From: a virus
IMG/VR virus record: IMGVR_UViG_3300020222_000063
Span: 1-41,650 of that record
Strand: one strand, 5' to 3'
DNA length: 41,650 nt
In this document: positions 1 to 41,650 of the stretch, piece by piece
Layout of the letters: every line of letters starts with the position of its first letter
Position numbering within the stretch: the stretch's first letter is position 1
The notes under the pieces: generated by a model
What the model was told of the DNA's origin: nothing
The model's input: only the letters and a program-made list of their open reading frames with translations
Database searches by the model: none
Program-made: the position numbers and the translations under genes

Positions 1-3
1 TAC

Positions 4-53
4 AAAAATTCCCCGTGTGTTGTGGGGGTACTAAGTACAGGAACAGCCCCCAC
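4..53 (-). terminator. Possible terminator hairpin downstream of the first gene
   Basis: A 7-bp stem (GTGGGGG at 22-28 with CCCCCAC at 47-53) lies downstream of the minus-strand gene ending at 104. A five-T run follows at 4-8 on the minus strand, but about 13 nt separate stem and T run and the loop is long. A second small hairpin, GGGG-GATCA-CCCC, lies near 86-99. It may be a terminator or just a structured trailer. Confidence 0.3.
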
Positions 54-103
54 CCGTCCATGGGGGACATACATTCCGGTGTGAGGGGGATCACCCCGTT
101 ATA

Positions 104-292
104 CTACACATTATCAGCGGGAATAAAATCGCAAACCTGATCGGTCAAGTGCTGAAACATATCAGCGCATTCGGCAACGGTTGCGTGATCGTCTTCGTCA
201 AAAGCCAAGAGGATACGGTTGTCGACCACCACAAGCGAATACATAAGAGCAATGTTGCAGAACTGATCGGTGAGGCGTTGGTTGTTGTCCAT
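104..292 (-). CDS. Small acidic protein, leaderless gene of the left island
   Basis: Encodes 62 aa rich in Asp (starts MDNNQRLTDQ, ends FIPADNV) with no recognisable domain. The start is fixed by the promoter: the -10 box ends 6 nt before the ATG, so the mRNA should begin at or next to the start codon, and no Shine-Dalgarno sequence fits. Palindrome P1 lies just upstream, with one half pointing into this gene. Short early-type genes of this kind often encode host-takeover proteins in phages, but nothing in the sequence proves that here. Confidence 0.7.
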   Translation of the reverse strand: MDNNQRLTDQFCNIALMYSLVVVDNRILLAFDEDDHATVAECADMFQHLTDQVCDFIPADNV

Positions 293-298
293 ACGTTT

Positions 299-327
299 GT
301 TGTAGCCCGCAGATCAGATCGGGTCAA
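299..327 (-). promoter_or_regulatory. Sigma70-type promoter for the leaderless gene at 292
   Basis: -35 TTGACC (322-327), 17-bp spacer containing GATCTGATC, -10 TACAAC (299-304). Six nt separate the -10 from the ATG. Confidence 0.75.
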
Positions 328-373
328 CAACAGATCAGGCGATCAGGTGATGCGGCTCACAATCTTTTTTTTC

Positions 374-433
374 TTGCAAGATTCATGCCAGCTTGCCCGA
401 GCCGGTTCGGCGGGGCTGGCACGCACCTTGCAT
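374..433. repeat. Palindrome P1 (copy 1 of 8), divergent sigma54-like boxes
   Basis: 60-bp palindrome centred between 403 and 404 (AGCC|GGTT). The right half reads TGGCACG-CACC-TTGCA on the plus strand. The left half reads TGGCATG-AATC-TTGCA on the minus strand. Both have GG-N10-GC, the sigma54 promoter spacing. A T-rich run lies immediately left. The left half points to the gene at 292; the right half points antisense into the gene at 468-815. Confidence 0.85.
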
Positions 434-445
434 GCCGCCCGCCGT

Positions 446-461
446 TGTGATTTAGATCAAG
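446..461. promoter_or_regulatory. CRP-like site next to P1
   Basis: TGTGA-TTTAGA-TCAAG is one base short of the TGTGA-N6-TCACA consensus. Its centre lies 50 bp right of the P1 centre, overlapping the start point predicted for the right-hand sigma54-like box. Confidence 0.5.
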
Positions 462-467
462 GTGTGA

Positions 468-815
468 TCACGGTCGCTTGCTGGGCGCACCCGTGGCAAC
501 CAAGCCCATACCGGGGGCAAGCGTACAGCGAAGGGCAGCACGCGCAATCTCCAAGCCCGCAGCCGTAAGTTGCAGATTATTGGGATGCCCCTTGACAAGC
601 CGACGAGCGCGCAAGCTGTCGAGGATACCGGGGCGAGCCATGAGCGGGTGACGCAGCGCAAGGAGATCAACGCTGGGGCGCAGACCGTTTTGTGCAGCGA
701 AAGCGATATCAGCGATCACAGCAACCTGACGCGGGCCACACGTCGTGGTCGAACCGTAGTTGTGGCGAGCGAGGGTTTCGATCTTCTTGCGACGAGCGGC
801 GACATTCTGCGACAT
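468..815 (-). CDS. Winged-helix-like small protein, possible DNA-binding regulator
   Basis: 115 aa, basic. The middle contains GILDSLRARRLV followed by LQLTAAGLEIARAAL, which resembles the recognition helix, wing and last helix of winged-helix regulators (an L-T-x-x-G wing motif); this is a weak resemblance. It begins MSQNV, like the protein encoded at 2564. Unlike the leaderless neighbours it has an untranslated leader of roughly 75-80 nt, and a GAGAG purine run precedes the ATG. P1 lies beyond the stop and P2 upstream of the promoter. Confidence 0.65.
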   Translation of the reverse strand: MSQNVAARRKKIETLARHNYGSTTTCGPRQVAVIADIAFAAQNGLRPSVDLLALRHPLMARPGILDSLRARRLVKGHPNNLQLTAAGLEIARAALRCTLAPGMGLVATGAPSKRP

Positions 816-898
816 TGTCTTGTCTCTCTGTTCGGGTTCTCTGACTCTGGCGCTACTTGCGGTGCCGGGGTCCGCTTACTTGTTCCGGCTATGCGCTT

Positions 899-927
899 AT
901 CGTACACGGTGATCGCTAATCCGTCAA
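899..927 (-). promoter_or_regulatory. Sigma70-type promoter for the gene at 815
   Basis: -35 TTGACG (922-927), 17-bp spacer with GCGATCACC, -10 TACGAT (899-904). It is almost identical to the plus-strand promoter at 2475-2503, including the GGATTAG that follows the -35. Confidence 0.75.
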
Positions 928-1031
928 CCATGACGAACGCGCAGATCACTTCGCCTTGTGTGCTCCGTCACACCGTCAGGTCTTGCGGGGGCTGGAATGA
1001 TCTGTTAGTGTTCGTTTTCTTTTTTCTGCCC

Positions 1032-1091
1032 TTGCAAGTTCCATGCCAAGGTGCCCGAGCCGGTTCGGCGGGGCTGGCATGCCTTTTGCAT
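1032..1091. repeat. Palindrome P2 (copy 2 of 8)
   Basis: Centre between 1061 and 1062. Right half TGGCATG-CCTT-TTGCA; left half (minus) TGGCATG-GAAC-TTGCA. A TTTTCTTTTTTC tract precedes it, shared with P3. Confidence 0.85.
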
Positions 1092-1103
1092 GCTGCCTGC
1101 CGT

Positions 1104-1119
1104 TGTGAGTTAGATCACC
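1104..1119. promoter_or_regulatory. CRP-like site next to P2
   Basis: TGTGA-GTTAGA-TCACC, centred exactly 50 bp right of the P2 centre, the same offset as at P1. Confidence 0.5.
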
Positions 1120-1384
1120 ACCAAGGAGGGAAGTCGGGCAAGGTGCGCATCAAGCGCATGTTTTCCATGTTGAGCTGCGTCACAGCGATCAAATGAGCGG
1201 CGTCACCGTCCCGGTTGTTTTCATCGGCCAGCGAGCGGTTGATCTCGCCCCGTTCGCTGTGACGCACCGCACGACGGACACGGCGCTTTGCGAAACGACG
1301 AGCACCGGGGGTCGACCAGCACATCGGGCAGAGACAAGCGGAATGACCAGCGAGGTTTGTCAAGTGTCGGGTGTTGTCGTTCAT
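1115..1384 (-). CDS. Small basic cysteine-containing protein, leaderless
   Basis: 89 aa starting MNDNTRHLTN, with CLCPMCW near residues 18-24 (a possible half metal site) and a basic stretch RRFAKRRVRRAVR after it. The start at 1384 was chosen because the -10 box TAGAGA ends 7 nt upstream; a longer reading frame to 1420 would begin inside the promoter. The promoter overlaps the interval before the end of the next gene (1417-1635), which has its own promoter. Confidence 0.65.
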   Translation of the reverse strand: MNDNTRHLTNLAGHSACLCPMCWSTPGARRFAKRRVRRAVRHSERGEINRSLADENNRDGDAAHLIAVTQLNMENMRLMRTLPDFPPWW

Positions 1385-1391
1385 GGTTTGA

Positions 1392-1420
1392 TCTCTATCA
1401 GAGTGATCGGGTTGTGTCAA
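1392..1420 (-). promoter_or_regulatory. Sigma70-type promoter for the leaderless gene at 1384
   Basis: -35 TTGACA (1415-1420), 17-bp spacer containing CCGATCACTC, -10 TAGAGA (1392-1397), then 7 nt to the ATG. Confidence 0.65.
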
Positions 1421-1635
1421 CGGACAACGAGAACGGATCGCAGCCGCCCCTTGTGACGGAAGGTGCGCGAGGCGCAGACAGCGTTGTGATCGTCATCGTC
1501 CTCGTCAGCGTGCAAGTAAGCAACGAACGCAGCGCGATCCGCAACGGGATCACTATCCGACAGATCCTCATCATCGGTCCAAACGCGGTTGGCTTCGTCC
1601 GGGGACAGCAGCGAGAGCGGGATCGTGGTGTTCAT
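1417..1635 (-). CDS. Small acidic protein, leaderless
   Basis: 72 aa from MNTTIPLSLL to LRSVLVVR, with acidic clusters (TDDEDLSDSD and HADEDDDDH) and a basic C-terminus. A longer frame back to 1833 is open only because it runs through palindrome P3, and it ignores the promoter whose -10 ends 6 nt before the chosen ATG. The charge pattern suggests nucleic-acid mimicry or protein binding; no family is recognised. Confidence 0.68.
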   Translation of the reverse strand: MNTTIPLSLLSPDEANRVWTDDEDLSDSDPVADRAAFVAYLHADEDDDDHNAVCASRTFRHKGRLRSVLVVR

Positions 1636-1641
1636 ACTGCA

Positions 1642-1670
1642 ACGGTAGCGGGAGATCACCGGGCTGTCAA
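1642..1670 (-). promoter_or_regulatory. Sigma70-type promoter for the leaderless gene at 1635
   Basis: -35 TTGACA (1665-1670), 17-bp spacer with GGTGATCTCC, -10 TACCGT (1642-1647), 6 nt to the ATG. Confidence 0.7.
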
Positions 1671-1753
1671 CCATCTCGCAGGTACTTGTTGTGTGCTGGA
1701 TCACTTGCAGTGTGCCCCTCGCGGTGTTAGTGTTCGTTTTCTTTTTTCTGCCC

Positions 1754-1813
1754 TTGCAAGTTCCATGCCAAGGTGCCCGAGCCGGTTCGGCCGGGTTGGC
1801 ACAGTTTTTGCTC
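1754..1813. repeat. Palindrome P3 (copy 3 of 8)
   Basis: Centre between 1783 and 1784. Right half TGGCACA-GTTT-TTGCT; left half (minus) TGGCATG-GAAC-TTGCA. The left half and its T-rich flank are the same as in P2. Confidence 0.85.
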
Positions 1814-1814
1814 C

Positions 1815-1830
1815 TATGACCTGAATCACA
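1815..1830. promoter_or_regulatory. CRP-like site next to P3
   Basis: TATGA-CCTGAA-TCACA, centred 39 bp right of the P3 centre. The left half-site deviates by one base. Confidence 0.4.
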
Positions 1831-1843
1831 CAATGTGCTATTG

Positions 1844-1873
1844 ACAAAAAGAAGCCCACCGATTAGGTGGGCT
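1844..1873 (-). terminator. Rho-independent terminator after the gene at 1915
   Basis: Perfect 8-bp stem AGCCCACC/GGTGGGCT (1853-1860 with 1866-1873). On the minus strand it is followed by TCTTTTTG, the classical GC stem plus T run. Confidence 0.85.
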
Positions 1874-1914
1874 CCCGTGCTATTGCTGTCCCTTGCGGGC
1901 TATGTATCTGCCGA

Positions 1915-2175
1915 TCAGTCGTTCTTATCCCAACCACGGGGAGCGACGATGCTATCGTGCGGAAACTCGCCGCAGATCGGGTGATCCAGATAGACCGACA
2001 TGTCGCGGAGGATGCGATCCGACGACCCATCATCGTACCACGAAAGTTCGTACTCCAGATCATCATCCGACAAGTCGGTGTCGCAGAAGGTGATCATGTC
2101 ATCCTTCCAGACCCACGAATCATCCATCATGTAAGCAACGGGAATGTCAGCGAGCGAGCGGGTGTTGTTTGCCAT
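1915..2175 (-). CDS. Small acidic protein, leaderless
   Basis: 86 aa, strongly acidic, starting MANNTRSLAD and containing SDDDLEYELSWYDDGSSD. No domain recognised. The ATG lies 6 nt after the -10 box of its promoter. The gene ends just before a clear terminator, so it is a self-contained transcription unit between P3 and P4. Confidence 0.75.
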   Translation of the reverse strand: MANNTRSLADIPVAYMMDDSWVWKDDMITFCDTDLSDDDLEYELSWYDDGSSDRILRDMSVYLDHPICGEFPHDSIVAPRGWDKND

Positions 2176-2181
2176 GCGCTA

Positions 2182-2210
2182 ACTGTATCGGGTGATCTCT
2201 CTGCCGTCAA
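2182..2210 (-). promoter_or_regulatory. Sigma70-type promoter for the leaderless gene at 2175
   Basis: -35 TTGACG (2205-2210), 17-bp spacer containing GAGATCACCC, -10 TACAGT (2182-2187), 6 nt to the ATG. Confidence 0.75.
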
Positions 2211-2295
2211 GTCTGGTGCCGGTGTTGTGTGTGATACAGGACACTTGCGCTGTGCGGCTGGACTTGTTAGTGTTCGCTTTTTTTCTTTTCTGCCC

Positions 2296-2355
2296 TTGCA
2301 AGATTCATGCCAGCTTTGCCGAGCCGGTTCGGGCCGGCTGGCACGGAAGTTGCAA
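2296..2355. repeat. Palindrome P4 (copy 4 of 8)
   Basis: Centre between 2325 and 2326. Both outer hexamers are TTGCAA. Right half TGGCACG-GAAG-TTGCA is a full sigma54 consensus match; left half (minus) TGGCATG-AATC-TTGCA. It lies between divergent genes (2175 leftward, 2564 rightward), the arrangement where two outward promoters would make sense. Confidence 0.88.
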
Positions 2356-2365
2356 GACCCCTGCC

Positions 2366-2381
2366 GGTGATACAGATCACA
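2366..2381. promoter_or_regulatory. CRP-like site next to P4
   Basis: GGTGA-TACAGA-TCACA, centred 48 bp right of the P4 centre. It shares the spacer TACAGA with the perfect site at 4453. Confidence 0.5.
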
Positions 2382-2474
2382 GCGGGGCGCACACTATCAG
2401 ATCACACCGGGGCAGTCAATAGGTTCCTGCGTGATAGGGCTCACAGCGTAGGGTGATCTCCACGAGCGAGACGC

Positions 2475-2503
2475 TTGACGGATTAGTGATCGCCCGGTAT
2501 GAT
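2475..2503 (+). promoter_or_regulatory. Sigma70-type promoter for the gene at 2564
   Basis: -35 TTGACG (2475-2480), 17-bp spacer with AGTGATCGCC, -10 TATGAT (2498-2503). The leader is about 55 nt, so this gene is not leaderless. Confidence 0.8.
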
Positions 2504-2563
2504 GACGCATCGCCGGTCGCGGTCCCGGTGAGACAGCAAACCAGATCGCTTGTGAGGCACGCT

Positions 2564-2962
2564 ATGTCGCAGAATGTCAATCCCGTTCGCAAGGTTCGCG
2601 TCACGTCGCAGCAAGTGGCTTTTCTCATGCTGACCGAGGGTACTGCTGCTGTGCAGAAGCTGCACAACACGCCCGGTCACGAGATCGCGGCTGCAACCTT
2701 TGACGGTGCGGTGGATCTGCTCGCTTCGCAGACCGAGGCCCGCAACGCTCTGGAAGCTCTGCGTCCGGAACTGCTGGGTGATTCGGAGCCCGGTGAGCGT
2801 GGTCGTCCCGCTGCAAAGATCGGTGAGGACCGCAACTATAAGGTCCAGCAGGTTGGCGACGGTGATCCCTTTATCCGTCTGCCCGTGAGCCTTCTCGGTG
2901 CTGTCAAGGGCGATGTGGTATCGGTCACGTTTGGCCGCGACGGGATCACGGTAAAGACTTGA
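2564..2962 (+). CDS. Paralogous island protein A, possible AbrB-like DNA-binding protein
   Basis: 132 aa, starting MSQNVNPVRK. It is closely similar along its whole length to the protein at 3816. The best conserved part is the C-terminal third (YKVQQVGDGDPFIRLPVSLL, then VKGD..VTFGRDGITV), whose R-L-P-x-x-L, K-G-D and D-G-I-T-V pattern resembles the swapped-hairpin AbrB/SpoVT fold. A linker GERGRPAAK precedes it, and the N-terminal half looks helical. The start at 2564 is chosen because the 5-prime extension would begin upstream of the promoter. With its paralog it is a candidate regulator of the island's repeated operators; that role is inference. Confidence 0.75.
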   Translation: MSQNVNPVRKVRVTSQQVAFLMLTEGTAAVQKLHNTPGHEIAAATFDGAVDLLASQTEARNALEALRPELLGDSEPGERGRPAAKIGEDRNYKVQQVGDGDPFIRLPVSLLGAVKGDVVSVTFGRDGITVKT

Positions 2963-2977
2963 AGTCAAGCGGTTAGG

Positions 2978-2993
2978 GGTGATCCGCATCACA
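2978..2993. promoter_or_regulatory. CRP-like site next to P5
   Basis: GGTGA-TCCGCA-TCACA, centred 57 bp left of the P5 centre and just after the stop of the gene at 2564. Confidence 0.4.
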
Positions 2994-3012
2994 AAACCCC
3001 CGGTGGATGGTG

Positions 3013-3072
3013 TTGCATGTTTCATGCCACCCCGTCCGAGCCGGTTCGGCAGAGTTGGCATGGGTTGTGCAT
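3013..3072. repeat. Palindrome P5 (copy 5 of 8), degenerate outer boxes
   Basis: Centre between 3042 and 3043, same 60-bp geometry. The -12-like boxes deviate: GTGCA on the right and ATGCA on the left instead of TTGCA. This is the only copy lying between converging genes (2962 rightward end, 3088 leftward end), where outward promoters would have nothing to transcribe. Confidence 0.8.
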
Positions 3073-3087
3073 GCCGTCTGCCGCTAT

Positions 3088-3267
3088 CTAATCAAACTGC
3101 CACAACCAAAGGCCCCGTTCAAGATAAGAGCAAGCCGCATGCATGGCCTGCTTTTTATCATCTTCGAACGGTGCATGACGGGCGAGGTGAAACGCCATAG
3201 CGATACACTCTTCGCGGGTTATTTCTTCGTTGTTAGGCTTTGACGGTGGGAGAAGAAAGCGAAGCAT
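3088..3267 (-). CDS. Small protein, second gene of a two-gene island operon
   Basis: 59 aa starting MLRFLLPPSK, with NNEEITREECIAMAFHLARH and a tryptophan-rich end (GLWLWQFD). The start has an AAGGA ribosome-binding sequence 7 nt upstream, unlike its leaderless upstream neighbour. The gap to that neighbour's stop is 11 nt, so it is probably cotranscribed. No family recognised. Confidence 0.65.
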   Translation of the reverse strand: MLRFLLPPSKPNNEEITREECIAMAFHLARHAPFEDDKKQAMHAACSYLERGLWLWQFD

Positions 3268-3278
3268 GGTTTATCCTT

Positions 3279-3452
3279 TCACTCGTCGTTCAGTTCATCA
3301 AGCAGATAAGCGGCATAATCGTCCATCCAATGCAGCTTTGCCATGGCCACTTCCTTTTCATCATGAGTGTAGCCTTCCGCGAGTTCCATCAGATAACCAT
3401 CGCGAATCAGGGTTTGGATGGACGGGGTCTTGCGAGCGGTGTTGTTCGGCAT
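3279..3452 (-). CDS. Small leaderless protein, first gene of a two-gene island operon
   Basis: 57 aa, starting MPNNTARKTP, with a helical acidic body (YLMELAEGYTHDEKEVAMAK) ending LLDELNDE. The -10 box TAGAAA ends 6 nt before the ATG, the same leaderless design as the genes at 292, 1635 and 2175. Confidence 0.68.
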   Translation of the reverse strand: MPNNTARKTPSIQTLIRDGYLMELAEGYTHDEKEVAMAKLHWMDDYAAYLLDELNDE

Positions 3453-3458
3453 GAGTTA

Positions 3459-3487
3459 TTTCTAACACCCGATCACACCCGCGTCAA
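3459..3487 (-). promoter_or_regulatory. Sigma70-type promoter for the leaderless gene at 3452
   Basis: -35 TTGACG (3482-3487), 17-bp spacer with GTGTGATCGG, -10 TAGAAA (3459-3464). Confidence 0.68.
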
Positions 3488-3512
3488 CAGCAGATCTATT
3501 TTTTTTCTTCCC

Positions 3513-3572
3513 TTGCACAGATCATGCCAGCTTTCCCGAACCGGTTCGGCCGGGTTGGCACGGAAGTTGCAA
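3513..3572. repeat. Palindrome P6 (copy 6 of 8)
   Basis: Centre between 3542 and 3543; the core CCGAACCGGTTCGG is a perfect palindrome. Right half TGGCACG-GAAG-TTGCA, identical to P4; left half (minus) TGGCATG-ATCT-GTGCA. A TTTTTTTTCTTCC tract lies to the left. It sits between divergent transcription units (3452 leftward, 3816 rightward). Confidence 0.88.
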
Positions 3573-3582
3573 GGGGAGCCTG

Positions 3583-3598
3583 TGTGATGCTTGTCACA
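3583..3598. promoter_or_regulatory. Perfect CRP-like site next to P6
   Basis: TGTGA-TGCTTG-TCACA matches the CRP core consensus exactly. It is centred 48 bp right of the P6 centre, the same offset as at P4. A further TTGTCACAGATCACA lies immediately right. Confidence 0.55.
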
Positions 3599-3709
3599 GC
3601 TTGTCACAGATCACAGCGGGGGCGCATACTATCAGATCGCACCCGGCCAGTCAAGGGGGATCGGTGTGACCCTGCACACGCGATCTTGTGAACTCCCGCT
3701 GCGTTAGTG

Positions 3710-3738
3710 TTGACGGATCGGGTGATCGCGGGTATGCT
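3710..3738 (+). promoter_or_regulatory. Sigma70-type promoter for the gene at 3816
   Basis: -35 TTGACG (3710-3715), 17-bp spacer with GGGTGATCGC, -10 TATGCT (3733-3738). It parallels the promoter of the paralog at 2564. Confidence 0.8.
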
Positions 3739-3815
3739 GTTCCTGTCCCGAGCGGTTGACGGCCACCGGGGACGCTAACTAACCGACCGTCGTTGCCAGA
3801 GACAAGGAAAAGACC

Positions 3816-4214
3816 ATGACCCAGAATACCGCTCCCGCTCGCAAGGTTCGCGTGACCGCCCAGACCGTTGCGTTTCTCGCCCTCACGGAGGGCACGGACG
3901 CTGTTAGCCGTCTGCATGCTACCCCCGGATCGGAGATTGCTCCCGCTACGTTTGACGCTGCCGTCGAACTTCTCGCAAGCCAGCCGGAAACCGCTGCCGC
4001 TCTTGCGGGTATGCGTGCCGATCTGTTCGGGGATGATGCGCCCGGTGAGCGTGGGCGCCCCGCTGCCAAGGTTGGCGAGTCCCGCACCTATAAGGTCCAG
4101 CAGGTTGGCGACGGTGATCCGTTCATCCGTCTGCCGGTTTCGCTCCTCGCCGCTGTCAAGGGGGGAACGGTCACGGTGACGTTCGGTCGTGACGGGATCA
4201 CCGTCCGGGCGTGA
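3816..4214 (+). CDS. Paralogous island protein B, possible AbrB-like DNA-binding protein
   Basis: 132 aa, starting MTQNTAPARK, the same length as the protein at 2564 and about two-thirds identical by eye. The stretch from YKVQQVGDGD through FIRLPVSLL is unchanged. An AAGGAAAAG ribosome-binding sequence precedes the ATG. The second half suggests a beta-rich AbrB-like DNA-binding domain (inferred). The two copies have equivalent promoters and flank the P5-P6 segment, suggesting duplication of promoter and gene together. Confidence 0.78.
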   Translation: MTQNTAPARKVRVTAQTVAFLALTEGTDAVSRLHATPGSEIAPATFDAAVELLASQPETAAALAGMRADLFGDDAPGERGRPAAKVGESRTYKVQQVGDGDPFIRLPVSLLAAVKGGTVTVTFGRDGITVRA

Positions 4215-4221
4215 TCTGCGG

Positions 4222-4251
4222 TTGACAAGCCGATAGCCCCCCGGCTACAAT
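4222..4251 (+). promoter_or_regulatory. Sigma70-type promoter for a candidate small RNA
   Basis: -35 TTGACA (4222-4227), 18-bp spacer, -10 TACAAT (4246-4251), beginning 8 nt after the stop of the gene at 3816. It lacks the GTGATC spacer motif of the other island promoters. Confidence 0.75.
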
Positions 4252-4321
4252 AGGGGGCACGGTAAGCCGGTTTAGCTTCCCCCGGCGATGTAGCAACGGA
4301 AGCCAGAAACGAGGAGTCGCG

Positions 4322-4381
4322 GTGATCAGACTGTACGATTTAGGGGTGCGGCTTGCCGCCGCCAACCCATGCGACCGTTAG
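4322..4381 (+). CDS. Possible 19-aa peptide inside the candidate small RNA
   Basis: GTG start with GAGGAG 5 nt upstream; the peptide is MIRLYDLGVRLAAANPCDR. The coding sequence overlaps a GC-rich hairpin. The reading frame may be fortuitous. Confidence 0.35.
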   Translation: MIRLYDLGVRLAAANPCDR

Positions 4382-4407
4382 GGTCAGTGTCGCATGATGC
4401 TTAGGGG

Positions 4408-4438
4408 AACCCGGCCAGAGTGTGCCGGGTTTCTGTTT
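4408..4438 (+). terminator. Rho-independent terminator of the candidate small RNA
   Basis: Perfect 8-bp stem AACCCGGC/GCCGGGTT with an 8-nt loop, followed by TCTGTTTGT. The T run is interrupted but the stem is strong. Confidence 0.75.
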
Positions 4439-4452
4439 GTCAAGTGGGGATG

Positions 4453-4468
4453 TGTGATACAGATCACA
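4453..4468. promoter_or_regulatory. Perfect CRP-like site next to P7
   Basis: TGTGA-TACAGA-TCACA, an exact core match, centred 50 bp left of the P7 centre. The offset equals that at P1 and P2 but on the opposite side. Confidence 0.55.
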
Positions 4469-4480
4469 ACGGCAGGAACC

Positions 4481-4540
4481 TAGCAAGTTCCATGCCAGCC
4501 CCGCCGAGCCGGTTCGCCAAAGTTGGCACGGGTCTTGCAA
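4481..4540. repeat. Palindrome P7 (copy 7 of 8)
   Basis: Centre between 4510 and 4511. Right half TGGCACG-GGTC-TTGCA (full sigma54 consensus); left half (minus) TGGCATG-GAAC-TTGCT. No gene is evident on either side; P8 begins 25 bp later. Confidence 0.85.
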
Positions 4541-4565
4541 GTCAACCGGTCATCGGTTTACTGTA

Positions 4566-4625
4566 TAGCACGAACCATGCCAAGGCTCACAAACCGGTTC
4601 GGCCACCTTGGCACGATCTTTGCAA
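4566..4625. repeat. Palindrome P8 (copy 8 of 8)
   Basis: Centre between 4595 and 4596 (AAACC|GGTT). Right half TGGCACG-ATCT-TTGCA; left half (minus) TGGCATG-GTTC-GTGCT. A TTTTTTT run lies to the right (4629-4635), so here the T-tract is on the opposite side from P1-P4 and P6. Confidence 0.85.
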
Positions 4626-4645
4626 GCGTTTTTTTCATGATACAC

Positions 4646-4661
4646 CGTGACCCGGATCACG
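4646..4661. promoter_or_regulatory. CRP-like palindrome next to P8
   Basis: CGTGA-CCCGGA-TCACG, a self-complementary variant of the CRP-like sites, centred 58 bp right of the P8 centre. Confidence 0.4.
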
Positions 4662-4671
4662 CGATCCCCCA

Positions 4672-4700
4672 TTGACAGCATGGTGGGCATGCGTTATGCT
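4672..4700 (+). promoter_or_regulatory. Strong sigma70-type promoter facing the gene-free junction
   Basis: -35 TTGACA (4672-4677), 17-bp spacer, -10 TATGCT (4695-4700). No convincing gene follows on the plus strand, so the product could be an untranslated RNA. Confidence 0.65.
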
Positions 4701-4958
4701 ATGCGATCCCCCGGGTGATCCCTGTGTGACCGGGCGCACACCGGCAATCAACCGACTGGGTGGTTGTTTAGCTTGTATAGTGTATGATGAACCGGTGATT
4801 ATCTATTGTGTATAGTGTATAGCGGGAGATAGGTGAATATCTCTCTATACTATACTCTATACCTTCTTTATGTTCTTTATATATCCTATACTGGATATAC
4901 TATTTCTATATCTGCCGGATTTTCTGTATATCAACCGCTAGATATAGGGCAATCGACC

Positions 4959-4987
4959 AGTATAGCGCGTTGGGCCGATCATGTCAA
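4959..4987 (-). promoter_or_regulatory. Strong minus-strand promoter in the junction
   Basis: -35 TTGACA (4982-4987), 17-bp spacer with TGATCGGCCC, -10 TATACT (4959-4964). No gene with a plausible start follows leftward. Confidence 0.65.
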
Positions 4988-5012
4988 TCGGCTAACGTTA
5001 TCCGTTTTTGTC

Positions 5013-5041
5013 TTGATCTACCGGTACCGGTGTGGTATAGT
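5013..5041 (+). promoter_or_regulatory. Plus-strand promoter with a palindromic operator in its spacer
   Basis: -35 TTGATC (5013-5018), 17-bp spacer, -10 TATAGT (5036-5041). The spacer contains the perfect palindrome ACCGGTACCGGT. The word ACCGGT also recurs near 4791 and 4546 and resembles the P-element centre. Confidence 0.55.
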
Positions 5042-5522
5042 GGCGATGATGTGCCGGTTATACACAATATTTTATACTATCTACATTTTTTTGTATTTTT
5101 ATTGGGTATTTTCTCTAACGGCTGACTAATTATTTATCTGGTTGTGTGGGGCTTTAATACCGCCACATTACAGAGTTTTTTTCTTTATTGCTTTATTCCA
5201 GCTATATACCGAACAACTTATATCTATATATAGCTATATCCAACAGTTCAGCACACTTAGAACTTTTTCAATTAAATTTTAACTGTTTTTTTATCTAAAT
5301 TTGAATCAAATTTTTTTGGTGTAGCTACCTCTTTATTTAGTTCAAATTTTTATTGTGGTTTTATTTGGTTCTTTATATATCGTTCTATATCTCTATAGGT
5401 TCTCTTTGTTATTAATATCTTTTTTTTATATCCCTTTTATTGCTTTATTTGTTAAAAAAATTTGGGTCGGTTTTCGTTCTCGATTCTTTCTCTATATCTC
5501 TTTATTTATTTCTATTTTTCAA

Positions 5523-5753
5523 TCAAAAATTTTTTATGGGGGGTGGAGGTAGGTGCTTCCATGGTTTATTTATATCCATTAGTAATCCTGCTAATTCATA
5601 ATGGGCATATACATACCGGTTTTGTTCTTTAAAGAATTTTATATATATTCTTTTTTTATTGTCTCTGGATAGTTTTACTTCTGTTATATATCCTATCTCT
5701 CCTTCTGAATCTATTAGGATATCTCCTGGTGTAAATGTTGTTGGTTTATTCAT
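5523..5753 (-). CDS. GD-family microprotein, last gene of the array
   Basis: 76 aa. The family opening is TPGDILID (residues 8-15), followed by a GYITEV strand and an IYIKFF strand. It ends HLPPPPIKNF, a proline run replacing the usual H-Y-P-V-V-K tail. It is the most distal gene of the leftward operon; no clear terminator follows. Confidence 0.75.
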   Translation of the reverse strand: MNKPTTFTPGDILIDSEGEIGYITEVKLSRDNKKRIYIKFFKEQNRYVYAHYELAGLLMDINKPWKHLPPPPIKNF

Positions 5754-5762
5754 ATATGTTTA

Positions 5763-6002
5763 TTATTTCTTTATTGAATATCTCTCTAATATCTTTCTAT
5801 CTATAAACTTATCTAACTCCTCTTCATCATAACTTTCCTTTATATATTCTCCTACTGGAAGGTTTACCCATGATTCTAATAGGTACATGGTTGAACCATC
5901 CCAGTCATACCATATCTTTATTACTGTTGATAGTTCTTCTTTATCATACTTCCATACCATTACATCTCCGATATTGTATTTGGTATGTTCTTTAAACTTC
6001 AT
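5763..6002 (-). CDS. GD-family microprotein
   Basis: 79 aa with a longer N-terminus (MKFKEHT) before KYNIGDVMVW. Central strands STVIKIWYDW and MYLLESW, then a charged helix-like tail (DEEELDKFIDRKILERY). The start overlaps the stop of the gene upstream. Confidence 0.78.
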   Translation of the reverse strand: MKFKEHTKYNIGDVMVWKYDKEELSTVIKIWYDWDGSTMYLLESWVNLPVGEYIKESYDEEELDKFIDRKILERYSIKK

Positions 6003-6240
6003 TGTTTATCTTTTTGTCTATCATATACTCTTTTATATAATGTTTTTTATTCTCCATTCCCGCAAATATAATTGTGTATATTCCACCTGTAATATTATCA
6101 GTTGATGGTGTTGCTTTTATTATTATTCCTATTTTGCCCATATAGTATTCTTTATATAAGAACTTCTCTATATCCAACTGTTCATCTGGTTCTGGATAGC
6201 TATCTATTGTTTTTATTATATCTCCCGGTTTATACTTCAT
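5992..6240 (-). CDS. GD-family microprotein
   Basis: 82 aa, MKYKPGDIIK start. An inserted segment (SYPEPDEQLDIEKF) precedes the conserved KIGIIIKA strand, followed by YTIIFAG. The ATG overlaps the upstream stop by 4 nt. Confidence 0.78.
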   Translation of the reverse strand: MKYKPGDIIKTIDSYPEPDEQLDIEKFLYKEYYMGKIGIIIKATPSTDNITGGIYTIIFAGMENKKHYIKEYMIDKKINNEV

Positions 6241-6473
6241 TCTATGTTCTCTTTTATCTTGTATTCTATCTCTTCTTCATATACAAGATGTTTTTTTCCT
6301 TCTATGCCCGCAACTAATACTTGGTATATAACAACAGGATATTTTGTTGCTTTGGCTATATCATATACCGGATCAGTTGTCCCCAGTATTATTCCCACTT
6401 TGTCTCGGAATATCACATAGTCATTATAATTCATTTTCTTTATCTTGACTATGTCTCCCACTTGATATTTCAT
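6237..6473 (-). CDS. GD-family microprotein
   Basis: 78 aa, MKYQVGDIVKIKK start, DKVGIILG core strand and VLVAGIEGKKH; most like the proteins at 5992 and 6424. Its start lies inside the 3-prime end of the gene upstream (50-nt overlap). Confidence 0.78.
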   Translation of the reverse strand: MKYQVGDIVKIKKMNYNDYVIFRDKVGIILGTTDPVYDIAKATKYPVVIYQVLVAGIEGKKHLVYEEEIEYKIKENIE

Positions 6474-6648
6474 ATATTCTTTCTATTATTAATCTTTCTA
6501 ATACCCATATTGGTTCATTTGGTTTTCCACATATAAGAATTCTATAATCAACTTCTTCATTCCACATTCTGCTTTTTATTATTATTCCTATCTTCTCCTC
6601 ATATTGTGTATTGATTGTCTTTACAATATCACCTATCTGATATTTCAT
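6424..6648 (-). CDS. GD-family microprotein with run-on C-terminus
   Basis: 74 aa, MKYQIGDIVKTIN start, EKIGIIIKS core, YRILICGKP strand. The last dozen residues (SSGRHSQDKENEL) read out of frame through the ribosome-binding site and start of the next gene, which suggests loss of an earlier stop codon. Confidence 0.75.
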   Translation of the reverse strand: MKYQIGDIVKTINTQYEEKIGIIIKSRMWNEEVDYRILICGKPNEPIWVLERLIIERIYEISSGRHSQDKENEL

Positions 6649-6680
6649 TTTCTTTCGCCATCATTATTCTTCTATCTAAA

Positions 6681-6746
6681 TCACTTTCTATATCCCAATA
6701 CATAATCAATATAAACAATATCACCAATATTATATTTGTGTTTCAT
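6681..6746 (-). pseudogene. Truncated GD-family gene (21 aa)
   Basis: Opens MKHKYNIGDIVYIDYVLGYR exactly like a family member, coupled by an ATGA overlap to the upstream gene, but meets a TGA after 21 codons. It has the motif strand and nothing else, so it is most likely a decayed copy; a functional peptide cannot be excluded. Confidence 0.6.
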
Positions 6747-6964
6747 TTTATCACCGGATAATGGATATAATCATTTAATTGACTTCTGAGATAGAAAAGT
6801 TCACCACATTCAATAGCAAACTTACCAAACCATTTTATAATAATTTCTTCTGGTTCTTCAAATTCACTATTATATTCAACTCTTACAACATAACCTATTG
6901 CTGGATAATGTGTTGTTGGTTCTTTTTTAGATATAAATAAATCACCAACACTTATTTTTTTCAT
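6743..6964 (-). CDS. GD-family microprotein
   Basis: 73 aa, MKKISVGDLFISK start, AIGYVVRVEY core, EEIIIKWFG strand and the canonical end DYIHYPVIK. Four-nt overlap at both ends. Confidence 0.8.
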   Translation of the reverse strand: MKKISVGDLFISKKEPTTHYPAIGYVVRVEYNSEFEEPEEIIIKWFGKFAIECGELFYLRSQLNDYIHYPVIK

Positions 6965-7176
6965 TCTTTTACCGGATAATGAATAAATTGTTTTGTTATA
7001 ACATAATGCTCAATAGCATCGGCATCAAGATGTTGTATTTTTGTCTTGCCTTCTGGATAATATATTATAACTTTGTAATATTCTGTTGATAGTGTTTTAT
7101 TCTCTTCTTCCAGAATGAGAATTGATATTGTTTCATGTTTTTCTACAACAAACAAATCACCAATATTATATTTCAT
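6961..7176 (-). CDS. GD-family microprotein
   Basis: 71 aa, MKYNIGDLFVVEK start, SILILEEE core, YYKVIIYYPEGK strand, end FIHYPVKE. Overlaps both neighbours by 4 nt. Confidence 0.82.
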   Translation of the reverse strand: MKYNIGDLFVVEKHETISILILEEENKTLSTEYYKVIIYYPEGKTKIQHLDADAIEHYVITKQFIHYPVKE

Positions 7177-7382
7177 TTCTTCACCGGTATATGCTCTACA
7201 TTACCGTTTAGTATATCATCTAATTCTTCTTCTGTCCAATATGTATCACGATATCCTACTTGTTCCGGATATGTGAGCCAATAATATTTGATACCATTTT
7301 CCTCATCTATCTTATAAAGATGGGATCGTAGTTCTGTATCAAAATTACGGTCAATAAATATATCACCAATATTATATTTCAT
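7173..7382 (-). CDS. GD-family microprotein
   Basis: 69 aa, MKYNIGDIFIDRN start, LYKIDEENGIKYYWLTY core, and a helix-like EEELDDILNGN before the end HIPVKK. Confidence 0.82.
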   Translation of the reverse strand: MKYNIGDIFIDRNFDTELRSHLYKIDEENGIKYYWLTYPEQVGYRDTYWTEEELDDILNGNVEHIPVKK

Positions 7383-7594
7383 ATTGCTTTCAATTCTTTC
7401 TGGAAAATACGATATGGTAAATCTGGTTGTCCTTGAATAATAACTTCATATTCAGGTTCGTTGATATGGTATGTGTGATTTAGTTGTAATGTTATATAAC
7501 ATAACCTTCCACGGATTGGTTCATACACATAAGGACTGTTTAAGATCCGCACGATATCTCCAACAGAAAATTTGTGTTTTCTTCGTCTCGTCAT
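7379..7594 (-). CDS. GD-family microprotein with basic N-terminus
   Basis: 71 aa from MTRRRKHKFSVGDIVRI. This start is preferred to one five codons upstream because it forms a TAATG overlap with the upstream stop. It carries EYEVIIQGQPD like the protein at 6424 and lacks the H-Y-P-V tail. Confidence 0.75.
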   Translation of the reverse strand: MTRRRKHKFSVGDIVRILNSPYVYEPIRGRLCYITLQLNHTYHINEPEYEVIIQGQPDLPYRIFQKELKAI

Positions 7595-7818
7595 TATTTC
7601 ACCGGACAATGGATCGCATTATTTCTCTTTACCCAAGCGTCTATTACATCTGACTTATAATAATCTAAATATTGCGATGGACGATTGGACCACATTATAC
7701 CGACCAATTGGATATCGGGCAATATATCTTTTTGAACTTCCATAACTGTTCCAGTTTGCCAGTCCTCTTTATTGAGAAAACAAGTTTCAACAATCAAATC
7801 ACCAACGCTATATTTCAC
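7594..7818 (-). CDS. GD-family microprotein
   Basis: 74 aa, MKYSVGDLIVETC start, GTVMEVQ core, LVGIMWSNRP strand, YLDYYKSDVIDAWVKR helix-like region, end AIHCPVK. Confidence 0.8.
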   Translation of the reverse strand: MKYSVGDLIVETCFLNKEDWQTGTVMEVQKDILPDIQLVGIMWSNRPSQYLDYYKSDVIDAWVKRNNAIHCPVK

Positions 7819-8045
7819 GGTTTCACCTTTACCAGTGTATAAATCCCTTCTTCAATGAGTTCAGTAATTTTTTCTTCTAAAACCCATGTTGATTTTCCAA
7901 TTGGTTTTCCATTAAGAAAAATTATTTTATAAAAAGCACCATTTTCACCTTCATTTAATAGTTCGCTTGGACCATAACTATAACTTGAAACATATAAGAG
8001 CGTATCTCCACCAGATAGAAAAAGATCACCAATGTTATATTTCAT
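7815..8045 (-). CDS. GD-family microprotein
   Basis: 76 aa, MKYNIGDLFLSGG start; YKIIFLNGKPIGKSTWVLEE matches the truncated protein at 8857 (KFLNGKQEGRTLI). It is the first gene after the endonuclease and overlaps it by 4 nt. Confidence 0.8.
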   Translation of the reverse strand: MKYNIGDLFLSGGDTLLYVSSYSYGPSELLNEGENGAFYKIIFLNGKPIGKSTWVLEEKITELIEEGIYTLVKVKP

Positions 8046-8827
8046 TTTACAACTGATGTTTGAACTTCGCTATGTTTTTTGCGTTTTTTTGCTTCACTCA
8101 ATTTCTTTTTATGTTCTTCGCTAAGTTTTTTACCAATATTTGCTTTCCTCAACTTCTGTTTTGTTTCTTCGCTCATATTCTTATTTACTTCACTCAATTT
8201 CTTTTTATGTTCTTCGCTAAGTTTTTTACCAATATTTGCTTGACTTATTTTCTTTTTTGTTTCTTGACTGAGTTTTCTGCCAGTCAACGCTTCACTTATT
8301 TTCTTTCTTGCTTCTTTGCTGGACATTCTGTCTTTTGCCGCTTCACTTATTTTTTTTCTTGTCTCTTCGCTAATATTTCTCTTTGCTTCACTTATTTTTC
8401 TTTTTGATTGTTCGGTATGTTTTCTGCCTGTCAAAGCGACACTTCTTTTCTTTCTTGTTTCTTCACTTATGTTTCTGCTTGCTTCGCTCATTTTCTTTCT
8501 TGTTTCTTCGCTGTGTTTTACACCAAGAGGAGAACCGGCAACTTTACATATGTTATAGCCTCTATCGTCTTCATAAGACTTATAATAATCTAAATAAACT
8601 TGCTCGTATGCCAATAGGTGTTCTGGGTTTGATACTTCTTCTATTATATCAAATGTGAAACTTTGTTCGCCATATTTATTCCAGGCTTTTTGTAAGTGTT
8701 CGGAATGATGTTTTCCTTCTTTTAGATAATGCTTATGTTGGGACCATCTTTTATCAATATTGACTGCCGAACCAATATAAACCTTGTTGTTTTTTATATT
8801 TTTTATTAAGTAAATGCCACTTTTCAT
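8042..8827 (-). CDS. GIY-YIG endonuclease with NUMOD3 repeats
   Basis: 261 aa. The GIY-YIG nuclease domain is at the N-terminus: GIYLIKN (residues 4-10), VYIGSA with the catalytic-type tyrosine, and a downstream KWSQH/R-x-x-H-type region, to about residue 95. The rest is roughly ten copies of an S-E-E-T-R-K-K-x-S-E-A unit with G-R-K or G-K-K spacers, the NUMOD3 DNA-binding motif of phage and intron homing endonucleases. It makes a nick or cut at a specific DNA site (family knowledge). A GGGAGAA sequence precedes the ATG. It sits in the microprotein array and probably is a freestanding mobile gene. Confidence 0.88.
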   Translation of the reverse strand: MKSGIYLIKNIKNNKVYIGSAVNIDKRWSQHKHYLKEGKHHSEHLQKAWNKYGEQSFTFDIIEEVSNPEHLLAYEQVYLDYYKSYEDDRGYNICKVAGSPLGVKHSEETRKKMSEASRNISEETRKKRSVALTGRKHTEQSKRKISEAKRNISEETRKKISEAAKDRMSSKEARKKISEALTGRKLSQETKKKISQANIGKKLSEEHKKKLSEVNKNMSEETKQKLRKANIGKKLSEEHKKKLSEAKKRKKHSEVQTSVVK

Positions 8828-8856
8828 ATAATTCTCCCTTATATGAGTAAGTAGTT

Positions 8857-9039
8857 TTAAATTAATGTTCTGCCTTCTTGTTTACCATTGAGAAACTTGA
8901 TGGTAATATATTTAACTGTTTTACCATCTGGATTGAATTCATCTGTATATTGAATATCAAGAACATAAATACAAGTTCCATCTTTGGTATACATAAGATC
9001 GCCAAGGGATAAATTTATTTTACTGGATAATACTTCCAT
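8857..9039 (-). CDS. GD-family microprotein, C-terminally truncated next to the endonuclease
   Basis: 60 aa, MEVLSSKINLSLGDLMY start; the frame ends at EGRTLI, where the relative at 7815 continues for about 25 more residues. The cut lies 29 nt before the endonuclease start, as expected if that gene inserted here. The ATG used lies 25 nt inside the upstream gene. Confidence 0.65.
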   Translation of the reverse strand: MEVLSSKINLSLGDLMYTKDGTCIYVLDIQYTDEFNPDGKTVKYITIKFLNGKQEGRTLI

Positions 9040-9209
9040 AATTTTTCTTCTATGAAATGATCAACTTGTTTTCTTTTCCAAGTTAATTCAACTGGCGGAT
9101 TTTGGTTGAGATATAGGAGAAACTTTACATTATAGACATTTACAGCAACAGCAATCATTTTTGCTTCGCTGGTTGTTTCTATAAATAAATCTCCTATACT
9201 ATATTTCAT
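9015..9209 (-). CDS. GD-family microprotein
   Basis: 64 aa, MKYSIGDLFIETT start, KMIAVAVNVYNVKFLLYL core, VDHFIEEKLWKYYPVK end. One of the shortest intact members. Confidence 0.8.
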   Translation of the reverse strand: MKYSIGDLFIETTSEAKMIAVAVNVYNVKFLLYLNQNPPVELTWKRKQVDHFIEEKLWKYYPVK

Positions 9210-9415
9210 TCTATATACTTGCCCACAATATCCTTTTCAACGAAATAATAGAACTCATTTACAAAACCACAAACAATCACTTTATATTCGTTTGTATCAG
9301 TTATCTTCCAGCGTTCCATGATAAGTACTGGCTTATCCTGAAATCGTTCAAGGTGGAGCATTTTACGAATTTTTACAACATCTCCAATAGCATATGCGTA
9401 ATCAGTTGTGTTCAT
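9206..9415 (-). CDS. GD-family microprotein
   Basis: 69 aa, MNTTDYAYAIGDVVKIRK start, KPVLIMERWKI core, YKVIVCGFVNEFYYFVEKD; tail lacks H-Y-P-V. Closest in style to 6237 and 6424. Confidence 0.78.
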   Translation of the reverse strand: MNTTDYAYAIGDVVKIRKMLHLERFQDKPVLIMERWKITDTNEYKVIVCGFVNEFYYFVEKDIVGKYIE

Positions 9416-9645
9416 TTTTTCACCGGATAATACTTCCAGTTTCTGTGTGATATTGTATCTGGATTGAACATATGTTCTATGTTATCTGGATACATTATTC
9501 GTTTTCTCATTCGTATGCCTTTTGTTGGATTGAGAAGAATAAGAATATATTTTTTAGTATTACGTTCTTCGTCATACTGAACATCAGCCACATAATACAC
9601 TTCACTATTAAGCAATACAAATAAATCACCTAAATTAATCTTCAT
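9412..9645 (-). CDS. GD-family microprotein
   Basis: 77 aa, MKINLGDLFVLLN start, YYVADVQYDEERNTKKYILILLN strands, and an extended loop before the end NWKYYPVKK. Confidence 0.8.
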   Translation of the reverse strand: MKINLGDLFVLLNSEVYYVADVQYDEERNTKKYILILLNPTKGIRMRKRIMYPDNIEHMFNPDTISHRNWKYYPVKK

Positions 9646-9851
9646 TTCAATATGGCTTTAAAGTGTTCTAAAAATTCTGGTCTTTCTTTAAACTGTTTAA
9701 AAAGTTCATTTTTACTCATAAAAACACTTCTTACTTTCATAGTATGGGTATCATAATATTCAAGTATTAGTTTGGTTCCTTTCTTTCCAACAATAGTAAA
9801 AGTTATATTATCTCTTTTTTGAAGAATAAGATCACCAACATTAAAATTCAT
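9642..9851 (-). CDS. GD-family microprotein
   Basis: 69 aa, MNFNVGDLILQKR start, TFTIVGKKGTKLILEYYD strands, and an amphipathic tail (ELFKQFKERPEFLEHF) without the usual ending. Confidence 0.78.
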   Translation of the reverse strand: MNFNVGDLILQKRDNITFTIVGKKGTKLILEYYDTHTMKVRSVFMSKNELFKQFKERPEFLEHFKAILK

Positions 9852-10092
9852 TTTTCACCTTTGGAACAGGATAATATTGATTTAGATTATGTTTGCGTTT
9901 ACCTTCTACTATGGAAAGCCATAGATTTATTGTTCTTTCATCCGATTCATCTATTCTTGTTTCACCGGTTTTCCATTGCCAGAATATCTTATAGTTTAAC
10001 TTCTTGTTATTATCAATATCTATTATAATACCGATCTTTTCTACGAAAGGTATTACGATCAGATCACCTATATTATACTTGGTTTTAATCAT
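9841..10092 (-). CDS. GD-family microprotein
   Basis: 83 aa, MIKTKYNIGDLIVIPF start, EKIGIIIDIDNNKKLNYKIF core with a following W, QYYPV near the end and a short extra tail (PKVKNEF). Confidence 0.8.
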   Translation of the reverse strand: MIKTKYNIGDLIVIPFVEKIGIIIDIDNNKKLNYKIFWQWKTGETRIDESDERTINLWLSIVEGKRKHNLNQYYPVPKVKNEF

Positions 10093-10313
10093 TTGACAAC
10101 CGGAAAGTATTTGTATTTTCCTGCTTTTATATCTTCAGTCAACTTAACATCAATAATAGCATATGGTAGCATGTCTGGAACTTCTTGTTTCTTGCTCACC
10201 ATTAGATAGATCGCCTTGTCTCCGTACATGTATGTAGTAATATAATGTATAACAGCGATTGTGCCCTGATCACTAACTAACAGATCACCTATTTTGAACC
10301 TAAACTTTCCCAT
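10089..10313 (-). CDS. GD-family microprotein
   Basis: 74 aa, MGKFRFKIGDLLVSDQGT start, IAVIHYITTYM core, IYLMVSKK strand, end YKYFPVVK. Confidence 0.8.
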   Translation of the reverse strand: MGKFRFKIGDLLVSDQGTIAVIHYITTYMYGDKAIYLMVSKKQEVPDMLPYAIIDVKLTEDIKAGKYKYFPVVK

Positions 10314-10491
10314 TCTTTGTCAGTCTGCAAATCTCATAATGATCCCACAGCTTCTTCTCCCAGTTATTCATTTTATCATTTTGCCAGTTAATTTTATAGA
10401 GTGTGCAGTATTCTTTTTCCTTGACTTCAGTAATAATGCCAAGTGTATTGCTAACCGGACAAGCAACGAGATCACCAATTTCATAATTCAT
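10300..10491 (-). CDS. GD-family microprotein
   Basis: 63 aa, MNYEIGDLVACPVSNTLGII start, YKINWQNDK strand; ends ICRLTKNGKV by overlapping the next gene's start. Its stretch from GDLVACPV to LGIITEV resembles 9841. Confidence 0.8.
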   Translation of the reverse strand: MNYEIGDLVACPVSNTLGIITEVKEKEYCTLYKINWQNDKMNNWEKKLWDHYEICRLTKNGKV

Positions 10492-10715
10492 TATTTCACC
10501 ACGGGATAGTGTTGGAGAATATCGTCAGCGTAAATAATTCTATCGTTTAGTATATGGACCAACTTTTCAAATCTAACAAAATAGGATTTTGCATCCAATG
10601 TATGAACACCTAATCCTACAATAAGCCCTACACTATTTTCATGTTTTGGCATAAAACGCCAAAGTTCTGGTTTTAATACAACTAAATCGCCAACTTGATA
10701 TTTTGGTTTATTCAT
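10491..10715 (-). CDS. GD-family microprotein
   Basis: 74 aa, MNKPKYQVGDLVVLKPE start, SVGLIVGLGVHTLD core, YFVRFEKL strand, end ILQHYPVVK. TAATG overlap with the next gene. Confidence 0.82.
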   Translation of the reverse strand: MNKPKYQVGDLVVLKPELWRFMPKHENSVGLIVGLGVHTLDAKSYFVRFEKLVHILNDRIIYADDILQHYPVVK

Positions 10716-10936
10716 ACACGAAACCTACAACAACCTTTCCGGCAAGTAAAAATCTTTTCTTTGTCCGGAACATGAACAAGAGCGGTTGACCAAGAGGTTT
10801 GCTGATCAATCATATATAATCTAACAAGTTCTTTATTTAATTCAATTTGTTGACGAAGCGGCCCAAGAGCCACTTTCAAATATGTATGATACATGTAATA
10901 GCCTATCATTAATATAAGTAGAGTTACAGAGAACAC
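10712..10936 (-). CDS. Small membrane protein with C-terminal cysteines
   Basis: 74 aa, not a GD-family member. One N-terminal transmembrane segment (FSVTLLILMIGYYMYHTYL), a basic/polar helix, and a CRKGCC motif near the end that could bind metal or form disulfides. It overlaps the next gene by 4 nt, so it is cotranscribed with the array. Confidence 0.65.
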   Translation of the reverse strand: MFSVTLLILMIGYYMYHTYLKVALGPLRQQIELNKELVRLYMIDQQTSWSTALVHVPDKEKIFTCRKGCCRFRV

Positions 10937-10947
10937 ATTAGTAACTA

Positions 10948-11175
10948 TTATTTACAAACTGGGAAAACATAAGTTTTTTCATATGATTTGAATGTTTCTA
11001 TTCTTTCGTTACTTTCAAGAGAATTTATATCTTTGAACCAACGCATTTTAAAAGGATTATCTTTTGCAGGTTCGTATGCTTCAATATATCCAATATCGCT
11101 ATCAGATTGTCCCTCTTTAAAAACAATGAGATCACCGACTTGATAATGGCTGTAATCTTTTGTTGGGATTTTCAT
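10948..11175 (-). CDS. GD-family microprotein
   Basis: 75 aa, MKIPTKDYSHYQVGDLIVFK start, SDIGYIEAYEPA core, FKMRWFKD strand, end TYVFPVCK. It is the first array gene downstream of 11178. Confidence 0.8.
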   Translation of the reverse strand: MKIPTKDYSHYQVGDLIVFKEGQSDSDIGYIEAYEPAKDNPFKMRWFKDINSLESNERIETFKSYEKTYVFPVCK

Positions 11176-11177
11176 AT

Positions 11178-11381
11178 TCAGTCCAGTGTATCAAGTTCAG
11201 GAGTTTCAATCTCGTAACGGTTTCCAATATCATCAACAACAAGACACAAATTACCGCATTGTGAAACATCCTTCACAACACCAAACCTCATCTTGCGAAT
11301 ATAGTGAACTGTCTTTCCAAGTTTCACCTTCTCAAGAATATTCCAAGAAACACGCTTTTCCATCATATGGTGACTGATCAT
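11178..11381 (-). CDS. Small protein of unknown function
   Basis: 67 aa from MISHHMMEKRVSWN; the start is set by a GGAGAAAATAGT ribosome-binding region. A beta-rich middle (VHYIRKMRFGVVKDVSQCGN and LCLVVDDIGNRYEI) recalls the GD-family barrel without the GD opening. A GCCCCGA/TCGGGGC hairpin lies upstream (about 11418-11437). Confidence 0.65.
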   Translation of the reverse strand: MISHHMMEKRVSWNILEKVKLGKTVHYIRKMRFGVVKDVSQCGNLCLVVDDIGNRYEIETPELDTLD

Positions 11382-11417
11382 ACTATTTTCTCCTTTATTG
11401 TTGAATGAAACGGCAAA

Positions 11418-11437
11418 TGCCCCGAACAAGATCGGGG
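11418..11437. other. Strong hairpin between two small genes
   Basis: GCCCCGA-ACAAGA-TCGGGGC forms a 7-bp GC stem between the stop at 11461 and the start at 11381. The minus strand shows only short T runs after it, so it may be an attenuator or RNA-processing site rather than a full terminator. Confidence 0.4.
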
Positions 11438-11460
11438 CAAGTGCAAACTAACTTTATTGT

Positions 11461-11664
11461 TTAGTGAACTGGAATGTTTTTGTGTGTATCCTTGAAAACA
11501 AGACAATACATATCAAGATACTTATTCCAGTTTTGTGCATCCTTTACAAGTTGTTCGTTTGTGGAGTTTTCATCCTCCTGAAGTTTCAAGAAAGTTTGAC
11601 GCATAAGTGAACATTCAAGACCATTCACAAGATTGATAATACTATTAGCAGTTTGCTTATCCAT
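11461..11664 (-). CDS. Small helical protein of unknown function
   Basis: 67 aa, MDKQTANSIINLVNGLECSL start, predicted mostly helical, ends THKNIPVH. A GGAGATACTAT region precedes the ATG. No family recognised. Confidence 0.65.
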   Translation of the reverse strand: MDKQTANSIINLVNGLECSLMRQTFLKLQEDENSTNEQLVKDAQNWNKYLDMYCLVFKDTHKNIPVH

Positions 11665-11682
11665 ATAGTATCTCCTATCTAA

Positions 11683-12141
11683 TCACTTAGCAAGGTAAAT
11701 AACATGACCCACAACATACTGATTACCGATGTTGAGATCACAAAGCTGTTCCAAAATCTTATTCTTCATCATTTCCATTGCAGCATGGTTATTGGAACGA
11801 CGAGCATGATGATACAGCTTACCAAGAGAGATAATCGGGTTCTTATCCTTGTTATCCAGTGTATCAAAATTGTTGATCGTGGCGTTCACATTCTGCTTTG
11901 CAGCGAGCTTGACTTCACGATCAGCAATATGCTTATTGGTTTCTTCCATCTGATCCTTTTCTGCCTTCTTTGACGCAGCAACGGTCGTCAGAGCAGCCAT
12001 AAAGTAAGACATATTCTCCTTCATAGCCTTCAACGTATCATAATCCATCGCACGCAGATCGTCCATGGAAACACAAGCAAGAGTTTCAACCGCGTCATTC
12101 ATCATATTGTTGGTCCCGTTGTTCGTGTTGGTGTTCGTCAT
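11683..12141 (-). CDS. Asn-rich/helical protein of unknown function
   Basis: 152 aa. Asn/Thr-rich N-terminus (MTNTNTNNGTNNMMND), then an alpha-helical body including a charged coiled-coil-like stretch (KKAEKDQMEETNKHIADREV). First gene after a strong promoter, so probably the head of the 11.2-12.1 kb operon. Confidence 0.7.
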   Translation of the reverse strand: MTNTNTNNGTNNMMNDAVETLACVSMDDLRAMDYDTLKAMKENMSYFMAALTTVAASKKAEKDQMEETNKHIADREVKLAAKQNVNATINNFDTLDNKDKNPIISLGKLYHHARRSNNHAAMEMMKNKILEQLCDLNIGNQYVVGHVIYLAK

Positions 12142-12162
12142 ATCTTACTCCATTAGTGCTGG

Positions 12163-12214
12163 GTGATCTGCCGTGGGTTCGCAGCATTATAGCACGGCAA
12201 ACGAAAAGACGCAA
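12163..12214 (-). promoter_or_regulatory. Sigma70-type promoter with downstream AGATCAC, for 12141
   Basis: -35 TTGCGT (12209-12214), 17-bp spacer ending GTGC, -10 TATAAT (12186-12191). AGATCAC follows 16 nt after the -10 (12163-12169). Confidence 0.8.
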
Positions 12215-12243
12215 GGATCAAGTGAACGCCGGGATTTAGTTGC

Positions 12244-12723
12244 TTATTTTACAACTGGAAGGAGTTTCCAACGGAATTTATGAAATGTGGTATTCGAATA
12301 GTATTTGTTGAAAAGATAAAAAAGTTCCTTGGTGAAGCTATATTTTTCTACCTGTCCATTATCAGACCACATGATTTTAATATAATGATTAGTTTGTTTA
12401 TCAAACCAAGCACAACGCCTTACACTCTTTCCAATAACAATGCCAACACGCTTTTTATTGCTATAACGCGTTTCTACACCTTCCTTGCGACCAATAACCA
12501 TATCACCAATATGGAAATCACCAGCAGTAATAAACTTTGGATCACACAAACCGGGATAGTAAGTGTATTCCAATCGTTCAACAAGATCGTCAAGTTCATC
12601 TACTGAACGACTGATAAGTGTTCCGGCACGAGTTTGTAGATAATAAATCTTATCCTTGTAATCAAGAACAATATAAGCCTTGTTCTTCTTGATAAATGTA
12701 TCACCAAACTTATACTTGCTCAT
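12244..12723 (-). CDS. Two-domain GD-family protein (tandem fusion)
   Basis: 159 aa, twice the usual size. Domain 1 opens MSKYKFGDTFIKK and ends TYYPG near residue 57. Domain 2 opens DFHIGDMVIGRK near residue 70, has VGIVIGKS and YIKIMWSDNGQ strands, and ends WKLLPVVK. Each half carries its own GD opening and P-V type ending, so this is an internal duplication or fusion of two array genes. Confidence 0.8.
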   Translation of the reverse strand: MSKYKFGDTFIKKNKAYIVLDYKDKIYYLQTRAGTLISRSVDELDDLVERLEYTYYPGLCDPKFITAGDFHIGDMVIGRKEGVETRYSNKKRVGIVIGKSVRRCAWFDKQTNHYIKIMWSDNGQVEKYSFTKELFYLFNKYYSNTTFHKFRWKLLPVVK

Positions 12724-12732
12724 AATATTCCT

Positions 12733-12945
12733 TTATTTCACCACCGGGTAATGAATCCAAGACTTCCAAACAAGATTACTGGTAATCGTGATAGGATCAT
12801 AATTATTGATCCTATTTGATCTTACATTTTCTACTCCATCAGACCATTCAACATAAATATTGTTTTGTATTTGTGTAATTTTTATAATTGTTCCTAAAAT
12901 ATTGCTTTTTGTATCGCGGAACAAATCACCAACTTGATAACTCAT
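12733..12945 (-). CDS. GD-family microprotein
   Basis: 70 aa from MSYQVGDLFRDTK; an upstream in-frame ATG is ignored because this start gives the 4-nt overlap used across the array. ILGTIIKITQIQN core, IYVEWSDG strand, end WIHYPVVK. Confidence 0.8.
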   Translation of the reverse strand: MSYQVGDLFRDTKSNILGTIIKITQIQNNIYVEWSDGVENVRSNRINNYDPITITSNLVWKSWIHYPVVK

Positions 12946-13178
12946 TTCACCACCGGAATATGTTTCCATCCCCAATATTCAACTTTATCTTTCAATTGTT
13001 TTGTACTCATTTGTTTTTTATGTGCATATTTTGCACCATCAAAATACTCAATACAATGTTGGTATTGTTCGCCTTTACTAAATTGAAAAATTTTTGTAAT
13101 ATAACAAACTGAATCATCCGCCCTTATAAACATATCGCCAACAGAGAAGTATTTTGTTGATTTAAATTCTTGGATCAT
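12942..13178 (-). CDS. GD-family microprotein
   Basis: 78 aa, starting MIQEFKSTKYFSVGDMFIRAD, with VCYITKIFQFSKGEQYQHCI and end GWKHIPVVK. Seven nt separate it from the stop of the gene at 13185. Confidence 0.8.
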   Translation of the reverse strand: MIQEFKSTKYFSVGDMFIRADDSVCYITKIFQFSKGEQYQHCIEYFDGAKYAHKKQMSTKQLKDKVEYWGWKHIPVVK

Positions 13179-13184
13179 ATTTTT

Positions 13185-13895
13185 TTACTGAATAATGTTA
13201 AGGTGTTTCTTTGCGACAGCCGATGCCTTATTCTTTGCAGCACCGTGAGCAGTAAAGCCAATCACATACTTACGATCAGAGCGAGAACAAAGAGCACCAT
13301 TAACTCCACCGCAGTTAGAGCAGTTAGTCTTTTCATTATATTCAGCAGGACAACGAACAATCATATTGCCTGCTGGTGTCTTATCGTTCTTCCAATCGTT
13401 TGGCGTATCGTGGGGCATGATCGTGACGACCGGAGCAATATTCAGCGTCAAGTATTCGTCAGCTTGCGCTGCGTTATTACTTGAAAGGTTGATCGTGAAA
13501 CCATTATCGTTAGCATACATGATGCCGATATTGTTTTCAAGAATAGTTGGATCCTTGTGGGTATAAGCAAACCCACGCTTTCCCCTATTAGCATCAACCA
13601 ACTTCTTCAACATTTCAAGATTAATATTTTCCTTGCTTCCCGGAAGATCGCCAGCAACACCATATCGCCAAAGCTGATTAGGCTTGATATTCTTAATCTG
13701 CTTCAAGAGAGCAGCAAAAGAAATACCGTTATCGTTCACACGATCCCAATGAATACGAACCAATCCACCACGAGCATAACAACCACCATTATACAGGTGG
13801 CAGGAAGGGGGACAAGTGTTTCGGGAAACAATAACAGCAGGAATGTTTCCAATCTTTTCATTCTTGGAACGCGCAGTAAAACCAAACTTAATCAT
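13185..13895 (-). CDS. Cysteine-cluster phage protein of unknown function
   Basis: 236 aa from MIKFGFTARS (GGAG 6 nt upstream). The N-terminal block reads NTCPPSCHLYNGGCYA; near the C-terminus there is NCSNCGG and GALCSRSD followed by YVIGFTAHGAAK. Similar paired Cys clusters occur in a family of uncharacterised phage proteins that might bind zinc or an Fe-S cluster. No CxxxCxxC radical-SAM signature is present. Its promoter starts the 12.7-13.9 kb operon. Confidence 0.7.
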   Translation of the reverse strand: MIKFGFTARSKNEKIGNIPAVIVSRNTCPPSCHLYNGGCYARGGLVRIHWDRVNDNGISFAALLKQIKNIKPNQLWRYGVAGDLPGSKENINLEMLKKLVDANRGKRGFAYTHKDPTILENNIGIMYANDNGFTINLSSNNAAQADEYLTLNIAPVVTIMPHDTPNDWKNDKTPAGNMIVRCPAEYNEKTNCSNCGGVNGALCSRSDRKYVIGFTAHGAAKNKASAVAKKHLNIIQ

Positions 13896-13950
13896 AACAA
13901 ACTCCAATTTTGGATTGTTGATTGGTTGTTTATTTACCAGTTTGTGTTCT

Positions 13951-14002
13951 GTGATCTACGTCTGACTTCCCGCATTATAGCACGGAAAGACGAGAAAAGC
14001 AA
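13951..14002 (-). promoter_or_regulatory. Sigma70-type promoter with downstream AGATCAC, for 13895
   Basis: -35 TTGCTT (13997-14002), 17-bp spacer ending GTGC, -10 TATAAT (13974-13979), AGATCAC 16 nt after the -10 (13951-13957). Nearly the same layout as the promoter at 12186. Confidence 0.8.
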
Positions 14003-14026
14003 GAGGGAATAAATGGATAACTTGGA

Positions 14027-14233
14027 TTAAGTTTTTACTGGAAAGTATTTCCAACTTCCGTTTTTTAGATAATTATTGGTCATACAATACGCATCATATG
14101 GACCACGAACATATTTGCCTTCTTTATCGGGAAATTCAAGATATAATGTGCCGGGTCGTATTTTGACTAAATATAGCATGATAGTAGACATGCTATCTGT
14201 ATATACAAACAAATCACCAACTTGATATTTCAT
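14027..14233 (-). CDS. GD-family microprotein
   Basis: 68 aa, MKYQVGDLFVYTD start, IMLYLVKIRPGTLYLEF strands, end WKYFPVKT. Last gene before the promoter at 13974. Confidence 0.82.
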   Translation of the reverse strand: MKYQVGDLFVYTDSMSTIMLYLVKIRPGTLYLEFPDKEGKYVRGPYDAYCMTNNYLKNGSWKYFPVKT

Positions 14234-14475
14234 TGTAACACCTGATAATGAACATAACCATCTCTTTCAACCATAATTTTAAGAGTTAGATATTCCTTTT
14301 GTGAATTAAAAGTTTTACTCAAACCATCTGAATGAGTATAATGATGTTGAAGATCATAAGCAAAACATTTTAGATGTATTTTATATTCATACCCAATTAA
14401 TGTTATAATTGCTTGTCCTCCGTTTGATTTATAAACAAGAATATCACCGATACTGAATTTAATTGATTGCGCCAT
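14230..14475 (-). CDS. GD-family microprotein
   Basis: 81 aa, MAQSIKFSIGDILVYKS start, AIITLIGYEYKIHLKCF strands, tail EYLTLKIMVERDGYVHYQVL. TAATG overlap with the upstream membrane peptide. Confidence 0.8.
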   Translation of the reverse strand: MAQSIKFSIGDILVYKSNGGQAIITLIGYEYKIHLKCFAYDLQHHYTHSDGLSKTFNSQKEYLTLKIMVERDGYVHYQVLQ

Positions 14476-14615
14476 TATTTCACCAAAGAATAAATGGTAT
14501 ACTTAAAATCATTAATATTTCTCATCGTCTCTCGCTTACACGACTGACCAAATACACCAAAGACGGCAAGAAAGGTTAGAAACAAAAACCATCCAAATGC
14601 TTTACGAACATCCAT
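14475..14615 (-). CDS. Small membrane or secreted peptide
   Basis: 46 aa, MDVRKAFGWFLFLTFLAVFG then VFGQSC, resembling a signal segment with a possible lipobox-like cysteine. The remainder (KRETMRNINDFKYTIYSLVK) is polar. Cotranslated with 14230 through a TAATG overlap. Confidence 0.6.
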   Translation of the reverse strand: MDVRKAFGWFLFLTFLAVFGVFGQSCKRETMRNINDFKYTIYSLVK

Positions 14616-14620
14616 ATATT

Positions 14621-14812
14621 TCACCCAGAAATGATTTCAGCCCAATGAACAGTTAGATAATCTTGTAGTGCTTCTTCATCATCTTTATATACAAAACCAG
14701 GACTTACCTTTGCTGCTGTTGCTTTCTGGATTTCAATTGCTTCACGGATTGAAACAATAATTTCTTCGAATCCATCTTCATTATCAGCAGGTTGAATATA
14801 TCGAACTTTCAT
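14621..14812 (-). CDS. Small protein of unknown function
   Basis: 63 aa, MKVRYIQPADNEDGFEEIIV start, acidic and helical (EALQDYLTVHWAEIISG end). Nine nt downstream of the methyltransferase stop. Confidence 0.65.
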   Translation of the reverse strand: MKVRYIQPADNEDGFEEIIVSIREAIEIQKATAAKVSPGFVYKDDEEALQDYLTVHWAEIISG

Positions 14813-14821
14813 TATTTTCTC

Positions 14822-15646
14822 CTATGGAATAGAATTAAAAATATGAGCGATAACGTCTGCCGTCCAACCATTTCCAATCATCTTATAACGATGACAGTCG
14901 GCAACGTTGCTGGTATAGTTATCTGGAATAGTTTGGAGTCGTTCACATTCAATTGGAGTTAGACGACGCTTGAAACCAAGATCAACATAAATACCATCAG
15001 TTGGTTGTTTGTAATAACCAGCAATAAGTGTTCCACACTTGTCTTGGGTTCCATCATAAAAGAAACCACGACCACGCTCTGTATTCATAACCCTATCAAT
15101 CTTGGCTTGTGAAAGGGCATATTTCCGATCAGCATTTAGTTCAAGAATATCTTTCATCTTGATATTTTTATCGTCTGGCTGATTGATGTTTGGAATATTA
15201 GTCCAATACAAACGAGGACGATTCTGTGCTGATACAAGTTTACTGTTGATTTCAATAGGTTGAACACCCAATTCATCAGAAATAATATCTCGCCATTCCC
15301 GCTTCATCTTTACATTTTCGAGAAGAAAATAGGTTGGTTTAATTTCTTTCAAGATACGGGCATATTCCCAAAACAAACCACTCTTACCATTAAATCCTGT
15401 TCCACTTCCAGCAGTTGAAAATGACTGGCAAGGACTTCCACCAATAAGCAAATCAATATTGGGAAGATTAGAGGAATTAATATCTTTTACATCTCCAAGG
15501 TGAATGGTCTTTGGATAGTTATGTTTAGCAACTTTGATTGCGTGTGAATCAATTTCTGCTGCGTAATAATCGGTGTATTCAATACCAGCACGATTAAGAG
15601 CAACTTGACCGCAACTCATACCATCAAAAAGACTTAAAACTTTCAT
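14822..15646 (-). CDS. DNA C5-cytosine methyltransferase
   Basis: 274 aa, a compact C5-MTase. Motif I SLFDGMSCGQ (5-14), motif IV GGSPCQSFS with catalytic C73, motif VI ENV near 111, motif VIII QNRPRLYW near 150, and motif X GNGWTADVI near 259. It transfers a methyl group from SAM to C5 of cytosine in a specific site; the target domain between motifs VIII and IX is short. No restriction enzyme lies nearby, so it is probably an orphan phage enzyme used for host-restriction evasion or gene control (inference). Confidence 0.93.
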   Translation of the reverse strand: MKVLSLFDGMSCGQVALNRAGIEYTDYYAAEIDSHAIKVAKHNYPKTIHLGDVKDINSSNLPNIDLLIGGSPCQSFSTAGSGTGFNGKSGLFWEYARILKEIKPTYFLLENVKMKREWRDIISDELGVQPIEINSKLVSAQNRPRLYWTNIPNINQPDDKNIKMKDILELNADRKYALSQAKIDRVMNTERGRGFFYDGTQDKCGTLIAGYYKQPTDGIYVDLGFKRRLTPIECERLQTIPDNYTSNVADCHRYKMIGNGWTADVIAHIFNSIP

Positions 15647-15647
15647 A

Positions 15648-15896
15648 TCACACCTTTGTAAATGATTTATTCAGATCACAATAACTTTCATCCCACCTTG
15701 AAGGTGTTGCGTTCTTTTGTGAAAGTAAAGTCCATCCAATATGAGTATCACCATATACATCTTCAAACTCACCATAATGGGTTACAACAAAATAATCACC
15801 TTGATCTACATCTTCTTCTAAATCTTCATTCTTTCCAGCAGTAATCCTCATATCATCTTTTGAACGGAGAATATCACCAACTCGGTATTTCATCAC
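15648..15896 (-). CDS. GD-family-like microprotein, divergent
   Basis: 82 aa, MMKYRVGDILRSKDD start, then an acidic insert (EDLEEDVDQGDYFVV) and THIGWTLLSQK. Only the opening is family-typical; the C-terminus is unrelated. One base separates it from the methyltransferase. Confidence 0.72.
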   Translation of the reverse strand: MMKYRVGDILRSKDDMRITAGKNEDLEEDVDQGDYFVVTHYGEFEDVYGDTHIGWTLLSQKNATPSRWDESYCDLNKSFTKV

Positions 15897-16102
15897 TTCA
15901 CCACAGGATAGTGTTTATAAACATTATAATCAACAAAATATTTTAAATGATATCCAGCGAATACTTCTTCTCTGCTTTCTGATGGGATATAGAAAGTGTA
16001 ATATATATCTTTATCGTCTCTATCTATATCAATAACAATAAAACTCCGGGTTCCTTCTTTGACACGGGTATCAATAAACATATCACCAATGTTGTATTCC
16101 AT
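15893..16102 (-). CDS. GD-family microprotein
   Basis: 69 aa, MEYNIGDMFIDTR start, SFIVIDIDRDDKDIYYTF strands, end NVYKHYPVVK. ATG overlaps the upstream stop. Confidence 0.82.
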   Translation of the reverse strand: MEYNIGDMFIDTRVKEGTRSFIVIDIDRDDKDIYYTFYIPSESREEVFAGYHLKYFVDYNVYKHYPVVK

Positions 16103-16449
16103 TAGATACCACTTCTATTCTTGTAATCAACAGCATCAGCAACTTTGACGCAAGAACCTTGTGTTTTATTGAGGTTTTTATACTTGGTACAGTTCGCAAT
16201 ATTATTAGTCATATTGGAACCCTTATTCTTCAACTTTGTAGCATTAATAAGATATTCTGTAAGTCGTGGGTCTGAATTAATTTGCAGTTCGCTCGCCGTT
16301 TTGTGTCCGTAAATTGGAACACCCGTATATTTTACAGCAGTTTCGCCTTCTTCGCCACATTCAGCACATTGTGTATATTTACCACGAGCGTTCTTGTCCT
16401 TCAACTTTGGATCATATTCAAGACCACAAGTTTCACAACATAGAAACAT
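16102..16449 (-). CDS. Zinc-ribbon protein of unknown function
   Basis: 115 aa from MFLCCETCGLEYD (GAGG sequence upstream). CETC (residues 5-8) and CAEC (about 28-31) make a four-cysteine zinc-ribbon-like N-terminus. The rest is Asn/Lys-rich with two isolated cysteines. The reading frame extends further upstream, but this start fits the promoter at 16485. Confidence 0.7.
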   Translation of the reverse strand: MFLCCETCGLEYDPKLKDKNARGKYTQCAECGEEGETAVKYTGVPIYGHKTASELQINSDPRLTEYLINATKLKNKGSNMTNNIANCTKYKNLNKTQGSCVKVADAVDYKNRSGI

Positions 16450-16484
16450 ATAAATACCTCGTCGGATCTGTGGGGGATCGGGGT

Positions 16485-16513
16485 ATCGTAGCACACTAAA
16501 CGAAGAAACGCAA
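16485..16513 (-). promoter_or_regulatory. Sigma70-type promoter for 16449
   Basis: -35 TTGCGT (16508-16513), 17-bp spacer ending GTGC, -10 TACGAT (16485-16490). AGATC occurs downstream, but the following bases are CG rather than AC. Confidence 0.72.
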
Positions 16514-16530
16514 GCGGAAGTAAATGCGGG

Positions 16531-16749
16531 TTACTTCTTTTTTATATTCTTTGATCTTGGAAGGTACTTATAATCTTGTTTTAATATCTTGTTATTGAGT
16601 TCCCATTTGCTTATTTTTGTTTCTTTGCCTTCCCAAAGAACTTTTATATGCCTTATTAATATTCCAACAACAAGACCACTTTTTATCTCTTTTGTATCAA
16701 CTAATAAATCGCCTATATTGAATATTATTTTTTTAAATACTTGTTTCAT
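16531..16749 (-). CDS. GD-family microprotein
   Basis: 72 aa, MKQVFKKIIFNIGDLLVDTK start, GLVVGILIRHIKVLWEGKE strands, and a basic end (YLPRSKNIKKK) in place of H-Y-P-V-V-K. Last gene of the 16.5-19.5 kb operon. Confidence 0.78.
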   Translation of the reverse strand: MKQVFKKIIFNIGDLLVDTKEIKSGLVVGILIRHIKVLWEGKETKISKWELNNKILKQDYKYLPRSKNIKKK

Positions 16750-17072
16750 TTTCTACCTGTTTCCCAAATCATTTGGTATTCAAAATTCTCTATCACTTTA
16801 TCTTTAAGTAGATAAACACGAACATCATATCTGCCTGCTCTTACTGAATCAATACTAAAACCTGGAATATCTATTTCTACATCTGTATATCTTGGATCAG
16901 TTCCTTTATGTATTGTTCGTTCATTAGAACATAAACCAAGTGATTTATCACTATATCCACAAACATCTGGATATTTTGATTTTGTTTCAATATCAATAAT
17001 GATAAGTGAATCAGTTTGTAATGAAATCCAAGCATTATTTACAAGAATTTCTCTTTCTTCTATCTTGATCAT
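16746..17072 (-). CDS. Protein of unknown function
   Basis: 108 aa starting MIKIEEREIL. GAGGAAAG lies 2-3 nt upstream and the frame is open further upstream, so the start is uncertain. Beta-rich (SLIIIDIETK, IDIPGF, RYDVRVYLL) with two cysteines. Overlaps 16531 by 4 nt. Confidence 0.62.
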   Translation of the reverse strand: MIKIEEREILVNNAWISLQTDSLIIIDIETKSKYPDVCGYSDKSLGLCSNERTIHKGTDPRYTDVEIDIPGFSIDSVRAGRYDVRVYLLKDKVIENFEYQMIWETGRK

Positions 17073-17079
17073 TCTTTCC

Positions 17080-17295
17080 TCATTGTTGATTACACATACA
17101 AATTTTATGTCCGCAACCATTACAACCCTGCGATTCCTGTTGTTCTAATGTGTTTAATTTTTGTTCCCAATCAATATATTCCATTATTTCTTTAATAAAT
17201 TCTTCTTTATTGCCCACTATCGTTTTCAACTTAAATGTTAAACTCTTTTGTCCATAAGAGTCAAAAACTTTTATCATATATCTATTAGCACTCAC
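17080..17295 (-). CDS. Small protein with C-terminal cysteine cluster
   Basis: 71 aa, MSANRYMIKVFDSYGQKSLT start (an internal Met at residue 7 is an alternative). Ends CNGCGHKICMCNQQ, a C-x2-C-x5-C-x-C pattern that could bind a metal. Confidence 0.62.
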   Translation of the reverse strand: MSANRYMIKVFDSYGQKSLTFKLKTIVGNKEEFIKEIMEYIDWEQKLNTLEQQESQGCNGCGHKICMCNQQ

Positions 17296-17302
17296 TTGTT
17301 CC

Positions 17303-17596
17303 TCATAATGTTAAAATTCGTGGTCCCCAGTTTGTGATACTATCAAAGTGTTTAGCACTCGTCAAGATAATACTTTCATAGTGGGAATAGAATATAATAT
17401 GATCTTCTTTTTCTTCCATCACCCAACTTTGATCTAATAGTTCTCGGAATAGTTTTGCTACTTCTTTATAGTTTTGAAATTTAAAACCTATAACGGCATC
17501 ACCATCTCCACCTTCTTCTATAATAAGAGAATAAATCCAATCAAATAGTTTATGGTTTGTATTAAATGTTGTATTCCAAGGGGCAATATCAGTCAT
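17303..17596 (-). CDS. Protein of unknown function
   Basis: 97 aa, starting MTDIAPWNTTFN. Mixed alpha/beta (AVIGFKFQNYKEVAKLF, DHIIFYSHYESIILTSAKHF). Shares the MTDI opening with the next gene. No family recognised. Confidence 0.66.
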   Translation of the reverse strand: MTDIAPWNTTFNTNHKLFDWIYSLIIEEGGDGDAVIGFKFQNYKEVAKLFRELLDQSWVMEEKEDHIIFYSHYESIILTSAKHFDSITNWGPRILTL

Positions 17597-17823
17597 TTTG
17601 GGATATTCGCTTTCACAATATAGTTTTCACAATCTTCTTTTGATGTTGAAGCAAACTCTGGTGTATATGTTGGAACCTTTTTAAATTCATCATATACAAG
17701 TTCCATAAGTTGTTTTAAGTTGCTATATTTATCTGGGTTCTTATAAAATGTATCAAATGCTGTATTTACAGCAACTTTAACATCTTGAACATAACAAAGT
17801 GGTTTTAGTGGAATATCAGTCAT
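17593..17823 (-). CDS. Protein of unknown function
   Basis: 76 aa, MTDIPLKPLCYVQDVKVAVN start, mainly helical (DKYSNLKQLMELVYDEFKKV). Four-nt overlaps with both neighbours. Confidence 0.66.
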   Translation of the reverse strand: MTDIPLKPLCYVQDVKVAVNTAFDTFYKNPDKYSNLKQLMELVYDEFKKVPTYTPEFASTSKEDCENYIVKANIPK

Positions 17824-18065
17824 TTATTCATCCATTCTTCAAGATCAACAATATCATACCAATCGCGTTCTTGTCCATTCACAAATAGTTTTTTTCGTGT
17901 TTCTTTTGTTTGACCTTTTCTTGGACCCCTTAAAAAGTATTCGTCTATCTCTTCAAATTGGATTAGTTCTTCGGCTTCTTTATAAGAAGAATAACAACCA
18001 ATCCAATCTTCTGTTCCTCTCCCTGGATAATAACCATAACCGGCAATCAATAAAAACTTTTTCAT
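17820..18065 (-). CDS. YYPxxG-type phage small protein
   Basis: 81 aa. Opens MKKFLLIAGYGYYPGRGTED, followed by DWIGCYSSYKEAEELI and ending DWYDIVDLEEWMNK. This start, the D-W-I-G-x-Y/F strand and the D-W-Y/W-x-V-D-L end recall a widespread uncharacterised small protein of large phages. The function is unknown. Confidence 0.68.
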   Translation of the reverse strand: MKKFLLIAGYGYYPGRGTEDWIGCYSSYKEAEELIQFEEIDEYFLRGPRKGQTKETRKKLFVNGQERDWYDIVDLEEWMNK

Positions 18066-18304
18066 TATGTTTTCTCCAAAAGTTCAATTCTATTTTTAAG
18101 ATTTTTTATTACTTTCTTTGTAAAACTTATTTCATTTACCATTTTTTCTAATTTTGTTTCTTGTTGTGCTAATGCTTTTATTGAATCTTCTAAACAAATA
18201 TTTAATTGAGTTTCAGACCACTTTTCTAACTCTTTGGCTGTTATTTTTTCTGTTAGAAACTTATTATGAAGTTCTTGTATAAATTCATCGCTAAAAGAAG
18301 GCAT
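18065..18304 (-). CDS. Coiled-coil protein of unknown function
   Basis: 79 aa, almost wholly helical: an N-terminal FSDEFIQELHNKFL segment then a long heptad-like KALAQQETKLEKMVNEI..KKVIKNLKNRIELLEK. TAATG overlap with the gene downstream. Likely forms oligomers. Confidence 0.66.
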   Translation of the reverse strand: MPSFSDEFIQELHNKFLTEKITAKELEKWSETQLNICLEDSIKALAQQETKLEKMVNEISFTKKVIKNLKNRIELLEKT

Positions 18305-18306
18305 AG

Positions 18307-18639
18307 TTATTCTTTATCTCCAAACTTTTTCTTTAATCTTTCGTATTCTTTCTTATCTTTTTCTTCTTTGTGTTGTTTTAGTTTATTTTTAAACCTTTTT
18401 GTTTTTTCTAACTCTTTCATTCTTTTTTGGTATTCTTTATCTGTTTCTTCTCTATAACCTTTTATATGCCATTCTGCTGTTAGGTAGTCATCATCACTAT
18501 ACCAATCAACTATTAAATCGGTCCATTCACCTTTTGTTTCTGCTTCTTTTGCGGATTGAAGAGAAGAAATAAGATTATCAATACCATCATCAGGATGGAT
18601 AGTTCTGAATATATCATATACACGAATTTTATTGCTCAT
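18307..18639 (-). CDS. Protein with charged helical C-terminus
   Basis: 110 aa. The N-terminal half is mixed (IRVYDIFRTIHPDDGIDNLI, WHIKGYREE); the C-terminal third is a Lys/Glu-rich helix (KKEYERLKKKFGDKE). No recognised domain. Confidence 0.66.
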   Translation of the reverse strand: MSNKIRVYDIFRTIHPDDGIDNLISSLQSAKEAETKGEWTDLIVDWYSDDDYLTAEWHIKGYREETDKEYQKRMKELEKTKRFKNKLKQHKEEKDKKEYERLKKKFGDKE

Positions 18640-18648
18640 TCTTTATCC

Positions 18649-18843
18649 TCAATAATCATATACTTTACTGATATTAATAAACCATAAATCAAGTTCAGTT
18701 ATTTCAAGAGCATCATAATAAAACCTATTAAAACCAAGATGTTCCTTTCTTCGGAATTGTTTTGGAACATAGGTAATACAATAGTTCCAGTTATTGTGTG
18801 TAATACCGAAATATTGTTGTTTTATAGAACCAATAAGCTTCAT
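18649..18843 (-). CDS. Small protein of unknown function
   Basis: 64 aa, MKLIGSIKQQYFGITHNNWN start, aromatic-rich, ends DLWFINISKVYDY. The AGGATAAAGA spacer seen before the neighbouring starts also precedes this one. Confidence 0.64.
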   Translation of the reverse strand: MKLIGSIKQQYFGITHNNWNYCITYVPKQFRRKEHLGFNRFYYDALEITELDLWFINISKVYDY

Positions 18844-18852
18844 TCTTTATCC

Positions 18853-19062
18853 TCAATCATAATCCGGATAAGTCCAGATAAGCCAATAATCGCTATAATT
18901 TGTTACTCCCGACCAAGTGTTCTTTTTATGAGGGGGAATAAGAACAAATCTTGCACATTCAATCTTATTAGTCCATTCGGCAAATTCTTCAAGAGTATCA
19001 AATTCAAAAATTTCATCTTCTGGAATATTACCATAACCATTATTAGCAAAAGTAAATTTCAT
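18853..19062 (-). CDS. Small protein of unknown function
   Basis: 69 aa, MKFTFANNGYGNIPEDEIFE start, DTLEEFAEWTN helix, and an aromatic end (YSDYWLIWTYPDYD). ATGA overlap with the short gene upstream. Confidence 0.65.
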   Translation of the reverse strand: MKFTFANNGYGNIPEDEIFEFDTLEEFAEWTNKIECARFVLIPPHKKNTWSGVTNYSDYWLIWTYPDYD

Positions 19063-19127
19063 TCTTTATCCTTTTTCAACGGGCAAGTATTACATACACA
19101 GAACATCCCATCAGGTTTTTTCATCAT
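19059..19127 (-). CDS. Possible 22-aa cysteine peptide
   Basis: MMKKPDGMFCVCNTCPLKKD and two more residues, with CVCNTC in the middle. It overlaps the upstream gene's end by 17 nt and the next start by ATGA. AAAGGATAAAGA inside it serves the next gene. It could simply be a leader for that gene. Confidence 0.4.
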   Translation of the reverse strand: MMKKPDGMFCVCNTCPLKKDKE

Positions 19128-19395
19128 ACTGAATACATAAACCATATTGGTGACATTCTTTCATTTTCTTATCAAATTCAGTTTCCACTCTATCTCTAAT
19201 GGTATTTAAATCTACCGGCGTATGTTCCAATGTAGCATTAAAAAGATAAGACGGATATAGATCTGAATATTTAAAGTTTGTTCCACACTCTTCGTTGATT
19301 ATTTCTACAAATTTACCGAATGAAATATCACCAGTCAAGTATTTTTGTAGAGGACCATTAATAAAAGATTTAATAAGTTCTTCTTTGTTCTTCAT
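19111..19395 (-). CDS. Protein of unknown function
   Basis: 94 aa, helical, starting MKNKEELIKSFINGPLQKYL and containing SFGKFVEIINEECGTNFKYS. Overlaps the upstream gene by 4 nt. Confidence 0.66.
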   Translation of the reverse strand: MKNKEELIKSFINGPLQKYLTGDISFGKFVEIINEECGTNFKYSDLYPSYLFNATLEHTPVDLNTIRDRVETEFDKKMKECHQYGLCIQYDEKT

Positions 19396-19547
19396 TCTCC
19401 ACCATATTCCTTTGAAAGTTTATACTTATCTCCACTTTTCTCTATGATACCAAGTTGTTGAAGAAACTTCAACCTTTCTTCAAGAGATAGTTTTTTAAAT
19501 GTTTCTAAACCTTTTAGGTTTTTTTGGTATAGTTCTTCTTTATTCAC
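19392..19547 (-). CDS. Small helical protein, GTG start
   Basis: 51 aa from a GTG: MNKEELYQKNLKGLETFKKL, then LSLEERLKFLQQLGII and DKYKLSKEYGGE. The C-terminal GIIEKSGDKYKLS looks like the end of a small winged-helix domain. A terminator lies directly upstream, so its promoter is unclear or it depends on read-through. Confidence 0.58.
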   Translation of the reverse strand: MNKEELYQKNLKGLETFKKLSLEERLKFLQQLGIIEKSGDKYKLSKEYGGE

Positions 19548-19557
19548 ATTTCACCAA

Positions 19558-19604
19558 AAAAGAATATAGGTGTAGATTTTTCACCACACCTATATCCTAT
19601 ATCA
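19558..19604 (-). terminator. Rho-independent terminator after 19636
   Basis: ATATAGGTGT and ACACCTATAT form a perfect 10-bp stem around a 12-nt loop. On the minus strand TCTTTTTT follows. Confidence 0.85.
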
Positions 19605-19635
19605 ATTTTGAATCAACCCAGAAAGCAAAATGCTA

Positions 19636-19950
19636 TCAGGGTGAAGGTGAAGAACTCTCCGATGCCACACGATTGTTTTGATCGTTCTGTTCAACGGAAG
19701 ATACATTCTCCGATGACGAGTTCGTAGGGGAAGCGACAATACCATAGATTTCATTGAAATCACTCCGCTTGAAAACACGAGAAGGACGACCGGGCTTTCC
19801 TGACTTCACCATAGCAATAGCTTCAATGTTCTTTTCATTAAACTTTTTCTGGATTGTTAGTCGTGTATGACCTGAAATCTTTTCAGCTTCATCAAGAGTG
19901 ATCATTGTTTCATTCATATCACTCATTACGATTGTTGGAATCTTACTCAT
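19636..19950 (-). CDS. Helix-turn-helix-type protein, possible regulator
   Basis: 104 aa from MSKIPTIVMS (GGAG 7 nt upstream). The middle, ITLDEAEKISGHTRLTIQKK, followed by GKPGRPSRVFKRSDF, resembles the DNA-binding part of excisionase/MerR-like or transposase-type helix-turn-helix domains. The C-terminal 30 residues are Ser/Asn-rich and likely disordered. It has its own promoter and terminator, a single-gene unit as expected for a regulator. Confidence 0.65.
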   Translation of the reverse strand: MSKIPTIVMSDMNETMITLDEAEKISGHTRLTIQKKFNEKNIEAIAMVKSGKPGRPSRVFKRSDFNEIYGIVASPTNSSSENVSSVEQNDQNNRVASESSSPSP

Positions 19951-19993
19951 ATTATTTCTCCTTTGTTTTAGCAATCACAACTCTGGCAGATCA

Positions 19994-20022
19994 ATTTTAG
20001 CATGATCCTTGCTGGCTGTCAA
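19994..20022 (-). promoter_or_regulatory. Sigma70-type promoter for 19950
   Basis: -35 TTGACA (20017-20022), 17-bp spacer with AGGATCATGC, -10 TAAAAT (19994-19999). TTGATCTGCC follows closely downstream. Confidence 0.75.
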
Positions 20023-20023
20023 A

Positions 20024-20245
20024 CTAACCGTCAGCGATCTTATCAAGTGTATGCGGGAAGTGTTGGCCTTCTTTTTCCAATCTTTGCCAAAGAACAACAA
20101 CATGATTATTTAGAACTTGAATCACAACACCAACATCATCCATATATGGAATATCTTTTGCTGGTGCTCTAATACCAACTTTCCTCAAATCATCATACGG
20201 CTTCAATCTTACAAGACAACCAACATGAAAATGTGTCTTCACCAT
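20024..20245 (-). CDS. Divergent GD-family/KOW-like microprotein
   Basis: 73 aa: MVKTHFHVGCLVRLKPYDDL has GC instead of GD; then DVGVVIQVLNNHVVVLWQRL, the clearest barrel-like strand pair of the family, and a His-rich end. It starts after the metallopeptidase terminator and ends 2 nt from the promoter of 19950. Confidence 0.7.
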   Translation of the reverse strand: MVKTHFHVGCLVRLKPYDDLRKVGIRAPAKDIPYMDDVGVVIQVLNNHVVVLWQRLEKEGQHFPHTLDKIADG

Positions 20246-20270
20246 ACGGTATTCCTTGGAACAGAGATAA

Positions 20271-20300
20271 GGAAAGTGGAGCGTTGTTTAGACGCTCCAC
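20271..20300 (-). terminator. Rho-independent terminator after 20315
   Basis: Perfect 9-bp stem GTGGAGCGT/ACGCTCCAC (20276-20284 with 20292-20300), followed on the minus strand by TTTCCTT. The T run is weak. Confidence 0.7.
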
Positions 20301-20314
20301 AATCCATTACACGA

Positions 20315-21580
20315 TTACTTACGCTGCTTCACTTCAACAGCGATAACCCGTTCATTGGTCTTGAAGTACGGGTTTCGTGCATTATCTTCGTCAGTCATCC
20401 ACATACGCTGACACTTTGACGGAATAGGCTTGGGAGCACACATATCGGTCAAGATAATATGACCGTCAAAGTTCCGCTCATTCACAAATTTGGTGGGAGT
20501 ATCAAAGTTCGTACCACCACAAAGAACACGCTCTGCCTTCTTCTTTTGACCCTTCTTCCAAACATAAACCTTATCTTCGGCAACACCATCATCAAATGGA
20601 ATAACCGTGAACTCTGCAAGTTCAGCCAGATTATCAAGTTCAGCAAAGAACGTGATAAGCATATTATCACTCACAGAACCCGACTGGTCAATACTGATCG
20701 CAATCTTTGCAGTACGATTCGTCTTGCGACCCGCATGAATATACGGGAAACGACGATTGATCTTGCGAACACTATTCTGCTTATCTGCCTTCTGGCTGGT
20801 TTTGATAAAATACCGCAAGACCTTCTTCCAGTCAACCTTGGATTGAAGACGCTTGATAATATCCTTACGCATGGACTGTGAGATCGTACCCCACGAACCA
20901 GAACGATTAGCCTCGTTTGCAGCTTCATTCATAGCTTGACGCAAACGCTCCTTTGCGAGTTCACGCACTTCTTGTGGAATGGGATTCTTTCCATCTTCAC
21001 CCCATCCTTCATGGTCGTCAAAGCCACTACCATTACCTTCACCATCTTGTGGCTGTCCGCTTCCACCACCACCTTCACCATTACCTTGGCCTTCACCTTG
21101 ACCATTACCTTGACCTTGTTCCTCTTGCTTTTCCTTGATCTTGTCAAAGTAAAAGTCAGCGGATTCACCGCGAACAAAATCAGGATATGGTGCCTTGCCG
21201 GGAAGCAAACACATATCCCAAAGATTCTTAATAGAATCCTTACATTCCTTTGGAAAAATCTCGCTGTTGATCGCAAGATCAGTAGCATGATTCCACATAC
21301 GCATTTGCGACTTATCAGGCATACGTCCCGTGACGTGTTCCAGAATAAGATGCATGAACTCGTGCTTCAACACGATCATAACTTCTTCATCACTCAACTT
21401 CTCAAAGAAGTCAGGATTGTAAAGCATCTCAAAGGTTCCCGAATCCGGGTTAATACAAACACCGGCAGTCGGAATCCTATTGGTGGGATACTTTTCAATA
21501 TGACGAGAAAGAGCCGCATAAAACGGTTCTTCCTTGAGATAACGAGCAAGATGACGATTCAGATCATAGTTAGACGACAT
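20315..21580 (-). CDS. VWA-domain, metallopeptidase-like protein (MoxR partner type)
   Basis: 421 aa from MSSNYDLNRHLARY; the frame is open further upstream, but this start follows the promoter at 21633. The N-terminal part carries HEFMHLILEH (zinc-type HExxH at 73-77). A Gly/Gln/Glu-rich linker lies at about 152-190. The C-terminal von Willebrand A domain has the MIDAS motif DQSGS (298-302). This layout is that of the putative metallopeptidase/VWA proteins encoded beside MoxR ATPases. The ATPase at 24128 is the likely partner, with tRNAs and small genes in between. Proposed role: metal-dependent remodelling of a protein complex; substrate unknown. Confidence 0.85.
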   Translation of the reverse strand: MSSNYDLNRHLARYLKEEPFYAALSRHIEKYPTNRIPTAGVCINPDSGTFEMLYNPDFFEKLSDEEVMIVLKHEFMHLILEHVTGRMPDKSQMRMWNHATDLAINSEIFPKECKDSIKNLWDMCLLPGKAPYPDFVRGESADFYFDKIKEKQEEQGQGNGQGEGQGNGEGGGGSGQPQDGEGNGSGFDDHEGWGEDGKNPIPQEVRELAKERLRQAMNEAANEANRSGSWGTISQSMRKDIIKRLQSKVDWKKVLRYFIKTSQKADKQNSVRKINRRFPYIHAGRKTNRTAKIAISIDQSGSVSDNMLITFFAELDNLAELAEFTVIPFDDGVAEDKVYVWKKGQKKKAERVLCGGTNFDTPTKFVNERNFDGHIILTDMCAPKPIPSKCQRMWMTDEDNARNPYFKTNERVIAVEVKQRK

Positions 21581-21612
21581 TGTCTTTATCCTATTGTTGC
21601 GGGTTTCTATCT

Positions 21613-21661
21613 GTGATCTACTGCCAGCCCCTATCATAACACGGCACGGGAAAAAAGGCAA
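21613..21661 (-). promoter_or_regulatory. Sigma70-type promoter with downstream AGATCAC, for 21580
   Basis: -35 TTGCCT (21656-21661), 17-bp spacer, -10 TATGAT (21633-21638), AGATCAC 13 nt after the -10 (21613-21619). Confidence 0.78.
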
Positions 21662-21685
21662 GCAGATTGTTCGGTTGTTATATAG

Positions 21686-21844
21686 TTATTCTTCGTCCGC
21701 TTCTGGATCTACTGGATGACCATACTGTTGAAGCACATTTTCAGCAATAGCCATAATAATATCTAATGCTTCTGCTGAAGAATATGTTTCATCCTGTGCA
21801 ACTTTAAAAATTTCCTGCAATGTTTCTACAACATCATCTTCCAT
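21686..21844 (-). CDS. Small acidic helical protein
   Basis: 52 aa from MEDDVVETLQEIFK with AGGAATAAT upstream; ends HPVDPEADEE. The end of the preceding gene lies 2 nt before its ATG. Confidence 0.62.
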   Translation of the reverse strand: MEDDVVETLQEIFKVAQDETYSSAEALDIIMAIAENVLQQYGHPVDPEADEE

Positions 21845-21845
21845 A

Positions 21846-22034
21846 TTATTCCTCCAATAGTTTGGGTTTATTGAAATTAGTATCAAAAAAAACAGTTTTA
21901 TTTATTCTTTGTAATAAAACTACTACTTGCATATTGCCGTAATAATCTACTATTTCTTCAATAACAAATCCTAATTCTTTTTTACCGTCATACTTTATTT
22001 CAACTAGTTTATGCAGATATTTAGATTTCTTCAT
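21846..22034 (-). CDS. Small beta-rich protein starting 2 nt after a tRNA
   Basis: 62 aa from MKKSKYLHKLVEIKYDGKKE; GFVIEEI and MQVVVLLQRIN strands recall the GD-family core without the motif. The ATG is the third base after the encoded CCA of tRNA-Ile, with no ribosome-binding sequence outside the tRNA body. After 3-prime tRNA processing the mRNA would be nearly leaderless. Confidence 0.62.
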   Translation of the reverse strand: MKKSKYLHKLVEIKYDGKKELGFVIEEIVDYYGNMQVVVLLQRINKTVFFDTNFNKPKLLEE

Positions 22035-22036
22035 AG

Positions 22037-22114
22037 TGGTAGACCAGGTGGGAGTTGCACCCACGACATTCCGCTTATAAGACGGACTCTCTAACTAACT
22101 GAGATACTGGTCCA
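22037..22114 (-). tRNA. tRNA-Ile (anticodon UAU)
   Basis: Cloverleaf read directly: 7-bp acceptor TGGACCA/TGGTCTA with one G-U pair, anticodon stem TCCGT/GCGGA, loop CTTATAA with anticodon TAT, T arm GTGGG/CCCAC, encoded CCA. It reads AUA, a codon that is common in AT-rich phage genes and scarce in GC-rich hosts. Confidence 0.9.
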
Positions 22115-22116
22115 TA

Positions 22117-22395
22117 TTATAGTTTGTGATAGTTGAAATAAAACTTTTCAAGATCAGTTGTGTAAATACATTTCATTTTCTGTGAATAGCATTGTACCAA
22201 CTTTACATCTTTAAGAACATTTACATTTTGCGGAGATACAAGACCCATTACAATAACAACATCATCTTTTTCCATTCTAATCAATTCAAAATTATTAGAC
22301 GGCTTCAAGATATTATATTCATTATGACGAATCCAGAAAGAGCCGGGACAAACACTATTCTGGAAAGTGCTTTTCATTCTATTCTTGCGTCCCAT
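22117..22395 (-). CDS. Protein of unknown function
   Basis: 92 aa: MGRKNRMKSTFQNSVCPGSF start, then DDVVIVMGLVSPQNV and a C-terminal YSQKMKCIYTTDLEKFYF. The stop is 3 nt from tRNA-Ile, so gene and tRNA are cotranscribed. Confidence 0.65.
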   Translation of the reverse strand: MGRKNRMKSTFQNSVCPGSFWIRHNEYNILKPSNNFELIRMEKDDVVIVMGLVSPQNVNVLKDVKLVQCYSQKMKCIYTTDLEKFYFNYHKL

Positions 22396-22402
22396 ATATC
22401 AC

Positions 22403-22636
22403 CTATTTTGCTACTGGATATACAATAACTTCTTTGTTTCTTACCCAATCATTTAGCAAAGAAAAGCCGACTTTATTATCTTTTGTCTGATCGTAATTAT
22501 CATAATATTCCCAATGAAAAAGATAATATCCTCCACCATACCAATCATTGTTATTGATTCTATCAATTATAACACCATTGTATACCAGAAACATTGGATT
22601 GTTGACTATCACTAAATCGCCAACATCATATTTCAT
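22403..22636 (-). CDS. GD-family microprotein
   Basis: 77 aa from MKYDVGDLVIVNN (four-nt overlap start). YNGVIIDRINNNDW core, GYYLFHWEYYD strand, end EVIVYPVAK. Confidence 0.8.
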   Translation of the reverse strand: MKYDVGDLVIVNNPMFLVYNGVIIDRINNNDWYGGGYYLFHWEYYDNYDQTKDNKVGFSLLNDWVRNKEVIVYPVAK

Positions 22637-22842
22637 ACAGAAATAACTTTCCACTTTCCGAACTTGATAAGTTGCTTGATTGTGGATGGATCAGCACCCC
22701 ACTCTTTATGATCTCCAACATTCCAAAGCATAATATAGTGATACAGCTTATCGTCCGGGACACGAAGAACAACACCGGTACCACCAGTATCACTTTGGAT
22801 CAAATCACCAACTTTGATATTGAGATTATTGTTTTCAGTCAT
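22633..22842 (-). CDS. GD-family microprotein
   Basis: 69 aa from MTENNNLNIKVGDLIQSDTG; GTGVVLRVPDDKLYHYIMLW core, end FGKWKVISV. It keeps the domain without the P-V-V-K tail. Confidence 0.78.
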   Translation of the reverse strand: MTENNNLNIKVGDLIQSDTGGTGVVLRVPDDKLYHYIMLWNVGDHKEWGADPSTIKQLIKFGKWKVISV

Positions 22843-22855
22843 ATTTAACCCAATA

Positions 22856-23194
22856 TTAGAAGTCAAAATCAAGAGAGCGATTCAAACGAATATTAAACGG
22901 AGTTTCCCAAGTTCCCTTTGATGTATAATCATTATCATCTTCACCAAGAACGTGATATGAATAATCATCTTGATTAAGATCTTCAAGTTCTTCAATAAAT
23001 TCATTTACTGCCTTGACTTCCGGATAATCATCATACCACTTTACATCGTGAAACTCAACAAGTTTCCAGCCATTACATTCATGAATCTTGGAACCATCAA
23101 TAAAGTTAGCAGCAACACGATCTTCCATTGTCTTGATAAGTTCAGAGAACCTTTCATCTTTGAGAGCAAGAAGAACATCACTACGATAACCCAT
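22856..23194 (-). CDS. MGYRSDV-type phage protein
   Basis: 112 aa from MGYRSDVLLALKDERFSELI, with GGAGATAAT upstream. The M-G-Y-R-S-D-V start is shared by many uncharacterised small proteins of phages and bacteria. The C-terminal half is acidic (EELEDLNQDDYSYHVLGEDD). Function unknown. Confidence 0.7.
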   Translation of the reverse strand: MGYRSDVLLALKDERFSELIKTMEDRVAANFIDGSKIHECNGWKLVEFHDVKWYDDYPEVKAVNEFIEELEDLNQDDYSYHVLGEDDNDYTSKGTWETPFNIRLNRSLDFDF

Positions 23195-23400
23195 ATTATC
23201 TCCGGTAGTTAGTGTTAAAGAAATGGTGGATATATCTAACGCTTTCCACCGAAACGTCTTACCAGATATGGTATAATGATATAACGCCAAAGACACTTGA
23301 CGGGAGAACACAATAATGTAGCCTACTATGCTAGTTGACTCCTATTCACATAGTAAGTATCATAAACACAGTCATGTCATAATCATGCTCATGTTTATAC

Positions 23401-23486
23401 TGGTGCCGAGAGTGGGACTTGAACCCACAAGATATTGCTATCAGAAGTTTTTGAGACTTCCGTGTATACCATTCCACCATCTCGGC
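23401..23486 (-). tRNA. tRNA-Leu (anticodon CAA)
   Basis: Class II tRNA with a long variable arm. Acceptor GCCGAGA/TCTCGGC, anticodon stem GAAGT/ACTTC with loop CTCAAAA (anticodon CAA, codon UUG), T arm GTGGG/CCCAC, encoded CCA. Confidence 0.9.
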
Positions 23487-23519
23487 ATAACCCTATCTGT
23501 ATAAGATAGGGTATTTTTT
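23487..23519. other. Hairpin with T run on the plus strand, upstream of tRNA-Leu
   Basis: ACCCTATC/GATAGGGT (23490-23497 with 23505-23512), followed on the plus strand by ATTTTTT. All neighbours read leftward, so as a terminator it faces the wrong way; it may be a processing hairpin just before the tRNA 5-prime end. Confidence 0.45.
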
Positions 23520-23780
23520 AGGCAAGAGTCAATAGGCAATTCTTAAAAATCTTTACAACACGAATATCAGTAAAATCAACTACATCTCCACCCTCAAGAG
23601 CCACAATATTATCATCGGTTGTGAAAATCCAAGCAGCACCTTCATCACAAATAATAACATCACCTGGCTCTGGTTCAGGAACTTATTGATTTGATTAATT
23701 TTAGTAAGCAGATCGTTATCTGCAATACTAACTCGGAATTGAATTTCTTTGAATGACTTATTTTTTTGTTTATTGATAAT
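23518..23780 (-). pseudogene. Frameshifted gene without a normal start codon
   Basis: AAAGGAG is followed 6 nt later by ATT where an ATG is expected. The first frame reads NKQKNKSFKEIQFRVSIADN and on to INQINKF, then continuity is kept only by shifting frame near 23675-23683 to PEPEPGDVIICDEGAAWIFT, ending KNCLLTLA. The second half contains a P-G-D-V-I-I opening like the GD family. Start loss plus frameshift suggest decay; programmed slippage or sequence error are alternatives. Confidence 0.6.
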
Positions 23781-23794
23781 ATAATACTCCTTTG

Positions 23795-23944
23795 TTAATA
23801 ATATACCGACGCCAACTCTGGCCTGACATTCTCAATAACAATCTCATCTTCTGGAACACTTACACTAATAACTCGTTCATGCTGAACGGTATCAGTATCA
23901 CCGTGAACAAAAGAAGCGAGAAGAATAAAAAACTTACTAAACAT
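23795..23944 (-). CDS. Small secreted protein
   Basis: 49 aa: MFSKFFILLASFVHGDTDTV is a short signal-peptide-like start with a cleavage-type small residue. The mature part VSVPEDEIVIENVRPELASV is acidic. AAAGGAG lies upstream. Located between tRNA-Lys and the broken gene. Confidence 0.6.
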   Translation of the reverse strand: MFSKFFILLASFVHGDTDTVQHERVISVSVPEDEIVIENVRPELASVYY

Positions 23945-23968
23945 ATCTCTTTCTCCTTTATAATACAA

Positions 23969-24044
23969 TGGTGGATCGGGTGGGGGTCGAACCCACGACC
24001 AATAGATTAAAAGTCTACTGCTCTACCAACTGAGCTACCAATCC
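23969..24044 (-). tRNA. tRNA-Lys (anticodon UUU)
   Basis: Acceptor GGATTGG/CCGATCC, D arm AGCTCAGTTGGTAGAGC, anticodon stem GTAGA/TCTAT with loop CTTTTAA, T arm GTGGG/CCCAC, encoded CCA. Its 5-prime end abuts the T run of a terminator, so read-through or processing must supply the transcript. Confidence 0.92.
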
Positions 24045-24076
24045 AAAAAAGAATCCGTTTTTATCACAGAACGGAT
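24045..24076 (-). terminator. Rho-independent terminator after the MoxR-like gene
   Basis: ATCCGTT/AACGGAT stem (24052-24058 with 24070-24076) followed on the minus strand by TCTTTTTT. A second hairpin TTAGTGT/ACACTAA lies just upstream (about 24085-24113). Confidence 0.8.
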
Positions 24077-24127
24077 AAACTGTTTAGTGTTTTGCGGTTC
24101 AGAGTTTACACTAACAACTCCATTATC

Positions 24128-25189
24128 TCACTTCGGCTTCTTACCAGTCAGCAGTTCCGAAAGAAACTTGGAAGGCGAAGTTCCATCAACATTGATCTGG
24201 TGAAGAGCAGTAGTATTTTCCACCATACCCTTACCAAGAACATGCCACATCTTCATAGCAGCTTCGGAAGGCAAGCTGATGAAATACCGTGCAAGATTCT
24301 CCAACTGATCCTTGGGCATCTTCTTTGCAAGGAAACCCTTGGCCTCAATCTTATCAATAAGAGCACAATGCTCAATGATACCAAACTTCTTCACCTTATC
24401 AAACTTACCATTGACGATAACGTCTTCGGGCGTAACCTGACGATCATACTTCTCCACGAAGTCGTGAAGGGCAATCGCAGCCTCATAACCAACAAAACCA
24501 ACTGCGATATTGCGAATATCCTTCATGTTGTTTTCGCTGAACATATCAGCAGAAGTCAACACATCATTACAACGCTTCCACGAACGACGAGAAGGATACA
24601 CCTTATTGGGTTCAAAGTCACCCTTATGCTCAAGGTGTTCACGATTCAGATTGATGAAATCGTAAACAAACTGATTAGTATTGTTCTTCGCCCAAGTGAG
24701 CCAATCTTCCACAGTAGGCGCAAGATCAAAGGTAGTCCACCGATCAAGTTCGGCGGGGTCCATCTCACCAACCTGATATTGTGCTCCGCTTTCGCCACCG
24801 TTGACAGCGGCAACAATAAGCGTATCGGGATGGAGAGTATGACCGTTCAGCTTACGAGAATCAGTAAGTTCAAAGATACCTTGACGAACTTCAATAACTG
24901 CACGATCAACTTCATCAAGGAAGAGGAGAACGGCATTATTACACGCCATCTTGAACCAGTCCGGGGGATTCCACTTGGTAGAATCACCGGAGATCACGGG
25001 CAACCCAACAAGATCACCCTCGGTCATCTGTGATGCACGGCGTTCAACAACCGGAAGATTCCTTTCCGCTGCAATCTGATACACAACTTGCGACTTGCCA
25101 ATACCGTGACGACCACGGAGAAGAAGCGGCAACTTATTATCCAGAATCGGCTTAGCGATACGGAAGAAAGTATTGAAATCGAGCTGCAT
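24128..25189 (-). CDS. MoxR-type AAA+ ATPase
   Basis: 353 aa. Walker A GRHGIGKS (26-33), Walker B LLFLDE (88-93), and a downstream sensor-like VAAVNGG (about 126-132) with ELDRW (about 147-151) and an arginine-rich SRRSW. MoxR ATPases act with VWA-domain partners as ATP-driven chaperones that insert metals or remodel complexes (family knowledge). The VWA/HExxH protein at 20315 is the natural partner. Own promoter and terminator. Confidence 0.88.
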   Translation of the reverse strand: MQLDFNTFFRIAKPILDNKLPLLLRGRHGIGKSQVVYQIAAERNLPVVERRASQMTEGDLVGLPVISGDSTKWNPPDWFKMACNNAVLLFLDEVDRAVIEVRQGIFELTDSRKLNGHTLHPDTLIVAAVNGGESGAQYQVGEMDPAELDRWTTFDLAPTVEDWLTWAKNNTNQFVYDFINLNREHLEHKGDFEPNKVYPSRRSWKRCNDVLTSADMFSENNMKDIRNIAVGFVGYEAAIALHDFVEKYDRQVTPEDVIVNGKFDKVKKFGIIEHCALIDKIEAKGFLAKKMPKDQLENLARYFISLPSEAAMKMWHVLGKGMVENTTALHQINVDGTSPSKFLSELLTGKKPK

Positions 25190-25246
25190 TGTTTTCTCTC
25201 TCTAGTTTATCGTTATCTGACTTAGATCATCGTGCGGGATTGCCCG

Positions 25247-25296
25247 GTGATCTTTCCGACCCGTTGCATCATAGCATGGATCGCGTTCGCTGTCAA
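25247..25296 (-). promoter_or_regulatory. Sigma70-type promoter with downstream AGATCAC, for 25189
   Basis: -35 TTGACA (25291-25296), 17-bp spacer with GCGATCCATGC, -10 TATGAT (25268-25273), AGATCAC 14 nt after the -10 (25247-25253). Confidence 0.8.
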
Positions 25297-25333
25297 CACA
25301 CACTAACTTGCTTACAGTATAAAATACAGTAAG

Positions 25334-25408
25334 TGGAGCCAACGACAGGATTTGAACCTGTATCTCGCACATTACAAAAGTGGAGTTTTACCGTTAAACT
25401 ACATTGGC
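25334..25408 (-). tRNA. tRNA-Thr (anticodon UGU), imperfect anticodon stem
   Basis: Acceptor GCCAATG/CGTTGGC, D arm GTTT/AAAC, T arm ACAGG/CCTGT, encoded CCA. The anticodon loop TTTGTAA gives TGT, but the stem CCACT/TGTGC has a C-C and a T-T mismatch at its ends. The identity is therefore less certain, and the tRNA may be weakened. Confidence 0.75.
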
Positions 25409-25453
25409 GTGATTGGTGTTTTTATTAAGTAGAACACCAAAACTACAATACCA

Positions 25454-26164
25454 TTACTTTTTCAAATGCTCAACAGCATAGTTAATATCTAAATGATTAC
25501 CATATTCCGCACAAATACGCTGAACAACTTCTTTATCTTTCACCCATGCTTCTTCATCATCCAGATCATAGTGACCGGGAGACACAACCTTGAAACCAAC
25601 GGTATTACGATACCACCGTTCGGTGGGTGCTTCTTTGCCAAGAATAAACCAATTCGGAACATGCAAATAGTTTTCTGCAAGACGCTTGCCACCATAATCA
25701 TAAACATCCAAGAACTGGATTTTTACAACTTGAGAACCACTCTCTTTGTTTGGACTTCTGACGTCTTCAAAACTAATATCAATAACAAGAGCCATCTTGT
25801 CCTTTAGATCATAATGATAAAACCCATGATTATCATAACCAGAAGTATTATCAACACTAACAAGAGCACCGGGAGCAATACCCTTGTCCTTCACAATATT
25901 CCTATAGAACTTACGACGATAATCTTGATTGATATCAGCAACCACAATCATATCACTCATGATATGAGAACAGGTCTTACGATTATGACCTTCGGTGTTG
26001 CAATATGAACACTTGCGGTGTTTCCCTCTTTCCAGTCGTGCCTTTTCATTTTGAGCGGAATAACTGTTTGGATTATTCTTGATGTATTCTTTGAGTTTGG
26101 GACAACCATTACGGTTATGACCAGATGCTCCACAATAACGACAATGAATTGAACGACGATACAT
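25454..26164 (-). CDS. Double CCHC zinc-knuckle protein
   Basis: 236 aa. Two CCHC knuckles at the N-terminus: CRYCGASGHNRNGC (8-21) and CSYCNTEGHNRKTC (52-65), the C-x2-C-x4-H-x4-C pattern of retroviral nucleocapsid and cellular RNA-binding proteins. The C-terminal 160 residues contain GALVSVDNTSGYDNHGFYHY and MALVIDISFEDV strands, a barrel reminiscent of the GD family. Probably binds single-stranded nucleic acid (inference). A related knuckle pair ends the protein at 38966. Confidence 0.82.
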   Translation of the reverse strand: MYRRSIHCRYCGASGHNRNGCPKLKEYIKNNPNSYSAQNEKARLERGKHRKCSYCNTEGHNRKTCSHIMSDMIVVADINQDYRRKFYRNIVKDKGIAPGALVSVDNTSGYDNHGFYHYDLKDKMALVIDISFEDVRSPNKESGSQVVKIQFLDVYDYGGKRLAENYLHVPNWFILGKEAPTERWYRNTVGFKVVSPGHYDLDDEEAWVKDKEVVQRICAEYGNHLDINYAVEHLKK

Positions 26165-26199
26165 ATCGTATCCACCTTTCTACTATATTGTTTCTGCTT

Positions 26200-26251
26200 G
26201 TGATCTTGTGTGGGTTTCCAGCATTGTATCACGAACGGTGGAAAACCGCAA
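26200..26251 (-). promoter_or_regulatory. Sigma70-type promoter with downstream AGATCAC, for 26164
   Basis: -35 TTGCGG (26246-26251), 17-bp spacer, -10 TACAAT (26223-26228), AGATCAC 16 nt after the -10 (26200-26206). Confidence 0.78.
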
Positions 26252-26279
26252 GCACAAAGATCGGTTATTGTATTATTAC

Positions 26280-26546
26280 TTAATAAGAAGAATACCAGCG
26301 GTATGATTCATGTTCTTCTGCGCTCAAATGAGTTCTTTCATAGATAGATTTTTGTTCCAAGGAATATACAAAATTATCAACACAAAGTTCTATTGTTATT
26401 CCTTTACCTTGGATTTTGCCAGCAGCAGAAATAGGTTTGCCTTCCACGAAACTCTTATTCTCCAATACAAATTGGCCGTTAACATAATCTAATACAACTC
26501 CATCTCCGGTTGATTTGATAAAGTCTTCAATCTTTTTATGGAACAT
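26280..26546 (-). CDS. Protein of unknown function
   Basis: 88 aa, beta-rich (GVVLDYVNGQFVLENKSFVE, GKGITIELCVDNFVYSLEQK), ends YRWYSSY. Overlaps the upstream gene by 11 nt. Confidence 0.66.
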   Translation of the reverse strand: MFHKKIEDFIKSTGDGVVLDYVNGQFVLENKSFVEGKPISAAGKIQGKGITIELCVDNFVYSLEQKSIYERTHLSAEEHESYRWYSSY

Positions 26547-26796
26547 TCTTTTTTACCCTTAACTTTTTTAGTCTATTATGTTTGATAATTGATTTGCCAC
26601 TTTTTGGAACAAACCTTTGCCAATGAACATTGATAAGCCAACAACTATTACCTTTTTTTACTTCTAAAACAACACCAATATCGTCTTTTTCATATTTATA
26701 AAAACGAACAAGCTGTAATGCTTTTGCTCTCATTTGCACGAAATCACCAACTTGGAATGGTGGTATTTCTTCTGAACTTTTATTTGTCTCACTCAT
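26536..26796 (-). CDS. GD-family microprotein
   Basis: 86 aa from MSETNKSSEEIPPFQVGDFV; DIGVVLEVKKGNSCWLINVHWQRF is a full core. Basic tail (NRLKKLRVKKNVP). The start overlaps the upstream gene by 8 nt; a longer frame is possible. Confidence 0.75.
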   Translation of the reverse strand: MSETNKSSEEIPPFQVGDFVQMRAKALQLVRFYKYEKDDIGVVLEVKKGNSCWLINVHWQRFVPKSGKSIIKHNRLKKLRVKKNVP

Positions 26797-27046
26797 TAAT
26801 TTTATAGCCAATTTCCTCAAAACACTTTTCGTGATTTAGATCTCCACGATATGAACCGGGAAGTTCACACCAATCAACGATATTTCCCTTTTCATCAGCA
26901 GCAAACATATAAGTTTCTGGACCCATGAATGGAACTTGACTTACTGATGTAATAACATATTTATGACCTTCAATCCTTGGTAATACTTCCCAAAGAAACT
27001 GATGATCATTAATACACTTAATTTTATTAGCAACTTTATTCGTCAT
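26789..27046 (-). CDS. Protein of unknown function
   Basis: 85 aa: INDHQFLWEVLPRIEGHKYV, ETYMFAADEKGNIVDWCELP, then a helix. The strand order recalls small SH3-like proteins but no motif is diagnostic. Overlaps the short basic gene upstream. Confidence 0.66.
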   Translation of the reverse strand: MTNKVANKIKCINDHQFLWEVLPRIEGHKYVITSVSQVPFMGPETYMFAADEKGNIVDWCELPGSYRGDLNHEKCFEEIGYKINE

Positions 27047-27167
27047 TGTTTACCTTGCCCCGCTTTCTATTTTTTGACAACCACTTACGATCTTTGTGTT
27101 TTCCTGCTCCGTTTTTCTTCCAAGCATGAACAGCAAAAACATTACGAGATTTAATTTTGTTATTCAT
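27036..27167 (-). CDS. Small very basic protein
   Basis: 43 aa: MNNKIKSRNVFAVHAWKKNG then AGKHKDRKWLSKNRKRGK. TAATG overlap with the upstream stop supports translation. Short K/R-rich proteins with an NxFAxxA..AGxH pattern are common in phages; function unknown, nucleic-acid binding likely from charge. Confidence 0.68.
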   Translation of the reverse strand: MNNKIKSRNVFAVHAWKKNGAGKHKDRKWLSKNRKRGKVNNDE

Positions 27168-27397
27168 TACTTGCTCTCCACGATATTATAATTATCCAGC
27201 TTTGTCCAATTTATATCAGTTGTTTCAAAGTTATTCATATTGTGATGCATCAACTTCTTGATACAAAACTCAAGAGGAATCTCTTGTGTAACCTTTCCAT
27301 TATTTGGATCAGTTGTTACAAGAGTTGCCCTTGAAATAGGAACAAGAGAACCATTATAAAGACGAACAAAAATAATATCTGGATTATAATTCTTCAT
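27167..27397 (-). CDS. Small protein of unknown function
   Basis: 76 aa starting MKNYNPDIIFVRLYNGSLVP, beta-rich N-terminus, QEIPLEFCIKKLMHHNMNNF helix. Two nt after the upstream stop. Confidence 0.66.
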   Translation of the reverse strand: MKNYNPDIIFVRLYNGSLVPISRATLVTTDPNNGKVTQEIPLEFCIKKLMHHNMNNFETTDINWTKLDNYNIVESK

Positions 27398-27399
27398 AA

Positions 27400-27906
27400 C
27401 TACTCCGCAGTTTCGGGAATACGATAAGAAACATTAATACCATCAAGCAACTTTTCACGCTTTGCCATACGGAAAAAGTTTCCCCATCCAAGACTCTGCA
27501 TTACAAGCCCACCATCACTCTCCTTCATAGTATAAAGTGTCCAGTTACAAGGAAGTGACCGCATACGACCAATAACCTTCCAATGTTCCCATCGGTTCTT
27601 ACTATTTGGCAGATTGTGGTGAATAAATTTGGTTACACGAGAACTCCAAGAAAGAAACTGGAAGTCAAGTTCACTTGAAACAAGAAGTGAATAGATGCCA
27701 GTCACATCACCAGCACAAATAGTGTTAGGCTGCTTCTGTTTCTGCCAACTTTCATATCGTTCAGTACGAACAACAGGCTTTACAAGATCCTCTTTCATCT
27801 TTAGATGAAAAAAGTTGAACAGAGACTTTTCATCATTAAAGAAAATGATCTTGTTAGAACCCCTAACATCAATACAAAGGCTAGAAGGCTTCAAAGCATA
27901 CTTCAT
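27400..27906 (-). CDS. Protein of unknown function
   Basis: 168 aa, starting MKYALKPSSLCIDVRGSNKI. Mixed fold with WEHWKVIGRMRSLPCNWTLY. GGAGATACTAT upstream. No family recognised. Confidence 0.68.
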   Translation of the reverse strand: MKYALKPSSLCIDVRGSNKIIFFNDEKSLFNFFHLKMKEDLVKPVVRTERYESWQKQKQPNTICAGDVTGIYSLLVSSELDFQFLSWSSRVTKFIHHNLPNSKNRWEHWKVIGRMRSLPCNWTLYTMKESDGGLVMQSLGWGNFFRMAKREKLLDGINVSYRIPETAE

Positions 27907-27918
27907 ATAGTATCTCCT

Positions 27919-28017
27919 TTATTTATTATCAGCAAAATAGCGATCAAAAAAGATGAAAATCAACATACAAATTGTTGGAGAATTCAACAAGCAAAGTAGA
28001 ATAAGAATGTTAAACAT
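27919..28017 (-). CDS. Small membrane peptide
   Basis: 32 aa, one hydrophobic segment (MFNILILLCLLNSPTICMLI and FIFF), ends DRYFADNK. A perfect GGAGG lies 6 nt upstream, stronger than in most neighbours. Confidence 0.6.
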   Translation of the reverse strand: MFNILILLCLLNSPTICMLIFIFFDRYFADNK

Positions 28018-28028
28018 ATTTTCCTCCA

Positions 28029-28715
28029 TCAACGAAGAAACTTCATATGGCGTTCTTCAACCTCAATAGGCTTCATTTTACCATAGGGAAGAATTGAATA
28101 ACGCTTTCCACCAGCAGAATGAGAACGTGGAAGAATACCAGCATTATCAATAACAATAGCCGAGGTCCAAAGTCCGATAGGAGACTTATCAAGAGAAGAA
28201 GGAGCAACAGAATCACCAATCTTGAACTTTGGTGCGACCTTTGCGTTCACAACATAACCTTGGGCGTATTTATTATTCATAAACTTATTCCATTGTTCCT
28301 CGCTTGGAACAAACTTATCATCAGACAAAATGCTTTCAACAAGCTTTTGATGATATGGTGAACTGGTTGCGCGATAAACACCAGCAACAATCTTCATATT
28401 GTCGCGCATTTCATCTGTGAACTTATTAGCAAATTCAGTATGCTTTGCGACAGCAGCATCACTAAACTTATCTTCAATCCTCTTGAAAGAATTATACTGT
28501 CCCGCAGTAATACGATTGCGGACAGTAGCATATTCATTAATGCTGGTGAGAAAGTTCTTTTCCCAATCATTAAGTCCCGGCTTCGTGATGAGATCACGAA
28601 TACGCTGCACAATACCGGGATTCGTCAGTTCTGCTTCATTGACTTCGGGGGTGACTTGCTCCACTTGAACGGTATAGCGCGAAGGACGAACCGGAAAACG
28701 GCGATAATAAGACAT
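28029..28715 (-). CDS. Protein with C-terminal barrel-like region
   Basis: 228 aa. Basic N-terminus (MSYYRRFPVRPSRYTVQVEQ), helical middle (NPGIVQRIRDLITKPGLNDW), and a C-terminal segment KFKIGDSVAPSSLDKSPIGL followed by AIVIDNAGIL, which echoes the GD opening. Possibly a GD-type domain fused to a helical module. Confidence 0.68.
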   Translation of the reverse strand: MSYYRRFPVRPSRYTVQVEQVTPEVNEAELTNPGIVQRIRDLITKPGLNDWEKNFLTSINEYATVRNRITAGQYNSFKRIEDKFSDAAVAKHTEFANKFTDEMRDNMKIVAGVYRATSSPYHQKLVESILSDDKFVPSEEQWNKFMNNKYAQGYVVNAKVAPKFKIGDSVAPSSLDKSPIGLWTSAIVIDNAGILPRSHSAGGKRYSILPYGKMKPIEVEERHMKFLR

Positions 28716-28748
28716 AATGATCTCCGCTGGGCTTGTGTAGGTCTGCCG

Positions 28749-28777
28749 ATTGTATCAGAAACCGGCGAGGGCGTCAA
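28749..28777 (-). promoter_or_regulatory. Sigma70-type promoter for 28715
   Basis: -35 TTGACG (28772-28777), 17-bp spacer, -10 TACAAT (28749-28754). The downstream AGATCAC is absent; GATCTCC? does not occur in the reading direction, only AGATCATTATG at the ribosome-binding region. Confidence 0.75.
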
Positions 28778-28850
28778 CCATCGTCGCAAAAGCGGTATAT
28801 CTTATGTTTTAACTTACAGATGTCTTCTTTAAGCATTTCGATAAAGACAT

Positions 28851-28893
28851 AAAAACTTGGAGCATATATAATTAATAAAAATATATATGCTCC
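28851..28893. terminator. Bidirectional-looking terminator after 28902
   Basis: GGAGCATATATA/TATATATGCTCC forms a 12-bp stem (28859-28870 with 28882-28893). On the minus strand AAGTTTTT follows; on the plus strand GTAGTTTTT. Confidence 0.8.
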
Positions 28894-28901
28894 GTAGTTT
28901 T

Positions 28902-29537
28902 TCATGGTTTTTTAGTTTCTTTAAATAAACTGCTAAATATTCCTGTTTCTGTTGATGTTTCTGTTCCTGTTTTTGGTTTTGGTTTTATTACTGTACCGTC
29001 AGTAGCAAGTTTTCCTCCGGATATTCCAGAAACTGCTCTTGTAGGTTCATCTCCGGATATAAATCTGGTTGGTAATTCTGCTACTGGATCTCTTGGTATC
29101 TGAAGTTTTATTTTGTCTAATTCTTTTTTTATATTTGAAGTCTTTAACATTATATCATGTAGTCTATTAAATTCTTCTGGTGATATTTTAGAAACTTCTA
29201 TAGCAATATGTGAATTATTAATTATATCTACCGCAATTTGTTGTAATTGTTCTATAGTAGATTCTTGTTCTAAATTATCTAAATAATTACGAATTTTTAA
29301 TAATGAATTTTTTGTTGCTTCTGAAAAATTTTTAACATTAAAACCTTCTCTTGGTATTAATATGCTTAATTCTCCTAATAAACGACTAAGTTCTCCAGCT
29401 ATAGCTGGTTGTTTTTGTATATTAGCTGGACGGCCACCTACTGTACCGCCCCCCTTAGGTCCTTCTTTTAATAAATTTCTCTGTTTTGTTCTTTGAACTT
29501 CTTCATTAATAAGCTTCTTTAATTCGTTTAAATCCAT
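28902..29537 (-). CDS. Helical protein of unknown function, virion-like start
   Basis: 211 aa. MDLNELKKLINEEVQRTKQR resembles the N-terminal helix of structural proteins in large marine-type myoviruses. Long helices follow (NSLLKIRNYLDNLEQESTIE), then a low-complexity Pro/Thr-rich end. Last gene of its operon. Confidence 0.65.
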   Translation of the reverse strand: MDLNELKKLINEEVQRTKQRNLLKEGPKGGGTVGGRPANIQKQPAIAGELSRLLGELSILIPREGFNVKNFSEATKNSLLKIRNYLDNLEQESTIEQLQQIAVDIINNSHIAIEVSKISPEEFNRLHDIMLKTSNIKKELDKIKLQIPRDPVAELPTRFISGDEPTRAVSGISGGKLATDGTVIKPKPKTGTETSTETGIFSSLFKETKKP

Positions 29538-29555
29538 TTCTATTCCTCGCTTTAT

Positions 29556-29882
29556 CTATTTAGAACCTTTTACAACCTTTTGAACTAAAATTAATTCACT
29601 CGCATACATCCAAATTGAAGCATTGTTTCCAACGATATTCTTTCCAGTCCATAAAACTAATATTTGTGGTTTTGAAGGAAAAAAATCATCGTTTCTTGCT
29701 GGAATTAATTCTCTTAATGTTCCGATCTTTTTTCGTAAATATTCTATATCATACACATCATCAAAGCTTATTTTAACATCCATAACTAATCCACAACCAA
29801 CTTCAAAATCGTAATCTTCAACAAGACGAACAAGATCGCCTATATCAAATTCGCACAGCTGTTTGTTGATATAGTCAACCAT
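29556..29882 (-). CDS. Larger GD-family protein
   Basis: 108 aa: MVDYINKQLCEFDIGDLVRL opening, VGCGLVMDVKISFDDVYDIE, then a long insert and PQILVLWTGKNIVG strand before WMYASELILV. It has the family's order of elements with a 25-residue insertion. Confidence 0.74.
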   Translation of the reverse strand: MVDYINKQLCEFDIGDLVRLVEDYDFEVGCGLVMDVKISFDDVYDIEYLRKKIGTLRELIPARNDDFFPSKPQILVLWTGKNIVGNNASIWMYASELILVQKVVKGSK

Positions 29883-29894
29883 ATATTAAATAGG

Positions 29895-31169
29895 TTAACA
29901 ATCACCACCAATCCAATAGTTTAGTATATCAATCATTTCTTGTGGCTGATAAGATAAATGATCTAAAAATCCTCCACATCTTTGTGTTAAATCCACCCAT
30001 AATTGTTGATCTGAAATATTATAAGTAATAAAAGCACCTATGATATAACCATTTTCTTCGCATTGTTGAACGACAGCTTCAATACCTTGTTGGATATCAA
30101 GAAACATATCTTCCTGCATCAACTCATCACTAAATATCAATATTTTTTTATTATTTGACGACCAACTAACATAACCAATTGAATTTGGATCATTTGAGTT
30201 GTATGTAGCATCTAATTGTAATTCTACACCACCAGAAAATTGAAAGTTGTTTGCTGCTCTTATGGCGGCACATGCTGTTCCAGAATCAGTAAAATCAGAT
30301 AATACTTTCATTTGATTGAATTCTGTTCCGTCAGCATATCCGATACCTATAACAGCAAATCTGCTATTTTGTAATACACCTTGTGAACTCCAAGAACAAA
30401 GAGCATCGGCAACACTTTCAACAATAAAAGACATAGAACCAGAATAATCAATAATGAGAGCAAAATCTTTTTGTAATGAATCTGATTCTACTTCATCGGT
30501 AATTCCATCACAATCATCGTCATTATCATTACCACATACTTCTGGAATAGGTGTTCTCATATTTCTTATGCTGATAACACCATCAACACATTCTTTGTAT
30601 CCTGCTCTACATTCACCAACATTTATTGTATCTGGATCTCCGGTATAAACATATCTTTCACCATCGGTAAAGATTGGATCTTCATAGGTATCTTCGTCAA
30701 CACTCATATCACAATCGTTATCTTTTCCATCACAAACTTCTTTTCCATAAGTATCCGGATAAAGACATACCCATTCTCCACTTATACATTTTTGATCGGC
30801 ATATCTACACACGCCAAATGAGATACAATTATTTTGATTAGAATAATATGGTCTCAATAATTCATAGCCAGAAAAATCATCATCAATCAAGCCATTACAA
30901 TTATCATCTAAACTATTACAATCTTCTTCGTCTGGTTTTACTTCGCCCCAACAAACAAGATTTCCACTTTCATCTCTATTTGTTAGGCCAGTGGAACATT
31001 CACCAATGTTTAATTTTCTGTATTCTGAACTATTAAAACTCAATAATACAATTTTGCCTTCTGAATCAACATAACAAGGATTACCTAATGTTTCAACCAA
31101 AATTTCTTGATCGCAATTGCAAGAACCAAAAATGGTAAATAATAATAGAAGAAAGCTATTTCTTTTCAT
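29895..31169 (-). CDS. Secreted lipoprotein with MopE-type repeats and a VWA domain
   Basis: 424 aa. Signal peptide with hydrophobic core FLLLLFTIFG and a lipobox-like FGSC (Cys17), so probably a lipoprotein. Three Asp/Asn/Cys-rich motifs follow: EDCNSLDDNCNGLIDDD (82-98), EVCDGKDNDCDMSVDED (144-160) and EVCGNDNDDDCDGITDE (210-226), the MopE-type metal-binding motif best known from Myxococcota and other delta-proteobacterial lineages. The C-terminal VWA domain has MIDAS DYSGS (241-245). Export to the host envelope implies a role at the cell surface, such as exclusion or adhesion (inference). Overlaps the gene at 31344 by 14 nt. Confidence 0.85.
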   Translation of the reverse strand: MKRNSFLLLLFTIFGSCNCDQEILVETLGNPCYVDSEGKIVLLSFNSSEYRKLNIGECSTGLTNRDESGNLVCWGEVKPDEEDCNSLDDNCNGLIDDDFSGYELLRPYYSNQNNCISFGVCRYADQKCISGEWVCLYPDTYGKEVCDGKDNDCDMSVDEDTYEDPIFTDGERYVYTGDPDTINVGECRAGYKECVDGVISIRNMRTPIPEVCGNDNDDDCDGITDEVESDSLQKDFALIIDYSGSMSFIVESVADALCSWSSQGVLQNSRFAVIGIGYADGTEFNQMKVLSDFTDSGTACAAIRAANNFQFSGGVELQLDATYNSNDPNSIGYVSWSSNNKKILIFSDELMQEDMFLDIQQGIEAVVQQCEENGYIIGAFITYNISDQQLWVDLTQRCGGFLDHLSYQPQEMIDILNYWIGGDC

Positions 31170-31344
31170 CTCCCACTCCTGTTATATAATTTTTAACTTC
31201 TTCTGTTTGTTTGTTTAACCACTCTTTAATAATCTTATCAGCAGCTTCAGTATATGTTAAGCCGCCATCACAATAAGTGCAGAAGGATTTCTTGCCGAGA
31301 CAAATCATACATGTAGATTTAACGTATAATTTGCCGTCATTCAT
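31156..31344 (-). CDS. DnaJ-type zinc-motif small protein
   Basis: 62 aa. CMICLGKKSFCTYCDGG (12-28) is C-x2-C-x-G-x4-C-x2-C-x-G-G, like one repeat of the DnaJ cysteine-rich domain. The C-terminal half is helical (ADKIIKEWLNKQTEEVKNYI). It could be a redox or chaperone-like zinc protein. Confidence 0.68.
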   Translation of the reverse strand: MNDGKLYVKSTCMICLGKKSFCTYCDGGLTYTEAADKIIKEWLNKQTEEVKNYITGVGDEKK

Positions 31345-31346
31345 TT

Positions 31347-31712
31347 TTAGAATCTCTCTGGTTTGGAGACATATTCTATTTTTACTATCCCCTGTGTTTT
31401 TAATAGCTCTTGTCTTATTCTTAATAGAGCATTAACTACATCGACTTTTATATCTGGATCGGGTGATTTAAACGGATCAACATCAAATTTCATCTCAAGT
31501 ATATTATAATCTAATAGCTTGGTGTTTTTATGTTGTTTTATGTTGATAATCGTAACGCCCGTTTTGGCGCGTATATCAGATAATATATCTTCTTTCTTTC
31601 TTTTCAAATTACGATCAATAACCATAAGAACATTAATCTTCATTTGACTTGGATCAGCCAACTCGTTTAATGTAGTAGAATATTTTTTAAAACTTTCCAA
31701 TAACTCTTTCAT
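31347..31712 (-). CDS. Protein of unknown function
   Basis: 121 aa from MKELLESFKKYSTTLNELAD. The longer frame to 31808 would run through the terminator at 31744 and is rejected. Alternating helix/strand pattern (INVLMVIDRNLKRKKEDILS, TGVTIINIKQHKNTKLLDYN, QGIVKIEYV) suggests a small ferredoxin-like fold. Confidence 0.68.
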   Translation of the reverse strand: MKELLESFKKYSTTLNELADPSQMKINVLMVIDRNLKRKKEDILSDIRAKTGVTIINIKQHKNTKLLDYNILEMKFDVDPFKSPDPDIKVDVVNALLRIRQELLKTQGIVKIEYVSKPERF

Positions 31713-31743
31713 ACAAGTAAATAGCCTTTCATAAGTGAAATAT

Positions 31744-31773
31744 AAAAAAAAAGGCGTGTACCAGACACGCCTT
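31744..31773 (-). terminator. Rho-independent terminator after the Hsp20 gene
   Basis: AAGGCGTGT/ACACGCCTT, 9-bp stem (31751-31759 with 31765-31773), followed on the minus strand by TTTTTTTTT. Confidence 0.92.
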
Positions 31774-31820
31774 AGTGTAATTTGTGCCCCGGAGCAAAAA
31801 CTATACACTATATATAATTA

Positions 31821-32180
31821 TTATCCAATAAATATACTTATTACCTTATCTCTATTGTCTCTCGGCAACAAAGTGATGGTTAAAATACCATTTTTACAAT
31901 CTGCCTTAATTTTCTTTGTATCAATACTATCAGTCAATTTCCATTGACGAGTAAACTTTTTATTTTCTAAATCAGATGATAATTTTAAAATATTATCTGT
32001 AATTTCAAGCTTTAAATCTTCCTTTGAATATCCTGGAATAACAACCTCAATTTTGGTTGAACCATCTTTTTCTGTTTTTATAGAATCATAGATAAAAGTA
32101 TCGTCGGAAATCTGTGTCTGATATGGAAAAGAAAAAGCATCATCTAACATTTTATTTAATATTTTTGTTGTGTATAACAT
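31821..32180 (-). CDS. Hsp20-family small heat shock protein
   Basis: 119 aa. The alpha-crystallin domain has STKIEVVIPGYSKEDLKLEI, then FTRQWKLTDSIDTKKIKADC and the NGILTITLLP strand typical of IbpA/Hsp20. The N-terminal arm is short and there is no I-x-I tail beyond ISIFIG. It binds unfolding proteins without ATP and would hand them to GroEL/DnaK systems. Similar proteins occur in T4-like and marine phages. Confidence 0.88.
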   Translation of the reverse strand: MLYTTKILNKMLDDAFSFPYQTQISDDTFIYDSIKTEKDGSTKIEVVIPGYSKEDLKLEITDNILKLSSDLENKKFTRQWKLTDSIDTKKIKADCKNGILTITLLPRDNRDKVISIFIG

Positions 32181-32189
32181 AATAAACTC

Positions 32190-32591
32190 CTATATTTTGT
32201 CTCCCTCTCCCCAAAAGAGAGGGTTTTGCCGATCATCGGTGATTAGTTGGACTATCACACGATCATCTTTATACACAACATCATATTCACCAGTTATTTT
32301 AGAGACAAGGGGTTGAAGATTACCATATTTAGGTTTTTGTGGTTTTTTTGTTTTACGAGCAGGTTCAGGCATATAATTTAAGTGTTCTAAACAACCATCA
32401 ATTAATGCTTTACTCGTCATGCCTTCATCAAGTAGTTTTTTGTGGTCTACCTTTAGATAGGCGCAAACAACCCATTTTGTCGTTCCGAAACCTTCAATAT
32501 TGTATACACTACTGCTATACAATCCATCTCGGGTTTCTTCGTCCGTAGCATATTTAGATTTTTTAATTGGGATAAAAGAACAGTCAATCAT
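32190..32591 (-). CDS. Protein of unknown function
   Basis: 133 aa, starting MIDCSFIPIKKSKYATDEET. Beta-rich segments (TKWVVCAYLKVDHKKLLDEG, YDVVYKDDRVIVQLITDDRQ) around a Lys/Pro linker. Overlaps the glutaredoxin gene by 4 nt. Confidence 0.66.
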   Translation of the reverse strand: MIDCSFIPIKKSKYATDEETRDGLYSSSVYNIEGFGTTKWVVCAYLKVDHKKLLDEGMTSKALIDGCLEHLNYMPEPARKTKKPQKPKYGNLQPLVSKITGEYDVVYKDDRVIVQLITDDRQNPLFWGEGDKI

Positions 32592-32842
32592 ATTGTTTTG
32601 TTTTCTTTCAAATAGTTTTCTAAATCATCAGAACCGCCTATTAATTTAATAGCATTTTGTTCGTGCTCTAAAATAATAGGAACTGTTTTGTGTCCTGTTT
32701 GCTGTTTAATTTCTTGTAAAAATTCCAAGTTCTTATCAACAACAACAACTATAAAAGGCAGTTTACTTTGTTCGAAAAGAGAAATTGCTTTTTTACAGAA
32801 AGGACAATCTGTCTTAACATAAACAGTATATTTTTTACTCAT
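32588..32842 (-). CDS. Glutaredoxin
   Basis: 84 aa. Active site CPFC (13-16) after the YTVYVKTD strand, TVPIIL with the cis-proline, and GGSDDLENYL after it: the full thioredoxin-fold glutaredoxin layout. It reduces disulfides or ribonucleotide reductase at the expense of glutathione; no ribonucleotide reductase gene is in the window. Confidence 0.9.
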   Translation of the reverse strand: MSKKYTVYVKTDCPFCKKAISLFEQSKLPFIVVVVDKNLEFLQEIKQQTGHKTVPIILEHEQNAIKLIGGSDDLENYLKENKTI

Positions 32843-32843
32843 T

Positions 32844-33113
32844 TCAATCTTTCAATACTGTTTTTCTTTTTTGTGTTCCAGATAATAGTTTTTCTACTTC
32901 TAGTGGACTTCCAACCACAACAAACGAACCTTTTGTTGTTTCTATTCTAGCCAATTTCATATTGGATTCATTTGAAAATTCTTCATTAATAGAAATAATG
33001 TGTTCTGGATTTACAAACAAATCTCTATAAATAAAACTGGAATTTACTACATTTCGACCCGAACTATCTTTCATAGTCGAGCCAACTTTTTGTGCTTCTG
33101 TTAATTTAATCAT
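32844..33113 (-). CDS. Protein of unknown function
   Basis: 89 aa: IYRDLFVNPEHIISINEEFS and LARIETTKGSFVVVGSPLEV suggest a small beta-sheet protein of the kind that controls or modifies membrane or cell-wall proteins (flagellar FlbD-like strand pattern), a weak resemblance. Confidence 0.64.
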   Translation of the reverse strand: MIKLTEAQKVGSTMKDSSGRNVVNSSFIYRDLFVNPEHIISINEEFSNESNMKLARIETTKGSFVVVGSPLEVEKLLSGTQKRKTVLKD

Positions 33114-33115
33114 AT

Positions 33116-33346
33116 TTACCTTTCTGTAAGTTCAATAACTTCGTTTTCTTCAATATATCTCTCGCCAACATTGTCGACATAAGCTTTGATATAAGATTTG
33201 CTGTTTATTGTTTTTCTTTCTAAGAATATTCCTCTACATGGTTTATTCAATATAATTCCAACTGGGATTCCATATTGTGGAACTTCATTAGCAACCAATA
33301 TTCCTTCTCGCAACCATATTGGATCACCCGGAAGAGATATTATCAT
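33116..33346 (-). CDS. Small beta-rich protein, barrel-like
   Basis: 76 aa: MIISLPGDPIWLREGILVAN, then GIPVGIILNKPCRGIFLERK and a tail EENEVIELTER. It ends like KOW/SH3 barrels and could be a distant GD relative. It is not a GroES: length and mobile-loop sequence do not fit. Confidence 0.62.
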   Translation of the reverse strand: MIISLPGDPIWLREGILVANEVPQYGIPVGIILNKPCRGIFLERKTINSKSYIKAYVDNVGERYIEENEVIELTER

Positions 33347-33662
33347 TTTTTTGATCTTCTTTCTGCTCTATTTTACCATCAAATATATCATTTAAACCAT
33401 TCACAACTGAAGCAACATCTCCAACTCTCATATCAATTTTAGAAAGCAGAACACGAACAGTATCCATTTCAGTCAATAGTCTTTTTAGTTCTTTTCTATG
33501 AGATTCATCGATCAAATCAAGACCGTAAAGATCCCTTTTAATTTGCGATACTTTTACTTGTAGTAATGAAATATTTGATATCGCATCATCAAGCGTGATA
33601 GCAGAAATTTTACTTACATCTTCTAGATCAGAAGAGATTTGTAGTTTTACTTTTTGGCTCAT
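33324..33662 (-). CDS. Coiled-coil protein of unknown function
   Basis: 112 aa, helical with heptads (DAISNISLLQVKVSQIKRDL, ELKRLLTEMDTVRVLLSKID), ends EQKEDQKNDNISSG. Directly downstream of GroEL; a CAGGAGTGTT sequence precedes its ATG. Confidence 0.66.
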   Translation of the reverse strand: MSQKVKLQISSDLEDVSKISAITLDDAISNISLLQVKVSQIKRDLYGLDLIDESHRKELKRLLTEMDTVRVLLSKIDMRVGDVASVVNGLNDIFDGKIEQKEDQKNDNISSG

Positions 33663-33695
33663 AACACTCCTGTTGTTAAACTAACACAACCACAT

Positions 33696-35270
33696 TCACT
33701 TGTCAATGATCGCGAAGTTAGTTGTTATAAGTGTAGTTGCTACACTCGCAGCATTTTGTAATGCTATTCTGGATACTTTGGCTGGATCAATAACACCGTT
33801 TTCAAGAAGATTACAATACTTTCTTGTAGCAATATTATATCCATCACCCTTCTTTTTAACTCGTTCAATAATAACATCTGCCGATTCGTCAGCGTTCTTT
33901 AACATTTGACGGAGTGGTGCTTCAACAACTTGGGACATAATATTTAAAGCATTCTTTTGCTGTTCGTTTTCTAAACCAATCTCGCTTGGTTTTAGTTTAC
34001 TGAATGCTTTAATTAATATAACTCCTCCACCGTCAACTATACCTTCGTCTTGTGCTGACCGAACAGCTTCAAGAGCATCTTCAATACGATGTTTTGTTTC
34101 AATCATTTCTACTTCTGTTGTTCCGCCAACATGAATTGTGGCAACACCACTAGAAAGACGAGTAATTCTTTCTTGTATCTTTTCACACTCACCCATATCT
34201 TCTGTTATTTTAAATTCTTCACGAAGAGAATCAATACGTTCTGAAATAACCTTTCCATCACCTTCACCGCCAACAATTGTTGTCCACAATTTATTTGATT
34301 CAATTGTTTTAGCACTACCAAGATCAGCAAGTTTTACATCTGTTAAGCTCTTTCCAGTTTGTGCTGAAATAAAAGTTGCACCAACAGCAATAGCCATATC
34401 CTGGAGAGTGTTAAATCTATCTTTACCATATGATGGTGCTTTGATAGAAGCAACCTTCATGCTACCACGCATGGCATTTACAATAAGTGCTGCTAATGCT
34501 TCACCGAAAATATCATCAGCAACAACAATCAGTGGACGCTTTGCTCGGGCAGCAAGTTCAAGTGTAGGCATCAACTGGTTTATATCTTCTACACGTTCAT
34601 CAGTAATAAGAAACATCGGACGTTCATGTTTCATTACACCAAGACGTTCATTTGTAATAAATTGTCCAGCAGCAATACCACCCTTGAAACGGAATCCTTC
34701 TACAATTTCAAGTGTTGTTTGTAATGATTTACCTTCTTTAATTGTAACTGCGCCGTCTTTGCCGGTTAGATCAACCGCTTCTGCGATCAACTTACCAATC
34801 GTTTTATCACCATTAGCGGAGATGGTAGCAACATTTTCTACATCTTCCAGCTTCATTACAGGTTTGGACAGCGACTTAATCTTATCTGTTAAGGCTGATA
34901 CAACTTTATCTATACCGCGCTTTAATTCAATTGGAGAAACACCAGCAGCAAGATACTTTTGGCTTTCAACAAGAATAGAACGAGCCAATACAGTTGATGT
35001 GGTTGTTCCATCACCAGCAGTATTGGCTGTTTCTTCTGCTGCTTGCTTCATAATCTGAACAGCAACATTTGCAACTGGATCCTCTGATATATTAACAGCG
35101 CGGGCAACCGAAACTCCATCCTTGGTTGCGAACGGACGACGATCTTTTTCATGGATGATTACTGTTCGACCTCGTGGACCCATTGTTGAAGCCACATTAT
35201 CAGCCAGCAATTCAATTCCTTCTAATAGTTTTTGATTTAATGCTTGTTCTCGACAAAATACTTTACTCAT
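33696..35270 (-). CDS. groEL: GroEL-type chaperonin
   Basis: 524 aa, essentially full length (bacterial GroEL about 545), lacking the Gly-Gly-Met tail and ending FAIIDK. ATP-binding loop AGDGTTT with Asp87 at the E. coli position, GPRGRTVI near residue 31, apical-domain FRFKGGIAAGQFITNERL, and the catalytic-region EDALEAVRSAQDEGIVDGGG. No GroES homologue is in the window, so it uses the host co-chaperonin, one encoded elsewhere, or works without one. Phage GroELs usually assist capsid or other phage proteins (family knowledge). Confidence 0.96.
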   Translation of the reverse strand: MSKVFCREQALNQKLLEGIELLADNVASTMGPRGRTVIIHEKDRRPFATKDGVSVARAVNISEDPVANVAVQIMKQAAEETANTAGDGTTTSTVLARSILVESQKYLAAGVSPIELKRGIDKVVSALTDKIKSLSKPVMKLEDVENVATISANGDKTIGKLIAEAVDLTGKDGAVTIKEGKSLQTTLEIVEGFRFKGGIAAGQFITNERLGVMKHERPMFLITDERVEDINQLMPTLELAARAKRPLIVVADDIFGEALAALIVNAMRGSMKVASIKAPSYGKDRFNTLQDMAIAVGATFISAQTGKSLTDVKLADLGSAKTIESNKLWTTIVGGEGDGKVISERIDSLREEFKITEDMGECEKIQERITRLSSGVATIHVGGTTEVEMIETKHRIEDALEAVRSAQDEGIVDGGGVILIKAFSKLKPSEIGLENEQQKNALNIMSQVVEAPLRQMLKNADESADVIIERVKKKGDGYNIATRKYCNLLENGVIDPAKVSRIALQNAASVATTLITTNFAIIDK

Positions 35271-35317
35271 TTAAACCTCGGTTTAAAACATTATATCAAC
35301 AGATTGTGGGAAGTCAA
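35271..35317 (-). promoter_or_regulatory. GroEL promoter with an inverted repeat at the start codon
   Basis: -35 TTGACT (35312-35317), 16-bp spacer, -10 TATAAT (35290-35295). Just upstream of the ATG lies TTTAAACCGAGGTTTAAA, an inverted repeat that places the GAGG ribosome-binding sequence in its loop and flank. It is a possible operator or temperature-sensitive hairpin. Confidence 0.65.
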
Positions 35318-35320
35318 GGG

Positions 35321-37177
35321 TTATTTTTCTTCTGGTGGCTTGCTTTGATCTTCTTCTGCTTGGAAGGCAGCAACATTTTCGCTTATAGTTTCGGCATTTT
35401 GAATTGCCTTGGTTCCAAAATCGCCCTCTTTTGCTTGTTCTTTTGAAGTCGCAAAGAAATTAACAAGATTTATATTTAATTCTTGAAATGCTTTAAGCGT
35501 GTTATTCATGCTTTCTGCTAAACCAGAAGCAATAGATAATTGTTGTTTATTATATTGTTCTGGATTACCAAGATTTAATGGTATTTTATTTGGAATAAGT
35601 TGCCAAATGCCTTTAATTGGTATAGAAAATCTTCCTTGTTTTTTTTCATTTTCTTGTTCGTCTGAACTTTCTACTTCTTGTAATTGTTCTTCATTTTTTG
35701 TAGAAGGTTGATTTTGTGCGGCAGACAAAGCCGTTTCTAAACTAGTTTCATATTGTTTTGCTTTTTGAAGAATATCTGAAAGTGTTTCTAATTTTTGATT
35801 TGGCTCTTTAAGTTTTATCAAATCTTCCAATACGGCTCGACTACCATAAGTTGCTTGTGTTAAATTAGGAACATTTGTACCTCTAAATTCTGGTATTTTT
35901 GATAGAATGTTTAAAATATTTTTCAAACTTTCTATAAAACTTCTTTCTTCTACTGGTATGGAAACACCGGAACGACTTTTCTGTAAATAATTTATTTTAT
36001 TCTCTTGGGTTGTTTTTTGTATAACTTCTGATGATGATTTTAACTGTTGTAGTTGTTGTTCGGCAATATCGGCAGGTATTGTTCTGCGACCCATTTGTAT
36101 AACATTTTTTATTGGCTCTTTAACTGATGGTGTCTTTTCCGGCGTTAATATTGTTTCATATCCTAATTTGGTTAATTTTTCTTCATTTTCTGTATCAACA
36201 ACAAGAATACCGCAAGCGCCTTCTTTTACTAGAATTAATCCTGTTGGATATGATTTAATAATTTTCCATTCATTAGCCGGTAAATGCTGTGGAATATTTG
36301 ATATAAGTAATTCCGCAAATTCTAATGAATTATTTTCTCTATTAGTAGTTGAAACAATATAAGTAATCGGTCTTCCTCTAGTGAGGGCTGCCGTATTTAA
36401 ATTTTTTGCTGATCCTTTAATTGTAAAATTAGAATCCTTACCTGTAAACATCTTTAAGCTGTAATCCCAAACTTGTCCTTGCGATTCTTTCGTTACGTCC
36501 ACAATCTGCTGATCTACTGAACCTAAAACCTTTGCTCCGGTTCCGATTAAAGGACGAAGGATATATTCAAACAATTTACCCGGCTGTGCTGTAAAATAAG
36601 CAAGTTTTTTTAATAAATTTAAAAATATAAGAGCTGATATAGCTTTTCTTATATCTTTTGTCTCTACTGGATTATCTGCTGCTGTTTGTGTAAATTCATT
36701 TATTTTTTGAATTCTTAGTATCCAATTACCTTTTTCTGTTTCAAGATTACGAACTATTCTTGCTATCAGCTTGTTATCTTCGCTTTCCTCTTTCATTTCA
36801 GAGTTTGTGATTAATGAAAATATATCTGGAACTTCTATAGTATAACTCTGTGCTTTTTTTGTTGCTTCATCTTCTCCAATCAAAGCTTCTGTAGATACCC
36901 GTAAATGTGGTTGTTTTCCAAAACCATGCTCTTTTGACATCTCATTATAAGAACTTCTGCTATTACCATTAGCATGATGCGCAACGCCTATTCCTTGTCT
37001 AACATTCTCAGGAATAGCATTTGAAACATTGTTTTCACCAAATTTCGTACCGTATGGACCGGTTTGCTCGTTCAATACATTATCGATCTCTTCCAATAAT
37101 TCATTCCAACCAAATTTATTTGATTTGGTTTTAAACTTTTCATCTATTAGCGCACCTATATCCAGCGGTTTTTTCAT
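35321..37177 (-). CDS. Large protein of unknown function
   Basis: 618 aa. Starts MKKPLDIGALIDEKFKTKSN; an Asn-rich region follows (NAIPENVRQGIGVAHHANGN). A middle domain has ITYIVSTTNRENNSLEFAEL and LILVKEGACGILVVDTENEE. The C-terminal third is helical and Gln/Glu-rich. No enzyme motif or membrane segment is evident. Size, position and the K-K-L-I-type start hint at a virion or virion-assembly protein. Confidence 0.7.
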   Translation of the reverse strand: MKKPLDIGALIDEKFKTKSNKFGWNELLEEIDNVLNEQTGPYGTKFGENNVSNAIPENVRQGIGVAHHANGNSRSSYNEMSKEHGFGKQPHLRVSTEALIGEDEATKKAQSYTIEVPDIFSLITNSEMKEESEDNKLIARIVRNLETEKGNWILRIQKINEFTQTAADNPVETKDIRKAISALIFLNLLKKLAYFTAQPGKLFEYILRPLIGTGAKVLGSVDQQIVDVTKESQGQVWDYSLKMFTGKDSNFTIKGSAKNLNTAALTRGRPITYIVSTTNRENNSLEFAELLISNIPQHLPANEWKIIKSYPTGLILVKEGACGILVVDTENEEKLTKLGYETILTPEKTPSVKEPIKNVIQMGRRTIPADIAEQQLQQLKSSSEVIQKTTQENKINYLQKSRSGVSIPVEERSFIESLKNILNILSKIPEFRGTNVPNLTQATYGSRAVLEDLIKLKEPNQKLETLSDILQKAKQYETSLETALSAAQNQPSTKNEEQLQEVESSDEQENEKKQGRFSIPIKGIWQLIPNKIPLNLGNPEQYNKQQLSIASGLAESMNNTLKAFQELNINLVNFFATSKEQAKEGDFGTKAIQNAETISENVAAFQAEEDQSKPPEEK

Positions 37178-37194
37178 TAATCACACCTCTTAAC

Positions 37195-37908
37195 TCAAAT
37201 AATTATGTCTGCGAGTCCATATTTGACCGCTTCTTCGGCAGAAAGATAGATATTTACTTTCTTTTCAAACAATTTCTTGATAAAAGTAACACTCATTTTT
37301 GTTTCTGCTGCAAGACACTTGATATACTGTTCTTGTGTATGCTGGATTTCAGCGATTTCATTTAGCATTTCATGCTGCGGACCAGCGGTTCCTGCACTTA
37401 CTTGATGAACCATTACACGACAATGACGACCAATTTTACGCTTTCCTTTGGTTCCACTTGCAAGGAGAAGTGTTCCAGCACTCATAACTTGACCAAGACC
37501 AAGAGTTTCAATGTCACAATCCTTGCGAACCATTCGCATTGTATCATAGATACCAAACATATCACTTGCACTTCCACCCGGTGTAGAAATTACAAAATTG
37601 ATAGGCTGTGATACTTCATCAAATTTTACATCAATACCAGCATCCATATCCTCGTCTGCAATAGCTTTCTCAAGCTTCTTTTTCTGTACTGCTGTAAGTG
37701 GACGTGGTACGCTTTTCATTCGTGTATCATGGAGGTGGAGAAGGCTATATACAACAAGTTCTGCCTTCTCTGTATCAAGCTGACCATACAATCCAATCTT
37801 ACGAGAACCTTTTTGTTCTGGTTCTGAAAGTTGTTTGATTGTATTCATGAAATCATCTTCCGATAGCACATTATCTTTTGATTTCTTTTCTGTTGGCTTT
37901 TTACGCAT
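37195..37908 (-). CDS. clpP: ClpP-like serine protease, catalytic Asp replaced
   Basis: 237 aa from MRKKPTEKKSKDNV (AAGGAAAT upstream; an upstream TTG frame is less likely). ClpP fold: SQPINFVISTPGGSASD (oxyanion region), nucleophile in GQVMSAG (Ser143), and VMVHQ (His168). The position aligning with the catalytic Asp of bacterial ClpP is Asn219 (KKVNIYLSAEEA), as far as a by-eye alignment can tell. A 70-residue N-terminal extension is Lys/Glu-rich. Possible roles are prohead maturation or general proteolysis; no partner Clp ATPase is in the window. Confidence 0.88.
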   Translation of the reverse strand: MRKKPTEKKSKDNVLSEDDFMNTIKQLSEPEQKGSRKIGLYGQLDTEKAELVVYSLLHLHDTRMKSVPRPLTAVQKKKLEKAIADEDMDAGIDVKFDEVSQPINFVISTPGGSASDMFGIYDTMRMVRKDCDIETLGLGQVMSAGTLLLASGTKGKRKIGRHCRVMVHQVSAGTAGPQHEMLNEIAEIQHTQEQYIKCLAAETKMSVTFIKKLFEKKVNIYLSAEEAVKYGLADIII

Positions 37909-37925
37909 ATATTTCCTTTTGTTAA

Positions 37926-38108
37926 TCAAACTTCAATATCGTCTTCATCATCATCAGCAAAATTGTTGTAGGCAACTGTCAGATCGCTTAGTAATTTAGA
38001 ATGACGATCATCTAAATGTGGTTTTTCTTCTAGCCACTCAATAAATTCAGAAAGAGTTCTGGCAACTCCATTCCATTGAGCTAAGTTTCCAGCCGTAATC
38101 TTTTTCAT
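37926..38108 (-). CDS. Small acidic protein of unknown function
   Basis: 60 aa: TLSEFIEWLEEKPHLDDRHS helix and acidic end DDDEDDIEV. Sits 17 nt before the ClpP-like gene and is probably cotranscribed. Confidence 0.64.
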   Translation of the reverse strand: MKKITAGNLAQWNGVARTLSEFIEWLEEKPHLDDRHSKLLSDLTVAYNNFADDDEDDIEV

Positions 38109-38117
38109 TTTCTCCTC

Positions 38118-38339
38118 TTAGTTTTTAAGTTTACTGTAATCTTCTCTTGGTAGGAAAGCAGCTTTACTTGCTTTGTGTGTTAGGTAATTAATAGTTGTTA
38201 CAAATGGTATGTAATAACCTTTACCTTCAATTATTTCAAGATACTCAACAAAGTCGGAACATAAACTATATTCAAGTAGTTCAAAAAATTCATCTTCCGA
38301 CATTTTGACGCCTTCTTTACCTTCCCACCACCACATCAT
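38118..38339 (-). CDS. Small protein of unknown function
   Basis: 73 aa, starting MMWWWEGKEGVKMSEDEFFE; an internal Met at residue 13 is an alternative start. Helical, acidic N-terminal half and a basic C-terminus (SKAAFLPREDYSKLKN). Confidence 0.6.
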   Translation of the reverse strand: MMWWWEGKEGVKMSEDEFFELLEYSLCSDFVEYLEIIEGKGYYIPFVTTINYLTHKASKAAFLPREDYSKLKN

Positions 38340-38358
38340 ATTAGCATAGTTTCCTCAT

Positions 38359-38571
38359 TTAATCAAGTGCTCGTTCTATAACTTCTAAATCTATTGGTGA
38401 TTCTTCTGACACACAAGTTAATTGCCAACAAACAGTTATAGAATTTTCACCCCATCTGTCTGCCCTAACATCTAATACAACTCCCAATCCATGTGGAGTT
38501 TTTTCATTCCAATTTGGTTTTACTAAATCTCCTACACAAAATAATTCATTTCTAAACTTTTTGGATTGCAT
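38359..38571 (-). CDS. GD-family microprotein
   Basis: 70 aa: MQSKKFRNELFCVGDLVKPN opening, GLGVVLDVRADRW core, SITVCWQLT strand. One of two family genes far from the main array (with 38552), and it overlaps that gene by 20 nt. Confidence 0.76.
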   Translation of the reverse strand: MQSKKFRNELFCVGDLVKPNWNEKTPHGLGVVLDVRADRWGENSITVCWQLTCVSEESPIDLEVIERALD

Positions 38572-38797
38572 TTGTTACTACCATCTCCAATGTTTTATCT
38601 GTCCTCTGGGTTTTTAGGGTTACAAAGGGATAACCATGTTGATAATATATATTAGTAATTAGGTATGCATATTCAATTGCATTTCCTTCTCCATCAGTTA
38701 ACTTGACTAAATCTCCTTTATTGAGATTGTTTTTTCTATCAATCCTCAAATTGAACTGCGAAAATTTTTCCGTCTGAACCTTTGTGTTTAAATTCAT
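38552..38797 (-). CDS. GD-family microprotein, divergent
   Basis: 81 aa: a 25-residue N-terminal extension, then NNLNKGDLVKLTDGEGNAIE, YAYLITNIYYQHGYPFVTLK. The start lies 59 nt inside the upstream gene, so a shorter version may be the real one. Confidence 0.62.
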   Translation of the reverse strand: MNLNTKVQTEKFSQFNLRIDRKNNLNKGDLVKLTDGEGNAIEYAYLITNIYYQHGYPFVTLKTQRTDKTLEMVVTNAIQKV

Positions 38798-38984
38798 AGT
38801 ATTTTTTTATCTTTCCGGAATTACATAAATGTATTGTAACCATTTTAGCGTTTGGTCCCACGATAACACCTATCTTTGGTGAAAGCATAGCAGGAATGAA
38901 TTTCCCGCCATATCCGACAGAGTGAAGAGCAGTGTTCAATCGCTTGATATACTCAAGAAATTTATTTATTTTTTCATCTTGCAT
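38739..38984 (-). CDS. Small protein of unknown function
   Basis: 81 aa: helical start (MQDEKINKFLEYIKRLNTAL), then PKIGVIVGPNAKMVTIHLCN and KIFAVQFED. The second half is a small sheet like the GD core, without the motif. Overlaps the zinc-knuckle gene by 19 nt. Confidence 0.64.
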   Translation of the reverse strand: MQDEKINKFLEYIKRLNTALHSVGYGGKFIPAMLSPKIGVIVGPNAKMVTIHLCNSGKIKKYYEFKHKGSDGKIFAVQFED

Positions 38985-39463
38985 GTGCGAGAATTATGTC
39001 CTTTCTGGTTACATAACGAACATGTTCGCTGTCCTTTCTCCTCAACAATAGTAGCAACAGGAGTTGTTGTTTTGATTGCTACTGATTTACGATGAAAATC
39101 ACGGCAAGTTGCCGCATTATGACCTGGCTGTTTGCATTTAGAACAAACACGAACAGAAGGCGCAGCTTGTTCGGCTACGCCTTCTCCTTTTATTTCTTTT
39201 TTTGCTCGACCTTCACGATCAAGGACTTTTAGGTTGAAATCCTTGAATTTCTTGATCCATTCTTCCCACTTTTCTGTATCTGGAAATTTCTTTACAAAGA
39301 ATAGAATCTGGCCGTCATTGTTCCAGCCTTCTCCAGATTCATTCCAATCTTCTAGTGATTTTTCTACAATAGAACGATTTTTGCCATCTACGTTATTTAC
39401 TTGAATACGGTATATGTGGCCTTCATCATCTGCTGTAAATTTCCATGCTGACGCGGTGATCAT
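38966..39463 (-). CDS. Protein with two C-terminal CCHC zinc knuckles
   Basis: 165 aa from MITASAWKFTADDEG; an upstream in-frame Met lies inside the promoter. The N-terminal 100 residues carry the pattern YRIQVNNVDGKNRSIVEKSL and QILFFVKKFPD. Two knuckles end the protein: CSKCKQPGHNAATC and CSLCNQKGHNSRTC. The second is nearly the same as the second knuckle at 25454. A nucleic-acid-binding role is likely. Confidence 0.82.
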   Translation of the reverse strand: MITASAWKFTADDEGHIYRIQVNNVDGKNRSIVEKSLEDWNESGEGWNNDGQILFFVKKFPDTEKWEEWIKKFKDFNLKVLDREGRAKKEIKGEGVAEQAAPSVRVCSKCKQPGHNAATCRDFHRKSVAIKTTTPVATIVEEKGQRTCSLCNQKGHNSRTCKMKK

Positions 39464-39482
39464 CCTACCTCCAATCTCTGCA

Positions 39483-39511
39483 ATCCTACCACGGGTCGGT
39501 CGGGCTGTCAA
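39483..39511 (-). promoter_or_regulatory. Sigma70-type promoter for 39463
   Basis: -35 TTGACA (39506-39511), 17-bp spacer, -10 TAGGAT (39483-39488). GGAGG precedes the ATG about 6 nt upstream. Confidence 0.78.
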
Positions 39512-39516
39512 CCGCA

Positions 39517-39541
39517 AAGGAAAAGCCGGGAAAACCCCGGC
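39517..39541 (-). terminator. Rho-independent terminator after 39571
   Basis: GCCGGG/CCCGGC (39525-39530 with 39536-39541) followed on the minus strand by TTTTCCTTTG. Terminator and next promoter are practically back to back. Confidence 0.8.
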
Positions 39542-39570
39542 CTCGCCTGATTTCTTTATTTAACTGAGAT

Positions 39571-40353
39571 TCAACGTTTATTTTTTGATTCTTTTACAAG
39601 GCGGGCAGCAACACGACTTGTTAATCTTTCTACCATTTCTTGCATTTGTTCTTCTTCGTCACCTTCTGGTGGCGCGTCACCTTCTGGTGAAGCTTCTTCG
39701 TCACCTTCTGGTGAAGCTTCTTTGTCACCTTCATCACCGCGTGAAATATCCATTTGAACTCCATATTGGGATGCCATATTTTTTAATGTATCCAACATGT
39801 TGTTGATTAGATCTTTCATTTTTGAAGCGTGTTCTGGACTTTCACCGGCAGCATCACTTGAAGTATCAGCGCCTTCTGGTGCTTCTGGAGCATCCATTTC
39901 TTCTTCCATTTCAGCTTCGTTATAACCTTCTTCCAGTGATTCACTTACAACTTCGAATTCACCACGATTTGGTTTACGATCACTGGCATTTGATTTGCCA
40001 CCGGTTTCATCAGCGACACTTACATTACCTTTACCAACTGAATGATGTGTTCCTGCTTTTAGTGGCTTCATTGTTCCCGGTGATTTAACAGATTCAGCAC
40101 CATCGATTCCTTGTTTTGGCTTTGCAACACCTTTAACTTTTTGTTTTGGTGAACCGGGACGGCCTTCACTTTCTTTACCTTCTTCTGTTACATCGCCCTC
40201 TTCAACAACTTCTTCTTCAAGGGCTTCTTCTTCTAATTGACCTTCTTCTTGTTTATAATCTGATTCTTTCAAGAATTTATCGGTTAATGGCTGTAGATTA
40301 GCCAATTTCATAAAGCTGCGGATTGTGCTTTCTTCTAATAGTTTCTTACTCAT
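39571..40353 (-). CDS. Acidic virion-type protein (possible scaffold/prohead core)
   Basis: 260 aa. MSKKLLEESTIRSFMKLANL followed by QPLTDKFLKE is the type of N-terminus seen in acidic structural or scaffold-like proteins of large marine-type myoviruses. The middle is extremely acidic and low-complexity. Near the end, PEGD repeats (about six E-A-S-P-E-G-D-type units) precede a basic helix RLTSRVAARLVKESKNKR. Acidic spacer plus basic C-terminal helix fits a scaffold that binds capsid protein; inference. Confidence 0.7.
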   Translation of the reverse strand: MSKKLLEESTIRSFMKLANLQPLTDKFLKESDYKQEEGQLEEEALEEEVVEEGDVTEEGKESEGRPGSPKQKVKGVAKPKQGIDGAESVKSPGTMKPLKAGTHHSVGKGNVSVADETGGKSNASDRKPNRGEFEVVSESLEEGYNEAEMEEEMDAPEAPEGADTSSDAAGESPEHASKMKDLINNMLDTLKNMASQYGVQMDISRGDEGDKEASPEGDEEASPEGDAPPEGDEEEQMQEMVERLTSRVAARLVKESKNKR

Positions 40354-40421
40354 TACGTATCTCCCTTAAAAATAAAGAAATCTAGTTGTAAATAGTACTT
40401 TATTTAATGAAATACAAAAAA

Positions 40422-40859
40422 TTATTGTTTATCAACCAATCTTTCCAATAATTTTGATAAAATCATTTGATCTTTGCTAATTTCTTTATTTTGTCTCACC
40501 ATATCTTCAAGCAATTTTGTTTGTATTTCACTATTTTTAGCCAATATATTTATTGCTTTTACATTTTCATGAAGGGCTTCTTCTAATGAACGGCGAACAT
40601 ACCAAATTTTAACACCATCTTCGTCATTTTTATCGTGCCAGTCATACATAGTTTTGTTTGTCTGAACAAGGTTATCTACCTTTATATCTATTTTTTCAAC
40701 ATGATTGCTGATTGACCTAACACTATCAGTCATTTGGTATATTTTATTGTCTGTGTTTTGTAAGTTCTTTTCTTTTAACCAAGAAAATAATTCTCTCGCT
40801 GCTAATGCGACAAGTGTAACCAATAAAGCACCATTTGCTACAATTATATTGTTATCCAT
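40422..40859 (-). CDS. Membrane-anchored coiled-coil protein
   Basis: 145 aa. One N-terminal hydrophobic segment (GALLVTLVALAARELFSWL), then long coiled-coil heptads to the end (SVRSISNHVEKIDIKVDNLV, ENVKAINILAKNSEIQTKLL). GGAGGG lies upstream. Could be a spanin/lysis-type or inhibition-type inner-membrane protein; evidence is only topology. Confidence 0.68.
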   Translation of the reverse strand: MDNNIIVANGALLVTLVALAARELFSWLKEKNLQNTDNKIYQMTDSVRSISNHVEKIDIKVDNLVQTNKTMYDWHDKNDEDGVKIWYVRRSLEEALHENVKAINILAKNSEIQTKLLEDMVRQNKEISKDQMILSKLLERLVDKQ

Positions 40860-40910
40860 TGAGAAACCCTCCGAGAGAAATCAAGGAACAATATAATTAG
40901 TTTGTAATTA

Positions 40911-41147
40911 TTAATCCAACAACTTTAGGGTCTTGGTAATTTTCTGAATTGCTTTGTCTTGTATTTGTTTGATACGAACAAAACTAACACCCATTATATC
41001 TCCAATTGTTCGTAAATCCATCTCGCCATTCTGTTCTATAGCAACAAAACAACAGTTTAAACTTTCTTGATGTTCAACCCAATAACGACAATCTGTATTG
41101 GGACAAACTGTATTTAATTCTACACATTTTTCACTACATTTTTTCAT
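40911..41147 (-). CDS. Sigma-region-4-like HTH protein with a cysteine cluster
   Basis: 78 aa from MKKCSEKCVELNTVCPNTDC (AGAGGAAC upstream). Cys-x3-Cys, CPNTDC and NCC could form a zinc site in the first 33 residues. The C-terminal half, MDLRTIGDIMGVSFVRIKQI followed by DKAIQKI, matches the helix-turn-helix of sigma70 region 4 (T-L-x-E-I-G-x-x-L-G-V-S-x-x-R-V-x-Q-I-E). Probably a DNA-binding transcription factor that touches RNA polymerase or promoters; possibly a late regulator. Confidence 0.78.
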   Translation of the reverse strand: MKKCSEKCVELNTVCPNTDCRYWVEHQESLNCCFVAIEQNGEMDLRTIGDIMGVSFVRIKQIQDKAIQKITKTLKLLD

Positions 41148-41157
41148 GTTGTTCCTC

Positions 41158-41650
41158 TCATATGTCGCTTGGTGAATAGGAGAAGACAACATCTTCTACG
41201 GCAGGACAATTATTTAATATTTCTTGCCTTATGAAATCAAGGAATTTATCTTCGTATTTTAAATTTTGTAATACATTATTCTTGTATAACTTCCAAGTAT
41301 CCACTTGTTCCAATATATCAGTTTTATTAATGATTAAATCACTTACACCATTTATATTGGCTGCTTTGATTAGCATATCAATATTCAAGAAATCAACTTG
41401 ACGGGGTCTTCCGGTTGTTGCTCCGTATTCCTGGCCCACTTCACGGATTTTATTAAATATTTCTCCGTCTGGCTGGAATTTCTTTGCCCCAACATAAGTT
41501 TGATATGCTTTGGCTACACCATATACATGACGGATTGATGATGGTGGAATTCCATTAGATACAGCACCACCAACATTACAAGTTGAGGATGTTACGTATG
41601 GATAATCACCCCAATCAATATCTAATCCAAATCCCTGTGCTCCTTCAAAT
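41158..41650 (-). CDS. purA: Adenylosuccinate synthetase family protein (PurA/PurZ), C-terminal part
   Basis: Partial: the frame runs off the right edge and about 163 residues are visible. FEGAQGFGLDIDWGDYPYVT, then a cysteine-containing loop, TYVGAKKF, and VGQEYGATTGRPR are signature parts of PurA. The end SYSPSDI is short, as in archaeal-type PurA and in phage PurZ, rather than the longer bacterial form. PurA joins IMP and Asp using GTP; PurZ uses dGMP and leads to 2-aminoadenine DNA. The residue that separates them lies outside the window, so the activity is open. Confidence 0.88.
   Translation of the reverse strand, partial: FEGAQGFGLDIDWGDYPYVTSSTCNVGGAVSNGIPPSSIRHVYGVAKAYQTYVGAKKFQPDGEIFNKIREVGQEYGATTGRPRQVDFLNIDMLIKAANINGVSDLIINKTDILEQVDTWKLYKNNVLQNLKYEDKFLDFIRQEILNNCPAVEDVVFSYSPSDI

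Follow-up and report, generated by a model that had tools for sequence, protein, structure and literature searches.

What does a large uncultivated phage do with eight copies of a 60-bp palindrome packed within 4.3 kb, and which protein reads them? The window, the whole stretch of 41,650 nucleotides analysed here (IMG/VR record IMGVR_UViG_3300020222_000063), had been described preliminarily as carrying eight copies at given centres, with halves resembling outward-facing sigma54 promoters.

The palindrome array and its island

All eight copies were located and their centres agree with the preliminary description. In every copy a left 16-mer, 26 bp and a right 16-mer follow one another in a fixed layout, with the motif centres of the paired halves 42 bp apart and back to back around the palindrome centre CRARCCGGTTCG. 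The elements and the island that contains them are:

1-4950, GC-rich island (~56% GC) with all elements inside; surrounding phage genome 28-44% GC, roughly 32%
374-433, palindrome P1, halves 375-390 (minus strand) and 417-432 (plus strand), centre CGAGCCGGTTCG
1032-1091, palindrome P2, halves 1033-1048 (minus) and 1075-1090 (plus)
1754-1813, palindrome P3, halves 1755-1770 (minus) and 1797-1812 (plus)
2296-2355, palindrome P4, divergent genes on either side, halves 2297-2312 (minus) and 2339-2354 (plus)
3013-3072, palindrome P5, converging genes on either side, halves 3014-3029 (minus) and 3056-3071 (plus)
3513-3572, palindrome P6, divergent genes on either side, halves 3514-3529 (minus) and 3556-3571 (plus)
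4481-4540, palindrome P7, halves 4482-4497 (minus) and 4524-4539 (plus)
4566-4625, palindrome P8, 85 bp from P7, halves 4567-4582 (minus) and 4609-4624 (plus)

Elements P1-P8 are intergenic; P5 indeed lies between converging genes, and no protein gene adjoins P7-P8, as previously stated. The island is further marked by GATC at 2.9 times expectation and by GTGA-N6-TCAC (CRP-like) sites, which are confined to it.

A longer IMG/VR record matches the window at 99.94% identity over its positions 10640-52289 and has AT-rich phage DNA on either side of the GC-rich island; these flanks, together with recurrence in syntenic relatives, exclude an assembly chimera. A search of relatives with the element, proposed in the preliminary description, recovered the array in three related viral records: 82-kb and 36-kb records with seven and nine elements, respectively (~67-75% identity where the island can be aligned), and an 18-kb fragment with one, giving a comparison set of 25 elements and 50 halves. 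The close pair P7-P8 has a counterpart in the relative record G004 (22562, 22646), with 27-bp spacing. No relative was found among isolated phages or plasmids. A cellular origin was rejected, given that contigs of bacterial genomes match the pattern of centre plus arms no more than once each, at about the frequency that 17 specified bases would reach by chance in 257 Gb. Occurrences of AACCGGTT outside the elements of one relative were considered as isolated operators and discarded, as they appear to reflect a general excess of CCGG in this AT-rich genome.

Sigma54-like sites in the window and in other phages

The GG-N10-GC spacing claimed for every half is present in 16 of 16 halves in the window, and the full TGGCAY-N5-TTGCA, claimed for most, is matched exactly in 10; in the remaining six, only the outer bases of the TTGCA box (first, last or both) deviate. 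With up to two mismatches allowed, TGGCAYGN4TTGCA matches the window 24 times, where 5.3 matches are expected and none of 100 shuffles gives more than 11; the reversed pattern has no exact match there. A weight matrix derived from 42 Escherichia coli sigma54 ChIP sites, and thus independent of the window, places the 16 halves at ranks 1-14, 16 and 17 of ~83,000 positions. Their scores range from 14.6 to 21.5, compared to a median of 16.3 (range 8.8-21.4) for the E. coli sites, so that most halves outscore the median E. coli site. The top ranks in two relatives are likewise taken by palindrome halves. The shuffles, the reversed pattern and the matrix ranking rule out a chance origin of the motif array.

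Across the 25 elements, GG at -24 and TGC at -12 are found at rigid spacing in 50 of 50 halves, TGGCA and TGC are constant save for one base, and the variation falls at positions where sigma54 tolerates it (C/T, G/A, T-15, A/T). None of the 50 halves has TTGCA first. When two relatives were compared, the sigma54 core differed at 1 of 112 positions, the rest of the halves at 19 of 84, and the spacers at 47 of 126. The ChIP matrix, together with purifying selection that falls precisely on the -24/-12 core, strongly supports the reading of each half as a sigma54-like site. What the sequence shows is the sites themselves, with their symmetry, their conservation, their confinement within the genome and their recurrence.

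Inverted sigma54-like pairs were also detected in at least 120 viral stretches, including convergent and overlapping arrangements, with specificity controls of 0 (word-swapped) and 2 (N5-spaced). Convergent pairs in these phages would overlap each other's start site. The arrays are gathered at one locus of the genome; gene calls around those of huge phages are crude, and the intergenic placement applies to the window elements. Two control searches covering 299 bacterial genomes (roughly 1 Gb) returned no match, although this volume is too small relative to IMG/VR to establish phage specificity. Co-occurrence of DnaA, CRP or IHF sites with the arrays of other phages gave no signal clearly above controls or intergenic composition. 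Arrays are absent from isolated terminase relatives of one array-bearing phage, so that host transfer by this route failed.

Promoters, docking sites or operators

Besides the palindromes, the island has the following features:

468-815, minus strand, small winged-helix protein of 115 aa (alignment, AF2 model, Foldseek)
1642-1670, minus strand, sigma70-type promoter TTGACA-N17-TACCGT; predicted start is the ATG at 1635 of the leaderless gene 1417-1635
2182-2210, minus strand, sigma70-type promoter TTGACG-N17-TACAGT; predicted start is the ATG at 2175 of the leaderless gene 1915-2175
2475-2503, plus strand, sigma70-type promoter TTGACG-N17-TATGAT, upstream of gene 2564
2564-2962, plus strand, 132-aa paralogue family, copy 1 (sequence comparison)
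3816-4214, plus strand, 132-aa paralogue family, copy 2 (sequence comparison)
4222-4440, plus strand, candidate small RNA predicted from sequence, with strong promoter TTGACA-N18-TACAAT (4222-4251)

The island genes have sigma70-type promoters of their own, about a dozen in the island, and five of the nine genes start at or beside the predicted start of such a promoter, mostly without a strong ribosome-binding site. In the candidate small RNA, a T-rich stretch follows a stem near 4400-4440. The Foldseek search with the model of the winged-helix protein returned MarR/DtxR-type folds (best E 0.017), and this protein could be a ligand of the central palindrome. For the 132-aa protein, neither a sequence nor a fold match was found, and the C-terminal part of its predicted structure is of low confidence.

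A gene start is faced by 7 of the 16 halves in the window, four of which aim at leaderless genes, and the scores of facing and non-facing halves do not differ (p=0.34, n=16). Searches for the RpoN DNA-binding domain (Sigma54_DBD) and for Sigma54_activat detected neither in 14 phage records, including those of 354-481 kb, and did detect the positive controls; as each record is a fragment, activator genes may sit outside it, and a host activator could provide the ATPase. Of the earlier description of the halves as outward sigma54-like promoters, the sigma54-like part is borne out by the ChIP matrix and core conservation, whereas the facing test, the sigma70-type starts and the lack of a detected RpoN or activator domain speak against working promoters.

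The account that we tentatively favour, with not quite an even chance of being right, is that the palindromes are docking modules at which host sigma54 holoenzyme is either kept poised or sequestered, on both sides of a central operator. One module would consist of two complete -24/-12 sites that point away from each other around a short operator-like central palindrome, and host sigma54, most likely as RNA polymerase holoenzyme, would dock at both halves. The sigma54 holoenzyme binds stably and is inactive until an enhancer-binding ATPase acts; as no such ATPase was found in the phage records, the modules most likely hold inactive closed complexes, which would be poised or blocking beside the island sigma70 promoters. 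As replication multiplies the copies, the modules would become a sigma54 sink; a small phage DNA-binding protein, such as the winged-helix protein 468-815, could set their occupancy from the central palindrome. We infer the presence of sigma54 in the host, its binding, the mostly non-productive nature of this binding, and the role of the centre.

Docking is favoured by site quality that is independent of facing a gene, by leaderless sigma70-type promoters that serve several genes directly, by the convergent pairs of other phages, and by the matrix ranking and core conservation combined with the failure to find activator domains in the 14 records. In E. coli, sigma54 occupies most of its sites as transcriptionally inactive holoenzyme (PMC4591121). 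Conversely, a pure sink would have no need of the third player to which the central palindrome and the exact 26-bp spacing point; the elements are intergenic, with about half of the halves facing a gene; sigma54 is presumed to be present in the host; and the ATPase might come from host activators or from parts of the phage genomes outside the records. Possibly, although this is a more doubtful generalisation, the inverted and partly overlapping sigma54 arrays of diverse phages are traps rather than promoters, which would hold the holoenzyme in inactive closed complexes and mute host sigma54-dependent responses during infection, the window palindrome being a refined form in which a phage protein on the central operator sets occupancy.

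The main rival, though rather unlikely, is that the halves are productive divergent promoters, firing outward under an active host enhancer-binding protein. The island genes would then gain a second, stress- or nitrogen-linked transcript, and the central palindrome, ~40 bp upstream of both starts, would be a shared operator that chooses direction. The strong -24/-12 sites, the intergenic position of the elements, with P4 and P6 flanked by divergent genes, and the leaders and ribosome-binding sites of genes 815, 2564 and 3816, usable by the facing halves, fit this possibility, and natural divergent sigma54 pairs exist in E. coli (hycA/hypA, zraP/zraS; PMC4591121). However, halves that face no gene score equally well, P5 and P7-P8 lack a gene that they could serve, the 42 bp between motif centres probably bars two holoenzymes from acting together, and the longer transcript would probably be poorly translated at the leaderless genes before four of the seven facing halves.

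Less likely again is a different DNA-binding protein, of phage or host, that reads sites of the TGGCAYN5TTGCA type as operators, stoperators or organising sites. A dimeric regulator would suit the inverted and convergent arrays of the same motif in many phages, and the island encodes the winged-helix protein. TGGCA-N6-TTGCA is also a TKGCA direct repeat with a period of about one helical turn, as in OmpR/PhoB-type sites. Yet the order of TGGCA and TTGCA is strict, as seen in the word-swapped control and the 50 halves, the tolerated positions fit sigma54, and the E. coli matrix picks out the halves essentially alone; an unsystematic search identified no gene common to the diverse phages.

A set of partition, replication or packaging sites (parS, iterons, a cos/pac region) is highly improbable. 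It would accommodate a multi-copy array at one locus, the lack of a gene next to P7-P8, and the array of one phage group, which lies directly upstream of terminase genes and contains two DnaA boxes, but, like stoperators, it leaves the -24/-12 fit unexplained. A Pfam search with the nine island proteins gave no ParA/ParB-type match, and the 2.4-fold enrichment of DnaA boxes near the arrays does not exceed that of the reversed control (3.0-fold). RNA hairpins acting as terminators or processing sites can be practically discounted despite the 60-bp palindrome and the T-tract on one side of most copies, because the arms lack compensatory changes, left-right spacer complementarity is 0.34 within an element against 0.44 between elements, which indicates a protein site on DNA, in rightward transcripts the T-tract precedes the stem instead of following it, and Rfam returned only tRNAs.

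Comparison with known systems

Proteins by which phages take over or inhibit sigma70-type RNA polymerase are known. A literature search found no description of phages presenting sigma54-site arrays, in accord with the earlier statement that no phage element was known to have been so described. Recurrence in many phages in which no sigma54 genes were found suggests an undescribed way to engage or soak up sigma54. If host sigma54 binds, the array would act either as a phage gene switch coupled to the host or as a means, based on DNA alone, of sequestering a global stress and nitrogen regulator, and its sequence signature is easily searched for in other phages.

Mycobacteriophage stoperators and phage repressor operator arrays likewise comprise many dispersed copies of a short intergenic site. 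Stoperators are single short sites bound by the phage repressor, whereas the half-site here resembles that of a host sigma factor and has no known cognate repressor. Synthetic transcription-factor decoys in E. coli (PMC7826281) are also clustered sites that need no gene and could lower the level of free factor; unlike them, the phage array is natural and symmetric, and titration is a proposal. With bacterial sigma54 promoters and silent sites (PMC4591121; PMC3844500) the phage elements share TGGCAY-N5-TTGCW and the invariant GG and TGC, but differ in their arrangement as exact back-to-back pairs at a distance of 42 bp, with eight such pairs within 4.3 kb, and in that no enhancer-binding protein gene was found in the phage records. 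A similar arrangement is that of E. coli zraP/zraS and hycA/hypA, which also have two outward-facing sigma54 sites per intergenic region, with motif centres 154 bp and 128 bp apart, respectively (PMC4591121, Table 1); these divergent pairs are single loci, whereas the phage has an array of pairs at 42 bp, each with a fixed central palindrome.

Architecture and conservation of the repeated palindrome

The preliminary description had placed eight 60-bp palindromes at positions 374-4625 of the window, and all eight were recovered at exactly these coordinates. The layout of an element is TTGCA-type box, N5-6, ATGCCA, N7, CRARCCGGTTCG, N7, TGGCAY, N5, TTGCA-type box. A stretch of 26 bp separates the paired 16-bp halves at their inner ends. 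All 16 halves in the window fit TGGCAY-N6-TGCW. The pattern TGGCAYGN4TTGCA, allowing up to 2 mismatches, has 24 matches in the window vs 5.3 expected; its reversed form has no exact match there.

A sigma54 matrix of 17 positions, built from 42 E. coli sites among the intergenic ChIP sites tabulated in PMC4591121, was used to score every position of each genome. With this E. coli matrix, the halves in the window rank 1-14, 16 and 17 among ~83,000 positions, and their scores are 14.6-21.5 vs a median of 16.3 for the E. coli sites. The top 19 scores in the related record G004 are 18 halves and one solitary half, and in G001, another relative, 14 halves and a solitary half occupy most of the top ranks. 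The solitary half (G001 80347 and G004 20034; L017) is a perfect sigma54-like half with neither centre nor partner, and a possible sigma70 -10 sequence lies shortly downstream in both records. Across 50 halves, TGGCA and TGC are constant save one base, whereas position -21 is either C or T, G predominates at -20, roughly three in four halves have T at -15, and -11 is A or T; sigma54 sites are expected to tolerate this kind of variation.

For the seven pairs of elements treated as orthologues between G001 and G004, differences were found at 1/112 core positions of the halves, 19/84 non-core positions inside the halves, 9/56 positions of the centre and 47/126 of the spacers; the ungapped flank differs at 278/686 positions, a figure inflated by indels. 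This distribution indicates that selection protects both halves of the element. Complementarity of the left and right spacers is 0.34 within an element vs 0.44 between elements; because the spacers are not complementary within an element, an RNA stem is ruled out and the palindrome is a protein-recognition site in DNA.

The GC-rich island and its relatives

A second IMG/VR record (82.6 kb) includes the window at 99.94% identity, and in it the array sits in a 5-kb island of ~56% GC with ~32% GC DNA on both sides. The rest of the phage encodes large-phage functions, including a GroEL-like chaperonin, a MoxR/VWA pair, a head protease, ribonucleotide reductase, DnaB helicase, a C5 methylase (window 14822-15646) and four tRNAs. 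CCGG is 2-4 fold above expectation in the AT-rich DNA of the window and G001, and AACCGGTT occurs in 12 copies outside the elements in G001. Further elements were found in an 82.4-kb record (7), a 36.4-kb record (9) and an 18-kb fragment (1), the first two showing ~67-75% identity to the window across alignable island parts; the isolated phages and plasmids searched yielded no match. Features of the island in the window are as follows.

81-4661: nine CRP-consensus dyads, e.g. 1104-1119, 2366-2381 and 4453-4468
2564-2962 and 3816-4214, plus strand: two 132-aa paralogues, duplicated in relatives too
4222-4440, plus strand: candidate non-coding RNA; its sigma70-type promoter is strong and its stem resembles a terminator

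The CRP-type dyad GTGA-N6-TCAC is present in 9, 6 and 9 copies in the islands of three phages and in none in the remaining DNA examined outside them; at other spacings (0 to 15) hardly any occur in the three islands. For several of the dyads in the window, the distance to a palindrome centre is 48-50 bp. Only in the islands does GATC exceed expectation, about threefold (136 vs 48 expected in window 1-4960, both strands counted); elsewhere its frequency is normal. Given the dyads and the GATC excess, the island is rich in predicted host-type regulatory signals. GATC, often as GTGATC, lies in the spacer of most N17 sigma70-type promoters of island genes.

Pfam gave no hit above cut-off for the small island proteins, and the 132-aa paralogues have no relatives found beyond this phage group. 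The protein encoded at 468-815 was modelled as a winged helix (pLDDT 68). Its Foldseek neighbours are of MarR/DtxR type (best E 0.017), and it is a plausible candidate ligand of the central palindrome. The candidate RNA, which has no match in Rfam, lies just left of the two rightmost palindromes, P7-P8 (4481-4540 and 4566-4625).

Inverted sigma54-like pairs are present in other phages

A divergent, spacing-tolerant pattern was detected in 60 viral stretches, many with clusters of additional sigma54-like halves, and the convergent pattern TGGCAN6TTGCA-N0-8-TGCAAN6TGCCA in at least 120. Swapping the words inside each half of the convergent pattern left no matches, and replacing N6 with N5 left 2. 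In nine array-bearing records, the halves are mostly gathered at one locus and the reversed pattern has no match; a 395-kb phage has 14 halves within 14.3 kb and a 44-kb phage 10 within 0.5 kb. Loci with three or more halves number 84 after near-duplicates were dropped. One locus (L207, 3410-3705 of G005, the record of another array-bearing phage) and related contigs carry a dense alternating array of 11 sigma54-like sites upstream of terminase, portal and capsid genes, with two DnaA boxes inside. No arrays were found in the isolated relatives of an array-bearing phage that were tested, so these gave no link to a host; 299 bacterial genomes also contained none, but so small a volume does not decide whether the arrays are specific to phages.

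Nearly all of the distinct convergent matches listed have 2-5 bp separating the boxes. Because each predicted start then falls within the partner site, these pairs are hard to square with productive promoters and easier to square with occupancy as such.

Docking sites or promoters

Host sigma54 is probably the ligand of the halves, a claim common to two readings: docking or sequestration of the holoenzyme at paired sites, which we tentatively place first, and productive divergent promoters, which we consider rather unlikely. The sigma54-like character of the halves proposed in the preliminary description is upheld by the matrix ranks and the tolerance of the 50 halves, whereas their service as simple promoters is doubtful because of several observations. 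In the window, facing a gene start brings a half no higher score than facing a gene end or no gene at all (Mann-Whitney p=0.34, n=16, a weak test). The island genes have sigma70-type promoters of their own (TTGAC-N17-TANNNT, 14 matches vs 3.5 in shuffles), and for the minus-strand genes starting at 292, 1384, 1635, 2175 and 3452 the predicted start is at or next to the ATG. Shine-Dalgarno pairing of these five genes is weak or none (0 to -3.8 kcal/mol); the mean in the AT-rich part is -6.1 kcal/mol (20 genes). A longer sigma54 transcript would probably give poor translation of these leaderless genes, and both relatives show similar leaderless layouts. Their promoters have the form TTGACG/A-N17-(GC)TANNNT, which we take to resemble alphaproteobacterial promoters, a hint to the host. 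Sigma54 DNA-binding and sigma54-activator domains were found in none of 14 phage records (fragments; five of the group of the window and nine others, some from the same virus), with control genomes positive; for fragments, this is suggestive only, and it too speaks against simple promoters. That another protein binds the halves as a look-alike site is unlikely, and less probable than either sigma54 reading.

In the docking or sequestration reading, the host sigma54 holoenzyme would occupy the paired sites, mostly non-productively, and this occupancy could regulate adjacent sigma70 transcription, draw off sigma54, or both. In E. coli, most sigma54 sites are bound by inactive holoenzyme (PMC4591121). 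The close spacing of the halves adds to the doubt about simple promoters: a pair has its predicted starts separated by 79 bp and its motif centres by only 42 bp, compared with 128 bp for the divergent E. coli sigma54 pair hycA/hypA and 154 bp for zraP/zraS (PMC4591121).

Follow-up and report, generated by a model that had tools for sequence, protein, structure and literature searches.

A multigene family of predicted SH3/Tudor-like barrels encoded largely by arrayed, overlapping genes in uncultured phages

Phages G and 121Q are published examples of genomes with more than 30 similar genes in tandem, ascribed to tandem duplication (Hua 2017, PMC5646251), and phage G carries about 35 copies of a zinc ribbon (Iyer 2021, PMC7824862). 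In SPO1, a host-takeover module of 26 clustered genes acts on host processes (PMC6873191). The window described here, the whole 41,650-nucleotide stretch analysed from viral record IMGVR_UViG_3300020222_000063, resembles Bacillus phage G and Escherichia phage 121Q in holding more than 30 paralogues in a large-phage genome, with roughly 30 or more homologues arranged in tandem (29 in its dense array, 35 in that of a relative, G007). The remark in the preliminary description that no system of this size has been described is thus incorrect as worded. The array genes of G and 121Q are, however, described as very similar, whereas the copies here are mostly 15-35% identical, as divergent as first suggested, and are interlocked by overlaps. 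The expanded family of phage G is described as a zinc ribbon, and profile searches with the barrel family gave no match in G and nothing above chance level in 121Q (E 0.023). Where the SPO1 module combines varied proteins, the present array repeats one predicted fold.

The genes form a multigene family of predicted barrels, most of which are encoded in a single leftward array whose genes overlap. The dense array comprises 29 genes at 5523-16749, all on the minus strand, and is broken by a GIY-YIG endonuclease, a DUF7227 gene, a cytosine methyltransferase and other small genes; about six further members are dispersed among chaperone, protease and tRNA genes of the window. The single operon first proposed for 5.5-38.8 kb is therefore not one operon but this array and about six scattered genes. 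Family genes adjoin one another at 28 places in the array; at about 20 of these the two genes overlap or abut, the commonest overlap being exactly 4 nt. The occurrence of a homing endonuclease and a methyltransferase within the array is as in accessory regions, and ClpP, GroEL and Hsp20 are encoded in the same window. The features are given below with their evidence; in the jackknife, each domain unit was scored after removing itself and its BLAST neighbours (n = 38 units).

5523..5753 (−) family member, last of array (TPGDIL); jackknife E 4.6e-8
5763..6002 (−) family member; jackknife E 1e-6
5992..6240 (−) family member, subfamily 2 (YKPGDII); jackknife E 0.002, alignment A3
6237..6473 (−) family member, subfamily 2; jackknife, alignment A3
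6424..6648 (−) family member, subfamily 2; jackknife, alignment A3
6743..6964 (−) family member (HYPVIK tail); jackknife
6961..7176 (−) family member; jackknife
7173..7382 (−) family member; jackknife
7379..7609 (−) family member, subfamily 2, ATG start probably 7594; jackknife
7594..7818 (−) family member; jackknife
7815..8045 (−) family member; jackknife
8042..8827 (−) GIY-YIG/NUMOD3 homing endonuclease inside array; Pfam PF01541 4.6e-12, PF07460 1.3e-19
8857..9039 (−) family member (short); jackknife E 0.002
9015..9209 (−) family member; jackknife
9206..9415 (−) family member, subfamily 2; jackknife E 0.011, alignment A3
9412..9645 (−) family member; jackknife
9642..9851 (−) family member; jackknife
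9841..10092 (−) family member; jackknife
10089..10313 (−) family member; jackknife
10300..10491 (−) family member; jackknife
10491..10715 (−) family member (HYPVVK); jackknife
10948..11175 (−) family member; jackknife
12244..12723 (−) two-domain member (predicted tandem barrels); jackknife, 55% identical orthologue in G007
12733..12975 (−) family member, AlphaFold2-modelled from ATG at 12945; jackknife
12942..13178 (−) family member with apparent dual-function 3' end; jackknife, junction analysis
13185..13907 (−) DUF7227 gene inside array (anchor); domain match 1.9e-77, 90% identical in G007
14027..14233 (−) family member; jackknife
14230..14475 (−) family member; jackknife
14822..15646 (−) DNA cytosine methyltransferase-like gene inside array; sequence motifs, hundreds of viral homologues
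15648..15896 (−) family member; jackknife E 0.002
15893..16102 (−) family member; jackknife
16531..16749 (−) family member, first of dense array; jackknife
20024..20245 (−) dispersed member; jackknife E 0.038, G003 orthologue scores 1.5e-8
22403..22654 (−) dispersed member; jackknife, orthologue in G003
22633..22872 (−) dispersed member; jackknife, orthologue in G003
26536..26820 (−) dispersed member; jackknife, orthologue in G003
28029..28715 (−) unsupported as member (C-terminal KFKIGD only); jackknife E 1.5
29556..29882 (−) dispersed member, 108 aa; jackknife E 0.008, orthologue in G003
38359..38571 (−) dispersed member; independent A4 profile, 1.3e-9
38552..38797 (−) doubtful member (NKGDLV); jackknife E 0.034

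Several tests support a single homologous family encoded by a phage, as the preliminary description held. A profile built from the motif genes recovered 37 genes in the window. Every one of them lies on the minus strand, and no plus-strand frame of the window rose above the inclusion threshold in the same search. The motif [VILF]G[DC][LIVMF] matched 35 times in minus-strand frames and twice in plus-strand frames, while shuffled frames gave a mean of 4.2 matches and a maximum of 9 in 200 shuffles; the minus-strand matches at 33324 and 40911 are due to chance. Reversed decoys from related contigs, searched with the iterated profile, yielded nothing below E = 0.14. In the jackknife, 34 of 38 domain units scored E < 0.01 and 24 scored E < 1e-4, and all but one (37/38) outscored 300 shuffles of themselves. 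Shuffles, decoys and jackknife together rule out chance recurrence of the motif. The units above E 0.01 were 28029-28715 (1.5), which we reject as a member, 38552-38797 (0.034), 20024-20245 (0.038) and 9206-9415 (0.011). Since 28029 fails and 38552 is weak, about 35 members are secure, slightly fewer than the roughly 37 originally counted. They are 60-108 aa long, except 12244 (159 aa). An 82-kb contig contains 41-42 members, compared with about 35 in the window. Assembly artefact was rejected as a source of the array, which recurs in a second, longer contig (99.94%; possibly the same sample) and has a counterpart in G007.

Homologous arrays are spread through a group of uncultured phages; that the array is a lineage trait is a new finding of this analysis. 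G007 has about 35 array members, and contigs with a shared VWA protein hold up to ~30 more distant homologues per locus; profile-profile comparison of the two groups gave a match at 95.9% (E 5e-9). Reciprocal best matches in G007 were found for 15 of the 29 array genes, despite 67-90% identity there for six non-family genes among the array. Adjacent copies in G007 are more alike than chance, one tandem pair sharing 76% of nucleotides; in the window this adjacency similarity is only marginal (p 0.06). A tblastn search of members against 50,697 phage records returned nothing convincing among cultured relatives, profile searches of ten large-phage records found no array, and relatives of the VWA protein sought in species genomes were not found.

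The members are single SH3/Tudor-like barrels, predicted with good confidence. The SH3/KOW/Tudor-type barrel first guessed from the motif is borne out by two models from different subfamily alignments, both five-strand barrels and not unrelated structures, and by their Foldseek neighbours (Tudor, chromo-barrel, KOW and HspQ). The first predicted structure has five strands at pLDDT 77.7. The second (pLDDT 90.8, pTM 0.76) has the pattern E12-17, E20-35, E42-52, E55-63, HHH, E67-71, with the short helical turn between strands 4 and 5 of a five-strand SH3-like barrel, and aligns with UHRF1 tandem Tudor, MRG15 chromo-barrel, HspQ and MSL3 at TM (query) 0.63-0.75; its solved SH3-like matches have E 0.007-0.1 and probability 1.00. 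Because proteins, nucleic acids and small molecules are all ligands of SH3-like barrels, the fold by itself does not identify the ligand.

Searches of Pfam, PHROGs, NCBIfam and PADLOC gave nothing strong for members, and none matched proteins of known function or known anti-defence families. PADLOC defence families returned weak single matches only, to HerA models by one member (E about 0.01). Two PHROGs, phrog_1945 and phrog_1690, weakly matched a few members (2.7e-6 for L018:3212-3397; 6e-4 for 12733), whereas most had no match. With no curated-level Pfam or NCBIfam match, current libraries would label most members unrelated hypothetical proteins.

The set of copies has changed through gain, loss and duplication, with purifying selection acting on the barrel core throughout. 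The diversifying selection proposed earlier was not borne out: dN/dS was below 1 in every measurable orthologue pair, with dS near saturation in these pairs, and positive selection was not found; such values give no indication of an arms race. Evolution of the family is roughly twice as rapid as that of other small genes, yet under purifying selection. Between orthologues the framework is conserved and the loops are variable; pN is 0-0.4 along KYxVGD, where both G and D have a value of 0, and about 0.4-0.5 in loops. Members range in net charge from -7 to +13 and in pI from 4.6 to 10.3.

Junctions between genes can apparently serve a dual function. The 3' end of 12942..13178 (CCGGTGGTGAAATGA, PVVK-stop) contains an apparent Shine-Dalgarno sequence and the ATG of the next gene. 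The Val codons of terminal PVVK are GTG in 26 of 44 cases, against 6% in the genome (p 1e-16), and GTG is used in 35 of 67 cases when the next start lies -5..+8 nt from the stop and in 5 of 33 otherwise (p 4e-4). The C-terminal PVVK thus partly encodes an apparent ribosome-binding site of the next gene, which accounts for the terminal codon bias; HYPVVK, first noted as a common protein motif, is a real conserved tail but partly a nucleotide signal. In the wider group, the stop codon lies within the MKVGDL start of the next gene, and 194 of the 284 junctions overlap by 14 nt. Overlap chaining has two modes, one with an apparent ribosome-binding site in PVVK codons and one with the stop within the next gene's VGD codons. 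Cassette shuffling via DNA-identical gene ends was rejected for the window. Where paralogues share a residue they hardly share codons beyond background usage (N motif 0.605 vs 0.563 expected; C motif 0.496 vs 0.535); recombination therefore does not homogenise the ends.

Our leading, though tentative, reading is that the proteins are small, soluble binding modules, each with the barrel as scaffold and with variable loops that set its individual partner; the span of net charge fits different partners. These might be host-takeover or counter-defence targets. In the array, genes often carry at their 3' ends the start, and an apparent ribosome-binding site, of the following gene.

Alternatively, the copies may be KOW/Tudor-like transcription or translation factors that bind host RNA polymerase, ribosome or RNA and reprogram expression, separate copies addressing separate complexes, which we consider unlikely. 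The best solved match of the first model is the PcrA/UvrD Tudor domain, followed among its best matches by KOW domains of eS4 and NusG, and the sub-threshold matches in a PDB profile search are mostly KOW proteins of the same barrel class (eS4, eL21, uL24, NusG; E 0.02-0.8). The PcrA/UvrD Tudor domain binds RNA polymerase (PMC5397179). However, that C-terminal domain is part of a helicase, whereas the barrels here are stand-alone and multigene, and it is absent among the sequence matches of that profile search. KOW models gave no significant match (PF00467 below its curated cut-off, 1/52 members at E 0.047), the pI span is unsuited to a common nucleic-acid role, and 35 versions of one factor are hard to account for.

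Easily duplicated barrels may instead have accumulated in a permissive accessory region, most copies having little individual function. Tandem duplication in G007, the many copies lacking orthologues and the tandem multiplication of phage G and 121Q genes (PMC5646251) are consistent with such proliferation, but open frames, conserved cores, dN/dS values below 1, the coupling at junctions and the retention of the family in divergent phages point to most copies being in use and make it quite improbable. It is very unlikely that the members are HspQ/YccV-like adaptors that recruit host proteins to an AAA+ protease of the host or to phage ClpP. HspQ, a Lon specificity factor, is likewise a single small SH3-like barrel and ranks among the best solved matches of both models (rank 9 for the first; rank 5, TM 0.63, for the second), and ClpP, GroEL and Hsp20 are encoded nearby. 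POLDIP2, at rank 37 for the second model, is linked to ClpXP (PMC7647994), and SPO1 Gp53 indicates that phages do make protease adaptors (PMC6873191). Yet the HspQ model matches one of 52 members, below its curated cut-off (E 0.055), eukaryotic Tudor and chromo-barrels also match, and no Clp ATPase was recognised by eye in 82 kb. Virion or ejected internal proteins in many variants, suggested by small proteins in very many copies, are highly improbable given an array among accessory and nucleic-acid genes with no positive sign of such a role.

Returning to binding modules with individual partners, a more ambitious and doubtful extension is that this phage group uses one small barrel fold as an expandable binding repertoire, effector- or receptor-like, against many host or defence proteins. 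In such interlocked chains, conserved gene ends would double as start, stop or ribosome-binding site of the neighbour, which would let copies be added or swapped while still co-expressed.

A role is known for only a minority of small phage genes. In many uncultured large phages, dozens of these genes per genome belong to one family whose fold is predicted with confidence. The family provides a testable class, a candidate library of natural binding scaffolds that could be cloned in bulk for host-target screens, and the array may serve as a model for the growth of multigene families in phages.

The window carries a family of small proteins with a KYxVGD-type start and often a PVVK tail, encoded mostly in a chain of minus-strand genes. 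The motif recognized in the preliminary description occurs far more often than expected by chance. A profile built from the genes listed there recovered 37 minus-strand genes in the window, with no convincing plus-strand hit. Because a profile made from those same genes is a circular test, the units were scored again one by one, each against a profile built without it and its BLAST neighbours; E<0.01 was reached by 34 of 38, and 37 of 38 scored above 300 shuffles of themselves. The family, proposed at about 37 genes, is borne out with a secure set of about 35, gene 28029 being rejected by the rescoring and 38552 doubtful. Of these, 29 form a dense array at 5523-16749, including the two-domain gene 12244, and about six are dispersed up to 38.6 kb. 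Pairwise identity among members is mostly 15-35%, and the commonest overlap between neighbouring genes is 4 nt.

The array is broken up by a GIY-YIG endonuclease, a DUF7227 gene, a cytosine methyltransferase and small conserved genes. The GIY-YIG/NUMOD3 endonuclease (window 8042-8827; 28834-29805 and 34333-34998 in the related contig G007) occupies different array positions in the two phages and therefore appears to move within the region. The DUF7227 protein (window 13185-13907), 90% identical between the window and G007, is the most conserved gene product of an otherwise fast-changing array.

The suggested SH3/KOW/Tudor-type barrel is supported by structure prediction, as both models are barrels rather than unrelated folds. 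For member 12733, AlphaFold2 predicts a barrel of five strands (pLDDT 77.7, pTM 0.63; alignment of 52 members); the model for a subfamily lacking the PVVK tail is better (pLDDT 90.8, pTM 0.76; alignment of 14 sequences), with SH3 strand order and a short helical turn ahead of strand 5. Foldseek neighbours of the first model include the PcrA/UvrD Tudor domain, KOW domains and HspQ; those of the second include UHRF1 Tudor, the MRG15 and MSL3 chromo-barrels and HspQ. The E-values are weak (best 0.007), as expected for proteins of about 70 residues, and the matches are mutually consistent. Most sub-threshold matches in a PDB profile search were likewise SH3-like. Profile-profile alignment joined the two subfamilies at 97.6% probability; their alignments share some sequences, so this figure and the two models are not fully independent.

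The phage's genes include those for GroEL, ClpP, Hsp20, a MoxR ATPase, a DUF2201 VWA protein, tRNAs, a DnaE-type polymerase, a replicative helicase and ribonucleotide reductase (named by reading the sequences, except the DUF2201 protein and tRNAs), which makes the window part of a large tailed-phage genome. It is a linear IMG/VR record of 41.65 kb, contained in the 82.6-kb contig IMGVR_UViG_3300020196_000016 (G006) at 10640-52289 with 99.94% identity. The phage's GroEL shows only about 40-45% identity to GroELs in phage records; G001, G002 and G003 are nearer relatives, with about 80% nucleotide identity in GroEL. The DUF2201 metallopeptidase-VWA protein and a nearby MoxR-like ATPase lie at 20315-21661 and 24128-25189; the former is present across the whole phage group, and in Bacillus phage AR9 an AAA ATPase immediately adjoins that phage's DUF2201 protein. 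The protein at 29895-31169, which combines a MopE-type metal-binding motif with a lipoprotein-like signal sequence, is odd for a phage and possibly a host clue. CCHC zinc-knuckle-like motifs (CxxCxxxGHNxxxC) occur in window proteins 25454-26164 and 38966-39517, and similar proteins in the wider group found through the VWA protein (L056:1558-2373 and 6108-6941).

A GC-rich island (57% versus about 30-38%) adjoins the 3' end of the array and is kept in G007 and contig L159. It contains a 71-nt dyad repeat (centre CCGAGCCGGTTCGG) in eight copies spaced 85-970 bp apart, and no Pfam family scored above cut-off.

Window 1-4700: GC-rich island
G006 10640-15340: GC-rich island
G007 ~17.2-22.8 kb: GC-rich island
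L159: GC-rich island
Window 2564-2962, plus strand: paralogous gene in the island
Window 3816-4214, plus strand: paralogous gene in the island

The array is a lineage trait. Its counterpart in G007 (IMGVR_UViG_3300023174_000379, 36.4 kb) is syntenic and comprises about 35 members. Six non-family genes inside the array are 67-90% identical between window and G007. Among the array members, about half lack a reciprocal best match; identity in the others is about 34-65%. In contigs L031-L062 of the wider group, MKVGDLV...LEVISESR proteins are encoded in chains, with as many as about 30 at one locus, and profile comparison identifies them as homologues (95.9% probability, E 5e-9); a profile from these proteins alone matches window gene 38359 at 1.3e-9. 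No such array was found in eight large phage records (Va1, a 735-kb uncultured phage, Immutovirus, G, AR9, a cyanophage, a Vibrio jumbo phage and PA-SR01) or in two Asteriusviruses; the 735-kb record gave three weak family matches.

Between G006 and G007, median dN was 0.46 for the family versus 0.24 for other small genes (p 0.001). Variation is lowest in the G-D core and highest in the loops. Diversifying selection, as first proposed, is not demonstrated: dN/dS was below 1 in all measurable pairs (family median 0.32), with synonymous sites near saturation, which leaves room for episodic selection. One tandem duplicate (24508/24702, 75.6% nucleotide identity) occurs in G007, where adjacent copies resemble each other above chance; in the window the resemblance is no more than suggestive (p 0.06). 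The pattern is one of birth-and-death evolution with function maintained. In relatives G001 and G003, a loop of some members contains tandem repeats rich in Pro and Arg (RPRLRPRPR...) that differ in length, possibly a repeat-driven loop variation.

L020:18093-18347: Pro/Arg-rich loop repeats
L021:7096-7398: Pro/Arg-rich loop repeats
L025:6410-6691: Pro/Arg-rich loop repeats

Neighbouring genes interlock in two ways. In the window lineage, the PVVK tail is frequently CCG GTG GTG AAA, continuing into TGA or TAATG. In these tails 26 of 44 valine codons are GTG, a codon that supplies 6% of the valines in large genes of the phage (p 1e-16); CCG is likewise enriched. The GTG share is 35/67 where the next start lies -5 to +8 nt from the stop, versus 5/33 where the next gene is more distant (p 4e-4). 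The tail-coding stretch GGTGGTGA is similar to GGAGGTGA, which is complementary to the 16S rRNA tail, and is therefore most likely a ribosome-binding site for the following gene. The same residues form strand 5 in the model of 12733 (residues 63-66) and are kept even in genes without a close successor, so protein and nucleotide constraints both seem to act. Junctions in the wider group are built differently: genes overlap by exactly 14 nt in 194 of 284 and by 4 nt in 52. At 14-nt overlaps, AGTGAAAGTCGGTGAT reads SESR-stop in one frame and MKVGD in the next, so the conserved SESR tail is a by-product of the following gene's start.

Phages G and 121Q likewise carry tandem arrays of >30 similar genes (PMC5646251), and phage G has a zinc ribbon in about 35 copies (PMC7824862). 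The apparent novelty lies in the barrel family, how widely it occurs across uncultured phages, how far it has diverged, and the two interlocking modes; no paper on it was found in the open-licence literature searched.

No library searched names the family. Its members may be KOW/Tudor-like regulators of transcription or translation, or HspQ-like protease adaptors, for which the ClpP encoded in the same window speaks. They could also be duplicates seeing little use, or virion proteins. On the best-supported reading, which we infer, the proteins would be small binding modules that are translated together, each with its own partner, and would serve host takeover or counter-defence.
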